Source: Chrysaora quinquecirrha | Taxonomy: Eukaryota; Cnidaria; Scyphozoa; Semaeostomeae; Pelagiidae | DNA length: 64,000 bases | Reading direction: 5' to 3' | NCBI GenBank assembly: GCA_014526335.1 | Contig: JACTAT010000044.1 | Span: 1,928,182-1,992,181 of the forward strand | In this document: positions 1 through 64,000 of the stretch, one piece after another | How the letters are laid out: every line of letters begins with the position of its first letter | Numbering within the stretch: position 1 is the first letter of the stretch | Position numbers and translations under genes: made by a program | Notes under the pieces: model-generated | Seen by the model: the letters and a program-made list of their open reading frames with translations, nothing else | Databases searched by the model: none | What the model was told of the DNA's origin: nothing

Positions 1-290
1 TTGCTTTTTATCAAGACAACTCTTGAAATATTTCGCTCAAAATCTGGAATGCGCTGCTTCAAAGTTTTTTATTATTTTCCACAAGAAGCAACAAATAAAT
101 CGTTTAACTTTTATTTTAAATGAAAGTCAATGAAATTGTGACCATTTTCCCGCCCAAATCAAGTTGGACGAAGCCCGTGAGCCGTCATGGCTTTGTTATG
201 TAAATTTTGTGCTTTTGGGCCTACGGCTACTGTTGGCCGCCATTTTAGGTCAAGCGTTGCAATACTTTTGTACCCTAAGTGTACTATAGT

Positions 291-940
291 CTAGCTAGGA
301 AATTTTGTTTCATCCCAAAATATCGCCAAGACAAACGCAGATTTTTAAGAAATTAGTTTTTAACAAGATACTGATGGTATTCGTTTCAAATAACAATAGA
401 CACATACCTGAAGGCTTGCTGTTTGCTTTCGACTTCTTCTTGAAGATGAAAATTTTGAAAAGAACTTCACAAGGCCGCAGATTCGTTATCTTGAAGCTTG
501 TCACGTGACTTTGACCATTGCAAAAAGCGAGGGAACTCCAAATTGCGCAAATAAAATATCGGTTTTTTGAAGCCAAAATTTCAAATTTGCAACCTAATTC
601 GCAATCATCTGATATCTTTTCAAGTTTTCTTCATATTTATATTAATCTGAAGATAATTTCAGAATAAACTTTGTGAGATATTATGCAAAATCTTAACGTT
701 GAAAAACCCTTTTCGAAATTCACTCTGGGTGAAAAACCCTTTGAGAAAGTTAACGAATTCCAGCAAAAAAACCCGATAGGGTTTTTTCACTGTCTTAAAA
801 ACCCCTTAAGATCTCAAAAAACCCTTTGAAAAACCCCTTTAAAGAATGACGTCTAAAAAGGTTTTTTAAAAAACCTTAGCTGTGCGAAAAACCCTTGCCG
901 ATTTGAAAAACCCTGTCAAGCACCCTTATTTTTTTGAGTG
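291..940 (+). mobile_element. Right part of CACTC-type DNA element (copy A)
   Basis: These 650 bases are nearly identical to 35263-35912, the right end of the 4.2-kb element described there. They include the run of AAAACCC/GGGTTTT-rich subterminal motifs and the same terminus ending in TTTTTGAGTG at 940. Homology stops abruptly at 291, so this copy differs internally or is a shorter relative. Bases 1-290 hold nothing I recognise. The terminus abuts, in mid-frame, a protease coding sequence beginning at 941, so the element inserted into or truncated that gene. Noncoding: the small frames here are not conserved as protein. Confidence 0.7.
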
Positions 941-1156
941 TATAACAAGGTTCAAGTTCAATCCTATGAGACTGCTACATGTGGACAACATTGCATATTC
1001 TTTCTAATTAATAGAACAAAAAACGATTCAATGAACTCAATGGTTAATAAATATTTCAACATTCAGAACAAGTTAGATAACGATTTATTTGTCTACAACT
1101 ATGTTAAACGAAGATATAATTTAAGTTTGTTAAAACAATTTGTTACAACAGTTTAG
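941..1156 (+). pseudogene. C-terminal fragment of adenovirus-type cysteine protease (Polinton PRO-like)
   Basis: The open frame carries Gln-rich sequence followed by ATCGQHC and a hydrophobic stretch, then a basic, Asn-rich tail ending at a natural stop. In adenain/Ulp1-type proteases the nucleophilic Cys sits in a CG-x-x-C context like this one, near the C-terminus. The His and acidic catalytic residues would lie upstream but are missing, because the CACTC element ends at 940. The neighbour converging from the right is a protein-primed DNA polymerase, and Polinton/Maverick elements encode both proteins. The identification rests on one motif, its C-terminal position and the context. An unrelated short frame is possible. 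Confidence 0.5.
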
Positions 1157-1225
1157 CTTAGAATATTGTTAATAATGTTACAACAGTTTGTTAAAATAGT
1201 TTAGAATATTGTTACAACAGTTTAG
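1137..1225. repeat. Short imperfect direct repeats between convergent frames
   Basis: GTTACAACAGTTT occurs at about 1142, 1177 and 1211, with TTAGAATATTGTT between copies. The repeats fill the short gap between the protease stop (1156) and the polymerase stop (1240), where the two genes converge. They may be a 3'-end or termination region, but no function is shown. Confidence 0.5.
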
Positions 1226-1239
1226 TTTGTTAAAACAGT

Positions 1240-4200
1240 TCAATCAATGTTTTCTTCTTCACAGCGTCTTTCTAGCGAATAATGTCCATATGGCAGCGTG
1301 TTAAATCCATCATCAAGAATGTATCTTTTATCATCAAAGGGATTCAGCGATGCCTTTTTTCTTTCCGTAGTGTAGATGGTGTGACAGTGTGATTCAATGT
1401 TGCGTTGAATGTGTGCATCTGCTCTCATTTCCATCAAACATTTCACATAATCTTCATGCTTCATTTGCTTCTTCACAACATACTTTTTGATTCCTTTCGC
1501 TTTTTTGATTGTATTTCCATCATTGATTTGGCAGCTATACATCTTTGATCTCAATCCAACAAATTCTTTCATTCCCACACCACCAAGCTCGTCTTTCATT
1601 TTCCCGATAACTTTCTTATTTCTTGTAGAATAATTTGGATGTTCTTTATCATAATTGCTGAAATCGAATCCATCTTCGTGATCTTTCAATACTTTATCGA
1701 CTTGATCTTTAGGCATTGGTATGTCGTAGATGAAACTATCAGTATCCATGTAGCATAACTCAACATTTGGAAGGTTTGGCTTTGCAAAGTTATAGTGGAA
1801 ATCATACATCAATGTTTTGCTAATATCCAGTATGCTGAAACCAATATACATTGGTTTGTTGAGTGTAACTTTCTTCTTCTTTTTCTCAACCAAAAGCGTG
1901 TCTTCGTTGATTTCAATTACTCCGTAAAAGTTTGGATTTCTTACCCATTTTCTCAAGACTTCTCCATCAGTACAGATTTCAAAACGTCCATGATTTCGAA
2001 CATTTTCCATCGTCTTCCCGAACACGGAATTGTTCATCAACTTGAACAGATCTTTTTCAAAGTCGTTTCTTGCATGTGTTCTCTTCTGGGTATTAAAATC
2101 AATGTATTCTTTCAACCATAGACTTTGCTTGAATTCAATGATTTCATGAACTTTTGTCAGCTTCAAACCCAATTCTAAACACTGCTTCAAATTTCTTTCA
2201 TGCAGGAGGTATTCTTCTTTGTTGAATAGATTTGGTATTAGCTTTGGTGTTGACTTAAACTTTTTTCCATCGAAAAGTTCTTCGTGAGCGTTCTTTTGAT
2301 GTTCTGATAGCATGTCTTCTTGAACTTGTAATCTTTGCGGCGCCAATGGTAGATCTGCATGATTATCGTGTAATTCGGCTGGATATTCCAAATCGACTTT
2401 GAGAATATAACCAACATCTTCATTCGATCTTGTCACCAAAGTGTGGATGTCTGTATTTCTGATTTCTTCTTGTGTAAACTGCTTGAAACCACCATACGGC
2501 ATTGGTTGCGACATTGCCCATCCATAGAGATTGTTTGCATCCAGATACATCAGCGTGTTGTTTTCTGTTGATTTAGCATGCCGTTTCACTGCTATCGAGA
2601 CACCACCACGAATGCCATCTTCAATCATAAGTAGAATGTCCTTCTTTTCTTCAGATAACAATTCCAGCTTCACACCAGTCATCTTCAGCATCGCATCCCA
2701 GGCCAGTGAAGGAGCGGTTAGATAATGTGCAGGATCGAGTCCGTAGAATTCCAGACTTTGGGCTCTGAACGACTCGAATATATCAGTCAACAGCAACACA
2801 TCAGTTTTCAAGAACAGTTCATGATAATCTTGAAAAGTCTGACAGTTGAAGTATCGCCAAACCTGCTGAGCATGTTCATAATCTTCATTGCTGATGTCAG
2901 AATCACAGAGTTTGCTGTAAAATGCTTCTTTCGGTGGTAGAGATGTTTCTTCCATTTTCGCTGCACTATCCACCCAATCGTAGGGATAAACACCTTTTCT
3001 TGTCAGCAACTCAAATGCTCTCTCAACTTTTTCAGCTTCAGCATCTGTCAAATCTCTCCCTGATGGTATTTTCCAATTTCTATAATCTAAAACATCTTCA
3101 TCTTTTAGCGGGTTTTTACATGCTACACCAGGCTCAAACATTCCTTGACGTTCTCTTTTCAATTCTGCAACTCTTTCCTGCTCATTTCTCGGTACACTAG
3201 GGTACTGCTGTTGAGTAATCTCATCATGTAGGTGACCTTTGATAGAGACAAATTGTTCTTTCGGTAGGTTGCCTGCTAGTGTTGCCAAACTTGTACTCAG
3301 AAATGCAAAGGAGTCAATGTATTTGATCCCATGAATATTTCTTTCCTTACCATCTTCATTCACATCAGTATGAGAACCAATCTGTGCAGTCATGATCTTT
3401 TCTTTCGAATTGGCGATGATCTTTGTATTTCTACCTTTCAAATTCTTCAGAACATGATGCATGTCATACCCTTTGAGATTGTGGAAGACGATCGGGATCG
3501 TGTGAGTGTTTGCTATTATATCTAGATGTTTGAAGTTGCAATACCTGCAAGCTGGTCCTCTGTATTTACCTGTACAAAAGAAAAGAAGCAAAATTACTTC
3601 CACAAAGTAAACAAAGAAAAACTATAAAGCAATTTACAGTCCAACAAATAATTTCAGAATTTTCAGAAAACCTACCAGTTATATGGCAATGATCTTTGAC
3701 TTTTCTTCTATTGTTACCATCAAATAGCTGCTTGCAGCAATAGCAGTGTGTAGCCATATCATGTCTTGCATTTTCTTCGGGTGTTAATCTAATCATCGGC
3801 ATGGTTTTCTTGAACACTGCTCGGATTTCCTCATTCAATTCATCTAGACGATTCATCAACACCTCCATGCAGTCTTCACCAGTATAGCATTCCAACGGTT
3901 GTTGCCATCTATCATCGATTGATTTGACATAAATGCAATAACTGATCGGCTTGTGTTCTTGATAAGCAGCTCTTTTGTTTGAGCTTTCCAGAATGGATTC
4001 AGTATCTGCATAGATGATAAATGGTAGCAAGCTCTGATGTTTGAAATGTTCAAACTTTAATTCCGTATCTTGAGGATATTCAACAGCTTCAGGGGTCTTA
4101 CATAGCTTTTCATGCTTTTCCAAATTTTTTTGAGTTCTGCACGACGATAAGCATAGAGGACAGATAAAACGTTTTCGGTTATGTTTGTAACCATCTCGAC

Positions 4201-4256
4201 CTGCGAAAAGACGACTCAAGTCCTTTATCCAGCAATAGTGGCTCTCACCATCGTCA
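1240..4256 (-). CDS. Protein-primed family B DNA polymerase (Polinton/Maverick-like), 5' end lost in gap
   Basis: The protein has the full set of family B motifs. The N-terminal exon (3676-4256) carries a Cys/His-rich finger segment and exonuclease motif I (YADTES). The second exon (1240-3569) begins with the rest of a CHITG-KYRG zinc-like region. It then has Exo II (NLKGYD), Exo III (LKTDVLLL), polymerase motif A (DANNLYGWAM, about 2515-2545), motif B (NNSVFGKTMEN) and motif C (YMDTDSF, about 1734-1755), and ends at a natural stop. The long insertions between motifs A and C fit the protein-primed subfamily used by Polintons, adintovirus-like elements and linear plasmids. Reading continues openly from the first visible Met (4219) into the gap at 4257, so the true start is not visible. 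No frameshift was seen apart from the intron. A lone captured polymerase cannot be excluded, but the protease remnant next door favours a Polinton. Confidence 0.88.
3570..3675 (-). other. 106-base GT-AG intron in the DNA polymerase gene
   Basis: On the minus strand the donor reads ACTG|GTAGGT and the acceptor reads a pyrimidine-rich TTTTGTACAG|GT. Removing 3570-3675 joins the conserved CHITG and KYRG halves of one motif in frame, whereas reading through meets a stop. The sequence is AT-rich, as expected for a small intron. Confidence 0.8.
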
Positions 4257-4756
4257 NNNNNNNNNNNNNNNNNNNNNNNNNNNNNNNNNNNNNNNNNNNN
4301 NNNNNNNNNNNNNNNNNNNNNNNNNNNNNNNNNNNNNNNNNNNNNNNNNNNNNNNNNNNNNNNNNNNNNNNNNNNNNNNNNNNNNNNNNNNNNNNNNNNN
4401 NNNNNNNNNNNNNNNNNNNNNNNNNNNNNNNNNNNNNNNNNNNNNNNNNNNNNNNNNNNNNNNNNNNNNNNNNNNNNNNNNNNNNNNNNNNNNNNNNNNN
4501 NNNNNNNNNNNNNNNNNNNNNNNNNNNNNNNNNNNNNNNNNNNNNNNNNNNNNNNNNNNNNNNNNNNNNNNNNNNNNNNNNNNNNNNNNNNNNNNNNNNN
4601 NNNNNNNNNNNNNNNNNNNNNNNNNNNNNNNNNNNNNNNNNNNNNNNNNNNNNNNNNNNNNNNNNNNNNNNNNNNNNNNNNNNNNNNNNNNNNNNNNNNN
4701 NNNNNNNNNNNNNNNNNNNNNNNNNNNNNNNNNNNNNNNNNNNNNNNNNNNNNNNN
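4257..4756. other. Assembly gap of exactly 500 N
   Basis: The run is exactly 500 N, which suggests a placeholder of fixed size rather than a measured distance. It removes the N-terminus of the polymerase gene and the junction with the tetranucleotide array. Confidence 0.99.
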
Positions 4757-7700
4757 GTTAGTTACTTAGTTAGTAAGCTGGTTAGTAAGGGTGCAAGAAT
4801 AGCTTGTATGTTAGTTAGTTAGTAATATAGATAGTGAGTTAGTTAATTGTTGTTAGTTAGTTAGTTAGTTTAATAGTTATTTTGTTAGTAAATAAGATAT
4901 TTAGCACGTATGTTTGTTAGTTAGTTAGTTAGTTAGTAAGATTGTTTGTCAGGTTTTTGCAAGCATAGCTTGTATGTTAGCTAGTTAGTAATATAAAAGG
5001 TTTGTTAGTAAGCTGGTTAGATAGTTAGTTAGTTGCTTAGTTAGTCTGTAAGTAAATTAGATAGTTAGCGAGTTTGTTTGTTAGTTAGTTAGCTAGTTAG
5101 TTAGTAAGCTGGTTAGTTAGTTTCCAAACATAGATTGTATGTTAGTTAGTTAGTAAGATAGACAGTTAGTTAGTTATTTAGCTACTTAGCCGGTTAGTTA
5201 GTTAAATAACTAGTTAGTTAATTAGTCAGTTTGTAAGTAAAAAAGATAGTGAGCAAGTTTGTTTATTTGTTAGTTAGTTAGTAAGCTGGTTAGTTAGTTT
5301 GCAAGCATACCTTGTATGTTTGTTAGTTAGCACGATAGAGTTAGTTAGTTAGTTAAAAGTTAGCTAGTTAGTTAGTTAGTTAGTTAGTTATTTTGTTTGT
5401 TACAAACTTAGTTAAGTAGTTAGTTAGTTAGTTAGTAAGTTGGTTAGTTAGTTTGCAAGCATACCTTGTATGTTTTTAGTTAGTTAGCACGATAGATAGT
5501 TATTTAATTTGTTAGTTATTTAGTTAGTTACTTAGTTAGTAAGATGGTTAGTTAGGGTGCAAGCACTGCTTGTATGTTAGCTAATTAGTAATATAAAAGG
5601 TTTGTTAGAAAGCTAAGTGAATAATTAGCTAGTTGGTGAATTAGTTAGTCTGTATGTAAAATAGATAGTTAGCAAGTTTGTTTGTTAGTTAGTTAGTTAG
5701 TTAGTTAGATAGCACGCTGGTTAGTTAGGTTGCAAGAAAATCTTATATGTTTGTTATTTATTAAGATAGACGGTTGGTTAGTTAGTTAGTTTGATAGTTT
5801 TTTAGTTAGTAAATTAGATAGTTAGCAGGATTGTTTGTTAGTTAGTTAGTTAGTTAGTAAGCTTGTTAGTTAGGTTGCAAGCGTTGCTTGTATGTTAGTT
5901 AGTTAGTAAGATTGGGAGTTAAATAGTTAGTTAGTTGGTTAGGTAGTAAGTTACATAATTTGTTAGTTATTTTGTTAGTAGGTAAGATAATTAGCGCGTT
6001 TGTTTGTTAGTTAGTTAGTTAGTTAGCAAGCTTGTAAGTGAGGTTGCAAGCGTAACTTGTATGTTTGTTTGTTAGCAAGATAGACAGATAGTTAGTTAGT
6101 TAGTTGGTAAGTTACTTAGTTAGTTTGAATGCTTGAGAGTTAGTTAAGTAGTTAGTTAGTTAGTTAGTAAGCTTGTTAATTAGTTTGCAAGCATAGCTTG
6201 TATGTTAGTTAGTTTCTATGATAAATAGTTAGTTAGTTTGTTAGTTAGTTAGTTTTTTTTATGTTTGTTAGTAAATTAGATAGTTAGCAGGATTGTTTGT
6301 TAGTTAGTTAGTTATTTAGTAAGCTTGTCAGTTAAGTTGCAAGCGTAGCTTGTATGTAAGTTGGGTAATAAGATTTAGAGTTAGTCAGTTAATTAGCTGG
6401 TTAGTTAGATAGTTAGTTAGTTAGTTACTTAGTTAGTAAGCTTGTTAGTTAGATTGCAAGCATAGCTTGTATGTTAGTTAGTTAATAAGATTTAGAGTTA
6501 GCTAGTTATTTAGTTGGTTAGTTAGCTAGTTAGCGAGTTCGTTTGTTAGTTAGTTAGTTAGTTAGCAAGCTGGTTTGTTAGGTTTTTGCAAACATAGCTT
6601 GTATGTTAGCTAGTTAGCATTATAATACTTTGTTAGTAAGCTTGTTAGATAGTTAATTAGTTTGTTAATTAGTTAGTCTGTAAGTAGATAGTTTAGAATT
6701 TTAGTTGTTAGTTAGTTAGTTAGTTACATAGAAAGCTGGGTAGTTAGGTTCCAAGACAAGCTTATATGTTTACTATTTTGTAAGATAGATGGTTAGTTAG
6801 TTAGCTAGTTTGTTTGTATTTTTGTTAGTAAATTAGATAGTTAGCACATTTGTTTGTAAATTAGTTAGTTAGTTAGTAAGTGTGTTAGTTAGGTTGCAAG
6901 CATAGCTTGTATGTTAGTTAGTTAGTATGATAGATAGTTAGTTGAATTGTTAGTTATTTAGTTACTTACGTAGTTAGTAAGCTGGTTAGTAAGGGTGCAA
7001 GCATAGCTTGTATGTTAGTTAGTTAGTAATATTGATAATGAGATACTTAACTGTCTCGATAGTTAGTTAGTTAGTTTAATAGTTATTTTTTAGTAAATAA
7101 GACAGTTAGCACGTATGTTTGTTAGTTAGTTAGTTAGTTAGTAAACTTTTTGTCAGGTTTTTGCAAGCATAGCTTGTATGTTAGCTAGTTAGTAATGTAA
7201 AAGGTTTGTTAGTAAGCTGGTTAGATAGTTAGTTAGTTGCTTAGTTAGTTTGCTAGTAAGTAAATTAGATAGTTAAGGAGTTTGTTTGTTAGTTAGTAAG
7301 GTAGTTAGTTATAAAGCTGGTTAGTCAGTTTGCAAACATAGTTTGTATGTTAGTTAGTTAGTAAGATAGACAGTTAGTTAGTTAGCTAGCTACTTATCCC
7401 GTTAGTTAGTTAAATAACTAGTTTGTTAATTAGTCAGTTTTATAAGTAATATAGATAGTGAGCAAGTTTGTTTATTTGTGATTTAGTTAGTAAGCTAGTT
7501 AGTTAGTTTGCAAGCATAGCTTGTATGTTTGTTAGTTAGCACGATAGACAGTTAGTTAGTTAGTTAGCTAGCTAGTTGATTAGTTATTTTGTTTGTTAGA
7601 AACTTTGTTAAGTACTTAGTTAGTTAGGTAGTAAACTGGTTAGTTAGTTTGCAAGCATAGCTTGTATGTTTGTTAGTTAGTTAGCACGATAGATAGTTAT

Positions 7701-9708
7701 TTAGTTTGTTAGTTATTTAGTTAGTTACTTAGTTAGTAAGCTGGTTAGTCAGGGTGCAAGCATAGCTTGTATGTTAGTTAGTTAGTAATATAGATAATGA
7801 GTTAGTTAACTCGTTCGATAGTTAGTTAGTTAGTTTAATAGTTATTTTGTTAGTAAATAAGATAGTTAGCACGTATGTTTGTTAGTAAGTTAGTTAGTTA
7901 GTAAGCTTGTTTGTCAGGTTTTTGCAAGCATAGCTTCTATATTAGCTAGGTAGTAATATAAAAGGTTTGTTAGAAAGCTGGTTACATAGTTAATTAGTTG
8001 CTTAAAAAGAGAGTCTGTAAGTAGATTAGATAGTTAGCGAGTTTGTTTGTTAGTTAGTTAGCTAGTTAGTTAGTAAGCTGGTTAGTTAGTTTGCACGCAT
8101 AGATATTGTGTTAGTTAGTTAATAAGATACACAGTTAGTTAGTTAACTTAGCCGGTCAGTTAGCTAAAAAACTAGTTAGTTAACTAGTTAGTTTGTAAGT
8201 AAAAAAGATAGAGAGCAACCTTGTTTATTTGTTTGTTAGTTAGTAAGCTGGTTAGTTAGTTTGCAAGCATAGCTTGAATGTTTGTTAGCTAGCACGATAG
8301 ACAGTTAGTTAGTTAGCTAGCTAGTTAGTTAGTTATTTTGTTTGTTAGAAACTTAGTTAAGTAGTTAGTTAGTTAGGTAGTAAGCTGGTTAGATAGTTAG
8401 TTGGTTTCTTAAAAAGTTAGTCTGTAAGTAAATTAGATAGTTAGCGAGTTTGTTTGTTAGTTAGTTAGCTAGTTAGTTAGTAAGCTGGTTAGTTAGTTTG
8501 CAAGCATAGCTTGTATGTTTGTTAGTTAGTTAGCACGATAGATAGTTATTTAGCTTGTTAGTTATTTAGTGATTTACTTAGTTAGTAAGCTGGTTAGTTA
8601 GGGTGCAAGCACTGCTTGTATGTTAGCTAATTAGTAATATAAGAGGTTTGTTAGTAAGCTAGTTGGTTAATTGGTTAGTCTGTAAGTAAATTAGATAGTT
8701 AGCAGGATTGTTTGTTAGTTAGTTATTTAGTTAGTAAGCTTGTTAGTTAGGTTGCAAGTGTTGTATGTAGGTAAGTTAGTTAGTAAGATTGAGAGTTAAA
8801 TAGTTAGTTAGTTGGTTAGGTAGTAAGTTAGTTAGTTTGTTAGTTATTTTGTTAGTAAGTAAGATAGCACGAATGTGTGTTAGTTAGTTAGTTAGTAAGC
8901 TTGTTAATTAGGTTGCAAGCGTAGCTTGTATGTTAGTTAGTTACTTTGATAGATAGTTAGTTAGTTTGTTAGATAGTTAGTTTTTCCTTAATTTTGTTAG
9001 TAAATTAGATAGTTAGCGCGTTTGTTTGTTAGTTAGTTAGATATTTAGTAAGCTTGTCAGTTAAGTTGCAAGCGTAGCTTGTATGTAAGTTGGTTAATAA
9101 GATTTAGAGTTAGTCAGTTAATTAGTTGGTTTGTTATTTAGTTAAGTAGTTAGTATGATAGATAGTGAGTAAGTTAACTGGCTCGATTGTTAGTTAGTTA
9201 GTTAGTTAGTTAGTAATTATTTTGGAAGTAAATTAGATATTTAGGGAGTTTGTTTGTTAATTAGTTAATTTGTATGTAAACGTGTTAGTTAGATCGCAAG
9301 CGCAGCTTGTATGTTAGTTAGTTATTAAGATTGAGAGTTAGTTAGTTAGTTAGTTGGTTAGTTAGTTATTTAGTTAGTTTGTTAATTAATTAGTTTGTAA
9401 GTAAATTACAGTTAGCAAGTATTTTTGTTAGTTAGTTAGTTAATTAGTAAGTAAGCTAGTTAGTTAGTTTGCAAGATAGATAGTTAGTTGGTTTGTTAGT
9501 TATATTGTTTGTAAGTTAGTTAAATAGTTTGTTAGCTAGTTAGATATTATGTTAGTAAAATTGATAGTTAGCGATTTTGTCTCTTAGCTAGTTAGTTAGT
9601 TACTTAGCAAACTTGTTATATAGGTTGAAAGAATAGCTTGTATGTTAGTTAGTTAGTAAAAAAGCCAGTTAGTTTGTTTGTTAGTTAGTTAGTTGGTTCG
9701 TTAGTTAA

Positions 9709-9741
<33 letters not shown>

Positions 9742-9942
9742 CTGTTTGTAAGTTAGTAAGCTGGTTGATTGGGTTGCAAGCATAGCTTGTATGTTAGTAA
9801 GTTAGTAATATAGATAAATAGTTAGTTAGCTTGTTAGATAATTAGTCAGTTAGTTAGTTATTTTGTAAGATAATTAGATAGCTAGCGAGTTTGTTTGTTA
9901 CTTAGTTAGTTAGTTAGATAGTTAGGTAGTTAGTTTGTTTCC

Positions 9943-9978
<36 letters not shown>

Positions 9979-10313
9979 AACTTGGCTAACTCGTTTGCAA
10001 GCATTGCTTGTATGTTAGTTTGTTAGTATTGTAAAAGGTTTGTTAGTAAGCTGGTTGAATAGATAGTTAATTGGTTAATCAGTTAGTTTGTAAGTAAATT
10101 AGATAGATATCAAGTTTTTTTATTAGTTTGTTAGTTAGTTAGTTAGTTAACAAGCTGGTTAGTCAGGTTGAGAGCAAAGCTTGTTTGTTGTTAGTTAGTA
10201 AAAAAGACACTTAGTCTTAGTTGGTTTGTTAGTTAGTTAGTTCGTTAGTTAAAGAGTTAGTTCGTTAGATAGTTAACTAACTAACTAACTAATAGTTAGT
10301 TCGTTAGTTAGTT
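4757..10313 (+). repeat. (TTAG)n-based array, block 1, TTAG strand
   Basis: Nearly every base belongs to degenerate GTTA/GTTAG steps. A recurring core close to GCAAGCATAGCTTGTATG appears roughly every 100-180 bases (for example near 4967, 5301, 6187, 6999) and contains the short inverted repeat CAAGC/GCTTG. A second recurring phrase is a TAAATTAGATAGTTAGC-like step. There is no coding potential. The block ends at a strand switch centred on GTTAAC near 10314, preceded by a smaller switch at about 10274-10292. Confidence 0.95.
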
Positions 10314-11080
10314 AACTAACTAACTCTCAATCTCAATAACTAACCAACATACAAGCTATGCCTTTAACCTAACTAACCAGCTTACCAACTAACTACTTAA
10401 GTAACGAACTAACAATCTAAATAACTATCTAGCATACTAACTAACTAACTTACAAGCTATGCTTGCAAACTAACTAAACAGCTTACTAACAAATTAACTA
10501 ACTAACTATGTAACCAACTAACTAACTAACTAACTATCTGACTAGCCAAATAACTAACTAAATAATTATTTTACAAACTAACTAATTACCCAAATAACTA
10601 TTTAACTAACCAAACAATTAACTAGCTAGCTAACCACTATCTTATTAACTATCCAACATACAAGCTACGCTTGCAAACTAGGTAACCTGTTCACTAATTA
10701 ACTAACTAACTAACTAACAAACAAACTCGTGAACTATCTAAATTACTTACAAACTAATTATTCAACTAACTAACTAACTAACTAACCAACAAAATAACTA
10801 ACTATTTCTCAATATTATTAACTAATTAACATAAAAGCTACAGTTGCAACCTAACAAACAAGCTAATTAACTAACTAACTATTTAACAAAGAAACTCGCT
10901 AAATATCTAATTTACTTACAAACTAACTAATAAACCAACTAACTAACTATCTAACTAGCCAACTAACTAACTCTCTCTATTACTGACTTACTAACATACG
11001 AGCTATGCTTGCCACCTAACTAACCAGCTTCCTAACTAACTAACAAACTAACCAACTATCTAACTATCTCACTAACCAAC

Positions 11081-11125
<45 letters not shown>

Positions 11126-11381
11126 CTCTGTCTTTCTAACTAACTAACATACAAGCTATGGTTGCAACTTAACAAACCTCCTAACTATCTAATTTACTAA
11201 CAAACTAACTAACTAACTAGCTTTTAACTAACCAACCAACTAACCAGCTAACAACAACTAACTCTCTATTTACTAACTAACTAACATAAAAGATATGTTT
11301 GCAAACTAACTAACAAACTTACTAACTAACTAAGTAACTAAATAACAACCAACAAACCTGCTAACTATCTCATTTACTAAC

Positions 11382-11417
<36 letters not shown>

Positions 11418-11705
11418 AAACTAACTAACTAACAAAAATAAGACTATGCTTGCCATCTAACTAACCAGGTTACTTACTAACTAACTATTTAACTACTACA
11501 AACAACCTTGTTAACTATTTTAATTACCAGCAAACTATCCAACTAACTAACTAACTATTTAAATAACCAACCAACTATCTAACTAACAAACTAACTGTCT
11601 ATCTTATAAACTCACAAACATTCAAGCTATGCTTGCAACCTAATTAACCAGCCTACAAACTATCTATCATAACTAACTAACTAACTAACTAACAAAACAA
11701 ACTCA
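10314..11705 (-). repeat. (CTAA)n-based array, block 2, inverted orientation
   Basis: The same repeat family is read from the other strand: CTAA steps with the core as CATACAAGCTATGCTTGCAA. The switch at the left is palindromic (GTTAGTTAACTAAC). On the right it jumps back to TTAG orientation at about 11706 without a clear palindrome. It is almost a copy of 24630-26030. Confidence 0.95.
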
Positions 11706-14700
11706 GTTTTTTAGTTAGTAAATTAGATAGTTAGCAGGATTGTTAGTTAGTTAGTTAGTTAGTTAGAAAGCTTGTTAGTTAGGTTGTAAGCGTTGCTTGT
11801 ATGTTAGTTAGTTGGTAGGATTGAGAGTTAAATAGTTACTTAGTTGGTTAGGTAGTAAGATAGATAATTTGTTAGGTATTTTGTTAGTAAGTAAGATAAT
11901 TAGCGCGTTGGTTTCTTAGTTAGTTAGTTAGTTAGCAAGCGTGTAAGTTAGGTTGCAAGCGTAACTTGTATGTTTGTTTGTTAGCTAGATAGACAGTTAG
12001 TTAGTTAGTTAGTTGGTAAATTCTTAGTTAGTTTGAATGTTTGAGAGTTAGTTAAGTAGTTAGTTAGTTAGTTAGTAAGCTGGTTAATTAGCTTGCAAGC
12101 ATAGCTTGTATGTTAGTTAGTTTCTATGATAGATAGGTAGTTAGTTTGTTAGTTAGTTAGTTTTTTTCAATTTTGTTAGTAAATTAGATAGTTAGCGCGT
12201 TTGTTTGTTAGTTAGTTAGATATTTAGTAAGCTTGTCAGTTAAGTTGCAAGCGTAGCTTGTATGTAAGTTGGTTAGTAAGATTTAGAGTTAGTCAGTTAA
12301 TTAGCTGGTTAGTTAGATCGTTAGTTAGTTAGTTACTTAGTTAGTAAGCTTGTTAGTTAGATTGCAAGCATAGCTTGTATGTTAGTTAGTTAATAAGATT
12401 GAGAGTTAGCTAGTTATTTAGTTGGTTAGTTAGCTAGTTAGCAAGTTTGTTTGTTAGTTAGTTAGTTAGTTAGTTAGCAAGCTGGTTTGTTAGGTTTTTG
12501 CAAACATAGCTTGTATGTTAGCTAGCTAGTATTATAATACTTTGTTAGTAAGCTTGTTAGATAGTTAATTAGTTTGTTAATTAGTTAGTCTGTAAGTAAA
12601 ATAGATAGTTGTCGAATTTTTTGTTAGTTAGTTAGTTAGTTAGTTAGTTAGATAGAAAGCTGGGTAGTTAAGTTCCAAGAAAAGCTTATATTTTTACTAT
12701 TTTGTAAGATAGACGGTTAGTTAGTTAGCTAGTTTGTTTGTATTTTTGTTAGTAAATTAGATAGTTAACACATTTTGTTGTAAATTAGTTAGTTAGTTAG
12801 TAAGTGTCTTAGTTAGGTTGCAAGCATAGCTTGTATGTTAGTTAGTTAGTATGATAGATAGTTAGTTAAATTGTTAGTTATTTAGTTACTTACGTAGTTA
12901 GTAAGCTGGTTAGTAAGGGTGCAAGAATAGCTTGTATGTTAGTTAGTTAGCAATATAGATAGTGAGATACATAATTGTGTCAATAGTTAGTTAGTTAGTT
13001 TAATAGTTATTTTATTAGTAAATAAGACAGTTAGCACGTATGTTTGTTAGTTAGTTAGTTAATTAGTAAACTTTTCTGTCAGGTTTTTGCAAGCATAGCT
13101 TGTATGTAAGCTAGTTAGTAATGTAAAAGGTTTGTTAGTAAGCTGGTTAGATAGTTAGTTAGTTGCTTAGTTAGTTTGCAAGTCAATTAGATAGTTAGCG
13201 AGTTTGTTTGTTAGTTCGTTAGCTAGTTAGTTATTAAGCTTGTTAGTTAGTTTGCGAACATAGTTTGTATGTTAGTTAGTTCGTAAGATAGACAGTTAGT
13301 TAGATATCTAGCTACTTATCCGGTTAGTTAGTTAAATAACTAGTTTGTTAATTAGTCAGTTTTATAAGTAAAAAGATAGTGAGCAAGTTTGTTTATTTGT
13401 TAGTTAGTTAGTAAGCTGGTTAGTTAGTTTGCAAGCAAAGCTTGTATGCTTGTTAGTTAGCACGATAGACAGTTAGTTAAAAGTTAGCTAGCTAGTTAGT
13501 TAGTTAGTTATTTTGTTTGTTACAAACTTAGTTAAGTAGTTAGTTAGTTAGGTAGTAAGCTGGTTAGTTAGTTTGCAAGCATACCTTGTATGTTTTTTAG
13601 TTAGTTAGCACGATAGATAGTTATTTAATTTGTTAGTTATTTAGTTAGTTACTTAGTTAGTAAGATGGTTAGTTAGGGTGCAAGCACTGCTTGTATGTTA
13701 GCTAATTAGTAATATAAAAGGTTTGTTAGTAAGCTAAGTGAGTAGTTAGCTAGTTGGTGAATTAGTTAGTCTGTAAGTAAAGTAGATAGTTCCAGGTTTG
13801 TTTGTTAGTTAGTTAGTTAGTTAGTAAGCTTGTTAGTTAGGTTGCAAGCGTTGCTTGTATGTTAGTTAGTTAGTAAGATTGAGAGTTAAATAGTTAGTTA
13901 GCTACTTAGGTAGTACGTTAGTTAATTTGTTAGTTATTTTGTGTGTAAGTAATATAATTAGCACGTTTGCTTGTTAGTTAGTTAGTTAGTTAGCAAGTTT
14001 GTAAGTTAGGTTGCAAGCGTAGCTTGTATGTTTGTTTGTTAGCAAGATAGACAGTTAGTTAGTTAGTTAGTTGGTAAGTTACTTAGTTAGTTTGATTGTT
14101 AGAGAGTTAGTTAAGTAGTTAGTTAGTTAGTTAGTAAGCTGGTTAATTAGTTTGCAAGCACTGCTTGTATGTTAGCTAATTAGTAATATAAAAGGTTTTG
14201 TTAGTTAGTTAGTTACTAAGCTGGTTAGATAGTTAGTTAGTTGCTTAATTAGTTAATTGGTAAGTAAATTAGATAGCTAGCACGTTTGTTTGTTAGTTAG
14301 TTAGTTAGTTAGTTAGTTGGTTAGTTTGTAAGTAAATTAGATAGCTAGCGCGTTTGTTTGTTAGTTAGTTAGTTAGTTACTTAGTTAGTTAGTTAGTTAG
14401 TTAGTAAGTTTGTTAAATAAGTTGCAAGTGAGCTTGTATGTAAGTTAGTTAGTAAGATTTAGAGTTAGTTAGTTAGTTACTTAGTTGGTTAGTTAGTTAG
14501 TTAGTTATTTGGTTAGTTAGTTAGTAAGCTGGTTCGTTAGTTTACATGCATAGATTGTATGTTAATTATTTAGTAAGATAGACAGTTGGTTAATTAGTAA
14601 GCTACTTAGCCGGTTTGTTAGTTAAATAACTAGTTAGTTTTTTATTCAGTTTGTAAGTAAAAAAGATAGTAAGCAAGTTTGTTTATTTGTTGGTTAGTTA

Positions 14701-17503
14701 GTAAGCTGGTTAGTTAGTTTGCAAGCATAGCTTGTAAGATTGTTAGTTAGCAAGGTAGACAGTTACTAAAATAGTTAGCTAGTTAGTTATCTAGTTAATT
14801 GGTTTGTTTGTTATAGAGTTAGTTAAGAATTTAGTTAGTTTGTTAGTAAGCTGGTTAATTAGTTTAGTTAGTTAGTTAGTTAGTTGGTTAATTAGTTAGT
14901 AATTTAGTTAGTTAGTTACTTAGTAAGCTGGTTAGTTAGTTTGCATTCATAGATTGTATGTTAATTAGTTAGTAAGATAGACAGTTAAATAGTCAGTTAG
15001 CTACTTAGCCTGTTAGTTAGTTAAATAACTACTTAGTTATTTAGTCAATTTGTAAGTAAAAAAGATAGTGAGCAAGTTTGTTTATTTGTTAGTTAGTTAG
15101 TAAGCTGGTTAGTTAGTTTGCATTCATAGATTGTATAAAAAATTAGTTAGTAAGATAGACAGTTAAGTAGTCAGTTAGCTACTTAGCCTGTTAGTTAGTT
15201 AAATAACTAGTTAGTTATTTAGTCAATTTGTAAGTAAAAAAGATAGTGAGCAAGTTTGTTTATTTGTTGGTTGGTTAGTTAGTTTGCAAGCATAGCTCGT
15301 ATGTTTGTTAGTTAGCATAGTAGACAGTTAGTAAATTAGTTAGTTAGTTAGTTAGTTAGTTTGTTAGTTAGTTTGCTATTGATTAAGATTGAGAGTTAGT
15401 TAATTGGTTAGTTAGCTAGTTAGTGTACGTACAACAAATTTGATTGTTTGCTAGTTAGTTTGTTAGTTAGTAAGCTGGTTAGTTAGTTTGGAAACAAAGC
15501 TTGTATGTTTGTTAGTTACCACGATACACAGTTAGATAGTTAGTTTGCTAGTTAGAAGGTTAGTTCGTTTGTTTGTTTTACAATTAGTTAAGTAGTTAGT
15601 TATTTACTTAGTAGGCTGGTTAGTTACTTTGCAAGCATAACTTGTATGTTAGTTAGTTAGTATGACAGATAGTTAGTTAGTTAGTTAGTTAGTTAGTAAC
15701 CTTGTTAGTTAGGTTGCAAGCGTAGCTTGTATGTTAGTTAGTTAATAAGATTGAGAATTAGTTAGTTAGTTATTTGGTTAGTTAGTTAGTTAGTTAGGTA
15801 AAAAATTAGTTTGTAAGTAAATTAGATATTTAGCACGTATGTTTGTTAGTTAGATAGTTAGTTAGTAAGCTTGTTTGTAAGGTTTTTGCAAGCATAGCTT
15901 GCATGTTAGCTAGGTAGTAATATAAAAGGTTTGTTAGAAAGCTGGTTATATAGTTAGTTAGTTGCTTAAAAAGTTAGTCTGTACGTAAATTAGATAGTTA
16001 GCGAGTTTGTTTGTTAGTTAGTTAGTTAGTTAGATAGAAAGCTGGGTAGTTAAGTTCCAAGAAAAGCTTATATTTTTACTATTTTGTAAGATAGACGGTT
16101 AGTTAGTTAGCTAGTTTGTTTGTATTTTTGTTAGTAAATTAGATAGCTAACACATTTTGTTGTAAATTAGTTACTTAGTTAGTAAGTGTCTTAGTTAGGT
16201 TGCAAGCATAGCTTGTATGTTCGTTAGTTAGTATGATAGATAGTTAGTTAAATTGTTAGTTATTTAGTTACTTACGTAGTTAGTAAGCTGGTTAGTAAGG
16301 GTGCAAGAATAGCTTGTATGTTAGTTAGTTAGCACGATAGACAGTTAGTTAAAAGTTAGTTAGCTAGTTAGTTAGTTATTTTGTTTGTTAAAAACTTAGT
16401 TAAGTAGTTAGTTAGTTAGGAAGTAAGCTGGTTAGTTAGTTTGCAAGCATACCTTGTATGTTTTTTAGTTAGTTAGCACGATAGATAGTTATTTAATTTG
16501 TTAGTTATTTAGTTAGTTACTTAGTTAGTAAGATGGTTAGTTAGGGTGCAAGCACTGCTTGTATGTTAGCTAATTAGTAATATAAAAGGTTTGTTAGTAA
16601 GCTTAGTGAATAGTTAGCTAGTTTGTGAATTAGTTAGTCTGTAAGTAAAATAGATAGTTAGCAAGTTTGTTTGTTAGTTAGTTAGTTAGTTAGATAACAA
16701 GCTGGTTAGTTAGTTTGCAAGAAAAGCTTATATGTTTGTTATTTAGTAAGATAGACGGTTAGCTAGTTAGTTAGTTTGTTAGTTTTTTAGTTAGTAAATT
16801 AGATAGTTTGCAGGTTTGTTTGTTAGTTAGTTAGTTAGTTAGTAAGCTTGTTAGTTGGGTTGCAATCGTTGCTTGTATGTTAGTTAGTTAGTAAGATTGT
16901 TAGTTAGTTAGTTAGTTAGTTAGTTTGGTTAAAGGGTGCAATAGCTTGTATGTTAGTTAGTTAATTAGTTAGTTATTAGTTAGTTTGTTAGTTAGTTATA
17001 AGTTTGTTTGTTAGCACGTTTGTTTGTTAGTTAGTTAGTTAGTTAGTAAGCTGGTTAGTTAGGTTGCAAGCATAGCTTGTATGTTGTTTGTTAGTTAGCA
17101 AGATAGACAGTTAGTTAGTTAGTTAGTTAGTTAGTTAAGTTAGTTAGTTAGTTTGATTGTTAGAGAGTTAGTTAGTAGTTAGTTAGTTAGTTAGTTTTAA
17201 GTTAGTTAATTAGTTTGCAAGCATAGCTTGTATGTTAGTTAGTTAGTTAGATAGTTAGTTTAGTTAGTTAGTTAGTTTGTTAGTTAGCTTTTAGATAGTA
17301 AATTAGAGTTAGTTAGTTAGGTTTGTTAGTTAGTTAGTTAGTTAGTAAGCTTGTTAGTTAGTTTGCAAGTAAGCTTGTATGTTAGTTTAATTATTGATTA
17401 GTTAGATATGTTAGTTAGTTAGTTAGTTAAGCTAGTTAGTTAGTTAGTTAGTTGCTTAGTTAGTTAGTTAGTTAAGTAAATTAGATAGCTAGTACGTTTG
17501 TTT

Positions 17504-17537
<34 letters not shown>

Positions 17538-17589
17538 AAGCTTGTTAGTTAGGTTGCAAGATAGCTTGTATGTTAGTTAGTTTGTAAGA

Positions 17590-17626
<37 letters not shown>

Positions 17627-20600
17627 AGTTTGTTAAATAGTTTGAGCTTGTATGTAAGTTAGTTAGTAAGATTTAGAGTTAGTTAGTTAGTTACTTAGTT
17701 TGTTAGTTAGTTAGTTAGTTATTTAGTTAGTTAGTTAGTATGCTGGTTAGTTAGTTTACATGCATAGATTGTATGTTAATTATTTGGTAAGATAGACAGT
17801 TGGTTAATTAGTAAGCTACTTAGCCTGTTTGTTAGTTAAATAACTAGTTAGTTTTTTATTCAATTTGTAAGTAAAAAAGATAGTGAGCAAGTTTGTTTAT
17901 TTGTTGGTTAGTTAGTAAGCTGGTTAGTTAGTTTGCAAGCATAGCTTGTATGTTTGTTAGTTAGCAAGGTAGACAGTTACTAAAATAATTAGCTACTTAG
18001 TTAGTTAGTTAATTGGTTTGTTTGTTATAGAGTAAGTTAAGAATTTAGTTAGTTTGTTAGTAAGCTAGTTAGTTAGTTAGTTAGTTGGTTAATTAATTAG
18101 TAATTTAGTTAGTTAGTTACTTTGTAAGCTGGTTAGTTAGTTTGCATTCATAGATTGTATGTTAATTAGTTACTAAGATAGACAGTTAAATAGTCAGTTA
18201 GCTACTTAGCCTGTTAGTTAGCTAACTAACTAGTTAGTTATTTAGTCAATTTGTAAATAAAAAAGATGGTGAGCAAGTTTGTTTATTTGTTAGTTAGTTA
18301 GAAAGCTGGTTAGTTAGTTTGCATTCATAGATTGTATTTTAATTAGTTAGTAAGATAGACAGTTAAATAGTCAGTTAGCTACTTAGCCTGTTAGTTAGTT
18401 AAATAACTAGTTAGTTATTTAGTCAATTTGTAAGTAAAAAAGATAGTGAGCAAGTTTGTTTATTTGTTGGTTTGTTAGTAAGCTGGTTAGTTAGTTTGCA
18501 AGCATAGCTCGTATGTTTGTTAGTTAGCATAGTAGACAGTTAGTAAATTAGTTAGTTAGTTAGTTAGTTAGTTTGTTAGTTAGTTTGCTATTGATTAAGA
18601 TTGAGAGTTAGTTAATTGGTTAGTTAGCTAGTTAGTGTACGTACAACAAATTTGATTGTTTGCTAGTTAGTTTGTTAGTTAGTAAGCTGGTTAGTTAGTT
18701 TGGAAACAAAGCTTGTATGTTTGTTAGTTACCACGATACACAGTTAGATAGTTAGTTTGCTAGTTAGAAGGTTAGTTCGTTTGTTTGTTTTACAATTAGT
18801 TAAGTAGTTAGTTATTTACTTAGTAGGCTGGTTAGTTACTTTGCAAGCATAACTTGTATGTTAGTTAGTTAGTATGACAGATAGTTAGTTAGTTAGTTAG
18901 TTAGTTAGTAACCTTGTTAGTTAGGTTGCAAGCGTAGCTTGTATGTTAGTTAGTTAATAAGATTGAGAATTAGTTAGTTAGTTATTTGGTTAGTTAGTTA
19001 GTTAGTTAGGTAAAAAATTAGTTTGTAAGTAAATTAGATATTTAGCACGTATGTTTGTTAGTTAGATAGTTAGTTAGTAAGCTTGTTTGTCAGGTTTTTG
19101 CAAGCATAGCTTGCATGTTAGCTAGGTAGTAATATAAAAGGTTTGTTAGTAAGCTGGTTATATAGTTAGTTAGTTGCTTAAAAAGTTAGTCTGTACGTAA
19201 ATTAGATAGTTAGCGAGTTTGTTTGTTAGTTAGTTAGTTAGTTAGATAGAAAGCTGGGTAGTTAAGTTCCAAGAAAAGCTTATATTTTTACTATTTTGTA
19301 AGATAGACGGTTAGTTAGTTAGCTAGTTTGTTTGTATTTTTGTTAGTAAATTAGATAGTTAACACATTTTGGTTAGTTAGTTAGTTAGTAACTTAGTTAG
19401 GTTAAGCATAGTTTGTAAGTTAGTTAGTTAGTATGATAGATAGTTAGTTAAATTGTTAGTTATTTAGTTACTTACGTAGTTAGTAAGCTGGTTAGTAAGG
19501 GTGCAAGAATAGCTTGTATGTTAGTTAGTTAGCACGATAGACAGTTAGTTAAAAGTTAGTTAGCTAGTTAGTTAGTTATTTTGTTTGTTAAAAACTTAGT
19601 TAAGTAGTTAGTTAGTTAGGAAGTAAGCTGGTTAGTTAGTTTGCAAGCATACCTTGTATGTTTGTTAGTTAGTTAGCACGATAGATAGTTATTTAATTTG
19701 TTAGTTATTTAGTTAGTTACTTAGTTAGTAAGCTGGTTAGTTAGGGTGCAAGCACTGCTTGTATGTTAGCTAATTAGTAATATAAAAGGTTTGTTAGAAA
19801 GCTAAGTGAATACTTAGCTAGTTGGTGAATTAGTTAGTCTGTATGTAAAATAGATAGTTAGCAAGTTTGTTTGTTAGTTAGTTAGTTAGTTAGATAGCAC
19901 GCTGGTTAGTTAGGTTGCAAGAAAATCTTATATGTTTGTTATTTAGTAAGATAGACGGTTGGTTAGTTTGATAGTTTTTTAGTTAGTAAATTAGATAGTT
20001 TGCAGGTTTGTTTGTTAGTTAGTTAGTTAGTTAGTAAGCTTGTTAGTTGGGTTGCAATCGTTGCTTGTATGTTAGTTAGTTAGTAAGATTGAGAGTTAAA
20101 TAGTTAGTTAGTTGGGTAGGTAGTAAGTTAGTTAATTTGTTAGTTATTTTGTTTGTAAGTAATATAATTAGCACGTTTGCTTGTTAGTTAGTTAGTTAGT
20201 TAGCAAGCTTGTAAGTTAGGTTGCAAGCGTAGCTTGTATGTTTGTTTGTTAGCAAGATAGACAGTTAGTTAGTTAGTTAGTTGGTAAGTTACTTAGTTAG
20301 TTTGATTGTTAGAGAGTTAGTTAAGTAGCTAGTTAGTTAGTTAGTAAGCTTGTTAATTAGTTTGCAAGCATAGCTTGTATGTTAGTTAGTTTCTATGATA
20401 AATAGTTAGTTAGTTTGTTAGTTAGTTAGTTTTTTTTAATTTTGTTAGTAAATTAGATAGTTAGCAGGATTGTTTGTTAGTTAGTTAGTTATTTAGTAAG
20501 CTTGTCAGTTAAGTTGCAAGCGTAGCTTGTATGTAAGTTGGGTAATAAAATTTAGAGTTAGTCAGTTAATTAGTTGGTTAGTTAGATAGTTAGTTAGTTA

Positions 20601-23600
20601 GTTACTTAGTTAGTAAGCTTGCTAGTTAGATTGCAAGCATAGCTTGTATGTTAGTTAGTTAATAAGATTTAGAGTTAGCTAGTTATTTAGTTGGTTAGTT
20701 AGCTAGTTAGCGAGTTCGTTTGTTAGTTAGTTAGTTAGTTAGCAAGCTGGTTTGTCAGGTTTTTGCAAACATAGCTTGTATGTTAGCTAGTTAGCATTAT
20801 AATGCTTTGTTAGTAAGCTTGTTAGATAGTTAATTAGTTTGTTAATTAGTTAGTCTGTAAGTAAATTAGATAGTTGTCGAATTGTTTGTTAGTTAGTTAG
20901 TTAGTTAGATAGAAAGCTGGGTAGTTAGGTTCCCAGACAAGCTTATATGTTTACTATTTTGTAAGATAGATGGTTAGTTAGTTAGCTAGTTTGTTTGTAT
21001 TTTTGTTTGTAAATTAGATAGTTAGCACATTTGTTTGTAAATTAGTTAGTTAGTTAGTAAGTGTGTTAGTTAGGTTGCAAGCATAGCTTGCATGTTAGTT
21101 AGTTAGTATGATAGATAGTTAGTTGAATTGTTAGTTATTTAGTTACTTACGTAGTTAGTAAGCTGGTTAGTAAGGGTGCAAGCATAGCTTGTATGTTAGT
21201 ATGTTAGTAATATTGATAATGAGATACTTAACTGTCTCGATAGTTAGTAAGTTAGTTTAATAGTTATTTTTTTAGTAAATAAGACAGTTAGCACGTATGT
21301 TTGTTAGTTAGTTAGTTAGTTAGTAAACTTTTTTGTCAGGTTTTTGCAAGCATAGCTTGTATGTTAGCTAGTTAGTAATGTAAAAGGTTTGTTAGTAAGC
21401 TGGTTAGATAGTTAGTTAGTTGCTTAGTTAGTCTGTAAGTAAATTAGATAGTTAAGGAGTTTGTTTGTTAGTTAGTAAGCTAGTTAGTTATAAAGCTGGT
21501 TAGTCAGTTTGCGAACATAGTTTGTATGTTAGTTAGTTAGTAAGATAGACAGTTAGTTAGTTAGCTAGCTACTTATCCCGTTAGTTAGTTAAATAACTAG
21601 TTTGTTAATTAGTCAGTTTTATAAGTAATATAGATAGTGAGCAAGTTTGTTTTTTGTGAGTTAGTTAGTAAGCTAGTTAGTTAGTTTGCAAGCATAGCTT
21701 GTATGTTTGTTAGTTAGCACGATAGACAGTTAGTTAGTTAGTTAGCTAGCTAGTTGGTTAGTTATTTTGTTTGTTAGAAACTTTGTTAAGTAGTTAGTTA
21801 GTTAGGTAGTAAACTGGTTAGTTAGTTTGCAAGCATAGCTTGTATGTTTGTTAGTTAGTTAGCACGATAGATAGTTATTTAGTTTGTTAGTTATTTAGTT
21901 AGTTACTTAGTTAGTAAGCTGGTTAGTCAGGGTGCAAGCATAGCTTGTATGTTAGTTAGTTAGTAATATAGATAATGAGTTAGTTAACTCATTCGATAGT
22001 TAGTTAGTTAGTTTAATAGTTATTTTGTTAGTAAATAAGATAGTTAGCACGTATGTTTGTTAGTAAGTTAGTTAGTTAGTAAGCTTGTTTGTCAGGTTTT
22101 TGCAAGCATAGCTTCTATATTAGCTAGGTAGTAATATAAAAGGTTTGTTAGAAAGCTGGTTACATAGTTAATTAGTTGCTTAAAAAGAGAGTCTGTAAGT
22201 AAATTAGATAGTTAGCGAGTTTGTTTGTTAGTTAGTTAGCTAGTTAGTTAGTAAGCTGGTTAGTTAGTTTGCACGCATAGATATTGTGTTAGTTAGTTAA
22301 TAAGATACACAGTTAGTTAGTTAACTTAGCCGGTCAGTTAGCTAAAAAACTAGTTAGTTAACTAGTTAGTTTGTAAGTAAAAAAGATAGAGAGCAACCTT
22401 GTTTATTTGTTAGTTAGTTAGTAAGCTGGTTAGTTAGTTTGCAAGCATAGCTTGAATGTTTGTTAGCTAGCACGATAGACAGTTAGTTAGTTAGCTAGCT
22501 GGTTAGTTAGTTATTTTGTTTGTTAGAAACTTAGTTAAGTAGTTAGTATGTTGTATGTTAGCTAGGTAGTAACATAAAAGGTTTGTTAGTAAGCTGGTTA
22601 GATAGTTAGTTGGTTTCTTAAAAAGTTAGTCTGTAAGTAAATTAGATAGTTAGCGAGTTTGTTTGTTAGTTAGTTAGCTAGTTAGTTAGTAAGCTGGTTA
22701 GTTAGTTTGCAAGCATAGCTTGTATGTTTGTTAGTTAGTTAGCACGATAGATAGTTATTTAGTTTGTTAGTTATTTAGTGATTTACTTAGTTAGTAAGCT
22801 GGTTAGTTAGGGTGCAAGCACTGCTTGTATGTTAGCTAATTAGTAATATAAGAGGTTTGTTAGTAAGCTAGTTGGTTAATTGGTTAGTCTGTAAGTAAAA
22901 TAGATAGTTAGCAAGTTTGTTAGTTAGTTAGATAGTTAGTTAGATAGCAAGCTGGTTAGTTAGGTTACAAGAAAATCTTATATGTTTGTTATTTAGTAAG
23001 ATAGACGGTTGGTTAGTCAGTTAGTTTGTTAGTTTTTTAGTTAGTAAATTAGATAGTTAGCAGGATTGTTTGTTAGTTAGTTATTTAGTTAGTAAGCTTG
23101 TTAGTTAGGTTGCAAGCGTTGTATGTAGGTAAGTTAGTTAGTAAGATTGAGAGTTAAATAGTTAGTTAGTTGGTTAGGTAGTAAGTTAGTTAGTTTGCTA
23201 GTTATTTTGTTAGTAAGTAAGATAGCACGCATGTGTGTTAGTTAGTTAGTTAGTAAGCTTGTTAGTTAGGTTGCAAGCGTAGCTTGTATGTTAGTTAGTT
23301 ACATTGATAGATAGTTAGTTAGTTTGTTAGATAGTTAGTTTTTTTTTAATTTTGTTAGTAAATTAGATAGTTAGCGCGTTTGTTTGTTAGTTAGTTTGTT
23401 ATTTAGTAAGCTTGTCAGTTAAGTTGCAAGCGTAGCTTGTATGTAAGTTGGTTAATAAGATTTTGAGTTAGTCTGTTAAATAGTTGGTTTGTTATTTAGT
23501 TAAGTAGTTAGTATGATAGATAGTGAGTAAGTTAACTGGCTCGATTGTTAGTTAGTTAGTTAGTTAGTTAGTAATTATTTTGGAAGTAAATTAGATATTT

Positions 23601-24066
23601 AGGGAGTTTGTTTGTTAATTAGTTAATTTGTATGTAAACGTGTTAGTTAGATCGCAAGCGCAGCTTGTATGTTAGTTAGTTATTAAGATTGAGAGTTAGT
23701 TAGTTAGTTAGTTGGTTAATTAGTTATTTAGTTAGTTTGTTAATTAATTAGTTTGTAAGTAAATTACAGTTAGCAAGTATTTTTGTTAGTTAGTTAGTTA
23801 ATTAGTAAGTAAGCTAGTTAGTTAGTTTGCAAGATAGATAGTTAGTTGGTTTGTTAGTTATATTGTTGGTAAGTTAGTTAAATAGTTTGTTAGCTAGTTA
23901 GATATTTTGTTAGTAAAATTGATAGTTAGCGATTTTGTCTCTTAGTTAGTTAGTTAGTTAGTTAGCAAACTTGTTATATAGGTTGAAAGAATAGCTTGTA
24001 TGTTAGTTAGTTAGTAAAAAAGCCAGTTAGTTTGTTTGTTAGTTAGTTAGTTGGTTCGTTAGTTAA

Positions 24067-24099
<33 letters not shown>

Positions 24100-24300
24100 C
24101 TGTTTGTTAGTTAGTAAGCTGGTTGATTGGGTTGCAAGCATAGCTTGTATGTTAGTTAGTTAGTAATATAGATAAATAGTTAGTTAGCTTGTTAGATAAT
24201 TAGTCAGTTAGTTAGTTATTTTGTAAGATAATTAGATAGCTAGCGAGTTTGTTTGTTACTTAGTTAGTTAGTTAGATAGTTAGGTAGTTAGTTTGTTTCC

Positions 24301-24336
<36 letters not shown>

Positions 24337-24629
24337 AACTTGGCTAACTCGTTTGCAAGCATTGCTTGTATGTTAGTTTGTTAGTATTGTAAAAGGTTTG
24401 TTAGTAAGCTGGTTGAATAGATAGTTAATTGGTTAATCAGTTAGTTTGTAAGTAAATTAGATAGATATCAAGTTTGTTTATTAGTTTGTTAGTTAGTTAG
24501 TTAGTTAACAAGCTGGTTAGTCAGGTTGAGAGCAAAGCTTGTTTGTTGTTAGTTAGTAAAAAAGACACTTAGTCTTAGTTGGTTTGTTAGTTAGTTAGTT
24601 CGTTAGTTAAAGAGTTAGTTCGTTAGTTA
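11706..24629 (+). repeat. (TTAG)n-based array, block 3, TTAG strand
   Basis: This is the largest block. It contains segmental copies of block 1. The landmark TTTCTATGATA occurs near 6211, 12121 and 20391. The landmark GTACGTACAACAAATTTG occurs at about 15426 and 18637, showing an internal duplication of about 3.2 kb. The final part (about 21.2-24.6 kb) parallels 7.0-10.3 kb with an offset near 14.2-14.4 kb. Confidence 0.95.
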
Positions 24630-26690
24630 GTTAACTAACTAACTCTCAATCTCAATAACTAACCAACATGTATGCCTTTAACCTAACTAACCAGCTTACC
24701 AACTAACTACTTAAGTAACGAACTAACAATCTAAATAACTATCTAGCATACTAACTAACTAACGTACAAGCTATGCTTGCAAACTAACTAAACAGCTTAC
24801 TAACAAATTAACTAACTAACTATGTAACCAACTAACTAACTAACTAACTATCTGACTAGCCAAATAACTAACTAAATAATTATTTTACAAACTAACTAAT
24901 TACCCAAATAACTATTTAACTAACCAAACAATTAACTAGCTAGCTAACCACTATCTTATTAATTATCCAACATACAAGCTACGCTTGCAAACTAGGTAAC
25001 CTGTTCACTAATTAACTAACTAACTAACTAACAAACAAACTCGTGAACTATCTAAATTACTTACAAACTAATTATTCAACTAACTAACTAACTAACTAAC
25101 CAACAAAATAACTAACTATTTCTCAATATTATTAACTAATTAACATAAAAGCTACAGTTGCAACCTAACAAACAAGCTAATTAACTAACTAACTATTTAA
25201 CAAAGAAACTCGCTAAATATCTAATTTACTTACAAACTAACTAATAAACCAACTAACTAACTATCTAACTAGCCAACTAACTAACTCTCTCTATTACTGA
25301 CTTACTAACATACGAGCTATGCTTGCAACCTAACTAACCAGCTTCCTAACTAACTAACAAACTAACCAACTATCTAACTATCTCACTAACAAACCAACTA
25401 ACTAACCAACTAACTAACTAACCAACTAACTAACTAACTAACCCTCTGTCTTTCTAACTAACTAACATACAAGCTATGGTTGCAACTTAACAAACCTCCT
25501 AACTATCTAATTTACTAACAAACTAACTAACTAACTAGCTTTTTACCTAACCAACCAACTAACCAGCTAACTTAACAACTAACTCTCTATTTTACTAACT
25601 AACTAACATAAAAGCTATGTTTGCAAACTAACTAACAAGCTTACTAACTAACTAAGTAACTAAATAACAACCAACAAACCTGCTAACTATCTCATTTACT
25701 AACAAACTAACTTACTAACTAACTAACTAACTAACTAACAAACTAACTAACTAACAAAAATAAGACTATGCTTGCCATCTAACTAACCAGGTTACTTACT
25801 AACTAACTATTTAACTACTACAAACAACCTTGTTAACTATTTTAATTACCAGCAAACTATCTAACTAACTAACTAACTATTTAAATAACCAACCAACTAT
25901 CTAACTAACAAACTAACTGTCTATCTTATAAACTCACAAACATACAAGCTATGCTTGCAACCTAATTAACCAGCCTACAAACTATCTATCATAACTAACT
26001 AACTAACTAACTAACAAAACAAACTCGCTAACTATCTAATTTACTAACAAATTAACTAAATAACTAACTTACTATCTAACCAGCTAACTAACTAACTATT
26101 TCACTAATCAACCAACTATCTAACTAACAAACAAACTAACTGTCTATCTTGCTAACTCAGTAACATACTAACTAACTATTTTACTTACTAACTACCCAAC
26201 TAACTACCTAACTATTTAACAAACTAACTAACTAACTAGCCAACTAGCTAACTAAATATCTATCTTCTTAACTGACAAACAAACAAACTATTCTAGCAAC
26301 CTAGCTAACCAGCTTGCTAACTAACTAAGTAACGAACTAATAAACAAACTCGCTAACTATTTAATTTATGTACAAACTAGCTAATTAATCAACTAACTAA
26401 CAATCAAACAAGCTAGGTAACAAACCTTTAATATTACTAACTAACTAACATACAAGCTATGCATGCAACCTATCTAACCAGCTTGCTAACTAACTAACTA
26501 ACTAACTAACAAACAACTCGCTAATTATCAAATTTACTAACAAACTAACTAACTACCCAACTAACTAACAAACCAACTAATTATCTAGCTAACTAACTAA
26601 CTAACTAACTCTGAATCTTACAAACTAACTTACATACAAGCTATGCTTTCAACCTAACTACCAAGCTTATTTACTAACTAACAAAGTAGC

Positions 26691-26721
<31 letters not shown>

Positions 26722-26848
26722 AAAAATTTACTAACTAACTAACTAACCAAATAACTAACTAAATCTTTTCCTTACTAACTAACAAACAAACAAGCTATGT
26801 TTGCTATCTAACTAATCAGCTTACTAACGAACTACCTAATTAACAAAT
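24630..26848 (-). repeat. (CTAA)n-based array, block 4, inverted orientation
   Basis: It begins at a palindromic switch like that of block 2 (GTTAGTTAACTAACTAAC around 24630) and repeats the block 2 sequence for about 1.4 kb. It then continues about 0.8 kb further than block 2 does. The array ends near 26848, where ordinary sequence starts. Confidence 0.95.
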
Positions 26849-28106
26849 AAGCAGTGGCGGACTGGCTACCATTCATCCCACCGGGAAAAGCAGCCAAAAG
26901 GGGCCCATACGTGGTCATACTACTTAGCTTTGGGGCTAGTAAGATGGGCCCTGTAAACTTCATGTGGTCGAGAATCAGTTCTTTTTTCAATACAATGCAT
27001 ATTACTTTTTTAAATCTCATCCAATGGACTGCGCCAAATTGTTAAAAATTAGGGCTACAAGCAAAGGGAGCAAAATTGGGCTCCATTTTTGAAACCACAC
27101 CATTTAGAAGCTCGGAAATTTTCTACAGAGATAGCAACTTTTCCAGCCAAGGAGATGAGGTCTAATTGTCTATGACATTTACTTGAAAGGAAAAAAAGTA
27201 TACGTAATCAGACAAGCCTAAATTGAAGAAATGTTTATGAAGCCTAGGAAGTAATGACCGGTATACATATTCGTATGGAAATAGAATGGGGGGGGACATG
27301 TCCAGTTAAAATTCATCTTTTCAATGGTAACTTGTGCGCAGTGTAAGCCAAAACCATCTAGGGGGGTTGGGGCATGCTCCCTGGAAAATTTTTCAAAATA
27401 CCAGCCCTTGTTTAAAAAACCAGGATTAGGTTAGCATTTTTTATATACTAGGTTACAAAAAACTTCAGAAACGACTTCAACTTAGATGAGCAAATAGATT
27501 GTTTCAGCACTCCACGCCAATATTTATTTATTGTATGGATTGATCTTTAAATCAGGCATCTCAAAGTGTTCTTCACATTCCAATAATGATTTATGTGCAT
27601 CGTTTATGTCTAAAGCGCTGTGTTGGTCCCGTAATTTTCTAAGTCAAATTGGACAAAATTCAACTTTAACTCTCCTAGATTGATTGTGGTTGTTAGATAT
27701 ATTAGTTCTTCACTCGTAACTTTCCAAAAAGACTCAATGACTTCGGAGAACTTTCATGGTCCGAACTTTTTCAAATTTGTCCAAGCTTTGGGGTAACTAA
27801 TCAATTTGTTAGGATTGATGTTGCCAAAAAGGGGCTTATTATAGGTTTGCGGCCTCACGGCTTTGACCCTTGTTCGACCCCTATTTTGAGTGCAGTTTAC
27901 GGAATTCCCAATGCTTTTTCTACGGTTTGCAGCTTCTGAAATAGTTGCGGCTTGGGTTTTTTGGAATGTATTGACATCGGTTAACGTCATTTTGCATGCA
28001 TCTGCGGCTTTTAAGCAGAAAAAAGCTACACACATCCCGAATTTCAAAAGGAATGTGCGTGAAAAGGGTTCTGTGGCGATTGAAAATGAAGTAGGGAAGG
28101 CTATTT
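26849..28106. other. Noncoding sequence, no gene recognised
   Basis: No frame shows domain-like content. The stretch starts with CAGTGGCGGACTGGC at 26852, which resembles the start of some hAT-type termini, but no matching right end was found. It also contains a GGGGGGTTGGGGCATGC phrase of the sort seen in degenerate DNA transposons. The longer frames on both strands are unsupported. Confidence 0.4.
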
Positions 28107-28415
28107 CTAAAAAGAGGAACAAGAGGAACGAGGAGTAATGAAGAAAAACGGAAAGGAACAAGAAAGAATGAAGAGGAATGAGGAAGAATGAAGAGAAACA
28201 AGGAGGAATGAAGAGGGATGAGAAGGAATGGAGAGAAACGAGGGGGAATAAAGACAAACAGGGAGGAATGAAGAGGAATGGGATGGAATGAAGAGGAACG
28301 AATAGGAATGAAGAGGAACGAGAAGGAATGAAGAGGAATGAGAAGGAATGAAGAGGAACGAGGAGGAATGAAGAGGAACGAGGAGGAATGAAGAGGAACG
28401 AAGAGGATCAAAGAG
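28107..28415 (+). repeat. Minisatellite of 10/20-bp GAAGAGGAAC-GAGGAGGAAT units
   Basis: About 300 bases of purine-only strand are built from alternating 10-bp steps (GAAGAGGAAC, GAGGAGGAAT and variants). The Ser/Phe/Pro-rich frames on the minus strand are a by-product of the repeat. The next 300 bases (28416-28714) hold nothing recognised. Confidence 0.9.
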
Positions 28416-28714
28416 CAATCATTACAGAAAAGAGTGTGAATTTCTTTTCTATTGTATATACCTGTTCTATTGCGTTTACTGTCTTGTCGAATTATTTTAA
28501 AATCCATCTGTTATAGTTTAGATATTAACCAATTCTCCTTTTAGTAATTGATAAAGGGGGAATATGAAAATTACTGGAGATATAAGGCTGAAAAAAGCTG
28601 TATGATATAATATATGCTCGTAGTTCTGCACCTGCAATATTTTGGGATTATTTCTGAAACCCGTATATGCAGAAACTTTCTTATTTCCCCTTTTATTAAT
28701 AGCTAGACCCAATT

Positions 28715-29572
28715 ACTAAAATGAGGAATAGTGTTATTACTAAAAACAATGACATAATTAGAATGTTAAAAACCCATTAGTCTGGTTTGATTAATCTGTG
28801 TCATTTGTCTGGCGTCAAGCCTTTTGTAAAAGAAATTCCAATAGCTTGTAATCTTTTTCTGTTTATTTCAAGTTCAGATTTCAAGAAAATTTGTGTTTAT
28901 CTTTTGCTGATTACCTTTGTTGATCGTATGATGTACCTTTTCGTATTCTTGTCATGCCACATCGCTTTTTTAAACATTCAAGGGATACTTCATTCAAAAT
29001 TTCCTCTTTTTCGTTGCCAGAGGGCTTCACTCATTTATTTTGCCAGCACAAAGCAACCTCATCCTTATCAACATCTCAAACTGTACAAACTGTGCTTAAA
29101 ACCTTGTTTTGCATTAGTGTGGCCTAATTACCATAGTTGGATATTAGATGAGGAAATGTGTTCTTACTAAGTACGATGACATAATTAGAATGTTAATTGC
29201 CCATTAGTCTGGTTTGAATAATCTGTGTCAATTGTCTAGCGGCAAGCCTTTTGTAAAAGAAATTCCAACAGCTTGTAATCTTTTTCTGTTTATTTCAAGT
29301 TCAGATTTCAAGGAAAATCGTGTTACTCTTTTGCTAATTACCTATGTTGATTGTATGATGTACCTTTTCGTAATCATGCTATGCCACGTTGCTTTTTTTT
29401 ACATTCAAGGCATATTTCATTCAAAGGTTGCTCTTTTTCATCGAAGGGGGCATTCACTCTTTTATCTTGACAGCACAACAGTGACCTCATCCTTATCCAC
29501 ATCTCATACTGTTCATCCTTGCATAAAACCTTGTTTTGCTTAAGTGTAGCCTTATTACCATGTTTGGGAGAT
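28715..29572 (+). repeat. Direct tandem duplication, two copies of about 428 bp
   Basis: Copy 1 (about 28715-29142) and copy 2 (about 29143-29572) align throughout, including CCATTAGTCTGGTTTGA at 28774 and 29202 and CAAGCCTTTTGTAAAAGAAATT in both. They differ by scattered substitutions, so the duplication is old. Both carry a similar short plus-strand frame (28787-29170 and 29214-29543). The frames diverge in sequence and lack recognisable domains, so I do not call a gene. Confidence 0.85.
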
Positions 29573-29584
29573 TCAATACTTTAT

Positions 29585-30325
29585 TTGCAGAAAAAAATTG
29601 AAGGGGTAAGGAAGCAAGAAAATATTGAGGCAAGAAAATATTGAAGCAATAAAATATCGAACCAAGAAAATATAGAAGCAAGAAAATATGGAAGCAAGAA
29701 AATATTTAAGCAAGAAAATATATTGAAGCAAGAAAATATAGAAGCCAGAAAATATTGAAGCAAGAAAGAATGAAAGCAAGAAAATATGGAAGCAAGATAA
29801 TGTAGAAGCAACAAAATATTTAAGCAAGAAAATAGGGAAGTAAGAATATATTTAAGCAAGAAAATATATTGAAGCAAGAAAATATAGAAGCCAGAAAATA
29901 TAGAAGCAAGAAAGAATGAAAGCAAGAAAATATGGAAGCAAGAAAATGTAGAAGCAAGAAAATATGGAAGCAAGAAAATGTAGAAGCAAGAAAATATGGA
30001 AGCAGGAAAATATGGAAGCAAGGAAATATAGAAGCAAGAAAATATGGAAGCAAGAAAATATGGAAGCAAGAAAATATAGAAGCAAGAAAATATTGAAGCA
30101 AGAATATAGTGAAGCAAGTAAATACGGAAGCAAAAATATATCAAAGCAAGAAAATATAGAAGGAAGAAAAAATTGGAGCAAGAAAATATAGAAGCATAAC
30201 AATATAGAAGCAAGAAAACATGGAAGCTAGAAAAGATGGAAGCAAGAAAATTTGGAAGCGAGAAAGTATCGAATCAAGAAGATATAGAAGCAAGAAAATA
30301 TATTGAAGCAACAAAGTATGGAAGT
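29585..30325 (+). repeat. Minisatellite of 15-bp GAAGCAAGAAAATAT units
   Basis: About 740 bases consist of imperfect 15-mers of the form GAAGCAAGAAAATAT. Because 15 is a multiple of three, long frames stay open on both strands (Phe/Ser/Leu-rich on minus, Lys/Glu-rich on plus). These are artefacts of the repeat. Confidence 0.95.
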
Positions 30326-30340
30326 AGTGCAGGAGGTTAG

Positions 30341-30663
30341 TGCAAAAATACAGCTGGATTGTGAAAATTGTGATACAAGCACCAAAATTTCAGGAAATAC
30401 TAAGTTTGAAATACTACAAATAAAGAGATAATATAAAATACTGACATAACTTGTGGCTACTACTTTTTCATGATCTTAACTTTACGATCTCTGTGAACAA
30501 CTGAACCTTTACCGCTAATGACATGCACATTGTTACAGGATATACGTCATAGAGGTCTGGTACCTAGTTTACAACACACTCCCCCGGTTTGTTGTTCCGC
30601 TTAGTATTTCCTGAAATTTTGGTGCTTGTATCACAATTTTCACAATCCAGCTGTATTTTTGCA
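30341..30663. repeat. 64-bp inverted repeat flanking the Penelope-like fragment
   Basis: The arm at 30341-30404 is the reverse complement of the arm at 30600-30663, essentially without mismatch, with 195 bases between. The right arm abuts the GIY-YIG coding remnant. Penelope-like elements often carry inverted or partly tandem copies at their 5' ends, which would fit. The spacer contains nothing recognised. Confidence 0.85.
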
Positions 30664-30972
30664 CCAACCATCTACACTTCCATCTACAAATTTCTTTGTG
30701 GCGGATGTTCCGCATCTTATGTCGGGGAAACTTCTTGGCATCTTTCAACACGAAATCTAGAGCATTTGGTCACGGACAAAAACTCCCATATTTTTAAACA
30801 CTTAAATGACTCCCCTTCTTGCCGTGCTCTTTGCTCTGAAGAAAGTTTCTCCATTCTTGATAGTGCTAATAGCTCCTTTACCCTTAAGATCAAGGAAGCG
30901 CTGCATATCTCTTGGGTGAAACCCACACTCAATAAACAACTTTATCATTACAAGCTGAATCTTTCTTTTTAA
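30664..30972 (+). pseudogene. GIY-YIG endonuclease C-terminus of a Penelope-like retroelement
   Basis: The frame shows a short Cys-containing lead (CGGC) followed by ASYVGET, then a spaced Arg and an EH pair (LSTRNLEH), then FKHLNDS. It ends with an EALHISWVKPTLNKQL-type tail. This order (CxxC, YVGxT, RxxEH, then a Lys/Asn-rich KPxLN tail) is typical of the GIY-YIG domain at the end of Penelope-like proteins. The reverse transcriptase part is absent: upstream lies the inverted repeat and a minisatellite. The remnant is 5'-truncated, and the frame from 30589 to 30663 is contributed by the inverted-repeat arm. The call is a dead fragment. Confidence 0.72.
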
Positions 30973-31254
30973 TTAGTTTTTTTCGGTTTGTATTAACTTA
31001 TTCCCATTTGTACGCTTTAGCTACCTTTAATGTTACCGATTTCTTAATAATTTAGCTACCTCATGTTTGTTATTAAGTTATGTAATATTTTATAGCTCTA
31101 TTTAACTCATGTAATTTTCTTGATTAGCTTATTCGTATATTGCAACTGAAGATGAACATAGAATGTTCGAAACATGTTTTGCCAGTGAAAATTTGTCGTT
31201 TTTCTTTTGAAATTTCTATCGTATTTATTGAATTCTCGTAAGTTTGGAAATTTT
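30973..31254 (+). mobile_element. 3' untranslated tail of the Penelope-like remnant
   Basis: AT-rich noncoding sequence follows the GIY-YIG stop and contains the hairpin listed separately at 31146-31173. The right boundary is set by the MITE at 31255. Confidence 0.45.
31146..31173 (+). ncRNA. Hammerhead-ribozyme-like motif (candidate)
   Basis: CTGAAGA (31146-31152), a bulged T, a perfect 6-bp stem GAACAT/ATGTTC with an AGA loop, then GAAAC (31169-31173). The order CUGANGA - stem II - GAAA matches the conserved core of hammerhead ribozymes, which are known in Penelope-like elements. Stems I and III are not convincing by eye, so this may be a decayed ribozyme or only a conserved hairpin. Confidence 0.35.
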
Positions 31255-31472
31255 AGAGTGCATTTTCGTCTTCGGGTAATAAATGCTTGATTTATTAGTA
31301 TATACCCCTCCCCCCAAAGTCAATGTTGCTTTCAGATGAAAAAAAAACAGGGACCAGGCACACAAAAAACGTCTTTACAGTCTTCAACATTGACTTTGGG
31401 GGGAAGGGGGTCCAAATATGACGAGAGAGACCCGGTTTCCGTAAGTGTCTCCTAACTTTTGTCCAGGATTGT
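31255..31472 (+). mobile_element. MITE at the left border of the tandem array (left end truncated)
   Basis: It is nearly identical to 63395-63615, including the internal inverted pair CCCAAAGTCAATGTTG / CAACATTGACTTTGG and the right terminus ending in TTTTGTCCAGGATTGT. The outer left terminal repeat seen in the other copy is missing here. The right end runs directly into the GTCTCTATTGG start of the array at 31471 and shares GT with it. Confidence 0.8.
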
Positions 31473-31746
31473 CTCTATTGGTTTTCAAGCACAGGATATC
31501 TTAGACTTTTAAGATTGTCACCTTTGCGGGATGTTTTATATCTGTGTAGGGTTATATGACATTTTCATGATTATAAATAAATTAACCTCCACAGTAATGA
31601 TATTTTAGAGAATTGTGACGTCAAATAAATGACAATTAAGGTAGGATGTCAGCCCTTTCGAGAAGTTGAGATTGAACAACTCCTCGTGCAACCAACTCTG
31701 CGTCTGCTATGTTTTGTCTTGTTTATTTAAATTTTCTATTATTCTG
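31471..31746 (+). mobile_element. Unit 0: left-end fragment of the tandem element
   Basis: It matches the first 276 bases of the intact units, including TGACGTCA at 31616-31623. It stops at ATTCTG, where the CACTC element begins. In intact units the next matching position found on the other side (35913) lies about 395 bases further on, so that part is deleted. Confidence 0.9.
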
Positions 31747-31935
31747 CACTCAAAAAATAAAGGTGCTCAAAAAAACCTCAAAGGGTTTTTCAACAGAGTA
31801 CATATATCGAACCCCTAAAGGTGCTCCGAAAAACCCTTTCAAATGGTTCTTCAAAAAACCCTTATCATGGGTTTTTGAAAAAACCCTCATGAAGGGTTTT
31901 TTGGAAAACCCTGAGGGTTTTTTGAAACACCTTTA

Positions 31936-32260
31936 GGGGTTCGATATATGTACTCAGGGTTTTTACCAAAAACCCTATAAAAAGGTTTTTCAGAGCACCT
32001 TCAGGGGTTTTATATGGCACCTTTAGGGGTTCGATATATGTACTCGGGGTTTTTACCAAAAACCCTATGAAAAGGTTTTTCAGAGCACCTTCAGGGGTTT
32101 TATAAGGCACCTTTAGGGTTCGATATATGTACTCAGGGTTTTTACCAAAACCCTATAAAAGGTTTCTCAGAGCGCCTTCAGGGGTTTCATATCGCACCTT
32201 TAGGGGTTCGATATACCGGGGGTTTTACCAGAAACCATAGAGCAGAAGAAGGTTTTCAAG
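31936..32260 (+). repeat. 90-bp tandem repeats inside the CACTC element
   Basis: GGGGTTCGATATATGTACTC recurs at about 31936, 32026 and 32116, with a degenerate copy near 32202. Each unit also holds an ACCAAAAACCCTATA and a CAGAGC(A/G)CCTTCAGGGG segment. The same phrase occurs once in reverse complement at about 31797-31825, so the left end is partly palindromic. Confidence 0.9.
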
Positions 32261-33224
32261 CATGAAAAGCTATTAGCTAATAACGAAAAAATTTATTATT
32301 TAAAATGTGTAACATTTAACGTTATAAACTTATCTGCTGTTAAAACACTAAACGATTTACAACATAAATAAGTAAAACGGTTACTATAAGTTACCAGCAA
32401 CATAATATTTTTTTTCAAGGGGCAAATTACTCCTTGGAAAATTGGTGGTAAGATTCGTACGATTTTTGAAAAACAGAAATCTACGAGAAATTCTTGAATT
32501 GTAAAGGAAATAGTGTAGCCACGCTTTTGAAGAGTGAAATGCCCCTGTGAAATGTGATTCGAGCTTCATACAAAATTTGAAAAGGGGGCAAAATTTCATT
32601 CAAAGTAGCAACTTCTCTACGCAAAATGCAGTTGTCTACGGTATCCAAATTTTAGTTAAACTTAAGTTGGCAAGCAGAGATTAATAACTTTTTTAACTTT
32701 TTGTCTTCGTTGAAGTCATTTCTTCACGTTAAAGAAGTCTCGTCAGCCTTGATTATACTTAAAGTTCAGAGTATCTAAAAATAAGACTGAAATATTGTCT
32801 CATCCTATACTCGAAAGTTTCTTTTAGCAAATCTTCAATGTGTGCTCGCATGTAAAAATAAGCGATAGTCATACAAACACATCTTCATCTTCTAGAACTG
32901 CAGTCCAATCCCAGTCTAATGCATACCTAGAAAAAGAGCAAAACACTCCTTTAAGTCAATATTTCAAGTTTTTAAGACATTGCACACAAATGATCATTAA
33001 AGCTCTTCTGTATTTTACCTCAGAAATTACATGATTGATACGGACTAAACATTGAAAATACATAAGTAAGTCATTCTTTAATAACAAAATCCTTGTATAC
33101 AGAACCATGATATAAGGAATTTCCAACGAACTGTAGAATGCCCTGTCCCTGGAGTAACTAATTCTCTACAAACAAATATATTTCCAGGTGAAACGAACTC
33201 CCGACATAACGAACATTCTGGTGG

Positions 33225-33655
33225 TGCCCTTGTGGCATCCGGGAGGGGGGGGTACTTCCAATGTTCATTATACTAGTCGTGCCACCCAAATGGGTAACTT
33301 TTTCATCGCCAATTTCCCTACACATGGGTTGGTTTTCCGTAAAGAATCTCTACACATGGGTATAAAATATATAAAAAAATTAAGACATGAATTGCTTTGA
33401 AAAGCCTGATAAAAAGTGCGTTTTAATTTTCAGCGCAAATGACTTTTCGCCGCATTTAGAGTTTCCTTTGGCGTTAAATTGGGTTCAAAAATTTGAAATA
33501 TTGGTACAAATGGGTAAAAAATTTCGTTGTTTTTTCTATACATGGGTACCACGAGAAACAGAATTTATCGGTAGACATAAGTGGGTTTGGAAAAACTGGG
33601 CGGAACGTCTAGTCAATTGAACAATGAAGTAGCCCCTCCCCGGGTGTGGCATATC
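33225..33655. mobile_element. Small nested element with GC-rich inverted ends (MITE-like)
   Basis: GGCATCCGGGAGGGGGGGG near 33235 is approximately the reverse complement of CCCCTCCCCGGGTGTGGC near 33632-33649. The stretch between is noncoding. It looks like a separate DNA element nested in the CACTC element. Exact ends and target duplication are unclear. Confidence 0.5.
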
Positions 33656-35912
33656 ACAACAGATATAATTCAAACCTGGATTGCATGGTCAGAGAACCAA
33701 AGAATTTTACACTGAGCTTAAGACCTTAATGTAGTCTTGTAACTCTCCAAGTCGTACAGCCCAGATTCTCCTCCCCAGGTACCAGAGCCTCTAAAGGGTC
33801 ACAGCACAGCGAGTTGAAAATAAGCAACGAAGTGGGGAGAGAGCGAAAAATTCCACACAGCTCGATTCAGCGACATTTACTATTTAAAAAACGTAGCTGC
33901 GAGATTTTCTTTAAAATCAAAGAATTTCTAAGAGATTTGTGTTTTCAGCAAGCGTATTACCACATTTCTCATATTTCCCCTCTCTTTTCCTTGTTTCTTA
34001 TTTTCGACTGCCTGTAACCCTTTTAGTCTTAGGTACCCAAGGTACGGGTAACAGGGGCATCTTTCATGCTGTCTGTATAAACTTTGATTTTTTACCACCC
34101 CACACCCTAACTGAAAGCTTTTTCGTACATTATTTTCTCCATTTTGTAGCTTATACATAGAAATATAAAGTCAAAGAGTTTGGAAGGAAATTTCAAGAAA
34201 AAAAAAAACAGATTAGTCACAGGATAAAAAAAATTTGAAGGGGGTGAAAAACGCCCTCGGTAGGATAAGGGTTAAAAACAAAGCATTTACTTTTGGTTCA
34301 GAAAGTTTAAAATGAATTTATTTCTTTGAAATTTGAACAATTTTTGCTGATCAAAAAAGTCATAAAAATTTGACTTGCCAGGACCGAGCCCCCTTGAAAA
34401 ATTTAACTTTGTTGTCGATAAGAATTTGAAAATTTGAAACAGATATTTAACTGTCAAAGCCTAAAAACTTCCCCCTTGTACTTGTAGGCTGTGCAAACGA
34501 AAAAACTAGCTTGAAGGCTGATAGTGATATCTATTTCTGTAACATGCCTACTCTATACCTTTTGTAGGAAAAGAAAGTTAGGATAGATAGGCTACACTTT
34601 TTTTTTAAATAAGCAATTGGACTTTGGTCCAGCCCTCAAGAATTGCTTAACATATCTAGGATTTCAGCCGTCACAGAATGCCGGGTACCCCTTAAACCCC
34701 TTAAAATAAAACCCTCTTATTTTGGCTCTTTTCTGGCTTTTCAATGTAATTGACAAGTTTGCAAGGATGTACAGTATGAAGAAAGCTTTTTCAGCAGAAA
34801 ATTTAACAAAATCTCAGCCCTAGTTGCTTTGACCAGTTGCTTATTAAAATAAGTGTGTCTATATATTAATGTCGCTTAATCCATATTCATAGTCAAATGA
34901 GTAAAAAATGACACAGGAGAGATTAACTTTATAATTTTTTAAAATTGGCGCTTTGATGTTCGAATCCATTGAATAAGTAGTCCATCTAACTAACAGTAAA
35001 AATAATGAAGGCCGAAGGCTGAGAAGTTGTGAAGCACACAGCATTCGACGTTGTAAGAACGACGATGAAGTAGATAGATAAGTTGTTTGAATTTGAAACA
35101 CAACACATTGGGAACTAAAGCTTACATGTCTAATCTATTTAATTAATTATTTAAGGTTCCAATGCAACCCTTTCCTTGAAACCTATCCTTCCGTCAAAAT
35201 GATAAACTTTGCTTTTGATTTTGGCGGTTAAATAAATTTGAAGGAAAGTGATGAAGAATTAACTAGCTAGGAAATTTTGTTTCATCCCAAAATATCGCCA
35301 AGACAAACGCAGATTTTTAAGAAATTAGTTTTTAACAAGATACTGATGGTATTCGTTTCAAATAACAATAGATACATACCTGAAGGCTTGCTGTTTGCTT
35401 TCGACTTCTTCTTGAAGATGAAAATTTTGAAAAGAACTTCACAAGGCCGCAGATTCGTTATCTTGAAGCTTGTCACGTGACTTTGACCATTGCAAAAAGC
35501 GAGGGAACTCCAAATTGCGCAAATAAAATATCGGTTTTTGAAGCCAAAATTTCAAATTTGCAACCTAATTCGCAATCATCTGATATCTTTTCAAGTTTTC
35601 TTCATATTTATATTAATCTGAAGATAATTTTAAAATAAACTTTGTGAGATATTATGCAAAATCTTAACGCTGAAAAACCCTTTTCGAATTTCACTCTGGG
35701 TGAAAAACCCTTTGAGAAAGTTAACGAATTCCAGCAAGAAAAACCCGATAGGGTTTTTTCACTGTCTTAAAAACCCCTTAAGATCTCAAACAACCCTTTG
35801 AAAAACCCCTTTAAAGAGTGACGTCTAAAAAGGTTTTTTAAAAAACCTTAGCTGTGCGAAAAACCCTTGCCGATTTGAAAAACCCTGTCAAGCACCCTTA
35901 TTTTTTTGAGTG

Positions 35913-36906
35913 TGGGTTATCGAGAGAAACGGGAATTTCTAGAGCACACGTATACCGTATATGGAAGGAGCAAATGAATACCAAGGAAAAAAAAGCAGGA
36001 ACTGTCAATCGTGGAGGGCGGCCAGCCAAATTAACACAAAGAGAGAAGAGAAAGATTTTGCGACTTGTGATGGTTATGAGAGCCGAGCGGCCTAACTGGA
36101 CAATACGGCGACTGATGGAAAGAGCGAGTATTACCCACGTATCAAGAAGGACGATCACAACGCTTCTTAATGCAAATGGCTTTAACTACCTGCAGGCAAG
36201 GAAAAAGGGGCTTCTCAGTGACAAGGACCGCAAGAAACGAGTAGCATTTGCTAAGCACATTACAAGAAATTACCCTGAAGATGTCTGGAAGAAGACCATA
36301 GCATTCTATTTGGATGCAGTTGGTTTTGTTTATAAGAGAAATCCGTGTGATCAAGCATTGGCCCCAGCCGGTAGAGTCTGGCGCAAAAAGAGTGAGGGAC
36401 TCGCAAAAGGTTGTACGGCCAAGGGTGCGGTCTGTGGGACAGGTGGAAACTATTGTAAGTTTATTGTAGCAATAAGTTATCATAAAGGAGTCATTTGCTG
36501 TCAAAAGTACGACAAGATGAATGGAAAGTACTTTGCCGCTTTCCTAGAGGAAAAGTTTGAGAGCATAGTGCAAGCTGCAGGAAAGAATTATAGAGTTTGG
36601 GTGCAAGCGCAAAATAGCTCAGCTGCAAAGGCAGCGATGACCAGGGTGGACTCCGACCTGTTATCTATCCCACCGAGAAGCCCTGACATAAACCCGATAG
36701 AGAATTTGTTTTCAATTGCCAAGAAACGACTTGCCAGTGATGCTTTTGAAAGAGAGATTGTGAAAGAAACTAAGGAAGAGTTCAAACAAAGAATCATGCG
36801 CATACTCAGTGAAGTATCTATAGAGACTATAAACCGTATAATTGACTCAATGAACAAGAGAATGTTAACTATAACAAAATGTAAAGGAGATCGTATAAAA
36901 TATTAG
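35913..36906 (+). pseudogene. Unit 0: IS630/Tc1-mariner-like transposase, 5' truncated
   Basis: The frame joins the family at about residue 25 of the intact copies and stays open to the normal stop. The first helix of the N-terminal helix-turn-helix and the start codon are replaced by CACTC-element sequence. The frame continues leftwards into that element by chance, to 35854. The second helix-turn-helix, the first Asp, the PDINPIEN block and the C-terminal KGDRIKY tail are all present. As in the other copies that cover the site, the second catalytic Asp is missing. One difference from the others is a Tyr (NYRVW) where the rest have Ser. Confidence 0.85.
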
Positions 36907-37260
36907 ATTTTGACAGGTAACAGTAATTTCAAAAACCTTCTTAAACAGGAATTAAAGTTTTGGAGATGCCATAGAAACTTAAGCTTAACTACTCTTCTTT
37001 TGGATTCATGGTGCTTTTGCTAATAAAAATTACTTAAAGGAAAAGTTATTCAATCATTGACACTGCAGCAACAACTATTTTACCTTGTGTTTACCTTACA
37101 CATACACAGTGCTGATATGGATTGATAGTAGCACGGGGATAACAGCTAACCTTAAACTTGGAAGTAGAGTTGTGCGATGGACCATTTTGCTACCATGTCT
37201 AAAAACTGTACAGACATGAATGAAAGGCTGCCTTTTATGGGCATGGAAAAGAGTCAAGGG

Positions 37261-37500
37261 ACAGGTAAGCAACAGGTAAGCAACAGGTAAGCAACGGGTA
37301 AGCAAAAGAGTTGCATAGGGAACCGTGTAGAAATCAACAGGTAAGCACGGGTAAGCAACTTATTTTATAAAAACTTAGAATAAATCTTTATAAAATAAGT
37401 TGCTTACCCGTGCTTACCTGTTCATTTCTACACAATCCCCTATGCAATTCTTTTGCTTACCCGTTGCTTACCCGTTGCTTACCCGTTGCTTACCCGTTGC
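37261..37500. repeat. Unit 0: convergent palindrome with GGGTAAGC repeats, orientation A
   Basis: Left arm: four GGTAAGCAAC steps, several mutated to CAGGTAAGC, then GAGTTGCATAGGGAACCG. Right arm: the near reverse complement, with four GCTTACCCGTT steps. The loop region contains ACTTAGAATAAATC. It lies about 350 bases after the transposase stop and 220 bases before the Rep stop. The flanking stretches 36907-37260 and 37501-37720 are noncoding and conserved in all units. Confidence 0.9.
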
Positions 37501-37720
37501 ATGTTACATTATCATTATGCGTAAAGCCCGTACACTGAGAATATTGCATGAGTTGAGGAAACTCTGACTGGAAAAGATCATCTGTAGAACGCGCAAAGTT
37601 ATTGTCAATGCGCTGGAATTGTTTTCATTTAATATACGATTGACATGCAAAGTTTATTTATTTGCCAACATTATCAAAGAGGGTTTTATAAAATCTGAAA
37701 ATCTATCAGTCATCGCCTAG

Positions 37721-39051
37721 CTAAACAAGCTCTGCAAAACAGCGCTTGCATCTCGGCAGGCGCTTCTGCTCACTTTCTGGTATCTGGTGCGTGAATGCGA
37801 ATGTTTTCCACCTTGCATCCATCATCTCATTTTCTATGGCATCGGTGGTATTAAACTTGCCGATGAATGTTATCGGTGCCTTACTTGTAGCGAAGATGGG
37901 CGTGTCCTTGTCGAAGAGGATATCTTGTGCGTATGTTGACTTCGGTGCAGCAAAGTGTGGGCTTTGCCCCTCAAGCAGCAACAACATGTCTTTCCAAGCC
38001 AAAATTTCGTTAGAGTACCGGAAATCATTGAGAAAATAATTTCAGCATTTTCAGCTCCAATCCAAGCATAGCTTGTCGTGGCGGGATTTGTAAATGTTTT
38101 GAATATCTCATTAAGAGGGTCAAGGATGAACGTTTTCCCGCAATTTGCTGGCCCCGTTATCATTATGTTTCTATACCTTCCTCTTCCCCTCACCAGCAAC
38201 TCTCTTATAAAGCCAGCAAACATGTAGGCATTTATATCGTTATTTTTTGAGCATCTCTTTCGCACATGTAATCCACTGTCCGCGACAATCAACAGCGCAT
38301 TCACTTTTAATTTCTGCACAAACGCGATCCATTCTTGGCATGTTTCTTCTTTCTATTGTGGCCTTTGACTCTTCAACTTTCCAAGCAGAGCGAATTACTT
38401 CATTTAGAGCCTTTTCTGATTTGCCAAGCACAAAATTTGCAAGGTCAAGCTTGCCTTCATCTTTCTGTTCCTTTGCTAGGGCATAAAGCCCTGGCTCCTC
38501 GCGTATTTGATTTTTGACAAGAATCTCTGCAACATCCAAATTGGAGAGCCTGCGTCTTTTCTGGGGTTTTGATCCTCGTGGCTGCGGTTCATTTGCATCT
38601 TTCCGTCTTCCCTTGCTCTTTGTGGCTTTACTGGCCTTTGAGGTTTTCGGAGAAGAAACAGATGCCAAGTTTGGATGTCCCTCACTTTCTACGGCATTGC
38701 TATCCTCTTTGGTTACGTACCGATAGGCACTGTAATAGTCGTGGTGATTGTCATCCGAGAAATGCACTGATATGCCATGTTTTTCTTGAAGAAACCGCGT
38801 TACAGGCAACCAGCTTTCATTCCCACTTAGCTTGATGGCGAGATGATAGTGAAATCCTTCTTTTTGATGATTTTCTCGAGCACATACCCATTGCGTCACT
38901 TTTTCTTTGGACGTACCTTGATTGAAGCCCTCTGCAACAGCATTTGCAAAGACTGCCTGGAAGGAAACTGCTCCTCCTCTGCTCTGCTGTAAGTTACCAA
39001 ATATGTTTTGCGAACCGCACATTTATCAATTTCTCTAAACTCTTGGGCCAT
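37721..39051 (-). pseudogene. Unit 0: Rep (HUH + SF3 helicase), broken
   Basis: Alignable end to end with the intact Rep of unit 1. The reading frame is broken by single-base length changes near 38950 (just after the N-terminal motif), near 38245 (before the helicase domain) and near 38035 (next to Walker B). A stop at 37721 removes the last few residues. HUH motif, YVTK motif, basic linker and Walker A are still recognisable in the separate frames. It belongs to the same subtype as unit 2 (GNESW, EEPG, short C-terminus). Confidence 0.9.
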
Positions 39052-39720
39052 AAGGCGTTGAAATCGAAACGTTCACCTATCGCGTTGTGAATGATATACG
39101 AAAATATGGACATAGAGACAGTCTCTATTGGTTTTCAAGCACAGGATATCTTAGACTTTTAAGATTGTCACCTTTGCGGGATGTTTTATATCTGTGTAGG
39201 GTTATATGACATTTTCATGATTATAAATAAATTAACCTCCACAGTAATGATATTTTAGAGAATTGTGACGTCAAATAAATGACAATTAAGGTAGGATGTC
39301 AGCCCTTTCGAGAAGTTGAGATTGAACAACTCCTCGTGCAACCAACTCTGCGTCTGCTATGTTTTGTCTTGTTTATTTAAATTTTTCTATTATTCTGTAT
39401 TCAGGGATGTAAGCAAAGTCTAACAATGTTTTTTGTTATTCATTGTAACCAAGCTCATGATTTAACACCTTTTTTAAATTTACACTCATCTGATTGGTTA
39501 ATTTGTAATGTTGTCATAGGGATCGGATTTATGTTGTTCTCATAATGTAAGTTCGTTGGCTGTGTTGGAAATTGACAAAAAATGCTTGGAACTGTCAAGG
39601 CAAAGACGTGTATTAAGATATATGAAATTTTCTCTTGTTCTGCTGTTCTGTGTCAGCGATTGGGGCGATAAACGGTTTATCTATCATATTCACAATAATC
39701 AGGTTCAGATCGAAAACAAA
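39052..39720. promoter_or_regulatory. Shared upstream region between Rep (-) and transposase (+), units 0/1
   Basis: A divergent intergenic region of about 670 bases, conserved in every unit. It contains the unit junction (39112-39128), a perfect CRE palindrome TGACGTCA at 39266-39273, and a pyrimidine-rich CTGTATTCAG|G that could be a splice acceptor (about 39405). A possible donor is AAG|GTAGGA near 39288. A 5'-leader intron is therefore possible but unproven. Expression from both sides is inferred from gene orientation only. Confidence 0.5.
39112..39128. repeat. Unit 0/1 junction palindrome ATAGAGAC-A-GTCTCTAT
   Basis: Perfect 8-bp inverted repeat with a single A between. It is the best candidate for abutting element ends: unit homology begins exactly at GTCTCT at 31471 and 62019, where the left neighbours are foreign. 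Confidence 0.6.
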
Positions 39721-40785
39721 ATGGCCAGGAAGAGGGTGATAACTCCAGAACTACGTGCTTATGTAATTTTGAATCGAGATAAAAGTGCTACTGGGTTATC
39801 GAGAGAAACAGGAATTTCTAGAGCACACGTATACCGTATATGGAAGGAGCAAATGAATACCAAGGAAAAAAAAGCAGGAACTGTCAATCGTGGAGGGCGG
39901 CCAGCCAAATTAACACAAAGAGAGAAGAGAAAGATTTTGCGACTTGTGATGGTTATGAGAGCCGAGCGGCCTAACTGGACAATACGGCGACTGATGGAAA
40001 GAGCGAGTATTACCCACGTATCAAGAAGGACGATCACAAGGCTTCTTAATGCAAATGGCTTTAACTACCTGCAGGCAAGGAAAAAGGGGCTTCTCAGTGA
40101 CAAGGACCGCAAGAAACGAGTAGCATTTGCTAAGCATATTACAAGAAATTACCCTGAAGATGTCTGGAAGAAGACCATAGCATTCTATTTGGATGCAGTT
40201 GGTTTTGTTTATAAGAGAAATCCGTGTGATCAATCATTGGCCCCAGCCGGTAGAGTCTGGCGCAAAAAGAGTGAGGGACTCGCAAAAGGTTGTACGGCCA
40301 AGGGTGCGGTCTGTGGGACAGGTGGAAACTATTGTAAGTTTATTGTAGCAATAAGTTATCATAAAGGAGTCATTTGCTGTCAAAAGTACGACAAGATGAA
40401 TGGAAAGTACTTTGCCGCTTTCCTAGAGGAAAAGTTTGAGAGCATAGTGCAAGCTGCAGGAAAGAATTCTAGAGTTTGGGTGCAAGCGCAAAATAGCGCA
40501 GCTGCAAAGGCAGCGATGACCAGGGTGGACTCCGACCTGTTATCTATCCCACCGAGAAGCCCTGACATAAACCCGATAGAGAATTTGTTTTCGATTGCCA
40601 AGAAACGACTTGCCAGTGATGCTATTGAAAGAGGGATTGTGAAAGAAACTAAGGAAGAGTTCGAACAAAGAATCATGCGCATACTCAGTGAAGTATCTAT
40701 AGAGACTATAAACCGTATAATTGACTCAATGAACAAGAGAATGTTAACTATAACAAAATGTAAAGGAGATCGTATAAAATATTAG
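39721..40785 (+). CDS. Unit 1: IS630/Tc1-mariner-like transposase, 354 aa
   Basis: DNA-binding part: a first helix-turn-helix (about residues 7-45), a GGRP AT-hook-like linker (58-61), and a second helix-turn-helix (about 65-115). Catalytic part: first Asp at D158 (FYLDAVGF) and the PPRSPDINPIENLF block with E287, followed by a C-terminal KGDRIKY tail. Between them, where relatives carry a DGDPSQNS-like segment with the second Asp (my recollection of the family), this protein reads VQAQNS at 254-259. The second acid appears lost in every copy that covers the site. The start chosen is the ATG of MARKR, which is shared by all units. The longer open frame from 39556 lacks an ATG and is disrupted in units 3 and 4. 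It diverges from Rep and faces the palindrome. It could act as a DNA-binding protein rather than an active recombinase. Confidence 0.85.
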   Translation: MARKRVITPELRAYVILNRDKSATGLSRETGISRAHVYRIWKEQMNTKEKKAGTVNRGGRPAKLTQREKRKILRLVMVMRAERPNWTIRRLMERASITHVSRRTITRLLNANGFNYLQARKKGLLSDKDRKKRVAFAKHITRNYPEDVWKKTIAFYLDAVGFVYKRNPCDQSLAPAGRVWRKKSEGLAKGCTAKGAVCGTGGNYCKFIVAISYHKGVICCQKYDKMNGKYFAAFLEEKFESIVQAAGKNSRVWVQAQNSAAAKAAMTRVDSDLLSIPPRSPDINPIENLFSIAKKRLASDAIERGIVKETKEEFEQRIMRILSEVSIETINRIIDSMNKRMLTITKCKGDRIKY

Positions 40786-41140
40786 ATTTTGACAGGTAAC
40801 AGTAATTTCAAAAACCTTCTTAAACAGGAATAACAGTTTTGGAGATGCCATAGAAACTTAAGCTTAACTACTCTTCTTTTGGATTCATAGTGCTTTTGCT
40901 AATAGAAATTACTTAAAGGAAAAGTAATTCAATCATTGACACTGCAGCAACAACTATTTTACCTTGTGTTTACCTTACACGTACACAGTGCTGATATGGA
41001 TTGATAGTAGCACGGGGATAACAGCTAACCTTAAACTTGGAAGTAGAGTTGTGCGATGGACCATTTTGCTACCATGTCTATAAACTGTACAGACATGAAT
41101 GAAAGGCTGCCTTTTATGGGCATGGAAAAGAGTCAAGGGA

Positions 41141-41182
41141 CGGGTAAGCAACGGGTAAGCAACGGGTAAGCAACGGGTAAGC
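41141..41182 (+). repeat. Unit 1: left arm of the palindrome (GGGTAAGCAAC x4), cut by LINE
   Basis: Four 11-bp GGGTAAGCAAC steps precede the LINE 3' tail. The rest of the palindrome continues at 43842. The 355 bases before it (40786-41140) are the conserved noncoding 3' region of the transposase. Confidence 0.9.
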
Positions 41183-43841
41183 TTGTTTGTTTGTTTGTTT
41201 GTTAACTTATTTTATATCGATTCTCTAATTTCTAGCTTTCTACATACAAAATATACATAGGAAACTAATCTAAATCGATAACTAATAAATAAAATATATG
41301 TAATTATGTTAATCCATACTGACAAGCGTTGCAATTACAGTTTGGGCCATCCCACTTTTTAATCATGTGTTTAAAACTGTTCAAATTTTCGGCTGATTTT
41401 ATTTGATTCGGCAGGCCATTCCATATTTGCGGACCCAAAGATCGAAGGCTATTAGAGCCAAAGGTGACCTGATTTGGTCTGTAATGCTGTAAGTCATTGG
41501 GGTTTCGCGATGAGTAGATAGATGATTTTATTTTAAAAATATCATGCATGAAAGATGGGTTTATATTTTTCAATGTCTTAAAAACCTCGATACAAAGAAC
41601 CCTTAGACGAGAAACATGCATAGTACACCGTTCTGACTTCATCAGTAATTCACTGTAAGAGGTTTGGTTGTCAGTGTATAGAAATCTCAGGGCACGTTCT
41701 TGAATCTTTTCAATTTTTTGCAAAGCTTTAGATGACGAGAAATACCAAACAAGAGGGCAATAATCAAAATTTGAATAAACGAAACTTTGGATAAGGATTT
41801 TCCTTTCATTAAAACCAATAAATTGTTTGAGTCTTTTCAAGACATTGAGTTGTGATGCAGCTTTTCTGCAAAGTTCAGAGATATGGTGTTCAAAATTTAG
41901 CTTATAATCTAGCTGTATACCCAGCAATTTGACAGTTTCTTCTGATTTGATCTCTTTGCCTTGGATATTAAAAATCTCTCCACTAGTATTTCTTTGATCC
42001 TTGCTAATGAGGAGTGCGTGAAATTTTTCTGGATGGGCTATCATTTGATTTTGGTTCAGCCAATTCAAAGCTACCCCAGCTTCTTCTTCTAGTACCTCAA
42101 TCAAATTTGATAGAGTCTTAGAAAAATAAGCTAGAGTGTTATCGTCAGCATAATTGTGTAATGTTGCTCGGTTAATGAACAAAATAGATCGTTTATATAA
42201 ATATTGAAGAGGATAGGACCCAAAACCGAGCCTTGAGGCACCCCTGACAGAATTGTTTGGAAAGAGCTATATGTATTATTGATTCTAACAGACTGTTTCC
42301 GCCGTTTTAAGTAAGAGTAAATAAGGACCAGAGCATTTTCATCAAAACCATAGGCATGTAATTTGGCTATAAGTAAATCGTGTGGAATGCAATCGAAGGC
42401 TTTTGATAGATCCATGAGGATAGCTCCTACAATATTATCATTATCAAGTTTGACCCTCCATTCTTCTATCATTCTTATCAAAACATGCTGTGTGCCATAT
42501 GCTCTTCTATAGGCAGCAATGAAAAGTGAAAGGGTTTCATCCAAGAAAGGGATAAGTTGGTTTTTCAGAATCTTTTCATATATTTAGAATGCTGACTGGA
42601 CGAAAGTTTCGCTCAACTGTACGATTTGCCTCCCCTTTATCCAACGGACATACCGCAGCTCGTTTTCCATTTTCTGGGAACCTATAGTTGCGTATGCTGC
42701 TGTTAATGGCATCTGTTAAAGGGGCTGCAAGGTCGTCTGCAGCCAAAAGCACAAGTTTTGGTGGTATTTGATCTTCTCCCGTTGATTTCCTACCGTCTAA
42801 AGACCTTAGCTGTTCCCTAACCTGACAGACCTGTACCTCATGAAAGGAAAATGAAATGAAGTTGTTTTCAGGATTTTGAATAATAGCTAAAATACTTGGG
42901 TGGCTTTTGTATTTTTGAAGTATCAGCCTAATGATTTGCCGATCATCATCAGTTTCAACCGTATCTGCAATGTTGCAAGGTTGTTCACCGCTAGACTTTT
43001 CTACTATATTGATGTAATGATCGTTAAATATTTCGGTTAGCTGTTGATCGTCGGTTACGATTTCATTATTCTTGACTAATGATATATCATTACCAGCTAA
43101 GCCTCCTTTGTTGGAGAGAAAAGGTTTGACAAGGTCCCAGAATGCTCGATTCGAAACAAGTCCATTTTCAGTTGCTTGTTTGAAATGCTGTTTAATTGCT
43201 TTTTTTCTCAGAGAGACACATTTATTTCTTTGTCGTTTGAAATTTAGTTCATTTTCTTTTGTAGGACTTTTCTTAAATCTCTTTTGTAGCCTCGTTCTGG
43301 TATAAATTCCCTTTTTTAATTCCCTAGTCATGAAAGGAGCACTATTTCCTCATAACATTTTTGTTTTTAGAGGGGCATGTTTGTCAACCAATTTTCGAAA
43401 AGTACAGACAAGATCATTATAAGCTTGATCAGGATCGTCAGGAGCACTAAAATTCGCCAGCTTTATATCTGATAAAAAATTTTCGGCATCAAACTTTTTG
43501 TAGCTGCGATACTTGATTACCTTAGGCTTAAGTCTAGGAAGATGGGACTTCATAACCGTTATGACAAGGCTGTGGTAGTCACTTAAGCCCGTTTCAAACA
43601 CAGAGGTTTTTTGGAAAGATCTCGGCCGATTTGTTAGGATGACATCAATGGAAGAACTGCTGTACTTGGTAAAGCATGTTTTAGCAGTCACCAAATTTGA
43701 TAGCCCAAAAACGTCACGAAAAGAAACTAGTTTACAGTGGCCGGTGTCCTGTCGGTTTAGGGTATCGATGTTGATATCCCCCATTACAATTACGTTATCG
43801 TATTTGTCTAAAGCAGAGTTTAAGGTAGTTGAAAGATCGCT
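41183..43841 (-). mobile_element. 5'-truncated LINE (CR1/Jockey-type) inserted in the palindrome
   Basis: On the minus strand this element has, in order, the end of an apurinic-type endonuclease domain, a reverse transcriptase, and a 3' tail of CAAA repeats (AACAAACAAACAAACAAG next to GCTTACCC). The left flank is GGTAAGC and the right flank resumes the palindrome at AAAGAATTGC. No clear target-site duplication is visible. It is 5'-truncated, as expected for target-primed reverse transcription. Confidence 0.85.
41304..43841 (-). pseudogene. LINE endonuclease-reverse transcriptase ORF2 remnant
   Basis: 43350-43841 carries the C-terminal half of the endonuclease (GDINID and a SDYHSLV catalytic-His-type motif). 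42576-43331 is the linker and fingers region. 42131-42544 holds reverse transcriptase motifs (SKAFDCIPHDLL, SGVPQGSVLGP). 41304-42182 holds the NYADD active-site motif, thumb and C-terminus. The frame is broken by an in-frame TGA near 43347 and by frameshifts near 42560 and 42165, so it is inactive. The clade is CR1/Jockey-like by motif style. An exact assignment needs a tree. Confidence 0.85.
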
Positions 43842-44036
43842 AAAGAATTGCATAGGGAACCGTGTAGAAATCAACGGGTAAGCACGGGTAAGCAACTTAT
43901 TTTATAAAAACTTAGAATAAATCTTTATAAAATAAGTTGCTTACCCGTGCTTACCCGTTCATTTCTACACAATCCCCTATGCAATTCTTTGCTTACCCGT
44001 TGCTTACCCGTTGCTTACCCGTTGCTTACCCGTTGC
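43842..44036. repeat. Unit 1: remainder of the palindrome, orientation A
   Basis: It resumes with ATTGCATAGGGAACCG (orientation A), the loop, then the right arm with GCTTACCCGTT x4. Bases 44037-44244 are noncoding and include AAATAAATAAA on the minus strand (about 44191-44202), a likely polyadenylation signal 45-55 bases after the Rep stop. Confidence 0.85.
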
Positions 44037-44244
44037 ATGTTACATTATCATTATGCGTAAAGCCCGTACACTGAGAATATTGCATGAGTTGAGGAAACTC
44101 TGACTGGAAAAGATCATCTGTAGAACGCGCAAAAAAGTTATTGTCAATGCGCTGGAATTGTTTTCATTTAATATACGATTGACATGCAAAGTTTATTTAT
44201 TTGCCAACATTATCAAAGAGGGTTTTATAAAATCTGAAAATCTA

Positions 44245-45591
44245 TCAGTCATCGCCTAGCAAAACAAGCTCTGCAAAACAGCGCTTGCATCTGGGCAGGC
44301 GCTTCTGCTCACTTTCTGGTATCTGGTGCGTGAATGCGAATGTTTTCCACCTTGCATCCATCATCTCATTTTCTATGGCATCGGTGGTATTAAACTTGCC
44401 GATGAATGTTATCGGTGCCTTACTTGTAGCGAAGATGGGCGTGTCCTTGTCGAAGAGGATATCTTGTGCGTATGTTGACTTCGGTGCAGCAAAGTGTGGG
44501 CTTTGCCCCTCAAGCAGCAACAACATGTCTTTCCAAGCCAAAATTTCGTTAGAGTACCGGAAATCATTGAGAAAAATAATTTCAGCATTTTCAGCTCCAA
44601 TCCAAGCATAGCTTGTCGTGGCGGGATTTGTAAATGTTTTGAATATCTCATTAAGAGGGTCAAGGATGAACGTTTTCCCGCAATTTGCTGGCCCCGTTAT
44701 CATTATGTTTCTATACCTTCCTCTTCCCCTCACCAGCAACTCTCTTATAAAGCCAGCAAACATGTAGGCATTTATATCGTTTTTCTTGAGCATCTCTTTC
44801 GCACATGTAATCCACTGTCCGGGACAATCAACGGCGCATTCACTTTTAATTTCTGCACAAACGCGATCCATTCTGGGCATGTTTCTTCTTTCTATTGTGG
44901 CCTTTGACTCTTCAACTTTCCAAGCAGAGCGAATTACTTCATTTAGAGCCTTTTCTGATTTGCCAAGCACAAAATTTGCAAGGTCAAGCTTGCCTTCATC
45001 TTTCTGTTCCTTTGCTAGGGCATAAAGCCCTTGCTCCTCGCGTATTTGATTTTTGACAAGAATCTCTGCAACATCCAAATTGGAGAGCCTGCGTCTTTTC
45101 TGGGGTTTTGATCCTCGTGGCTGCGGTTCATTTGCATCTTTCCGTCTTCCCTTGCTCTTTGTGGCTTTACTGGCCTTTGAGGTTTTCGGAGAAGAAACAG
45201 ATGCCAAGTTTGGATGTCCCTCACTTTCTACGGCATTGCTATCCTCTTTGGTTACGTACCGATAGGCACTGTAATAGTCGTGGTGATTGTCATCCGAGAA
45301 ATGCACTGATATGCCATGTTTTTCTTGAAGAAACCGCGTTACAGGCAACCAGCTTTTATTCCCACTTAGCTTGATGGCGAGATGATAGTGAAATCCTTCT
45401 TTTTGATGATTTTCTCGAGCACATACCCATTGCGTCACTTTTTCTTTGGACGTACCTTGATTGAAGCCCTCTGCAACAGCATTTGCAAAAGACTGCCTGG
45501 AAGGAAACCGCTCCTCCTCTGCTCTGCTGTAAGTTACCAAATATGTTTTGCGAACCGCACATTTATCAATTTCTCTAAACTCTTGGGCCAT
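44245..45591 (-). CDS. Unit 1: Rep protein, HUH endonuclease + SF3 helicase, 448 aa (intact)
   Basis: Replication initiator of the kind found in CRESS-DNA viruses, parvoviruses and related plasmids. Visible motifs: motif I TYLVTYS (residues 16-22); HUH motif GFHYHLAIKL with His68 and His70; motif III YVTK with the likely nicking Tyr112 and Lys115. A basic Lys/Arg-rich linker (about 136-169) looks like a nuclear localisation signal. The SF3 helicase has Walker A GPANCGKT (300-307), Walker B EIIFLND (337-343) and an FATSKAPI segment in the position of motif C (usually Asn where Lys is here). The C-terminus ends with a CKRCF pair. It would nick and unwind the element's origin; the GGGTAAGC palindrome just beyond its 3' end is a candidate. 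All other copies are broken. It could be a captured viral rep gene, but the tandem context and repeated pairing with a transposase argue for a mobile element. Confidence 0.88.
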   Translation of the reverse strand: MAQEFREIDKCAVRKTYLVTYSRAEEERFPSRQSFANAVAEGFNQGTSKEKVTQWVCARENHQKEGFHYHLAIKLSGNKSWLPVTRFLQEKHGISVHFSDDNHHDYYSAYRYVTKEDSNAVESEGHPNLASVSSPKTSKASKATKSKGRRKDANEPQPRGSKPQKRRRLSNLDVAEILVKNQIREEQGLYALAKEQKDEGKLDLANFVLGKSEKALNEVIRSAWKVEESKATIERRNMPRMDRVCAEIKSECAVDCPGQWITCAKEMLKKNDINAYMFAGFIRELLVRGRGRYRNIMITGPANCGKTFILDPLNEIFKTFTNPATTSYAWIGAENAEIIFLNDFRYSNEILAWKDMLLLLEGQSPHFAAPKSTYAQDILFDKDTPIFATSKAPITFIGKFNTTDAIENEMMDARWKTFAFTHQIPESEQKRLPRCKRCFAELVLLGDD

Positions 45592-46258
45592 AAGGCGTTG
45601 AAATCGAAACGTTCACCTATCGCGTTGTGAATGATATACGAAAATATGGACATAGAGACAGTCTCTATTGGTTTTCAAGCACAGGATATCTTAGACTTTT
45701 AAGATTGTCACCTTTGCGGGATGTTTTATATCTGTGTAGGGTTATATGACATTTTCATGATTATAAATAAATTAACCTCCACAGTAATGATATTTTAGAG
45801 AATTGTGACGTCAAATAAATGACAATTAAGGTAGGATGTCAGCCCTTTCGAGAAGTTGAGATTGAACAACTCCTCGTGCAACCAACTCTGCGTCTGCTAT
45901 GTTTTGTCTTGTTTATTTAAATTTTCTATTATTCTGTATTCAGGGATGTAAGCAAAGTCTAACAATGTTTTTGTTATTCATTGTAACCAAGCTCATGATT
46001 TAACACCTTTTTTAAATTTACACTCATCTGATTGGTTAATTTGTAATGTTGTCATAGGGATCGGATTTATGTTGTTCTCATAATGTAAGTTCGTTGGCTG
46101 TGTTGGAAATTGACAAAAAATGCTTGGAACTGTCAAGGCAAAGACGTGTATTAAGATATATGAAATTTTCTCTTGTTCTGCTGTTCTGTGTCAGCGATTG
46201 GGGCGATAAACGGTTTATCTATCATATTCACAATAATCAGGTTCAGATCGAAAACAAA
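45592..46258. promoter_or_regulatory. Shared upstream region, units 1/2
   Basis: Same divergent layout as at 39052-39720. Junction palindrome at 45652-45668, TGACGTCA at 45806-45813, candidate splice acceptor near 45945. No other gene-like content. Confidence 0.5.
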
Positions 46259-47323
46259 ATGGCCAGGAAGAGGGTGATAACTCCAGAACTACGTGCTTAT
46301 GTAATTTTGAATCGAGATAAAAGTGCTACTGGGTTATCGAGAGAAACAGGAATTTCTAGAGCACACGTATACCGTATATGGAAGGAGCAAATGAATACCA
46401 AGGAAAAAAAAGCAGGAACTGTCAATCGTGGAGGGCGGCCAGCCAAATTAACACAAAGAGAGAAGAGAAAGATTTTGCGACTTGTGATGGTTATGAGAGC
46501 CGAGCGGCCTAACTGGACAATACGGCGACTGATGGAAAGAGCGAGTATTACCCACGTATCAAGAAGGACGATCACAAGGCTTCTTAATGCAAATGGCTTT
46601 AACTACCTGCAGGCAAGGAAAAAGAGGCTTCTCAGTGACAAGGACCGCAAGAAACGAGTAGCATTTGCTAAGCACATTACAAGAAATTACCCTGAAGATG
46701 TCTGGAAGAAGACCATAGCATTCTATTTGGATGCAGTTTGTTTTGTTTATAAGAGAAATCCGTGTGATCAAGCATTGGCCCCAGCCGGTAGAGTCTGGCG
46801 CAAAAAGAGTGAGGGACTCGCAAAAGGTTGTACGGCCAAGGGTGCGGTCTGTGGGACAGGTGGAAACTATTGTAAGTTTATTGTAGCAATAAGTTATCAT
46901 AAAGGAGTCATTTGCTGTCAAAAGTACGACAAGATGAATGGAAAGTACTTTGCCGCTTTCCTAGAGGAAAATTTTGAGAGCATAGTGCAAGCTGCAGGAA
47001 AGAATTCTAGAGTTTGGGTGCAAGCGCAAAATAGCGCAGCTGCAAAGGCAGCGATGACCAGGGTGGACTCCGACCTGTTATCTATCCCACCAAGAAGCCC
47101 TGACATAAACCCGATAGAGAATTTGTTTTCGATTGCCAAGAAACGACTTGCCAGTGATGCTATTGAAAGAGGGATTGTGAAAGAATCTAAGGAAGAGTTC
47201 GAACAAAGAATCATGCGCATACTCAGTGAAGTATCTATAGAGACTATAAACCGTATAATTGACTCAATGAACAAGAGAATGTTAACTATAACAAAATGTA
47301 AAGGAGATCGTATAAAATATTAG
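46259..47323 (+). CDS. Unit 2: IS630/Tc1-mariner-like transposase, 354 aa
   Basis: Open from MARKR to KGDRIKY and closely similar to the unit 1 protein. Differences include Cys for Gly three residues after the first catalytic Asp (LDAVCF) and Arg in KKRLLS. It has the same two helix-turn-helix segments, GGRP linker, Asp158 and PDINPIEN block, and the same missing second Asp (VQAQNS). The reading frame is intact, but the Gly-to-Cys change close to the active site, together with the shared Asp loss, makes cutting activity doubtful. Confidence 0.85.
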   Translation: MARKRVITPELRAYVILNRDKSATGLSRETGISRAHVYRIWKEQMNTKEKKAGTVNRGGRPAKLTQREKRKILRLVMVMRAERPNWTIRRLMERASITHVSRRTITRLLNANGFNYLQARKKRLLSDKDRKKRVAFAKHITRNYPEDVWKKTIAFYLDAVCFVYKRNPCDQALAPAGRVWRKKSEGLAKGCTAKGAVCGTGGNYCKFIVAISYHKGVICCQKYDKMNGKYFAAFLEENFESIVQAAGKNSRVWVQAQNSAAAKAAMTRVDSDLLSIPPRSPDINPIENLFSIAKKRLASDAIERGIVKESKEEFEQRIMRILSEVSIETINRIIDSMNKRMLTITKCKGDRIKY

Positions 47324-47679
47324 ATTTTGACAGGTAACAGTAATTTCAAAAAACCTTCTTAAACAGGAATAACAGTTTTGGAGATGCCATAGAAACTTAA
47401 GCTTAACTACTCTTCTTTTGGATTCATAGTGCTTTTGCTAATAGAAATTACTTAAAGGAAAAGTTATTCAATCATTGACACTGCAGCAACAACTATTTTA
47501 CCTTGTGTTTACCTTACACGTACACAGTGCTGATATGGATTGATAGTAGCACGGGGATAACAGCTAACCTTAAACTTGGAAGTAGAGTTGTGCGATGGAC
47601 CATTATGCTACCATGTCTATAAACTGTACAGGCATGAATGAAAGGCTGCCTTTTATGGGCATGGAAAAGAGTCAAGGGA

Positions 47680-47905
47680 CGGGTAAGCAACGGGTAAGCA
47701 ACGGGTAAGCAAAGAGTTGCATAGGGAACCGTGTAGAAATCAACGGGTAAGCACGGGTAAGCAACTTATTTTATAAAAACTTAGAATAAATCTTTATAAA
47801 ATAAGTTGCTTACCCGTGCTTACCCGTTCATTTCTACACAATCCCCTATGCAATTCTTTGCTTACCCGTTGCTTACCCGTTGCTTACCCGTTGCTTACCC
47901 GTTGC
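47680..47905. repeat. Unit 2: convergent palindrome, orientation A
   Basis: Three GGGTAAGCAAC steps on the left arm, four GCTTACCCGTT steps on the right. The left arm reads GAGTTGCATAGGGAACCG and the right arm ends CAATCCCCTATGCAATTC. Noncoding conserved stretches 47324-47679 and 47906-48125 flank it. Confidence 0.92.
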
Positions 47906-48125
47906 ATGTTACATTATCATTATGCGTAAAGCCCGTACACTGAGAATATTGCATGAGTTGAGGAAACTCTGACTGGAAAAGATCATCTGTAGAACGCGCA
48001 AAGTTATTGTCAATGCGCTGGAATTGTTTTCATTTAATATACGATTGACATGCAAAGTTTATTTATTTGCCAACATTATCAAAGAGGGTTTTATAAAATC
48101 TGAAAATCTATCAGTCATCGCCTAG

Positions 48126-49458
48126 CTAAACAAGCTCTGCAAAACAGCGCTTGCATCTCGGCAGGCGCTTCTGCTCACTTTCTGGTATCTGGTGCGTGAA
48201 TGCGAATGTTTTCCACCTTGCATCCATCATCTCATTTTCTATGGCATCGGTGGTATTAAACTTGCCGATGAATGTTATCGGTGCCTTACTTGTAGCGAAG
48301 ATGGGCGTGTCCTTGTCGAAGAGGATATCTTGTGCGTATGTTGACTTCGGTGCAGCAAAGTGTGGGCTTTGCCCCTCAAGCAGCAACAACATGTCTTTCC
48401 AAGCCAAAATTTCGTTAGAGTACCGGAAATCATTGAGAAAAATAATTTCAGCATTTTCAGCTCCAATCCAAGCATAGCTTGTCGTGGCGGGATTTGTAAA
48501 TGTTTTGAATATCTCATTAAGAGGGTCAAGGATGAACGTTTTCCCGCAATTTGCTGGCCCCGTTATCATTATGTTTCTATACCTTCCTCTTCCCCTCACC
48601 AGCAACTCTCTTATAAAGCCAGCAAACATGTAGGCATTTATATCGTTTTTTTTTGAGCATCTCTTTCGCACATGTAATCCACTGTCCGCGACAATCAACG
48701 GCGCATTCACTTTTAATTTCTGCACAAACGCGATCCATTCTTGGCATGTTTCTTCTTTCTATTGTGGCCTTTGACTCTTCAACTTTCCAAGCAGAGCGAA
48801 TTACTTCATTTAGAGCCTTTTCTGATTTGCCAAGCACAAAATTTGCAAGGTCAAGCTTGCCTTCATCTTTCTGTTCCTTTGCTAGGGCATAAAGCCCTGG
48901 CTCCTCGCGTATTTGATTTTTGACAAGAATCTCTGCAACATCCAAATTGGAGAGCCTGCGTCTTTTCTGGGGTTTTGATCCTCGTGGCTGCGGTTCATTT
49001 GCATCTTTCCGTCTTCCCTTGCTCTTTGTGGCTTTACTGGCCTTTGAGGTTTTCGGAGAAGAAACAGATGCCAAGTTTGGATGTCCCTCACTTTCTACGG
49101 CATTGCTATCCTCTTTGGTTACGTACCGATAGGCACTGTAATAGTCGTGGTGATTGTCATCCGAGAAATGCACTGATATGCCATGTTTTTCTTGAAGAAA
49201 CCGCGTTACAGGCAACCAGCTTTCATTCCCACTTAGCTTGATGGCGAGATGATAGTGAAATCCTTCTTTTTGATGATTTTCTCGAGCACATACCCATTGC
49301 GTCACTTTTTCTTTGGACGTACCTTGATTGAAGCCCTCTGCAACAGCATTTGCAAAAGACTGCCTGGAAGGAAGCTGCTCCTCCTCTGCTCTGCTGTAAG
49401 TTACCAAATATGTTTTGCGAACCGCACATTTATCAATTTCTCTAAACTCTTGGGCCAT
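48126..49458 (-). pseudogene. Unit 2: Rep (HUH + SF3 helicase), one frameshift
   Basis: Both domains are preserved: HUH and YVTK motifs in the first frame (48577-49458), Walker A and B in the second (48126-48725). A run of nine T at about 48646-48654 changes the frame between the nuclease half and the helicase half. It also ends a few residues early (stop at 48126), as in unit 0. Because the break is in a homopolymer it may be a sequencing error, or the halves could be made as separate proteins. The simplest call is a pseudogene. Confidence 0.85.
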
Positions 49459-50110
49459 AAGGCGTTGAAATCGAAACGTTCACCTATCGCGTTGTGAATG
49501 ATATACGAAAATATGGACATAGAGACAGTCTCTATTGGTTTTCAAGCACAGGATATCTTAGACTTTTAAGATTGTCACCTTTGCGGGATGTTTTATATCT
49601 GTGTAGGGTTATATGACATTTTCATGATTATAAATAAATTAACCTCCACAGTAATGATATTTTAGAGAATTGTGACGTCAAATAAATGACAATTAAGGTA
49701 GGATGTCAGCCCTTTCGAGAAGTTGAGATTGAACAACTCCTCGTGCAACCAACTCTGCGTCTGCTATGTTTTGTCTTGTGTATTTAAATTTTTCTATTAT
49801 TCTGTATTCAGGGATGTAAGCAAAGTCTAACAATGTTTTTTGTTATTCATTGTAACCAAGCTCATGATTTAACACCTTTTTTAAATTTACACTCATCTGA
49901 TTGGTTAATTTGTAATGTTGTCATAGGGATCGGATTTATGTTGTTCTCATAATGTAAGTTCGTTGGCTGTGTTGGAAATTGACAAAAAATGCTTGGAACT
50001 GTCAAGGCAAAGACGTGTATTAAGAGATTCTGCTGTTCTGTGTCAGCGATTGGGGCGATAAACGGTTTATCTATCATATTCACAATAATCAGGTTCAGAT
50101 CGAAAACAAA
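49459..50110. promoter_or_regulatory. Shared upstream region, units 2/3
   Basis: Junction palindrome at 49519-49535 and TGACGTCA at 49673-49680. Compared with unit 2 there is a net 17-bp deletion about 85 bases before the transposase ATG, shared with unit 4. This removes any possibility of the N-terminally extended frame seen in other units. Confidence 0.5.
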
Positions 50111-51174
50111 ATGGCCCGGAAGAGGGTGATAACTCCAGAACTACGTGCTTATGTAATTTTGAATCGAGATAAAAGTGCTACTGGGTTATCGAGAGAAACA
50201 GGAAATTCTAGAGCACACGTATACCGTATATGGAAGGAGCAAATGAATACCAAGGGAAAAAAAGCAGGAACTGTCAATCGTGGAGGGCGGCCAGCCAAAT
50301 TAACACAAAGAGAGAAGAGAAAGATTTTGCGACTTGTGATGGTTATGAGAGCCGAGCGGCCTAACTGGACAATACGGCGACTGATGGAAAGAGCGAGTGT
50401 TACCCACGTATCAAGAAGGACGATCACAACGCTTCTTATTGCAAATGGCTTTAACTACCTGCAGGCAAGGAAAAAGGGGCTTCTCAGTGACAAGGACCGC
50501 AAGAAACGAGTAGCATTTGCTAAGCACATTACAAGAAATTACGCTGAAGATGTCTGGAAGAAGACCATAGCATTCTATTTGGATGCAGTTGGTTTTGTTT
50601 ATAAGAGAAATCCGTGTGATCAAGCATTGGCCCCAGCCGGTAGAGTCTGGCGCAAAAGAGTGAGGGACTCGCAAAAGGTTGTACGGCCAAGGGTGCGGTC
50701 TGTGGGACAGGTGGAAACTATTGTAAGTTTATTGTAGCAATAAGTTATCATAAAGGAGTCATTTGCTGTCAAAAGTACGACAAGATGAATGGAAAGTACT
50801 TTGCCGCTTTCCTAGAGGAAAAGTTTGAGAGCATAGTGCAAGCTGCAGGAAAGAATTCTAGAGTTTGGGTGCAAGCGCAAAATAGCGCAGCTGCAAAGGC
50901 AGCGATGGCCAGGGTGGACTCCGACCTGTTATCTATCCCACCGAGAAGCCCTGACATAAACCCGATAGAGAATTTGTTTTCGATTGCCAAGAAACGACTT
51001 GCCAGTGATGCTTTTGAAAGAGGGATTGTGAAAGAAACTAAGGAAGAGTTCAAACAAAGAATCATGCGCATACTCAGTGAAGTACCTATAGAGACTATAA
51101 ACCGTATAATTGACTCAATGAACAAGAGAATGTTAACTATAACAAAATGTAAAGGAGATCGTATAAAATATTAG
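50111..51174 (+). pseudogene. Unit 3: transposase, one frameshift
   Basis: Identical in outline to unit 4 (shared ETGNSRAH, NTKGKK, SVTHV, NYAEDV variants). A one-base shortening of an A run near 50656 shifts the frame in the middle of the catalytic domain. The C-terminal part resumes as an open frame at about 50785-51174 with PDINPIEN and KGDRIKY. The second Asp is missing, as in the other copies. Confidence 0.9.
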
Positions 51175-51530
51175 ATTTTGACAGGTAACAGTAATTTCAA
51201 AAACCTTCTTAAACAGGAATAACAGTTTTGGAGATGCCATAGAAACTTAAGCTTAACTACTCTTCTTTTGGATTCATAGTGCTTTTGCTAATAGAAATTA
51301 CTTAAAGGAAAAGTAATTCAATCATTGACACTGCAGCAACAACTATTTTACCTTGTGTTTACCTTACACGTACACAGTGCTGATATGGATTGATAGTAGC
51401 ACGGGGGATAACAGCTAACCTTAAACTTGGAAGTAGAGTTGTGCGATGGACCATTTTGCTACCATGTCTATAAACTGTACAGACATGAATGAAAGGCTGC
51501 CTTTTATGGGCATGGAAAAGAGTCAAGGGA

Positions 51531-51767
51531 CGGGTAAGCAACGGGTAAGCAACGGGTAAGCAACGGGTAAGCAAAGAATTGCATAGGGGATTGTGTAGAA
51601 ATGAACGGGTAAGCACGGGTAAGCAACTTATTTTATAAAGATTTATTCTAAGTTTTTATAAAATAAGTTGCTTACCCGTGCTTACCCGTTGATTTCTACA
51701 CGGTTCCCTATGCAACTCTTTGCTTACCCGTTGCTTACCCGTTGCTTACCCGTTGCTTACCCGTTGC
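51531..51767. repeat. Unit 3: convergent palindrome, orientation B (inverted)
   Basis: The left arm here reads GAATTGCATAGGGGATTG and the right arm CGGTTCCCTATGCAACTC, the reverse of units 0, 1, 2 and 4. The central loop TTTATAAAGATTTATTC is likewise the exact reverse complement of the loop in the other units. Four GGGTAAGCAAC steps flank each side. The inverted segment spans about 51575-51720, while the sequence outside the palindrome keeps normal orientation. Confidence 0.93.
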
Positions 51768-51975
51768 ATGTTACATTATCATTATGCGTAAAGCCCGTAC
51801 ACTGAGAATATTGCATGAGTTGAGGAAACTCTGACTGGAAAAGATCATCTGTAGAACGCGCAAAAAAGTTATTGTCAATGCGCTGGAATTGTTTTCATTT
51901 AATATACGATTGACATGCAAAGTTTATTTATTTGCCAACATTATCAAAGAGGGTTTTATAAAATCTGAAAATCTA

Positions 51976-53321
51976 TCAGTCATCGCCTAGCAAAACAAGC
52001 TCTGCAAAACAGCGCTTGCATCTCGGCAGGCGCTTCTGCTCACTTTCTGATATCTGGTGCGTGAATGCGAATGTTTTCCACCTTGCATCCATCATCTCAT
52101 TTTCTATGGCATCGGTGGTATTAAACTTGCCGATGAATGTTATCGGTGCCTTACTTGTAGCGAAGATGGGCGTGTCCTTGTCGAAGAGGATATCTTGTGC
52201 GTATGTTGACTTCGGTGCAGCAAAGTGTAGGCTTTGCCCCTCAAGCAGCAACAACATGTCTTTCCAAGCCAAAATTTCGTTAGAGTACCGGAAATCATTG
52301 AGAAAAATAATTTCAGCATTTTCAGCTCCAATCCAAGCATAGCTTGTCGTGGCGGGATTTGTAAATGTTTTGAATATCTCATTAAGAGGGTCAAGGATGA
52401 ACGTTTTCCCGCAATTTGCTGGCCCCGTTATCATTATGTTTCTATACTTTCCTCTTCCCCTCACCAGCAACTCTCTTATAAAGCCAGCAAACATGTAGGC
52501 ATTTATATCGTTTTTCTTGAGCATCTCTTTCGCACATGTAATCCACTGTCCGCGACAATCAACGGCGCATTCACTTTTAATTTCTGCACAAACGCGATCC
52601 ATTCTGGGCATGTTTCTTCTTTCTATTGTGGCCTTTGACTCTTCAACTTTCCAAGCAGAGCGAATTACTTCATTTAGAGCCTTTTCTGATTTGCCAAGCA
52701 CAAAATTTGCAAGGTCAAGCTTGCCTTCATCTTTCTGTTCCTTTGCTAGGGCATAAAGCCCTTGCTCCTCGCGTATTTGATTTTGACAAGAATCTCTGCA
52801 ACATCCAAATTGGAGAGCCTGCGTCTTTTCTGGGGTTTTGATCCTCGTGGCTGCGGTTCATTTGCATCTTTCCGTCTTCCCTTGCTCTTTGTGGCTTTAC
52901 TGGCCTTTGAGGTTTTCGGAGAAGAAACAGATGCCAAGTTTGGATGTCCCTCACTTTCTACGGCATTGCTATCCTCTTTGGTTACGTACCGATAGGCACT
53001 GTAATAGTCGTGGTGATTGTCATCCGAGAAATGCACTGATATGCCATGTTTTTCTTGAAGAAACCGCGTTACAGGCAACCAGCTTTTATTCCCGGTTAGC
53101 TTGATGGCGAGATGATAGTGAAATCCTTCTTTTTGATGATTTTCTCGAGCACATACCCATTGCGTCACTTTTTCTTTGGACGTACCTTGATTGAAGCCCT
53201 CTGCAACAGCATTTGCAAAAGACTGCCTGGAAGGAAACCGCTCCTCCTCTGCTCTGCTGTAAGTTACCAAATATGTTTTGCGAACCGCACATTTATCAAT
53301 TTCTCTAAACTCTTGGGCCAT
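51976..53321 (-). pseudogene. Unit 3: Rep, one frameshift
   Basis: The N-terminal frame (52746-53321) holds HUH and YVTK motifs and the basic linker. The C-terminal frame (51976-52701) holds the helicase with intact Walker A and B and the full-length C-terminus. The break is a one-base shortening of a T run near 52781. It is of the same subtype as units 1 and 4 (GNKSW, long C-terminus). Confidence 0.9.
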
Positions 53322-53972
53322 AAGGCGTTGAAATCGAAACGTTCACCTATCGCGTTGTGAATGATATACGAAAATATGGACATAGAGACAGTCTCTATTG
53401 GTTTTCAAGCACAGGATATCTTAGACTTTTAAGATTGTCACCTTTGCGGGATGTTTTATATCTGTGTAGGGTTATATGACATTTTCATGATTATAAATAA
53501 ACTAACCTCCACAGTAATGATATTTTAGAGAATTGTGACGTCAAATAAATGACAATTAAGGTAGGATGTCAGCCCTTTCGAGAAGTTGAGATTGAACAAC
53601 TCCTCGTGCAACCAACTCTGCGTCTGCTATGTTTTGTCTTGTGTATTTAAATTTTCTATTATTCTGTATTCAGGGATGTAAGCAAAGTCTAACAATGTTT
53701 TTTGTTATTCATTGTAACCAAGCTCATGATTTAACACCTTTTTTAAATTTACACTCATTTGATTGGTTAATTTGTAATGTTGTCATAGGGATCGGATTTA
53801 TGTTGTTCTCATAATGTAAGTTCGTTGGCTGTGTTGGAAATTGACAAAAAATGCTTGGAACTGTCAAGGCAAAGACGTGTATTAAGAGATTCTGCTGTTC
53901 TGTGTCAGCGATTGGGGCGATAAACGGTTTATCTATCATATTCACAATAATCAGGTTCAGATCGAAAACAAA
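53322..53972. promoter_or_regulatory. Shared upstream region, units 3/4
   Basis: Junction palindrome 53382-53398 and TGACGTCA at 53536-53543. It carries the same net 17-bp deletion as unit 3. No other gene-like content. Confidence 0.5.
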
Positions 53973-55037
53973 ATGGCCCGGAAGAGGGTGATAACTCCAG
54001 AACTACGTGCTTATGTAATTTTGAATCGAGATAAAAGTGCTACTGGGTTATCGAGAGAAACAGGAAATTCTAGAGCACACGTATACCGTATATGGAAGGA
54101 GCAAATGAATACCAAGGGAAAAAAAGCAGGAACTGTCAATCGTGGAGGGCGGCCAGCCAAATTAACACAAAGAGAGAAGAGAAAGATTTTGCGACTTGTG
54201 ATGGTTATGAGAGCCGAGCGGCCTAACTGGACAATACGGCGACTGATGGAAAGAGCGAGTGTTACCCACGTATCAAGAAGGACGATCACAACGCTTCTTA
54301 TTGCAAATGGCTTTAACTACCTGCAGGCAAGGAAAAAGGGGCTTCTCAGTGACAAGGACCGCAAGAAACGAGTAGCATTTGCTAAGCACATTACAAGAAA
54401 TTACGCTGAAGATGTCTGGAAGAAGACCATAGCATTCTATTTGGATGCAGTTGGTTTTGTTTATAAGAGAAATCCGTGTGATCAAGCATTGGCCCCAGCC
54501 GGTAGAGTCTGGCGCAAAAAGAGTGAGGGACTCGCAAAAGGTTGTACGGCCAAGGGTGCGGTCTGTGGGACAGGTGGAAACTATTGTAAGTTTATTGTAG
54601 CAATAAGTTATCATAAAGGAGTCATTTGCTGTCAAAAGTACGACAAGATGAATGGAAAGTACTTTGCCGCTTTCCTAGAGGAAAAGTTTGAGAGCATAGT
54701 GCAAGCTGCAGGAAAGAATTCTAGAGTTTGGGTGCAAGCGCAAAATAGCGCAGCTGCAAAGGCAGCGATGGCCAGGGTGGACTCCGACCTGTTATCTATC
54801 CCACCGAGAAGCCCTGACATAAACCCGATAGAGAATTTGTTTTCGATTGCCAAGAAACGACTTGCCAGTGATGCTTTTGAAAGAGGGATTGTGAAAGAAA
54901 CTAAGGAAGAGTTCAAACAAAGAATCATGCGCATACTCAGTGAAGTACCTATAGAGACTATAAACCGTATAATTGACTCAATGAACAAGAGAATGTTAAC
55001 TATAACAAAATGTAAAGGAGATCGTATAAAATATTAG
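53973..55037 (+). CDS. Unit 4: IS630/Tc1-mariner-like transposase, 354 aa
   Basis: Fully open from MARKR to KGDRIKY. Shares with unit 3 an Ile-to-Asn change in the first helix-turn-helix (ETGNSRAH) and Ile for Asn in LLIANGF. It shares with units 3 and 5 NTKGKK, SVTHV and NYAEDV. First Asp at 158 and the PDINPIEN block are present. The second Asp is missing (VQAQNS). The helix change may weaken DNA binding. The ATG chosen is the only one compatible with the upstream deletion. Confidence 0.85.
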   Translation: MARKRVITPELRAYVILNRDKSATGLSRETGNSRAHVYRIWKEQMNTKGKKAGTVNRGGRPAKLTQREKRKILRLVMVMRAERPNWTIRRLMERASVTHVSRRTITTLLIANGFNYLQARKKGLLSDKDRKKRVAFAKHITRNYAEDVWKKTIAFYLDAVGFVYKRNPCDQALAPAGRVWRKKSEGLAKGCTAKGAVCGTGGNYCKFIVAISYHKGVICCQKYDKMNGKYFAAFLEEKFESIVQAAGKNSRVWVQAQNSAAAKAAMARVDSDLLSIPPRSPDINPIENLFSIAKKRLASDAFERGIVKETKEEFKQRIMRILSEVPIETINRIIDSMNKRMLTITKCKGDRIKY

Positions 55038-55392
55038 ATTTTGACAGGTAACAGTAATTTCAAAAACCTTCTTAAACAGGAATAACAGTTTTGGAGATGC
55101 CATAGAAACTTAAGCTTAACTACTCTTCTTTTGGATTCATAGTGCTTTTGCTAATAGAAATTACTTAAAGGAAAAGTAATTCAATCATTGACACTGCAGC
55201 AACAACTATTTTACCTTGTGTTTACCTTACACGTACACAGTGCTGATATGGATTGATAGTAGCACGGGGATAACAGCTAACCTTAAACTTGGAAGTAGAG
55301 TTGTGCGATGGACCATTTTGCTACCATGTCTATAAACTGTACAGACATGAATGAAAGGCTGCCTTTTATGGGCATGGAAAAGAGTCAAGGGA

Positions 55393-55629
55393 CGGGTAAG
55401 CAACGGGTAAGCAACGGGTAAGCAACGGGTAAGCAAAGAGTTGCATAGGGAACCGTGTAGAAATCAACGGGTAAGCACGGGTAAGCAACTTATTTTATAA
55501 AAACTTAGAATAAATCTTTATAAAGTAAGTTGCTTACCCGTGCTTACCCGTTCATTTCTACACAATCCCCTATGCAATTCTTTGCTTACCCGTTGCTTAC
55601 CCGTTGCTTACCCGTTGCTTACCCGTTGC
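55393..55629. repeat. Unit 4: convergent palindrome, orientation A
   Basis: Four GGGTAAGCAAC steps on the left, four GCTTACCCGTT steps on the right, and orientation as in units 0-2. Its length equals that of the inverted version in unit 3 (237 bp), so the two differ by inversion and not by size. Flanks 55038-55392 and 55630-55837 are the conserved noncoding 3' regions. Confidence 0.92.
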
Positions 55630-55837
55630 ATGTTACATTATCATTATGCGTAAAGCCCGTACACTGAGAATATTGCATGAGTTGAGGAAACTCTGACTGG
55701 AAAAGATCATCTGTAGAACGCGCAAAAAAGTTATTGTCAATGCGCTGGAATTGTTTTCATTTAATATACGATTGACATGCAAAGTTTATTTATTTGCCAA
55801 CATTATCAAAGAGGGTTTTATAAAATCTGAAAATCTA

Positions 55838-57185
55838 TCAGTCATCGCCTAGCAAAACAAGCTCTGCAAAACAGCGCTTGCATCTCGGCAGGCGCTTCTG
55901 CTCACTTTCTGGTATCTGGTGCGTGAATGCGAATGTTTTCCACCTTGCATCCATCATCTCATTTTCTATGGCATCGGTGGTATTAAACTTGCCGATGAAT
56001 GTTATCGGTGCCTTACTTGTAGCGAAGATGGGCGTGTCCTTGTCGAAGAGGATATCTTGTGCGTATGTTGACTTCGGTGCAGCAAAGTGTAGGCTTTGCC
56101 CCTCAAGCAGCAACAACATGTCTTTCCAAGCCAAAATTTCGTTAGAGTACCGGAAATCATTGAGAAAAATAATTTCAGCATTTTCAGCTCCAATCCAAGC
56201 ATAGCTTGTCGTGGCGGGATTTGTAAATGTTTTGAATATCTCATTAAGAGGGTCAAGGATGAACGTTTACCCGCAATTTGCTGGCCCCGTTATCATTATG
56301 TTTCTATACTTTCCTCTTCCCCTCACCAGCAACTCTCTTATAAAGCCAGCAAACATGTAGGCATTTATATCGTTTTTCTTGAGCATCTCTTTCGCACATG
56401 TAATCCACTGTCCGCGACAATCAACGGCGCATTCACTTTTAATTTCTGCACAAACGCGATCCATTCTGGGCATGTTTCTTCTTTCTATTGTGGCCTTTGA
56501 CTCTTCAACTTTCCAAGCAGAGCGAATTACTTCATTTAGAGCCTTTTCTGATTTGCCAAGCACAAAATTTGCAAGGTCAAGCTTGCCTTCATCTTTCTGT
56601 TCCTTTGCTAGGGCATAAAGCCCTTGCTCCTCGCGTATTTGATTTTTGACAAGAATCTCTGCAACATCCAAATTGGAGAGCCTGCGTCTTTTCTGGGGTT
56701 TTGATCCTCGTGGCTGCGGTTCATTTGCATCTTTCCGTCTTCCCTTGCTCTTTGTGGCTTTACTGGCCTTTGAGGTTTTCGGAGAAGAAACAGATGCCAA
56801 GTTTGGATGTCCCTCACTTTCTACGGCATTGCTATCCTCTTTGGTTACGTACCGATAGGCACTGTAATAGTCGTGGTGATTGTCATCCGAGAAATGCACT
56901 GATATGCCATGTTTTTCTTGAAGAAACCGCGTTACAGGCAACCAGCTTTTATTCCCACTTAGCTTGATGGCGAGATGATAGTGAAGTCCTTCTTTTTGAT
57001 GATTTTCTCGAGCACATACCCATTGCGTCACTTTTTTCTTTGGACGTACCTTGATTGAAGCCCTCTGCAACAGCATTTGCAAAAGACTGCCTGGAAGGAA
57101 ACCGCTCCTCCTCTGCTCTGCTGTAAGTTACCAAATATATTTTGCGAACCGCACATTTATCAATTTCTCTAAACTCTTGGGCCAT
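55838..57185 (-). pseudogene. Unit 4: Rep, frameshift and nonsense
   Basis: A one-base lengthening of a T run near 57035 breaks the frame just before the HUH motif. A single-base change creates a stop at 56267-56269, exactly at the Walker A lysine codon (NCG-stop). The rest of the helicase remains open in the same frame to the normal C-terminus. Unlike the homopolymer breaks of the other copies, the nonsense change is a substitution and is unlikely to be a length-calling error. Confidence 0.9.
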
Positions 57186-57852
57186 AAGGCGTTGAAATCG
57201 AAACGTTCACCTATCGCGTTGTGAATGATATACGAAAATATGGACATAGAGACAGTCTCTATTGGTTTTCAAGCACAGGATATCTTAGACTTTTAAGATT
57301 GTCACCTTTGCGGGATGTTTTATATCTGTGTAGGGTTATATGACATTTTCATGATTATAAATAAATTAACCTCCACAGTAATGATATTTTAGAGAATTGT
57401 GACGTCAAATAAATGACAATTAAGGTAGGATGTCAGCCCTTTCGAGAAGTTGAGATTGAACAACTCCTCGTGCAACCAACTCTGCGTCTGCTATGTTTTG
57501 TCTTGTGTATTTAAATTTTCTATTATTCTGTATTCAGGGATGTAAGCAAAGTCTAACAATGTTTTTGTTATTCATTGTAACCAAGCTCATGATTTAACAC
57601 CTTTTTTAAATTTACACTCATCTGATTGGTTAATTTGTAATGTTGTCATAGGGATCGGATTTATGTTGTTCTCATAATGTAAGTTCGTTGGCTGTGTTGG
57701 AAATTGACAAAAAATGCTTGGAACTGTCAAGGCAAAGACGTGTATTAAGATATATGAAATTTTCTTTTGTTCTGCTGTTCTGTGTCAGCGATTGGGGCGA
57801 TAAACGGTTTATCTATCATATTCACAATAATCAGGTTTAGATCGAAAACAAA
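57186..57852. promoter_or_regulatory. Shared upstream region, units 4/5
   Basis: Junction palindrome 57246-57262 and TGACGTCA at 57400-57407. It lacks the deletion of units 3 and 4. A T replaces C shortly before the ATG, so the upstream frame meets a stop (GGTTTAG at 57835). Confidence 0.5.
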
Positions 57853-58902
57853 ATGGCCAGGAAGAGGGTGATAACTCCAAAAGTACGTGCTTATGTAATT
57901 TTGAATCGAGATAAAAGTGCTACTGGGTTATCGAGAGAAACAGGAATTTCTAGAGCACACGTATACCGTATATGGAAGGAGCAAATGAATACCAAGGGAA
58001 AAAAAGCAGGAACTGTCAATCGTGGAGGGCGGCCAGCCAAATTAACACAAAGAGAGAAGAGAAAGATTTTGCGACTTGTGATGGTTATGAGAGCCGAGCG
58101 GCCTAACTGGACAATACGGCGACTGATGGAAAGAGCGAGTGTTACCCACGTATCAAGAAGGACGATCACAACGCTTCTTAATGCAAATGGCTTTAACTAC
58201 CTGCAGGCAAGGAAAAAGGGGCTTCTCAGTGACAAGGACCGCAAGAAACGAGTAGCATTTGCTAAGCACATTACAAGAAATTACGCTGAAGATGTCTGGA
58301 AGAAGACCATAGCATTCTATTTGGATGCAGTTGGTTTTGTTTATAAGAGAAATCCGTGTGATCAAGCATTGGCCCCAGCCGGTAGAGTCTGGCGCAAAAA
58401 GAGTGAGGGACTCGCAAAAGGTTGTACGGCCAAGGGTGCGGTCTGTGGGACAGGTGGAAACTATTGTAAGTTTATTGTAGCAATAAGTTATCATAAAGGA
58501 GTCATTTGCTGTCAAAAGTACGACAAGATGAATGGAAAGTACTTTGCCGCTTTCCTATAGGAAAAGTTTGAGAGCATAGTGCAAGCTGCAGGAAAGAATT
58601 CTAGAGTTTGGGTGCAAGCGCAAAATAGCGCAGCTGCAAAGGCAGCGATGGCCAGGGTGGACTCCGACCTGTTATCTATCCCACCGAGAAGCCCTGACAT
58701 AAACCCGATAGAGAATTTGTTTTCGATTGCCAAGAAACGACTTGCCAGTGATGCTTTTGAAAGAGGGATTGTGAAAGAAACTAAGGAAGAGTTCAAACAA
58801 AGAATCATGCGCATACTCAGTGAAGTACCTATAGAGACTATAAACCGTATAATTGACTCAATGAACAAGAGAATGTTAACTATAACAAAATGTAAAGGAG
58901 AG
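57853..58902 (+). pseudogene. Unit 5: transposase, nonsense and lost 3' end
   Basis: Open from MARKR to an in-frame TAG at 58558-58560 (Glu codon changed, FAAFL-stop). The remaining catalytic part with PDINPIEN continues in frame to 58902. There the normal sequence stops about 15 bases before the stop codon and runs into the anomalous block. It shares KGKK, SVTHV and NYAEDV with units 3 and 4. Confidence 0.9.
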
Positions 58903-61901
58903 GTTTTTAAGAAAATAAGGGGAAATTTTTCAAATTTTTCAACCCCAAAACCCTTTGTTTTCCCCAAAAACGGAAAGAATTTTCCCTTTTTTTTTCAAAG
59001 GGGGTAAGGCTCCCCAAAACCAAATTTTTTTATTTATTTTCCCTTTTTCCCTCCTAAAATTTTTAAAAATGGGAAAAAGGTTTTAATAAAGGCAAAATTT
59101 TTTAAAGGGTTTTCCCGAAAGGATAATTGTTTTTAAAATTTTTCATAATTTTAAATTTTGGGGTTTAAAATTTTTTTGTTTAAATGTTAATTTTTTCTTT
59201 TTTTTCCAAAATTTTTTGAAATGTATTCTTGAACCTTTTGGGTTTGGGTTTAATGCTTTTTTGGGGAAAATTTTTCTTTGGGGGAAATTTTTTTTGGGAT
59301 TTATTTTTTTCCCGTTTTTTTTTCCTTTTTAACCTTATTTTTAAAGGGCAACCTTAAACCTTTTTAAAAAGGGAAATTTTTTGTTTTAAATTTTGAAAAT
59401 TTAAAAAGAAAAAACTTTGGGGTTTGAAAAATCGCCCAAGAAAAATTTTGCCATTTTTATTTTCCCAAATTAAAATTTTGAAAATTTTCCTAACTTTTTA
59501 CCAAAGGGTTAATTAGAAATTTGGATTTACTTTGGAAACGTTTTTTTTGGGTAAAAAATTTTGGGGCCCCCTTTTTGGGTTTTGGGAAAAATTTAAAAAG
59601 TCCCAAATTTCAAAAGGGAAAAAAGTTTTTTGTTTGCTTAAATCGTTTAAATCTTTTTTTAAAAAAAAACCTTTAAAAATTTTTTGGGTGAAAAATTTTA
59701 AATTTCTTTTTTTAAACTTTTAAAATTCTTTTATGTTTGTTAAATTTCCTTTTATTTAAACCCTAAAAATTTTCTTTTAAAATTTTTGTTTTGGCCCTTT
59801 TTCAATTTTAAAAGCCCAAAAAATTTAAAGCATAATTGGGAAACCTTTAAAAGGGTTTTATTTAAAAACGAAAATTTTTGTATCGTAAAAGTTTTTAAAA
59901 GGTTACTGGGAAATTTTATTTCAAACCTTTAAAAGGGTTTTAACAACCCTTTTACCGGGTTTTAAAATTGCCAAAAGTTGGGCTCTGGGAGGGGCTTTTT
60001 GGAAACTTTGGGTTTTTTCCCTCCCCAAATTTTTTGCCCCGGAAAAAAACCCGAAAATGGGTCCTTCGGAAAAAGGGGGTTTAAAATTCCGGGTTTCGTT
60101 TGGGGGTTTTAAAGGAAATTTTTAAGATTTGGTTTTTTTCCTTTTATAAAAACCTTTTAAAATTTTTAAAAAAAAAAAAATTTTTTTAATTTTTTCCCCT
60201 TTTTTTCCCCCCCCTTTTCTAAAACCCATTTCCCCTTTTTTTCTTTTCCCTTCTTCCTTTACGTTCTTTAAACCCTTTTCTTTTTCGAAAAAGGCATGGT
60301 TTTTTTTCCCTTTGTGGGCCCCTTTCCTGGGGATTTATTTTTAGGCCGAAAATTTGGGCCCCCTTTTGGGTTTCCCTTTTTTTCTTTCTTTCGTTTTTTT
60401 TCCCCTTTTTTAAAGGGTTTTAAAAAAAACCCTTTTGGGTTCCCTCCCAGCTTGCCCCTTTGGGTTGGGGGGTTTTCGGGGCCCAAACCTTTTTTCCTTT
60501 TTCGGAAGAAAACCCCCTTTTTATTTCGGGTGGGATTTGGGCCTGAATGGGCCTTTTCTTGGAAACCCGGATTTTTTTCGAAAGGGATTTAAAATTTCCC
60601 TTTGGACCGGGCCCCCTTTGGGCCCTTTTTGGGTCCAAAGGCCCCTTTCAAAAATCTTGGGGAAAAAAAATTTTTCGCTTTTAATTAACCAAAAGTAAGC
60701 TTTTTTTTTAAATTTTTGTAAAATTTTTTTAAGGTGGGGTTTTCCCAAAAATTTTTAAAAAATTTCCCTATTTTTTTACCCAAAAACTTTTAAATTTACC
60801 CAGAATTTGGGAATCTTTTCAATTTTAAAATTTCCCGGGAAAAAATTTTACCCAATTTAAAAAAGGGACCCTTTCGGGAGTTTTTTTAAATTTCCTTTGA
60901 AAATTTTTTCAAAGGGCTTTTTATTTTTTTTTTATTTTTAAAAAAATTTTGGGAAGGAAAATTTTTTTTTTTCTCTGTTTCCTTTTTTTCAAACCCCTTT
61001 TTTTGGTTTTTTTTTCAAAATTAACTTTTGGGGCGTTTCTGGGGGGGTTTTAAATTTTTTTTTTTTTTTGGTTGGGTTTGGGTTTCCCCTTTTAGGCCCG
61101 AAAAAAAGATGCCCCTTATGCCCAAATTTTAAAAGGAAAAATTTTTTGGGTTTAAGAAACAGGGAACTGGGTTGGGAAACAAAAAACCAAAAAAGCAGGT
61201 TTTTAAGGGAAAGGCCCAAACAAATTTCAGGAAGGAAAAAGGGTTTTCCCGGGGTTTTTAGACATTGGAAATTTCCCTTTTGGAAAACTACCAATTTAAG
61301 GGTTTTTTTTAAAAATTTGGGAAAAAACCCCCCTTTTGGGGGGTAACCAAAAAGTTTTAAAGGGGCCTTTAAAATAAAATTTTTTGGGATAAGGGTTTAA
61401 ATAAAAGTCCCAAAAATGCTGGGAAAATTTTTGGGAAAAATTGGGGCGGGAAAGTTTAGGTTTTCAAAAAACTAAAAAAAGGTATTTTTTCCCCGTTTTA
61501 AGGAATTTTAGAAAAAATTCCCAAAAGAAAATTTTGGGAAAAAGGGGGAAAAAAGAAAAAGGGGGTTTCTTTCGGAAGTTTAAAAGAAAACCCGTTTAAA
61601 ACCAATTGGGTTTTAAAAATTTTGTAAAATTAAAAATTTAAAAATTTTACAGGAAAGTAAAAATTAAAAAAATTTTTGATATGAACAAAAATTTTTAAAA
61701 AATTTTTAAAAATCTTAAAAAATTTTAATTTAAGGTTTTTAAACCCCTTTAAATTTTTCAATAAAAATTCCGGGGAAATTCAAAACTTTTAAAAAAAGGA
61801 AAATTATTTTAAAAGAATGAAAAATTTTTTGGTTTTGTCAAGGAAGGGGTAAACGGTAACCCTTTAAACAAAATTGTCGTGAAAAATAGGAAAGGGTTTA
61901 A
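58903..61901. other. Anomalous homopolymer-rich block, probably unreliable sequence
   Basis: For 3 kb the sequence is made almost wholly of short runs (AAAA, TTTT, CCCC, GGGG). It resembles nothing else in the window. It begins inside one copy of the element and ends inside another part of it. Where about 1.68 kb of clean element sequence is expected, 3.0 kb is found. The texture suggests a low-quality read tail incorporated in the assembly. No gene is called, and the frames here are not credible. Confidence 0.7.
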
Positions 61902-62014
61902 GATCCTCGTGGCTGCGGTTCATTTGCATCTTTCCATCTTCCCTTGCTCTTTGTGGCTTTACTGGCCTTTGAGGTTTTCGGAGAAGAAACAGATGCCAAG
62001 TTTGGATGTCCCTC
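61902..62014 (-). pseudogene. Internal Rep fragment
   Basis: 113 bases matching the Rep linker region (the basic, Lys-rich part) in minus orientation. On its left is the anomalous block. On its right it joins, after GGATGTCCCTC, directly to GATTGTCTCTATTGG, skipping the Rep N-terminus. A deletion junction or misjoin. Confidence 0.85.
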
Positions 62015-62616
62015 GATTGTCTCTATTGGTTTTCAAGCACAGGATATCTTAGACTTTTAAGATTGTCACCTTTGCGGGATGTTTTATATCTGTGTAGGGT
62101 TATATGACATTTTCATGATTATAAATAAATTAACCTCCACAGTAATGATATTTTAGAGAATTGTGACGTCAAATAAATGACAATTAAGGTAGGATGTCAG
62201 CCCTTTCGAGAAGTTGAGATTGAACAACTCCTCGTGCAACCAACTCTGCGTCTGCTATGTTTTGTCTTGTGAATTTAAATTTTCTATTATTCTGTATTCA
62301 GGGATGTAAGCAAAGTCTAACAATGTTTTTGTTATTCATTGTAACCAAGCTCATGATTTAACACCTTTTTTAAATTTACACTCATCTGATTGGTTAATTT
62401 GTAATGTTGTCATAGGGATCGGAATTATGTTGTTCTCATAATGTAAGTTCGTTGGCTGTGTTGGAAATTGACAAAAAATGCTTGGAACTGTCAAGGCAAA
62501 GACGTGTATTAAGATATATGAAATTTTCTCTTGTTCTGCTGTTCTGTGTCAGCGATTGGGGCGATAAACGGTTTATCTATCATATTCACAATAATCAGGT
62601 TCAGATCGAAAACAAA
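62015..62616. promoter_or_regulatory. Unit 6: upstream region of transposase
   Basis: It begins GATT-GTCTCTATTGG (unit start at 62019). The preceding GATT matches the end of the border MITE at 31467-31470. TGACGTCA lies at 62164-62171. The Rep half of the divergent region is missing here. Confidence 0.55.
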
Positions 62617-63360
62617 ATGGCCAGGAAGAGGGTGATAACTCCAGAAATACGTGCTTATGTAATTTTGAATCGAGATAAAAGATCTACTGGGTTATCGAGA
62701 GAAACAGGAATTTCTAGAGCACACGTATACCGTATATGGAAGGAGCAAATGAATAGCAAGGGAAAAAAAGCAGGAACTGTCAATCGTGGAGGGCGGCCAG
62801 CCAAATTAACACAAAGAGAGAAGAGAAAGATTTTGCGACTTGTGATGGTTATGAGAGCCGAGCGGCCTAACTGGACAATACGGCGACTGATGGAAAGAGC
62901 GAGTATTACCCACGTATCAAGAAGGACGATCACAACGCTTCTTAATGCAAATGGCTTTAACTACCTGCAGGCAAGGAAAAAGGGGCTTCTCAGTGACAAG
63001 GACCGCAAGAAACGAGTAGCATTTGCTAAGCACATTACAAGAAATTACCCTGAAGATGTCTGGAAGAAGACCATAGCATTCTATTTGGATGCAGTTGGTT
63101 TTGTTTATAAGAGAAATCCGTGTGATCAAGCATTGGCCCCAGCCAGTAGAGTCTGGCGCAAAAAGAGTGAGGGACTCGCAAAAGGTTGTACGGCCAAGGG
63201 TGCGGTCTGTGGGACAGGTGGAAACTATTGTAAGTTTATTGTAGCAATAAGTTATCATAAAGGAGTCATTTGCTGTCAAAAGTACGACAAGATGAATGGA
63301 AAGTACTTTGCCGCTTTCCTAGAGGAAAAGTTTGAGAGCATAGTGCAAGCTGCAGGAAAG
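62617..63360 (+). pseudogene. Unit 6: transposase, 3' truncated by MITE
   Basis: Open from MARKR for 248 residues, through both helix-turn-helix segments and the first Asp, to QAAGK. There the MITE at 63361 replaces the VQAQNS and PDINPIEN parts. Transposase sequence does not resume after the MITE, so this is the right edge of the array. Private changes include RST near the N-terminus and NSKGKK. Confidence 0.9.
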
Positions 63361-63615
63361 ACACTCCTGGACAAAAGGTTAGGAGACACTGGCAATTTTA
63401 GAGTGCAATTTCGTCTTCGGGTAATAAATGCTTGATTTATTAGTATATACCCCTCCCCCCAAAGTCAATGTTGCTTTCAGATGAAAAAACAGGGACCAGG
63501 CACACAAAAAACGTCTTTACAGTCTTCAACATTGACTTTGGGGGGGAAGGGGGTCCAAATATGACGAGAGAGACCCGGTTTCCGTAAGTGTCTCCTAACT
63601 TTTGTCCAGGATTGT
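63361..63615. mobile_element. Complete MITE with about 29-bp terminal inverted repeats
   Basis: The left end ACACTCCTGGACAAAAGG... is the reverse complement of the right end ...CTTTTGTCCAGGATTGT, with a mismatch and a one-base gap. Inside is a second inverted pair, CCCAAAGTCAATGTTG (about 63458-63473) and CAACATTGACTTTGG (63527-63541). Size 255 bp, noncoding. A left-truncated copy forms the left border of the array at 31255-31472. No clear target duplication. Confidence 0.85.
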
Positions 63616-64000
63616 AGTATCAAAAAAATGTACCCTTTGCTAGACCAATATCTGCCAAAACGATACAGCCCTTGGCCAGACAAATACGCCCGAAATTGTT
63701 GGTCTTCAGACGGAGAATTCAAAGTGACCTATATTGCTTTTACCAGTTCCCTTTAAAAATGTTTAAGTTAAAATTTCTACTTTCCAAGGCTACTAAATAC
63801 GAAAGCGTGGCCGCTTCATTGCCAAATATGATATCCTTTGCTAGACCAAAATTGCCAAAAAGTATACCCTTGGCTTTACTAAAAGTCCGAAAAAGTATAC
63901 CCTCTAGTGCAGCACATCCCCAGGTACCGTTAGTATGGAAGAATCCTCCGTGCCATGCAAGCCACAATTTGATGCATGAAGAAGAAGCCTCGTATCGGCT
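63616..64000. repeat. Short-period repeat with TACCCTTTGCTAGACCAA-like steps
   Basis: Steps of roughly 30-36 bp such as CCCTTTGCTAGACCAA...TGCCAAAA recur at about 63637, 63672, 63835 and 63866. The minus-strand frames merely reflect the repeat. It is likely the interior of another DNA element whose end lies beyond the window. Confidence 0.55.

What the first reader, a model, noticed from the sequence alone, without database searches (positions are those of the whole stretch)
31471..63360. Tandem 3.86-kb element pairing an HUH-SF3 Rep with an IS630/Tc1-type transposase
Seen: at least four complete head-to-tail units, each with a plus-strand transposase and a minus-strand Rep diverging from one upstream region and converging on one palindrome. 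Known: HUH-SF3 Reps replicate circular or hairpin-ended DNA; IS630/Tc1 transposases cut and paste. Inference: a composite transposon or domesticated virus-like replicon using Rep to amplify and the transposase (or its binding domain) for ends. I am not aware of a named family with this layout.
Basis: partly seen in the sequence, partly recalled or inferred. Interest (0 to 1): 0.92.

Follow-up and report, generated by a model that had tools for sequence, protein, structure and literature searches.

The report
Jumping gene carrying a virus-like replicator
This eukaryote genome holds many copies of a mobile element that joins a Tc1-type cut-and-paste transposase to a parvovirus-like replication protein and an origin-like palindrome, which suggests a transposon able to copy itself as loose DNA before inserting; the array in the window is a decayed relic of it.

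Summary
In detail: four complete ~3.86-kb units plus partial ones (35913-58901), each with a Tc1/IS630-type transposase (+) and a parvovirus-like HUH-SF3 Rep (-). It is not a local accident. In the window's own 328-Mb genome, 28 of 30 Rep loci (23 of 25 outside the window) have a transposase-family gene within 1.5 kb, and all 72 Rep-transposase pairs found within 2 kb outside the window lie on opposite strands. Single-copy insertions show the true anatomy: A - transposase> - palindrome - <Rep - A. A is a ~0.21-0.27 kb cassette in direct orientation with Tc1-like ends (CAATCCTGG.CAAAA), inserted at TA (16 of 21 outer ends). The palindrome is internal and origin-like, with up to 12 lineage-specific iterons; it is not the element's end. 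Best reading: Rep amplifies circles or concatemers; the transposase inserts A-(body-A)n. The window array is a dead derivative: its transposase lacks the second catalytic Asp (6 of 6 copies) and all five unit junctions lack A, leaving what looks like a 3-bp excision footprint. Circles, activity and host identity are untested. Nine literature searches found no such family; the nearest principle is Teratorn.

The parts
31245..31471 (+). End cassette A, first ~28 nt missing, joined to a body fragment
   Evidence: 96.5% to the A of the sister array on C2
31472..31752 (+). Fragment of unit body (transposase 5' side)
   Evidence: 99% to 45661-45942
35913..37260 (+). Partial first unit (transposase from codon 24, and 3' region)
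37261..37500 (.). Palindrome with iterons, junction J0
37706..39051 (-). Rep copy, frame broken
   Evidence: 99.1%, 3 gap positions
39112..39128 (.). Unit junction without A: ATAGAGA-CAG-TCTCTAT, footprint-like
39721..40785 (+). Transposase ORF, second catalytic Asp deleted
41140..41182 (.). Left part of palindrome J1, split by a LINE-like insertion
41183..43838 (-). LINE-like insertion inside the palindrome (not part of the element)
   Evidence: ORFs 41304-42182 and 42576-43331; no Pfam family, so named by eye only
43839..44036 (.). Right part of palindrome J1
44245..45591 (-). Rep, 448 aa, the only fully open copy of the array
45652..45668 (.). A-less junction
46259..47323 (+). Transposase ORF, second catalytic Asp deleted
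47679..47905 (.). Palindrome J2 (three left iterons instead of four)
48111..49458 (-). Rep copy, one gap, frame broken
49519..49535 (.). A-less junction
50111..51174 (+). Transposase copy, one gap, frame broken, Asp deleted
51530..51767 (.). Palindrome J3, core inverted relative to J0, J1, J2 and J4
51976..53321 (-). Rep copy, one gap, frame broken
53382..53398 (.). A-less junction
53973..55037 (+). Transposase ORF, 354 aa, second catalytic Asp deleted
55392..55629 (.). Palindrome J4: 4 iterons, 2 iterons, AT stem-loop, 2, 4
55838..57185 (-). Rep copy, one gap, frame broken
57246..57262 (.). A-less junction
57853..58901 (+). Transposase copy, truncated at nt 1049
61894..63361 (.). Rearranged fragment: piece of Rep, then transposase side up to nt 745
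63362..63614 (+). Complete end cassette A with Tc1-like terminal repeats, followed by TA
   Evidence: 98.4% to the A of the C2 array; right flank GGATTG|TAGTATC

Best explanation
The window holds a decayed tandem array of a mobile element that fuses two machines. In its complete single-copy form the element is A - transposase> - origin - <Rep - A, about 4 kb. A is a ~0.21-0.27 kb cassette with Tc1-type terminal repeats at both of its own ends; two A copies in direct orientation bound the element, which sits at a TA site. The origin is a large palindrome with up to 12 iterons that Rep is expected to bind. Proposed cycle: a circle (one A plus body) forms; Rep nicks the origin and replicates it into circles or head-to-tail concatemers; the transposase cuts the outer ends of two A cassettes and inserts A-(body-A)n at TA, giving single copies (n=1) or tandem arrays. 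A cassettes alone, or internally deleted forms, probably spread as non-autonomous copies. In the window, A was removed from the unit junction, leaving ATAGAGA-CAG-TCTCTAT, and the transposase lost catalytic Asp 2; the A-less unit was then amplified to an array, fixed, and is now decaying. Shown here: gene content, predicted folds, anatomy, TA flanks, linkage across lineages, loss of Asp 2. Inferred: Rep binding, circles, rolling-circle replication, that the 3-bp remnant is an excision scar, the order of events.
For: Linkage: 28 of 30 Rep loci (23 of 25 outside the window) and 26 of 30 transposase loci (18 of 22 outside) carry the partner within 1.5 kb. Outside the window 57 of 90 Rep matches and 42 of 67 Rep clusters have a transposase match within 3 kb (about 0.003 expected per Rep); of 72 pairs within 2 kb, 54 are convergent, 18 divergent, 0 on the same strand. 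Rep and transposase divergences correlate: r 0.63 over 12 representatives, 1 of 2000 permutations as high. Ends: of 25 distinct full A cassettes 21 have an outer end, and 16 of these are at TA (nominal P 4e-15 at TA frequency 0.069, ends not all independent). Complete single copies, A at both ends, TA on both sides: L049/L042, L053, L054/L036; L051/L032 has one terminal base changed. Array ends at TA: L056 (C424, left) and L061 (C2, right). 17 of 20 transposase loci examined show an A end upstream. Origin: same symmetric layout with 8 iteron types; 18 of 24 palindrome scores exceed the highest of 31 controls (16). Catalysis in relatives: DD34E spacing in 90 of 90 where both motifs were found; sister array L020/L021 has Asp 2. 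Rep dN/dS 0.31 in two pairs. Folds: Mos1/Sleeping Beauty; AAV Rep68/Rep40. Footprint: 5 of 5 array junctions.
Against: No circle, transcript or activity was observed. 5 of 21 outer ends lack TA, including one end each of two arrays (L020, L030). 33 of 90 Rep matches outside the window had no transposase match within 3 kb, although both searches scored only their best candidates. Four of 22 transposase loci outside the window have no Rep within 1.5 kb. 6 of 24 loci gave no palindrome above the controls (L022, L028, L029, L033, L036, L048), though L028 and L033 do have iteron arms. Copies within the L042 group show no constraint, on few changes (dN/dS 0.87, 1.21, 2.85). Tandem arrays could also come from unequal exchange. 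Why inner A ends are flanked by AGA rather than TA is unexplained, yet cutting at such ends is needed for the footprint and for integration from a one-A circle.
Confidence: 0.74

Rival explanations
1. Endogenous parvovirus-like virus: the units are integrated genomes of a small ssDNA virus whose 'transposase' serves as integrase, and whose capsid is missing or supplied in trans.
For: Rep relatives match Parvo_NS1 in 22 of 40 and the model resembles AAV and B19 proteins. Contig lengths in both protein lists peak at 3.75-4.25 kb (22 of 118 and 36 of 175), which could be virus-sized molecules.
Against: No third frame stands out: in single copy L053 the other frames lie, by position, over Rep, the transposase or A, or reach outside (translations not viewed). 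In the window units the frames other than Rep and transposase pieces are at most 137 aa. The palindrome is internal in single copies. IMG/VR scans with Rep found no relative.
Confidence: 0.1
2. Ordinary Tc1 transposon that once inserted next to an endogenous Rep gene; the pair was then copied by segmental duplication.
For: Arrays and repeats exist; tandem duplication by unequal exchange is common (general knowledge).
Against: The pair, in the same order and orientation with A ends and an iteron palindrome, occurs at Rep identities from about 44 to 100%, with correlated divergence. One accident would not give lineage-specific iterons and TA-flanked single copies.
Confidence: 0.02
3. Rep is the real mobile engine (rolling-circle transposition from the palindrome) and the transposase only assists; arrays are Rep-made and integration is by Rep, as proposed for AAV.
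For: The window array amplified although its transposase lacks Asp 2; the palindrome core is inverted in one unit, as Rep hairpin processing could do.
Against: Single copies and two array ends lie at TA with Tc1-type terminal repeats, the signature of the transposase. Core inversion was seen in 1 of 5 window palindromes and in 0 of 11 other same-lineage comparisons.
Confidence: 0.1
4. Arrays grow only by host unequal recombination; Rep replicates nothing today and is a passenger kept by past selection.
For: Copies in one group show no constraint and many Rep matches hold stops.
Against: Open Rep frames in many lineages, dN/dS 0.31 in two pairs and conserved iteron palindromes argue for function in the recent past.
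Confidence: 0.15

Closest known systems
Teratorn (piggyBac-herpesvirus fusion; PMC10175614, passages and section 9 read)
   Same: A cut-and-paste transposon fused to a virus-type replicon; its authors propose that rolling-circle concatemers let one unit, flanked by two transposon copies, be integrated.
   Different: About 180 kb, with herpesvirus genes and piggyBac; here about 4 kb, Tc1-type transposase, HUH-SF3 Rep, an iteron palindrome, and end cassettes without a transposase gene.
Geminivirus-like Rep plus transposase element of Tuber melanosporum (Liu et al. 2011, PMC3198968, section 8 read)
   Same: A Rep gene and transposase genes inside one TIR-bounded repeated element.
   Different: Geminivirus-type Rep in a fungus, 37-bp TIRs, no obvious target duplication, transposase frames broken; no origin palindrome is described in that section for this element.
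Parvovirus-like repeats: acorn-worm element, DENSOV_HM of Hydra, PIVE/PEVE of planarians (same paper, section 8)
   Different: Described as virus-derived; the acorn-worm element has a coat protein domain; no transposase is mentioned for them in that section.
Tc1/mariner (IS630) transposons, e.g. Sleeping Beauty and Mos1
   Same: HTH plus DDE fold, DD34E in relatives, terminal repeats resembling Tc1-type ends (recalled), TA target.
   Different: Carries Rep and an origin-like palindrome, about 4 kb, two direct A cassettes instead of simple ends, tandem arrays.
Helitrons (recalled)
   Same: HUH endonuclease joined to a helicase in a eukaryotic mobile element.
   Different: The helicase here resembles SF3 helicases of parvovirus type; insertion at TA with terminal inverted repeats and a separate DDE transposase.

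Membership tests
Tc1/mariner (IS630) transposons | HTH DNA-binding region plus DDE_3-type RNase H-like domain | tested here: met
   PF13358 and PF01498 above cut-off; Mos1 E 9e-10 and Sleeping Beauty core TMt 0.77; profile hit to Sleeping Beauty 8e-15
Tc1/mariner (IS630) transposons | Complete DDE triad | tested here: not met
   Window copies lack Asp 2 in 6 of 6. Relatives keep it: DD34E in 90 of 90 with both motifs found, sister array L020/L021
Tc1/mariner (IS630) transposons | Terminal inverted repeats and TA target duplication | tested here: met
   16 of 21 outer A ends at TA; three single copies with TA on both sides, a fourth with one base changed; in the window only the right A keeps it
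Tc1/mariner (IS630) transposons | Transposase is the only gene, element about 1-3 kb (recalled) | tested here: not met
   Rep and an origin-like palindrome lie inside the same ends
Parvoviridae | HUH-SF3 replication protein (NS1/Rep) | tested here: met
Parvoviridae | Capsid gene | tested here: not met
   No further long frame in the window units or single copy L053; ORF inspection only
Parvoviridae | Terminal hairpin telomeres | tested here: not met
   In single copies the palindrome lies between the two genes and the ends are A cassettes
Helitrons | SF1 helicase fused to HUH domain | tested here: inconclusive
   Model matches SF3 helicases; SF1 was not searched specifically
Teratorn-like elements | Herpesvirus genome joined to a piggyBac transposon | tested here: not met
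   About 4-kb elements with two genes; transposase of Tc1 type
Circular Rep replicons (CRESS or rolling-circle plasmids) | Circular molecule replicated from an iteron-flanked origin | not testable with these tools
   Iteron palindromes of 8 iteron types seen; no circular DNA data

The most novel reading that the evidence does not exclude
A new class of eukaryotic mobile element, a replicating transposon: a Tc1-type transposon that has taken over a parvovirus-type Rep and origin, amplifies as circles and concatemers, and uses direct, LTR-like end cassettes (A) so that the transposase can insert any multiple of the unit, A-(body-A)n, while shedding A cassettes as non-autonomous copies (439 A cores in this genome, 0 in the reversed control). 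It would be widespread among eukaryotes.
Probability: 0.55. Interest if true: 0.92.

Novelty: new variant of a known kind. Interest (0 to 1): 0.85.

Why it matters
Cut-and-paste transposons are generally thought to multiply through host repair and replication; an element that couples cutting and pasting to its own replication protein and origin would be another way. It links DDE transposons to parvovirus-type replicons and so bears on how small DNA viruses and transposons turn into each other. It also offers an explanation for tandem arrays of mobile DNA. The family is large (626 Rep-like and 530 transposase-like proteins matched), and the anatomy makes sharp predictions: circles, iteron binding, TA-flanked concatemers.

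Tried and rejected
Palindrome as terminal hairpin (AAV-like): my first reading, suggested by one inverted core. Dropped when single copies showed the palindrome between the genes and 11 other same-lineage comparisons gave no second inversion (L022 and L029 could not be judged).

Linking Rep and transposase proteins by equal contig length: 4 shared lengths in the 3.5-5 kb or >20 kb classes against a mean of 1.65 at shifted lengths; 8 of 120 shifts did as well. Weak; only the shared 1,693,682-bp contig (P0033, P0129) is telling.

Looking for the family among viruses and prokaryotes: Rep in IMG/VR and in GTDB genomes gave no relatives; the transposase in IMG/VR gave none as a single query and 18 distant loci as a profile (24-37% identity). 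These scans use short patterns and can miss relatives.

PDB by sequence with Rep: none; with the Rep profile only 7 weak hits, none a Rep (best E 0.079). VIA-align mostly covers Rep residues 163-448, so the HUH part rests on the Pfam matches, the HxH motif and the Foldseek alignment. Pfam on the polymerase-like and LINE-like frames: no family for three of four and three sub-cut-off hits for 3566-4219.

Counting A cassettes flanked by TA on both sides in the whole genome: the requests did not complete. The A-core count of 439 includes cassettes of full elements, so the number of lone A copies is unknown; in the loci I held, which were chosen by Rep or transposase, none of the 25 A had TA on both sides.

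Literature: nine searches listed no paper with this layout. Passages only were seen of PMC12440569 and PMC5013282; neither passage set bears on it. The library holds open-licence PMC papers only; Repbase and Dfam were not available.

Mended on checking: palindromes above control are 18 of 24, not 19; A length range widened to 0.21-0.27 kb; the iteron motif common to most is ACGNGTNA (6 of 8 types).
Full report
Observation. The window contains a real tandem array. Piecewise BLAST of one unit against the window gives four complete units between palindromes, two partial ones, and fragments on either side. Pieces are 96.7-100% identical to those of the second complete unit. Units are individually marked: private substitutions and indels, a LINE-like insertion in one palindrome, and one palindrome core turned round. 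An assembly duplication is therefore unlikely.

Genome-wide linkage. The window's assembly (328 Mb, 740 contigs, unnamed) has at least 97 Rep and 119 transposase matches (both lower bounds). Of 30 Rep loci with 1.5-kb flanks, 28 hold a transposase-family match (23 of 25 outside the window; L029 and L048 do not; that of L040 is only 32 residues). Of 30 transposase loci, 26 hold a Rep-family match (18 of 22 outside; L072, L073, L078 and L088 do not). Outside the window, 57 of 90 Rep matches and 42 of 67 clusters have a transposase match within 3 kb; the 72 pairs within 2 kb are all on opposite strands. Eleven of the 67 clusters hold two or more Rep matches. Divergence of the two genes correlates: r 0.87 over 26 loci (0 of 2000 permutations as high) and 0.63 over 12 representatives (1 of 2000). 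The representatives are not all independent: L019 and L024 come from the window array, and L030, L037 and L045 from one lineage.

True ends. Comparing relatives at different sites shows where similarity stops. L042 with its left flank L049 shows a 228-bp cassette (A) at both ends in direct orientation, 100% identical, with CAATCCTGG.CAAAA terminal repeats and TA outside on both sides. The same form was found in L053 and L054/L036 (its second A is altered in the first ~31 nt), and in L051/L032 with one terminal base changed. An expression search in all loci and the window printed 34 rows (the script's own tally before any dropping was TA/AGA 15, AGA/other 8, TA/other 5, AGA/AGA 4, other/other 2). 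I dropped 9 by eye: 8 false short matches and 1 duplicate start. Of the 25 left, 15 have TA on one side and AGA on the other, 1 has TA with an altered inner side, 4 have AGA on both (array junctions) and 5 have a non-TA outer side. So 16 of 21 outer ends lie at TA, against a TA frequency of 0.069; some ends belong to the same element, so the P value is nominal. One inner AGA, that of the window's own A at 63362, is a piece of transposase sequence and coincidental. Array ends can lie at TA (L056, L061), but L020 and L030 show array ends without it. Upstream of 20 transposase loci examined, 17 show an A end (L075, L081 and L084 do not).

Cassette A. One search printed 12 A sequences from about nine lineages. 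The A of L053 has no BLAST similarity to those of four other lineages beyond itself. Yet all 12 share an inner plan: a C-run and CAATGTT, then AACATTG and a G-run (for L029 the G-run is interrupted and was not caught). The pattern TCAATGTTG-N30-58-CAACATTGA occurs at 439 places in the genome and 0 times in the reversed control. Some listed places lie on contigs with no listed Rep or transposase match, such as C1:1341694. I take A to be the transposon end and, by position, possibly the promoter of both genes; the latter is speculation.

Origin. Of 24 loci scored, 18 have a palindrome on the Rep 3' side scoring 23 or more; the best of 31 control stretches scored 16. Layout in the sequences printed: up to four iterons, about 35 nt, up to two iterons, an AT-rich stem-loop, then the mirror image. 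Eight iteron types were seen (for example ACGGGTAAGCA, ACGAGTCACCA, ACGAGTCAGCA, ACGGTTAACCC, ACGCGTAACAC); six of the eight contain ACGNGTNA. This is what a Rep-specific origin should look like; binding was not tested.

Window array as a derivative. The sister array on C2 (Rep about 98% identical) has A at its unit junctions and an intact second Asp. The window's five array junctions all read ATAGAGA-CAG-TCTCTAT with A missing; the side fragments at 31471 and 62014 join differently. The flanks are those of A in the sister array, and three bases remain; from general knowledge of Tc1-type excision I read this as a scar. It would also result if a dimer circle gave up A-body-A and the rest closed. 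The order of events is inferred.

Selection and spread. Rep dN/dS is 0.31 between the window copy and the C2 copy and between L025 and L028; within the L042 group it is 0.87 to 2.85 on few changes. Protein searches matched 626 Rep-like, 530 transposase-like and, from another seed, 881 proteins (one listed each). The longest contigs of both kinds peak at 3.75-4.25 kb (22 of 118 and 36 of 175), the size of one unit. One source name is Paramuricea clavata (an octocoral, recalled). I suspect a cnidarian host, but this is not shown.

Prior work. Liu et al. 2011 (section 8 read) describe a Rep-plus-transposase element in truffle and parvovirus-like repeats in invertebrates. The Teratorn review (passages and section 9 read) proposes the same concatemer logic for a herpesvirus. 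I found no description of this family in nine searches of an open-licence library.

Verdict. The linked, TA-inserting element with an iteron palindrome is well supported. Its replication and the A-(body-A)n integration model are the most economical reading but untested.

Noticed in passing
window 4810-26762: About 20 kb of degenerate TTAG-type repeat with changes of strand (CTAA-type at about 10.4-11.6 kb and 24.7-26.8 kb), interspersed with a recurring GCAAGCATAGCTTGTATG-like motif.
   Followed up: no
window 1240-4219 (-): Two adjacent frames (787 and 217 aa) that look by eye like a Polinton-type DNA polymerase; no Pfam family for the long one and no PDB hit. A 500-bp N gap follows at 4257-4756.
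   Followed up: partly
window 41183-43838: LINE-like element on the - strand inserted inside the origin palindrome, bordered by TTTG repeats.
   Followed up: partly
window 28112-28407, 28721-29561, 29610-30324, 31829-32236: Cluster of short tandem repeats (20 bp, 427-bp duplication, 16 bp, about 90 bp) just before the array.
   Followed up: no
G000:C1:2280812-2286738: Four A cores at about 1.95-kb spacing on a contig with no listed Rep or transposase match, perhaps a tandem array of an internally deleted form.
   Followed up: no
G000:C185:98188-116213: Array of a distant lineage (44% Rep identity) with four open Reps at 4224-4228 bp spacing that score identically, so probably very recent.
   Followed up: partly
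L021 887-1452: About 566 bp between Rep and A in the C2 array that the window array lacks.
   Followed up: no
window 51530-51767: Single inverted palindrome core; 0 further inversions in 11 other same-lineage comparisons. Cause unknown.
   Followed up: partly
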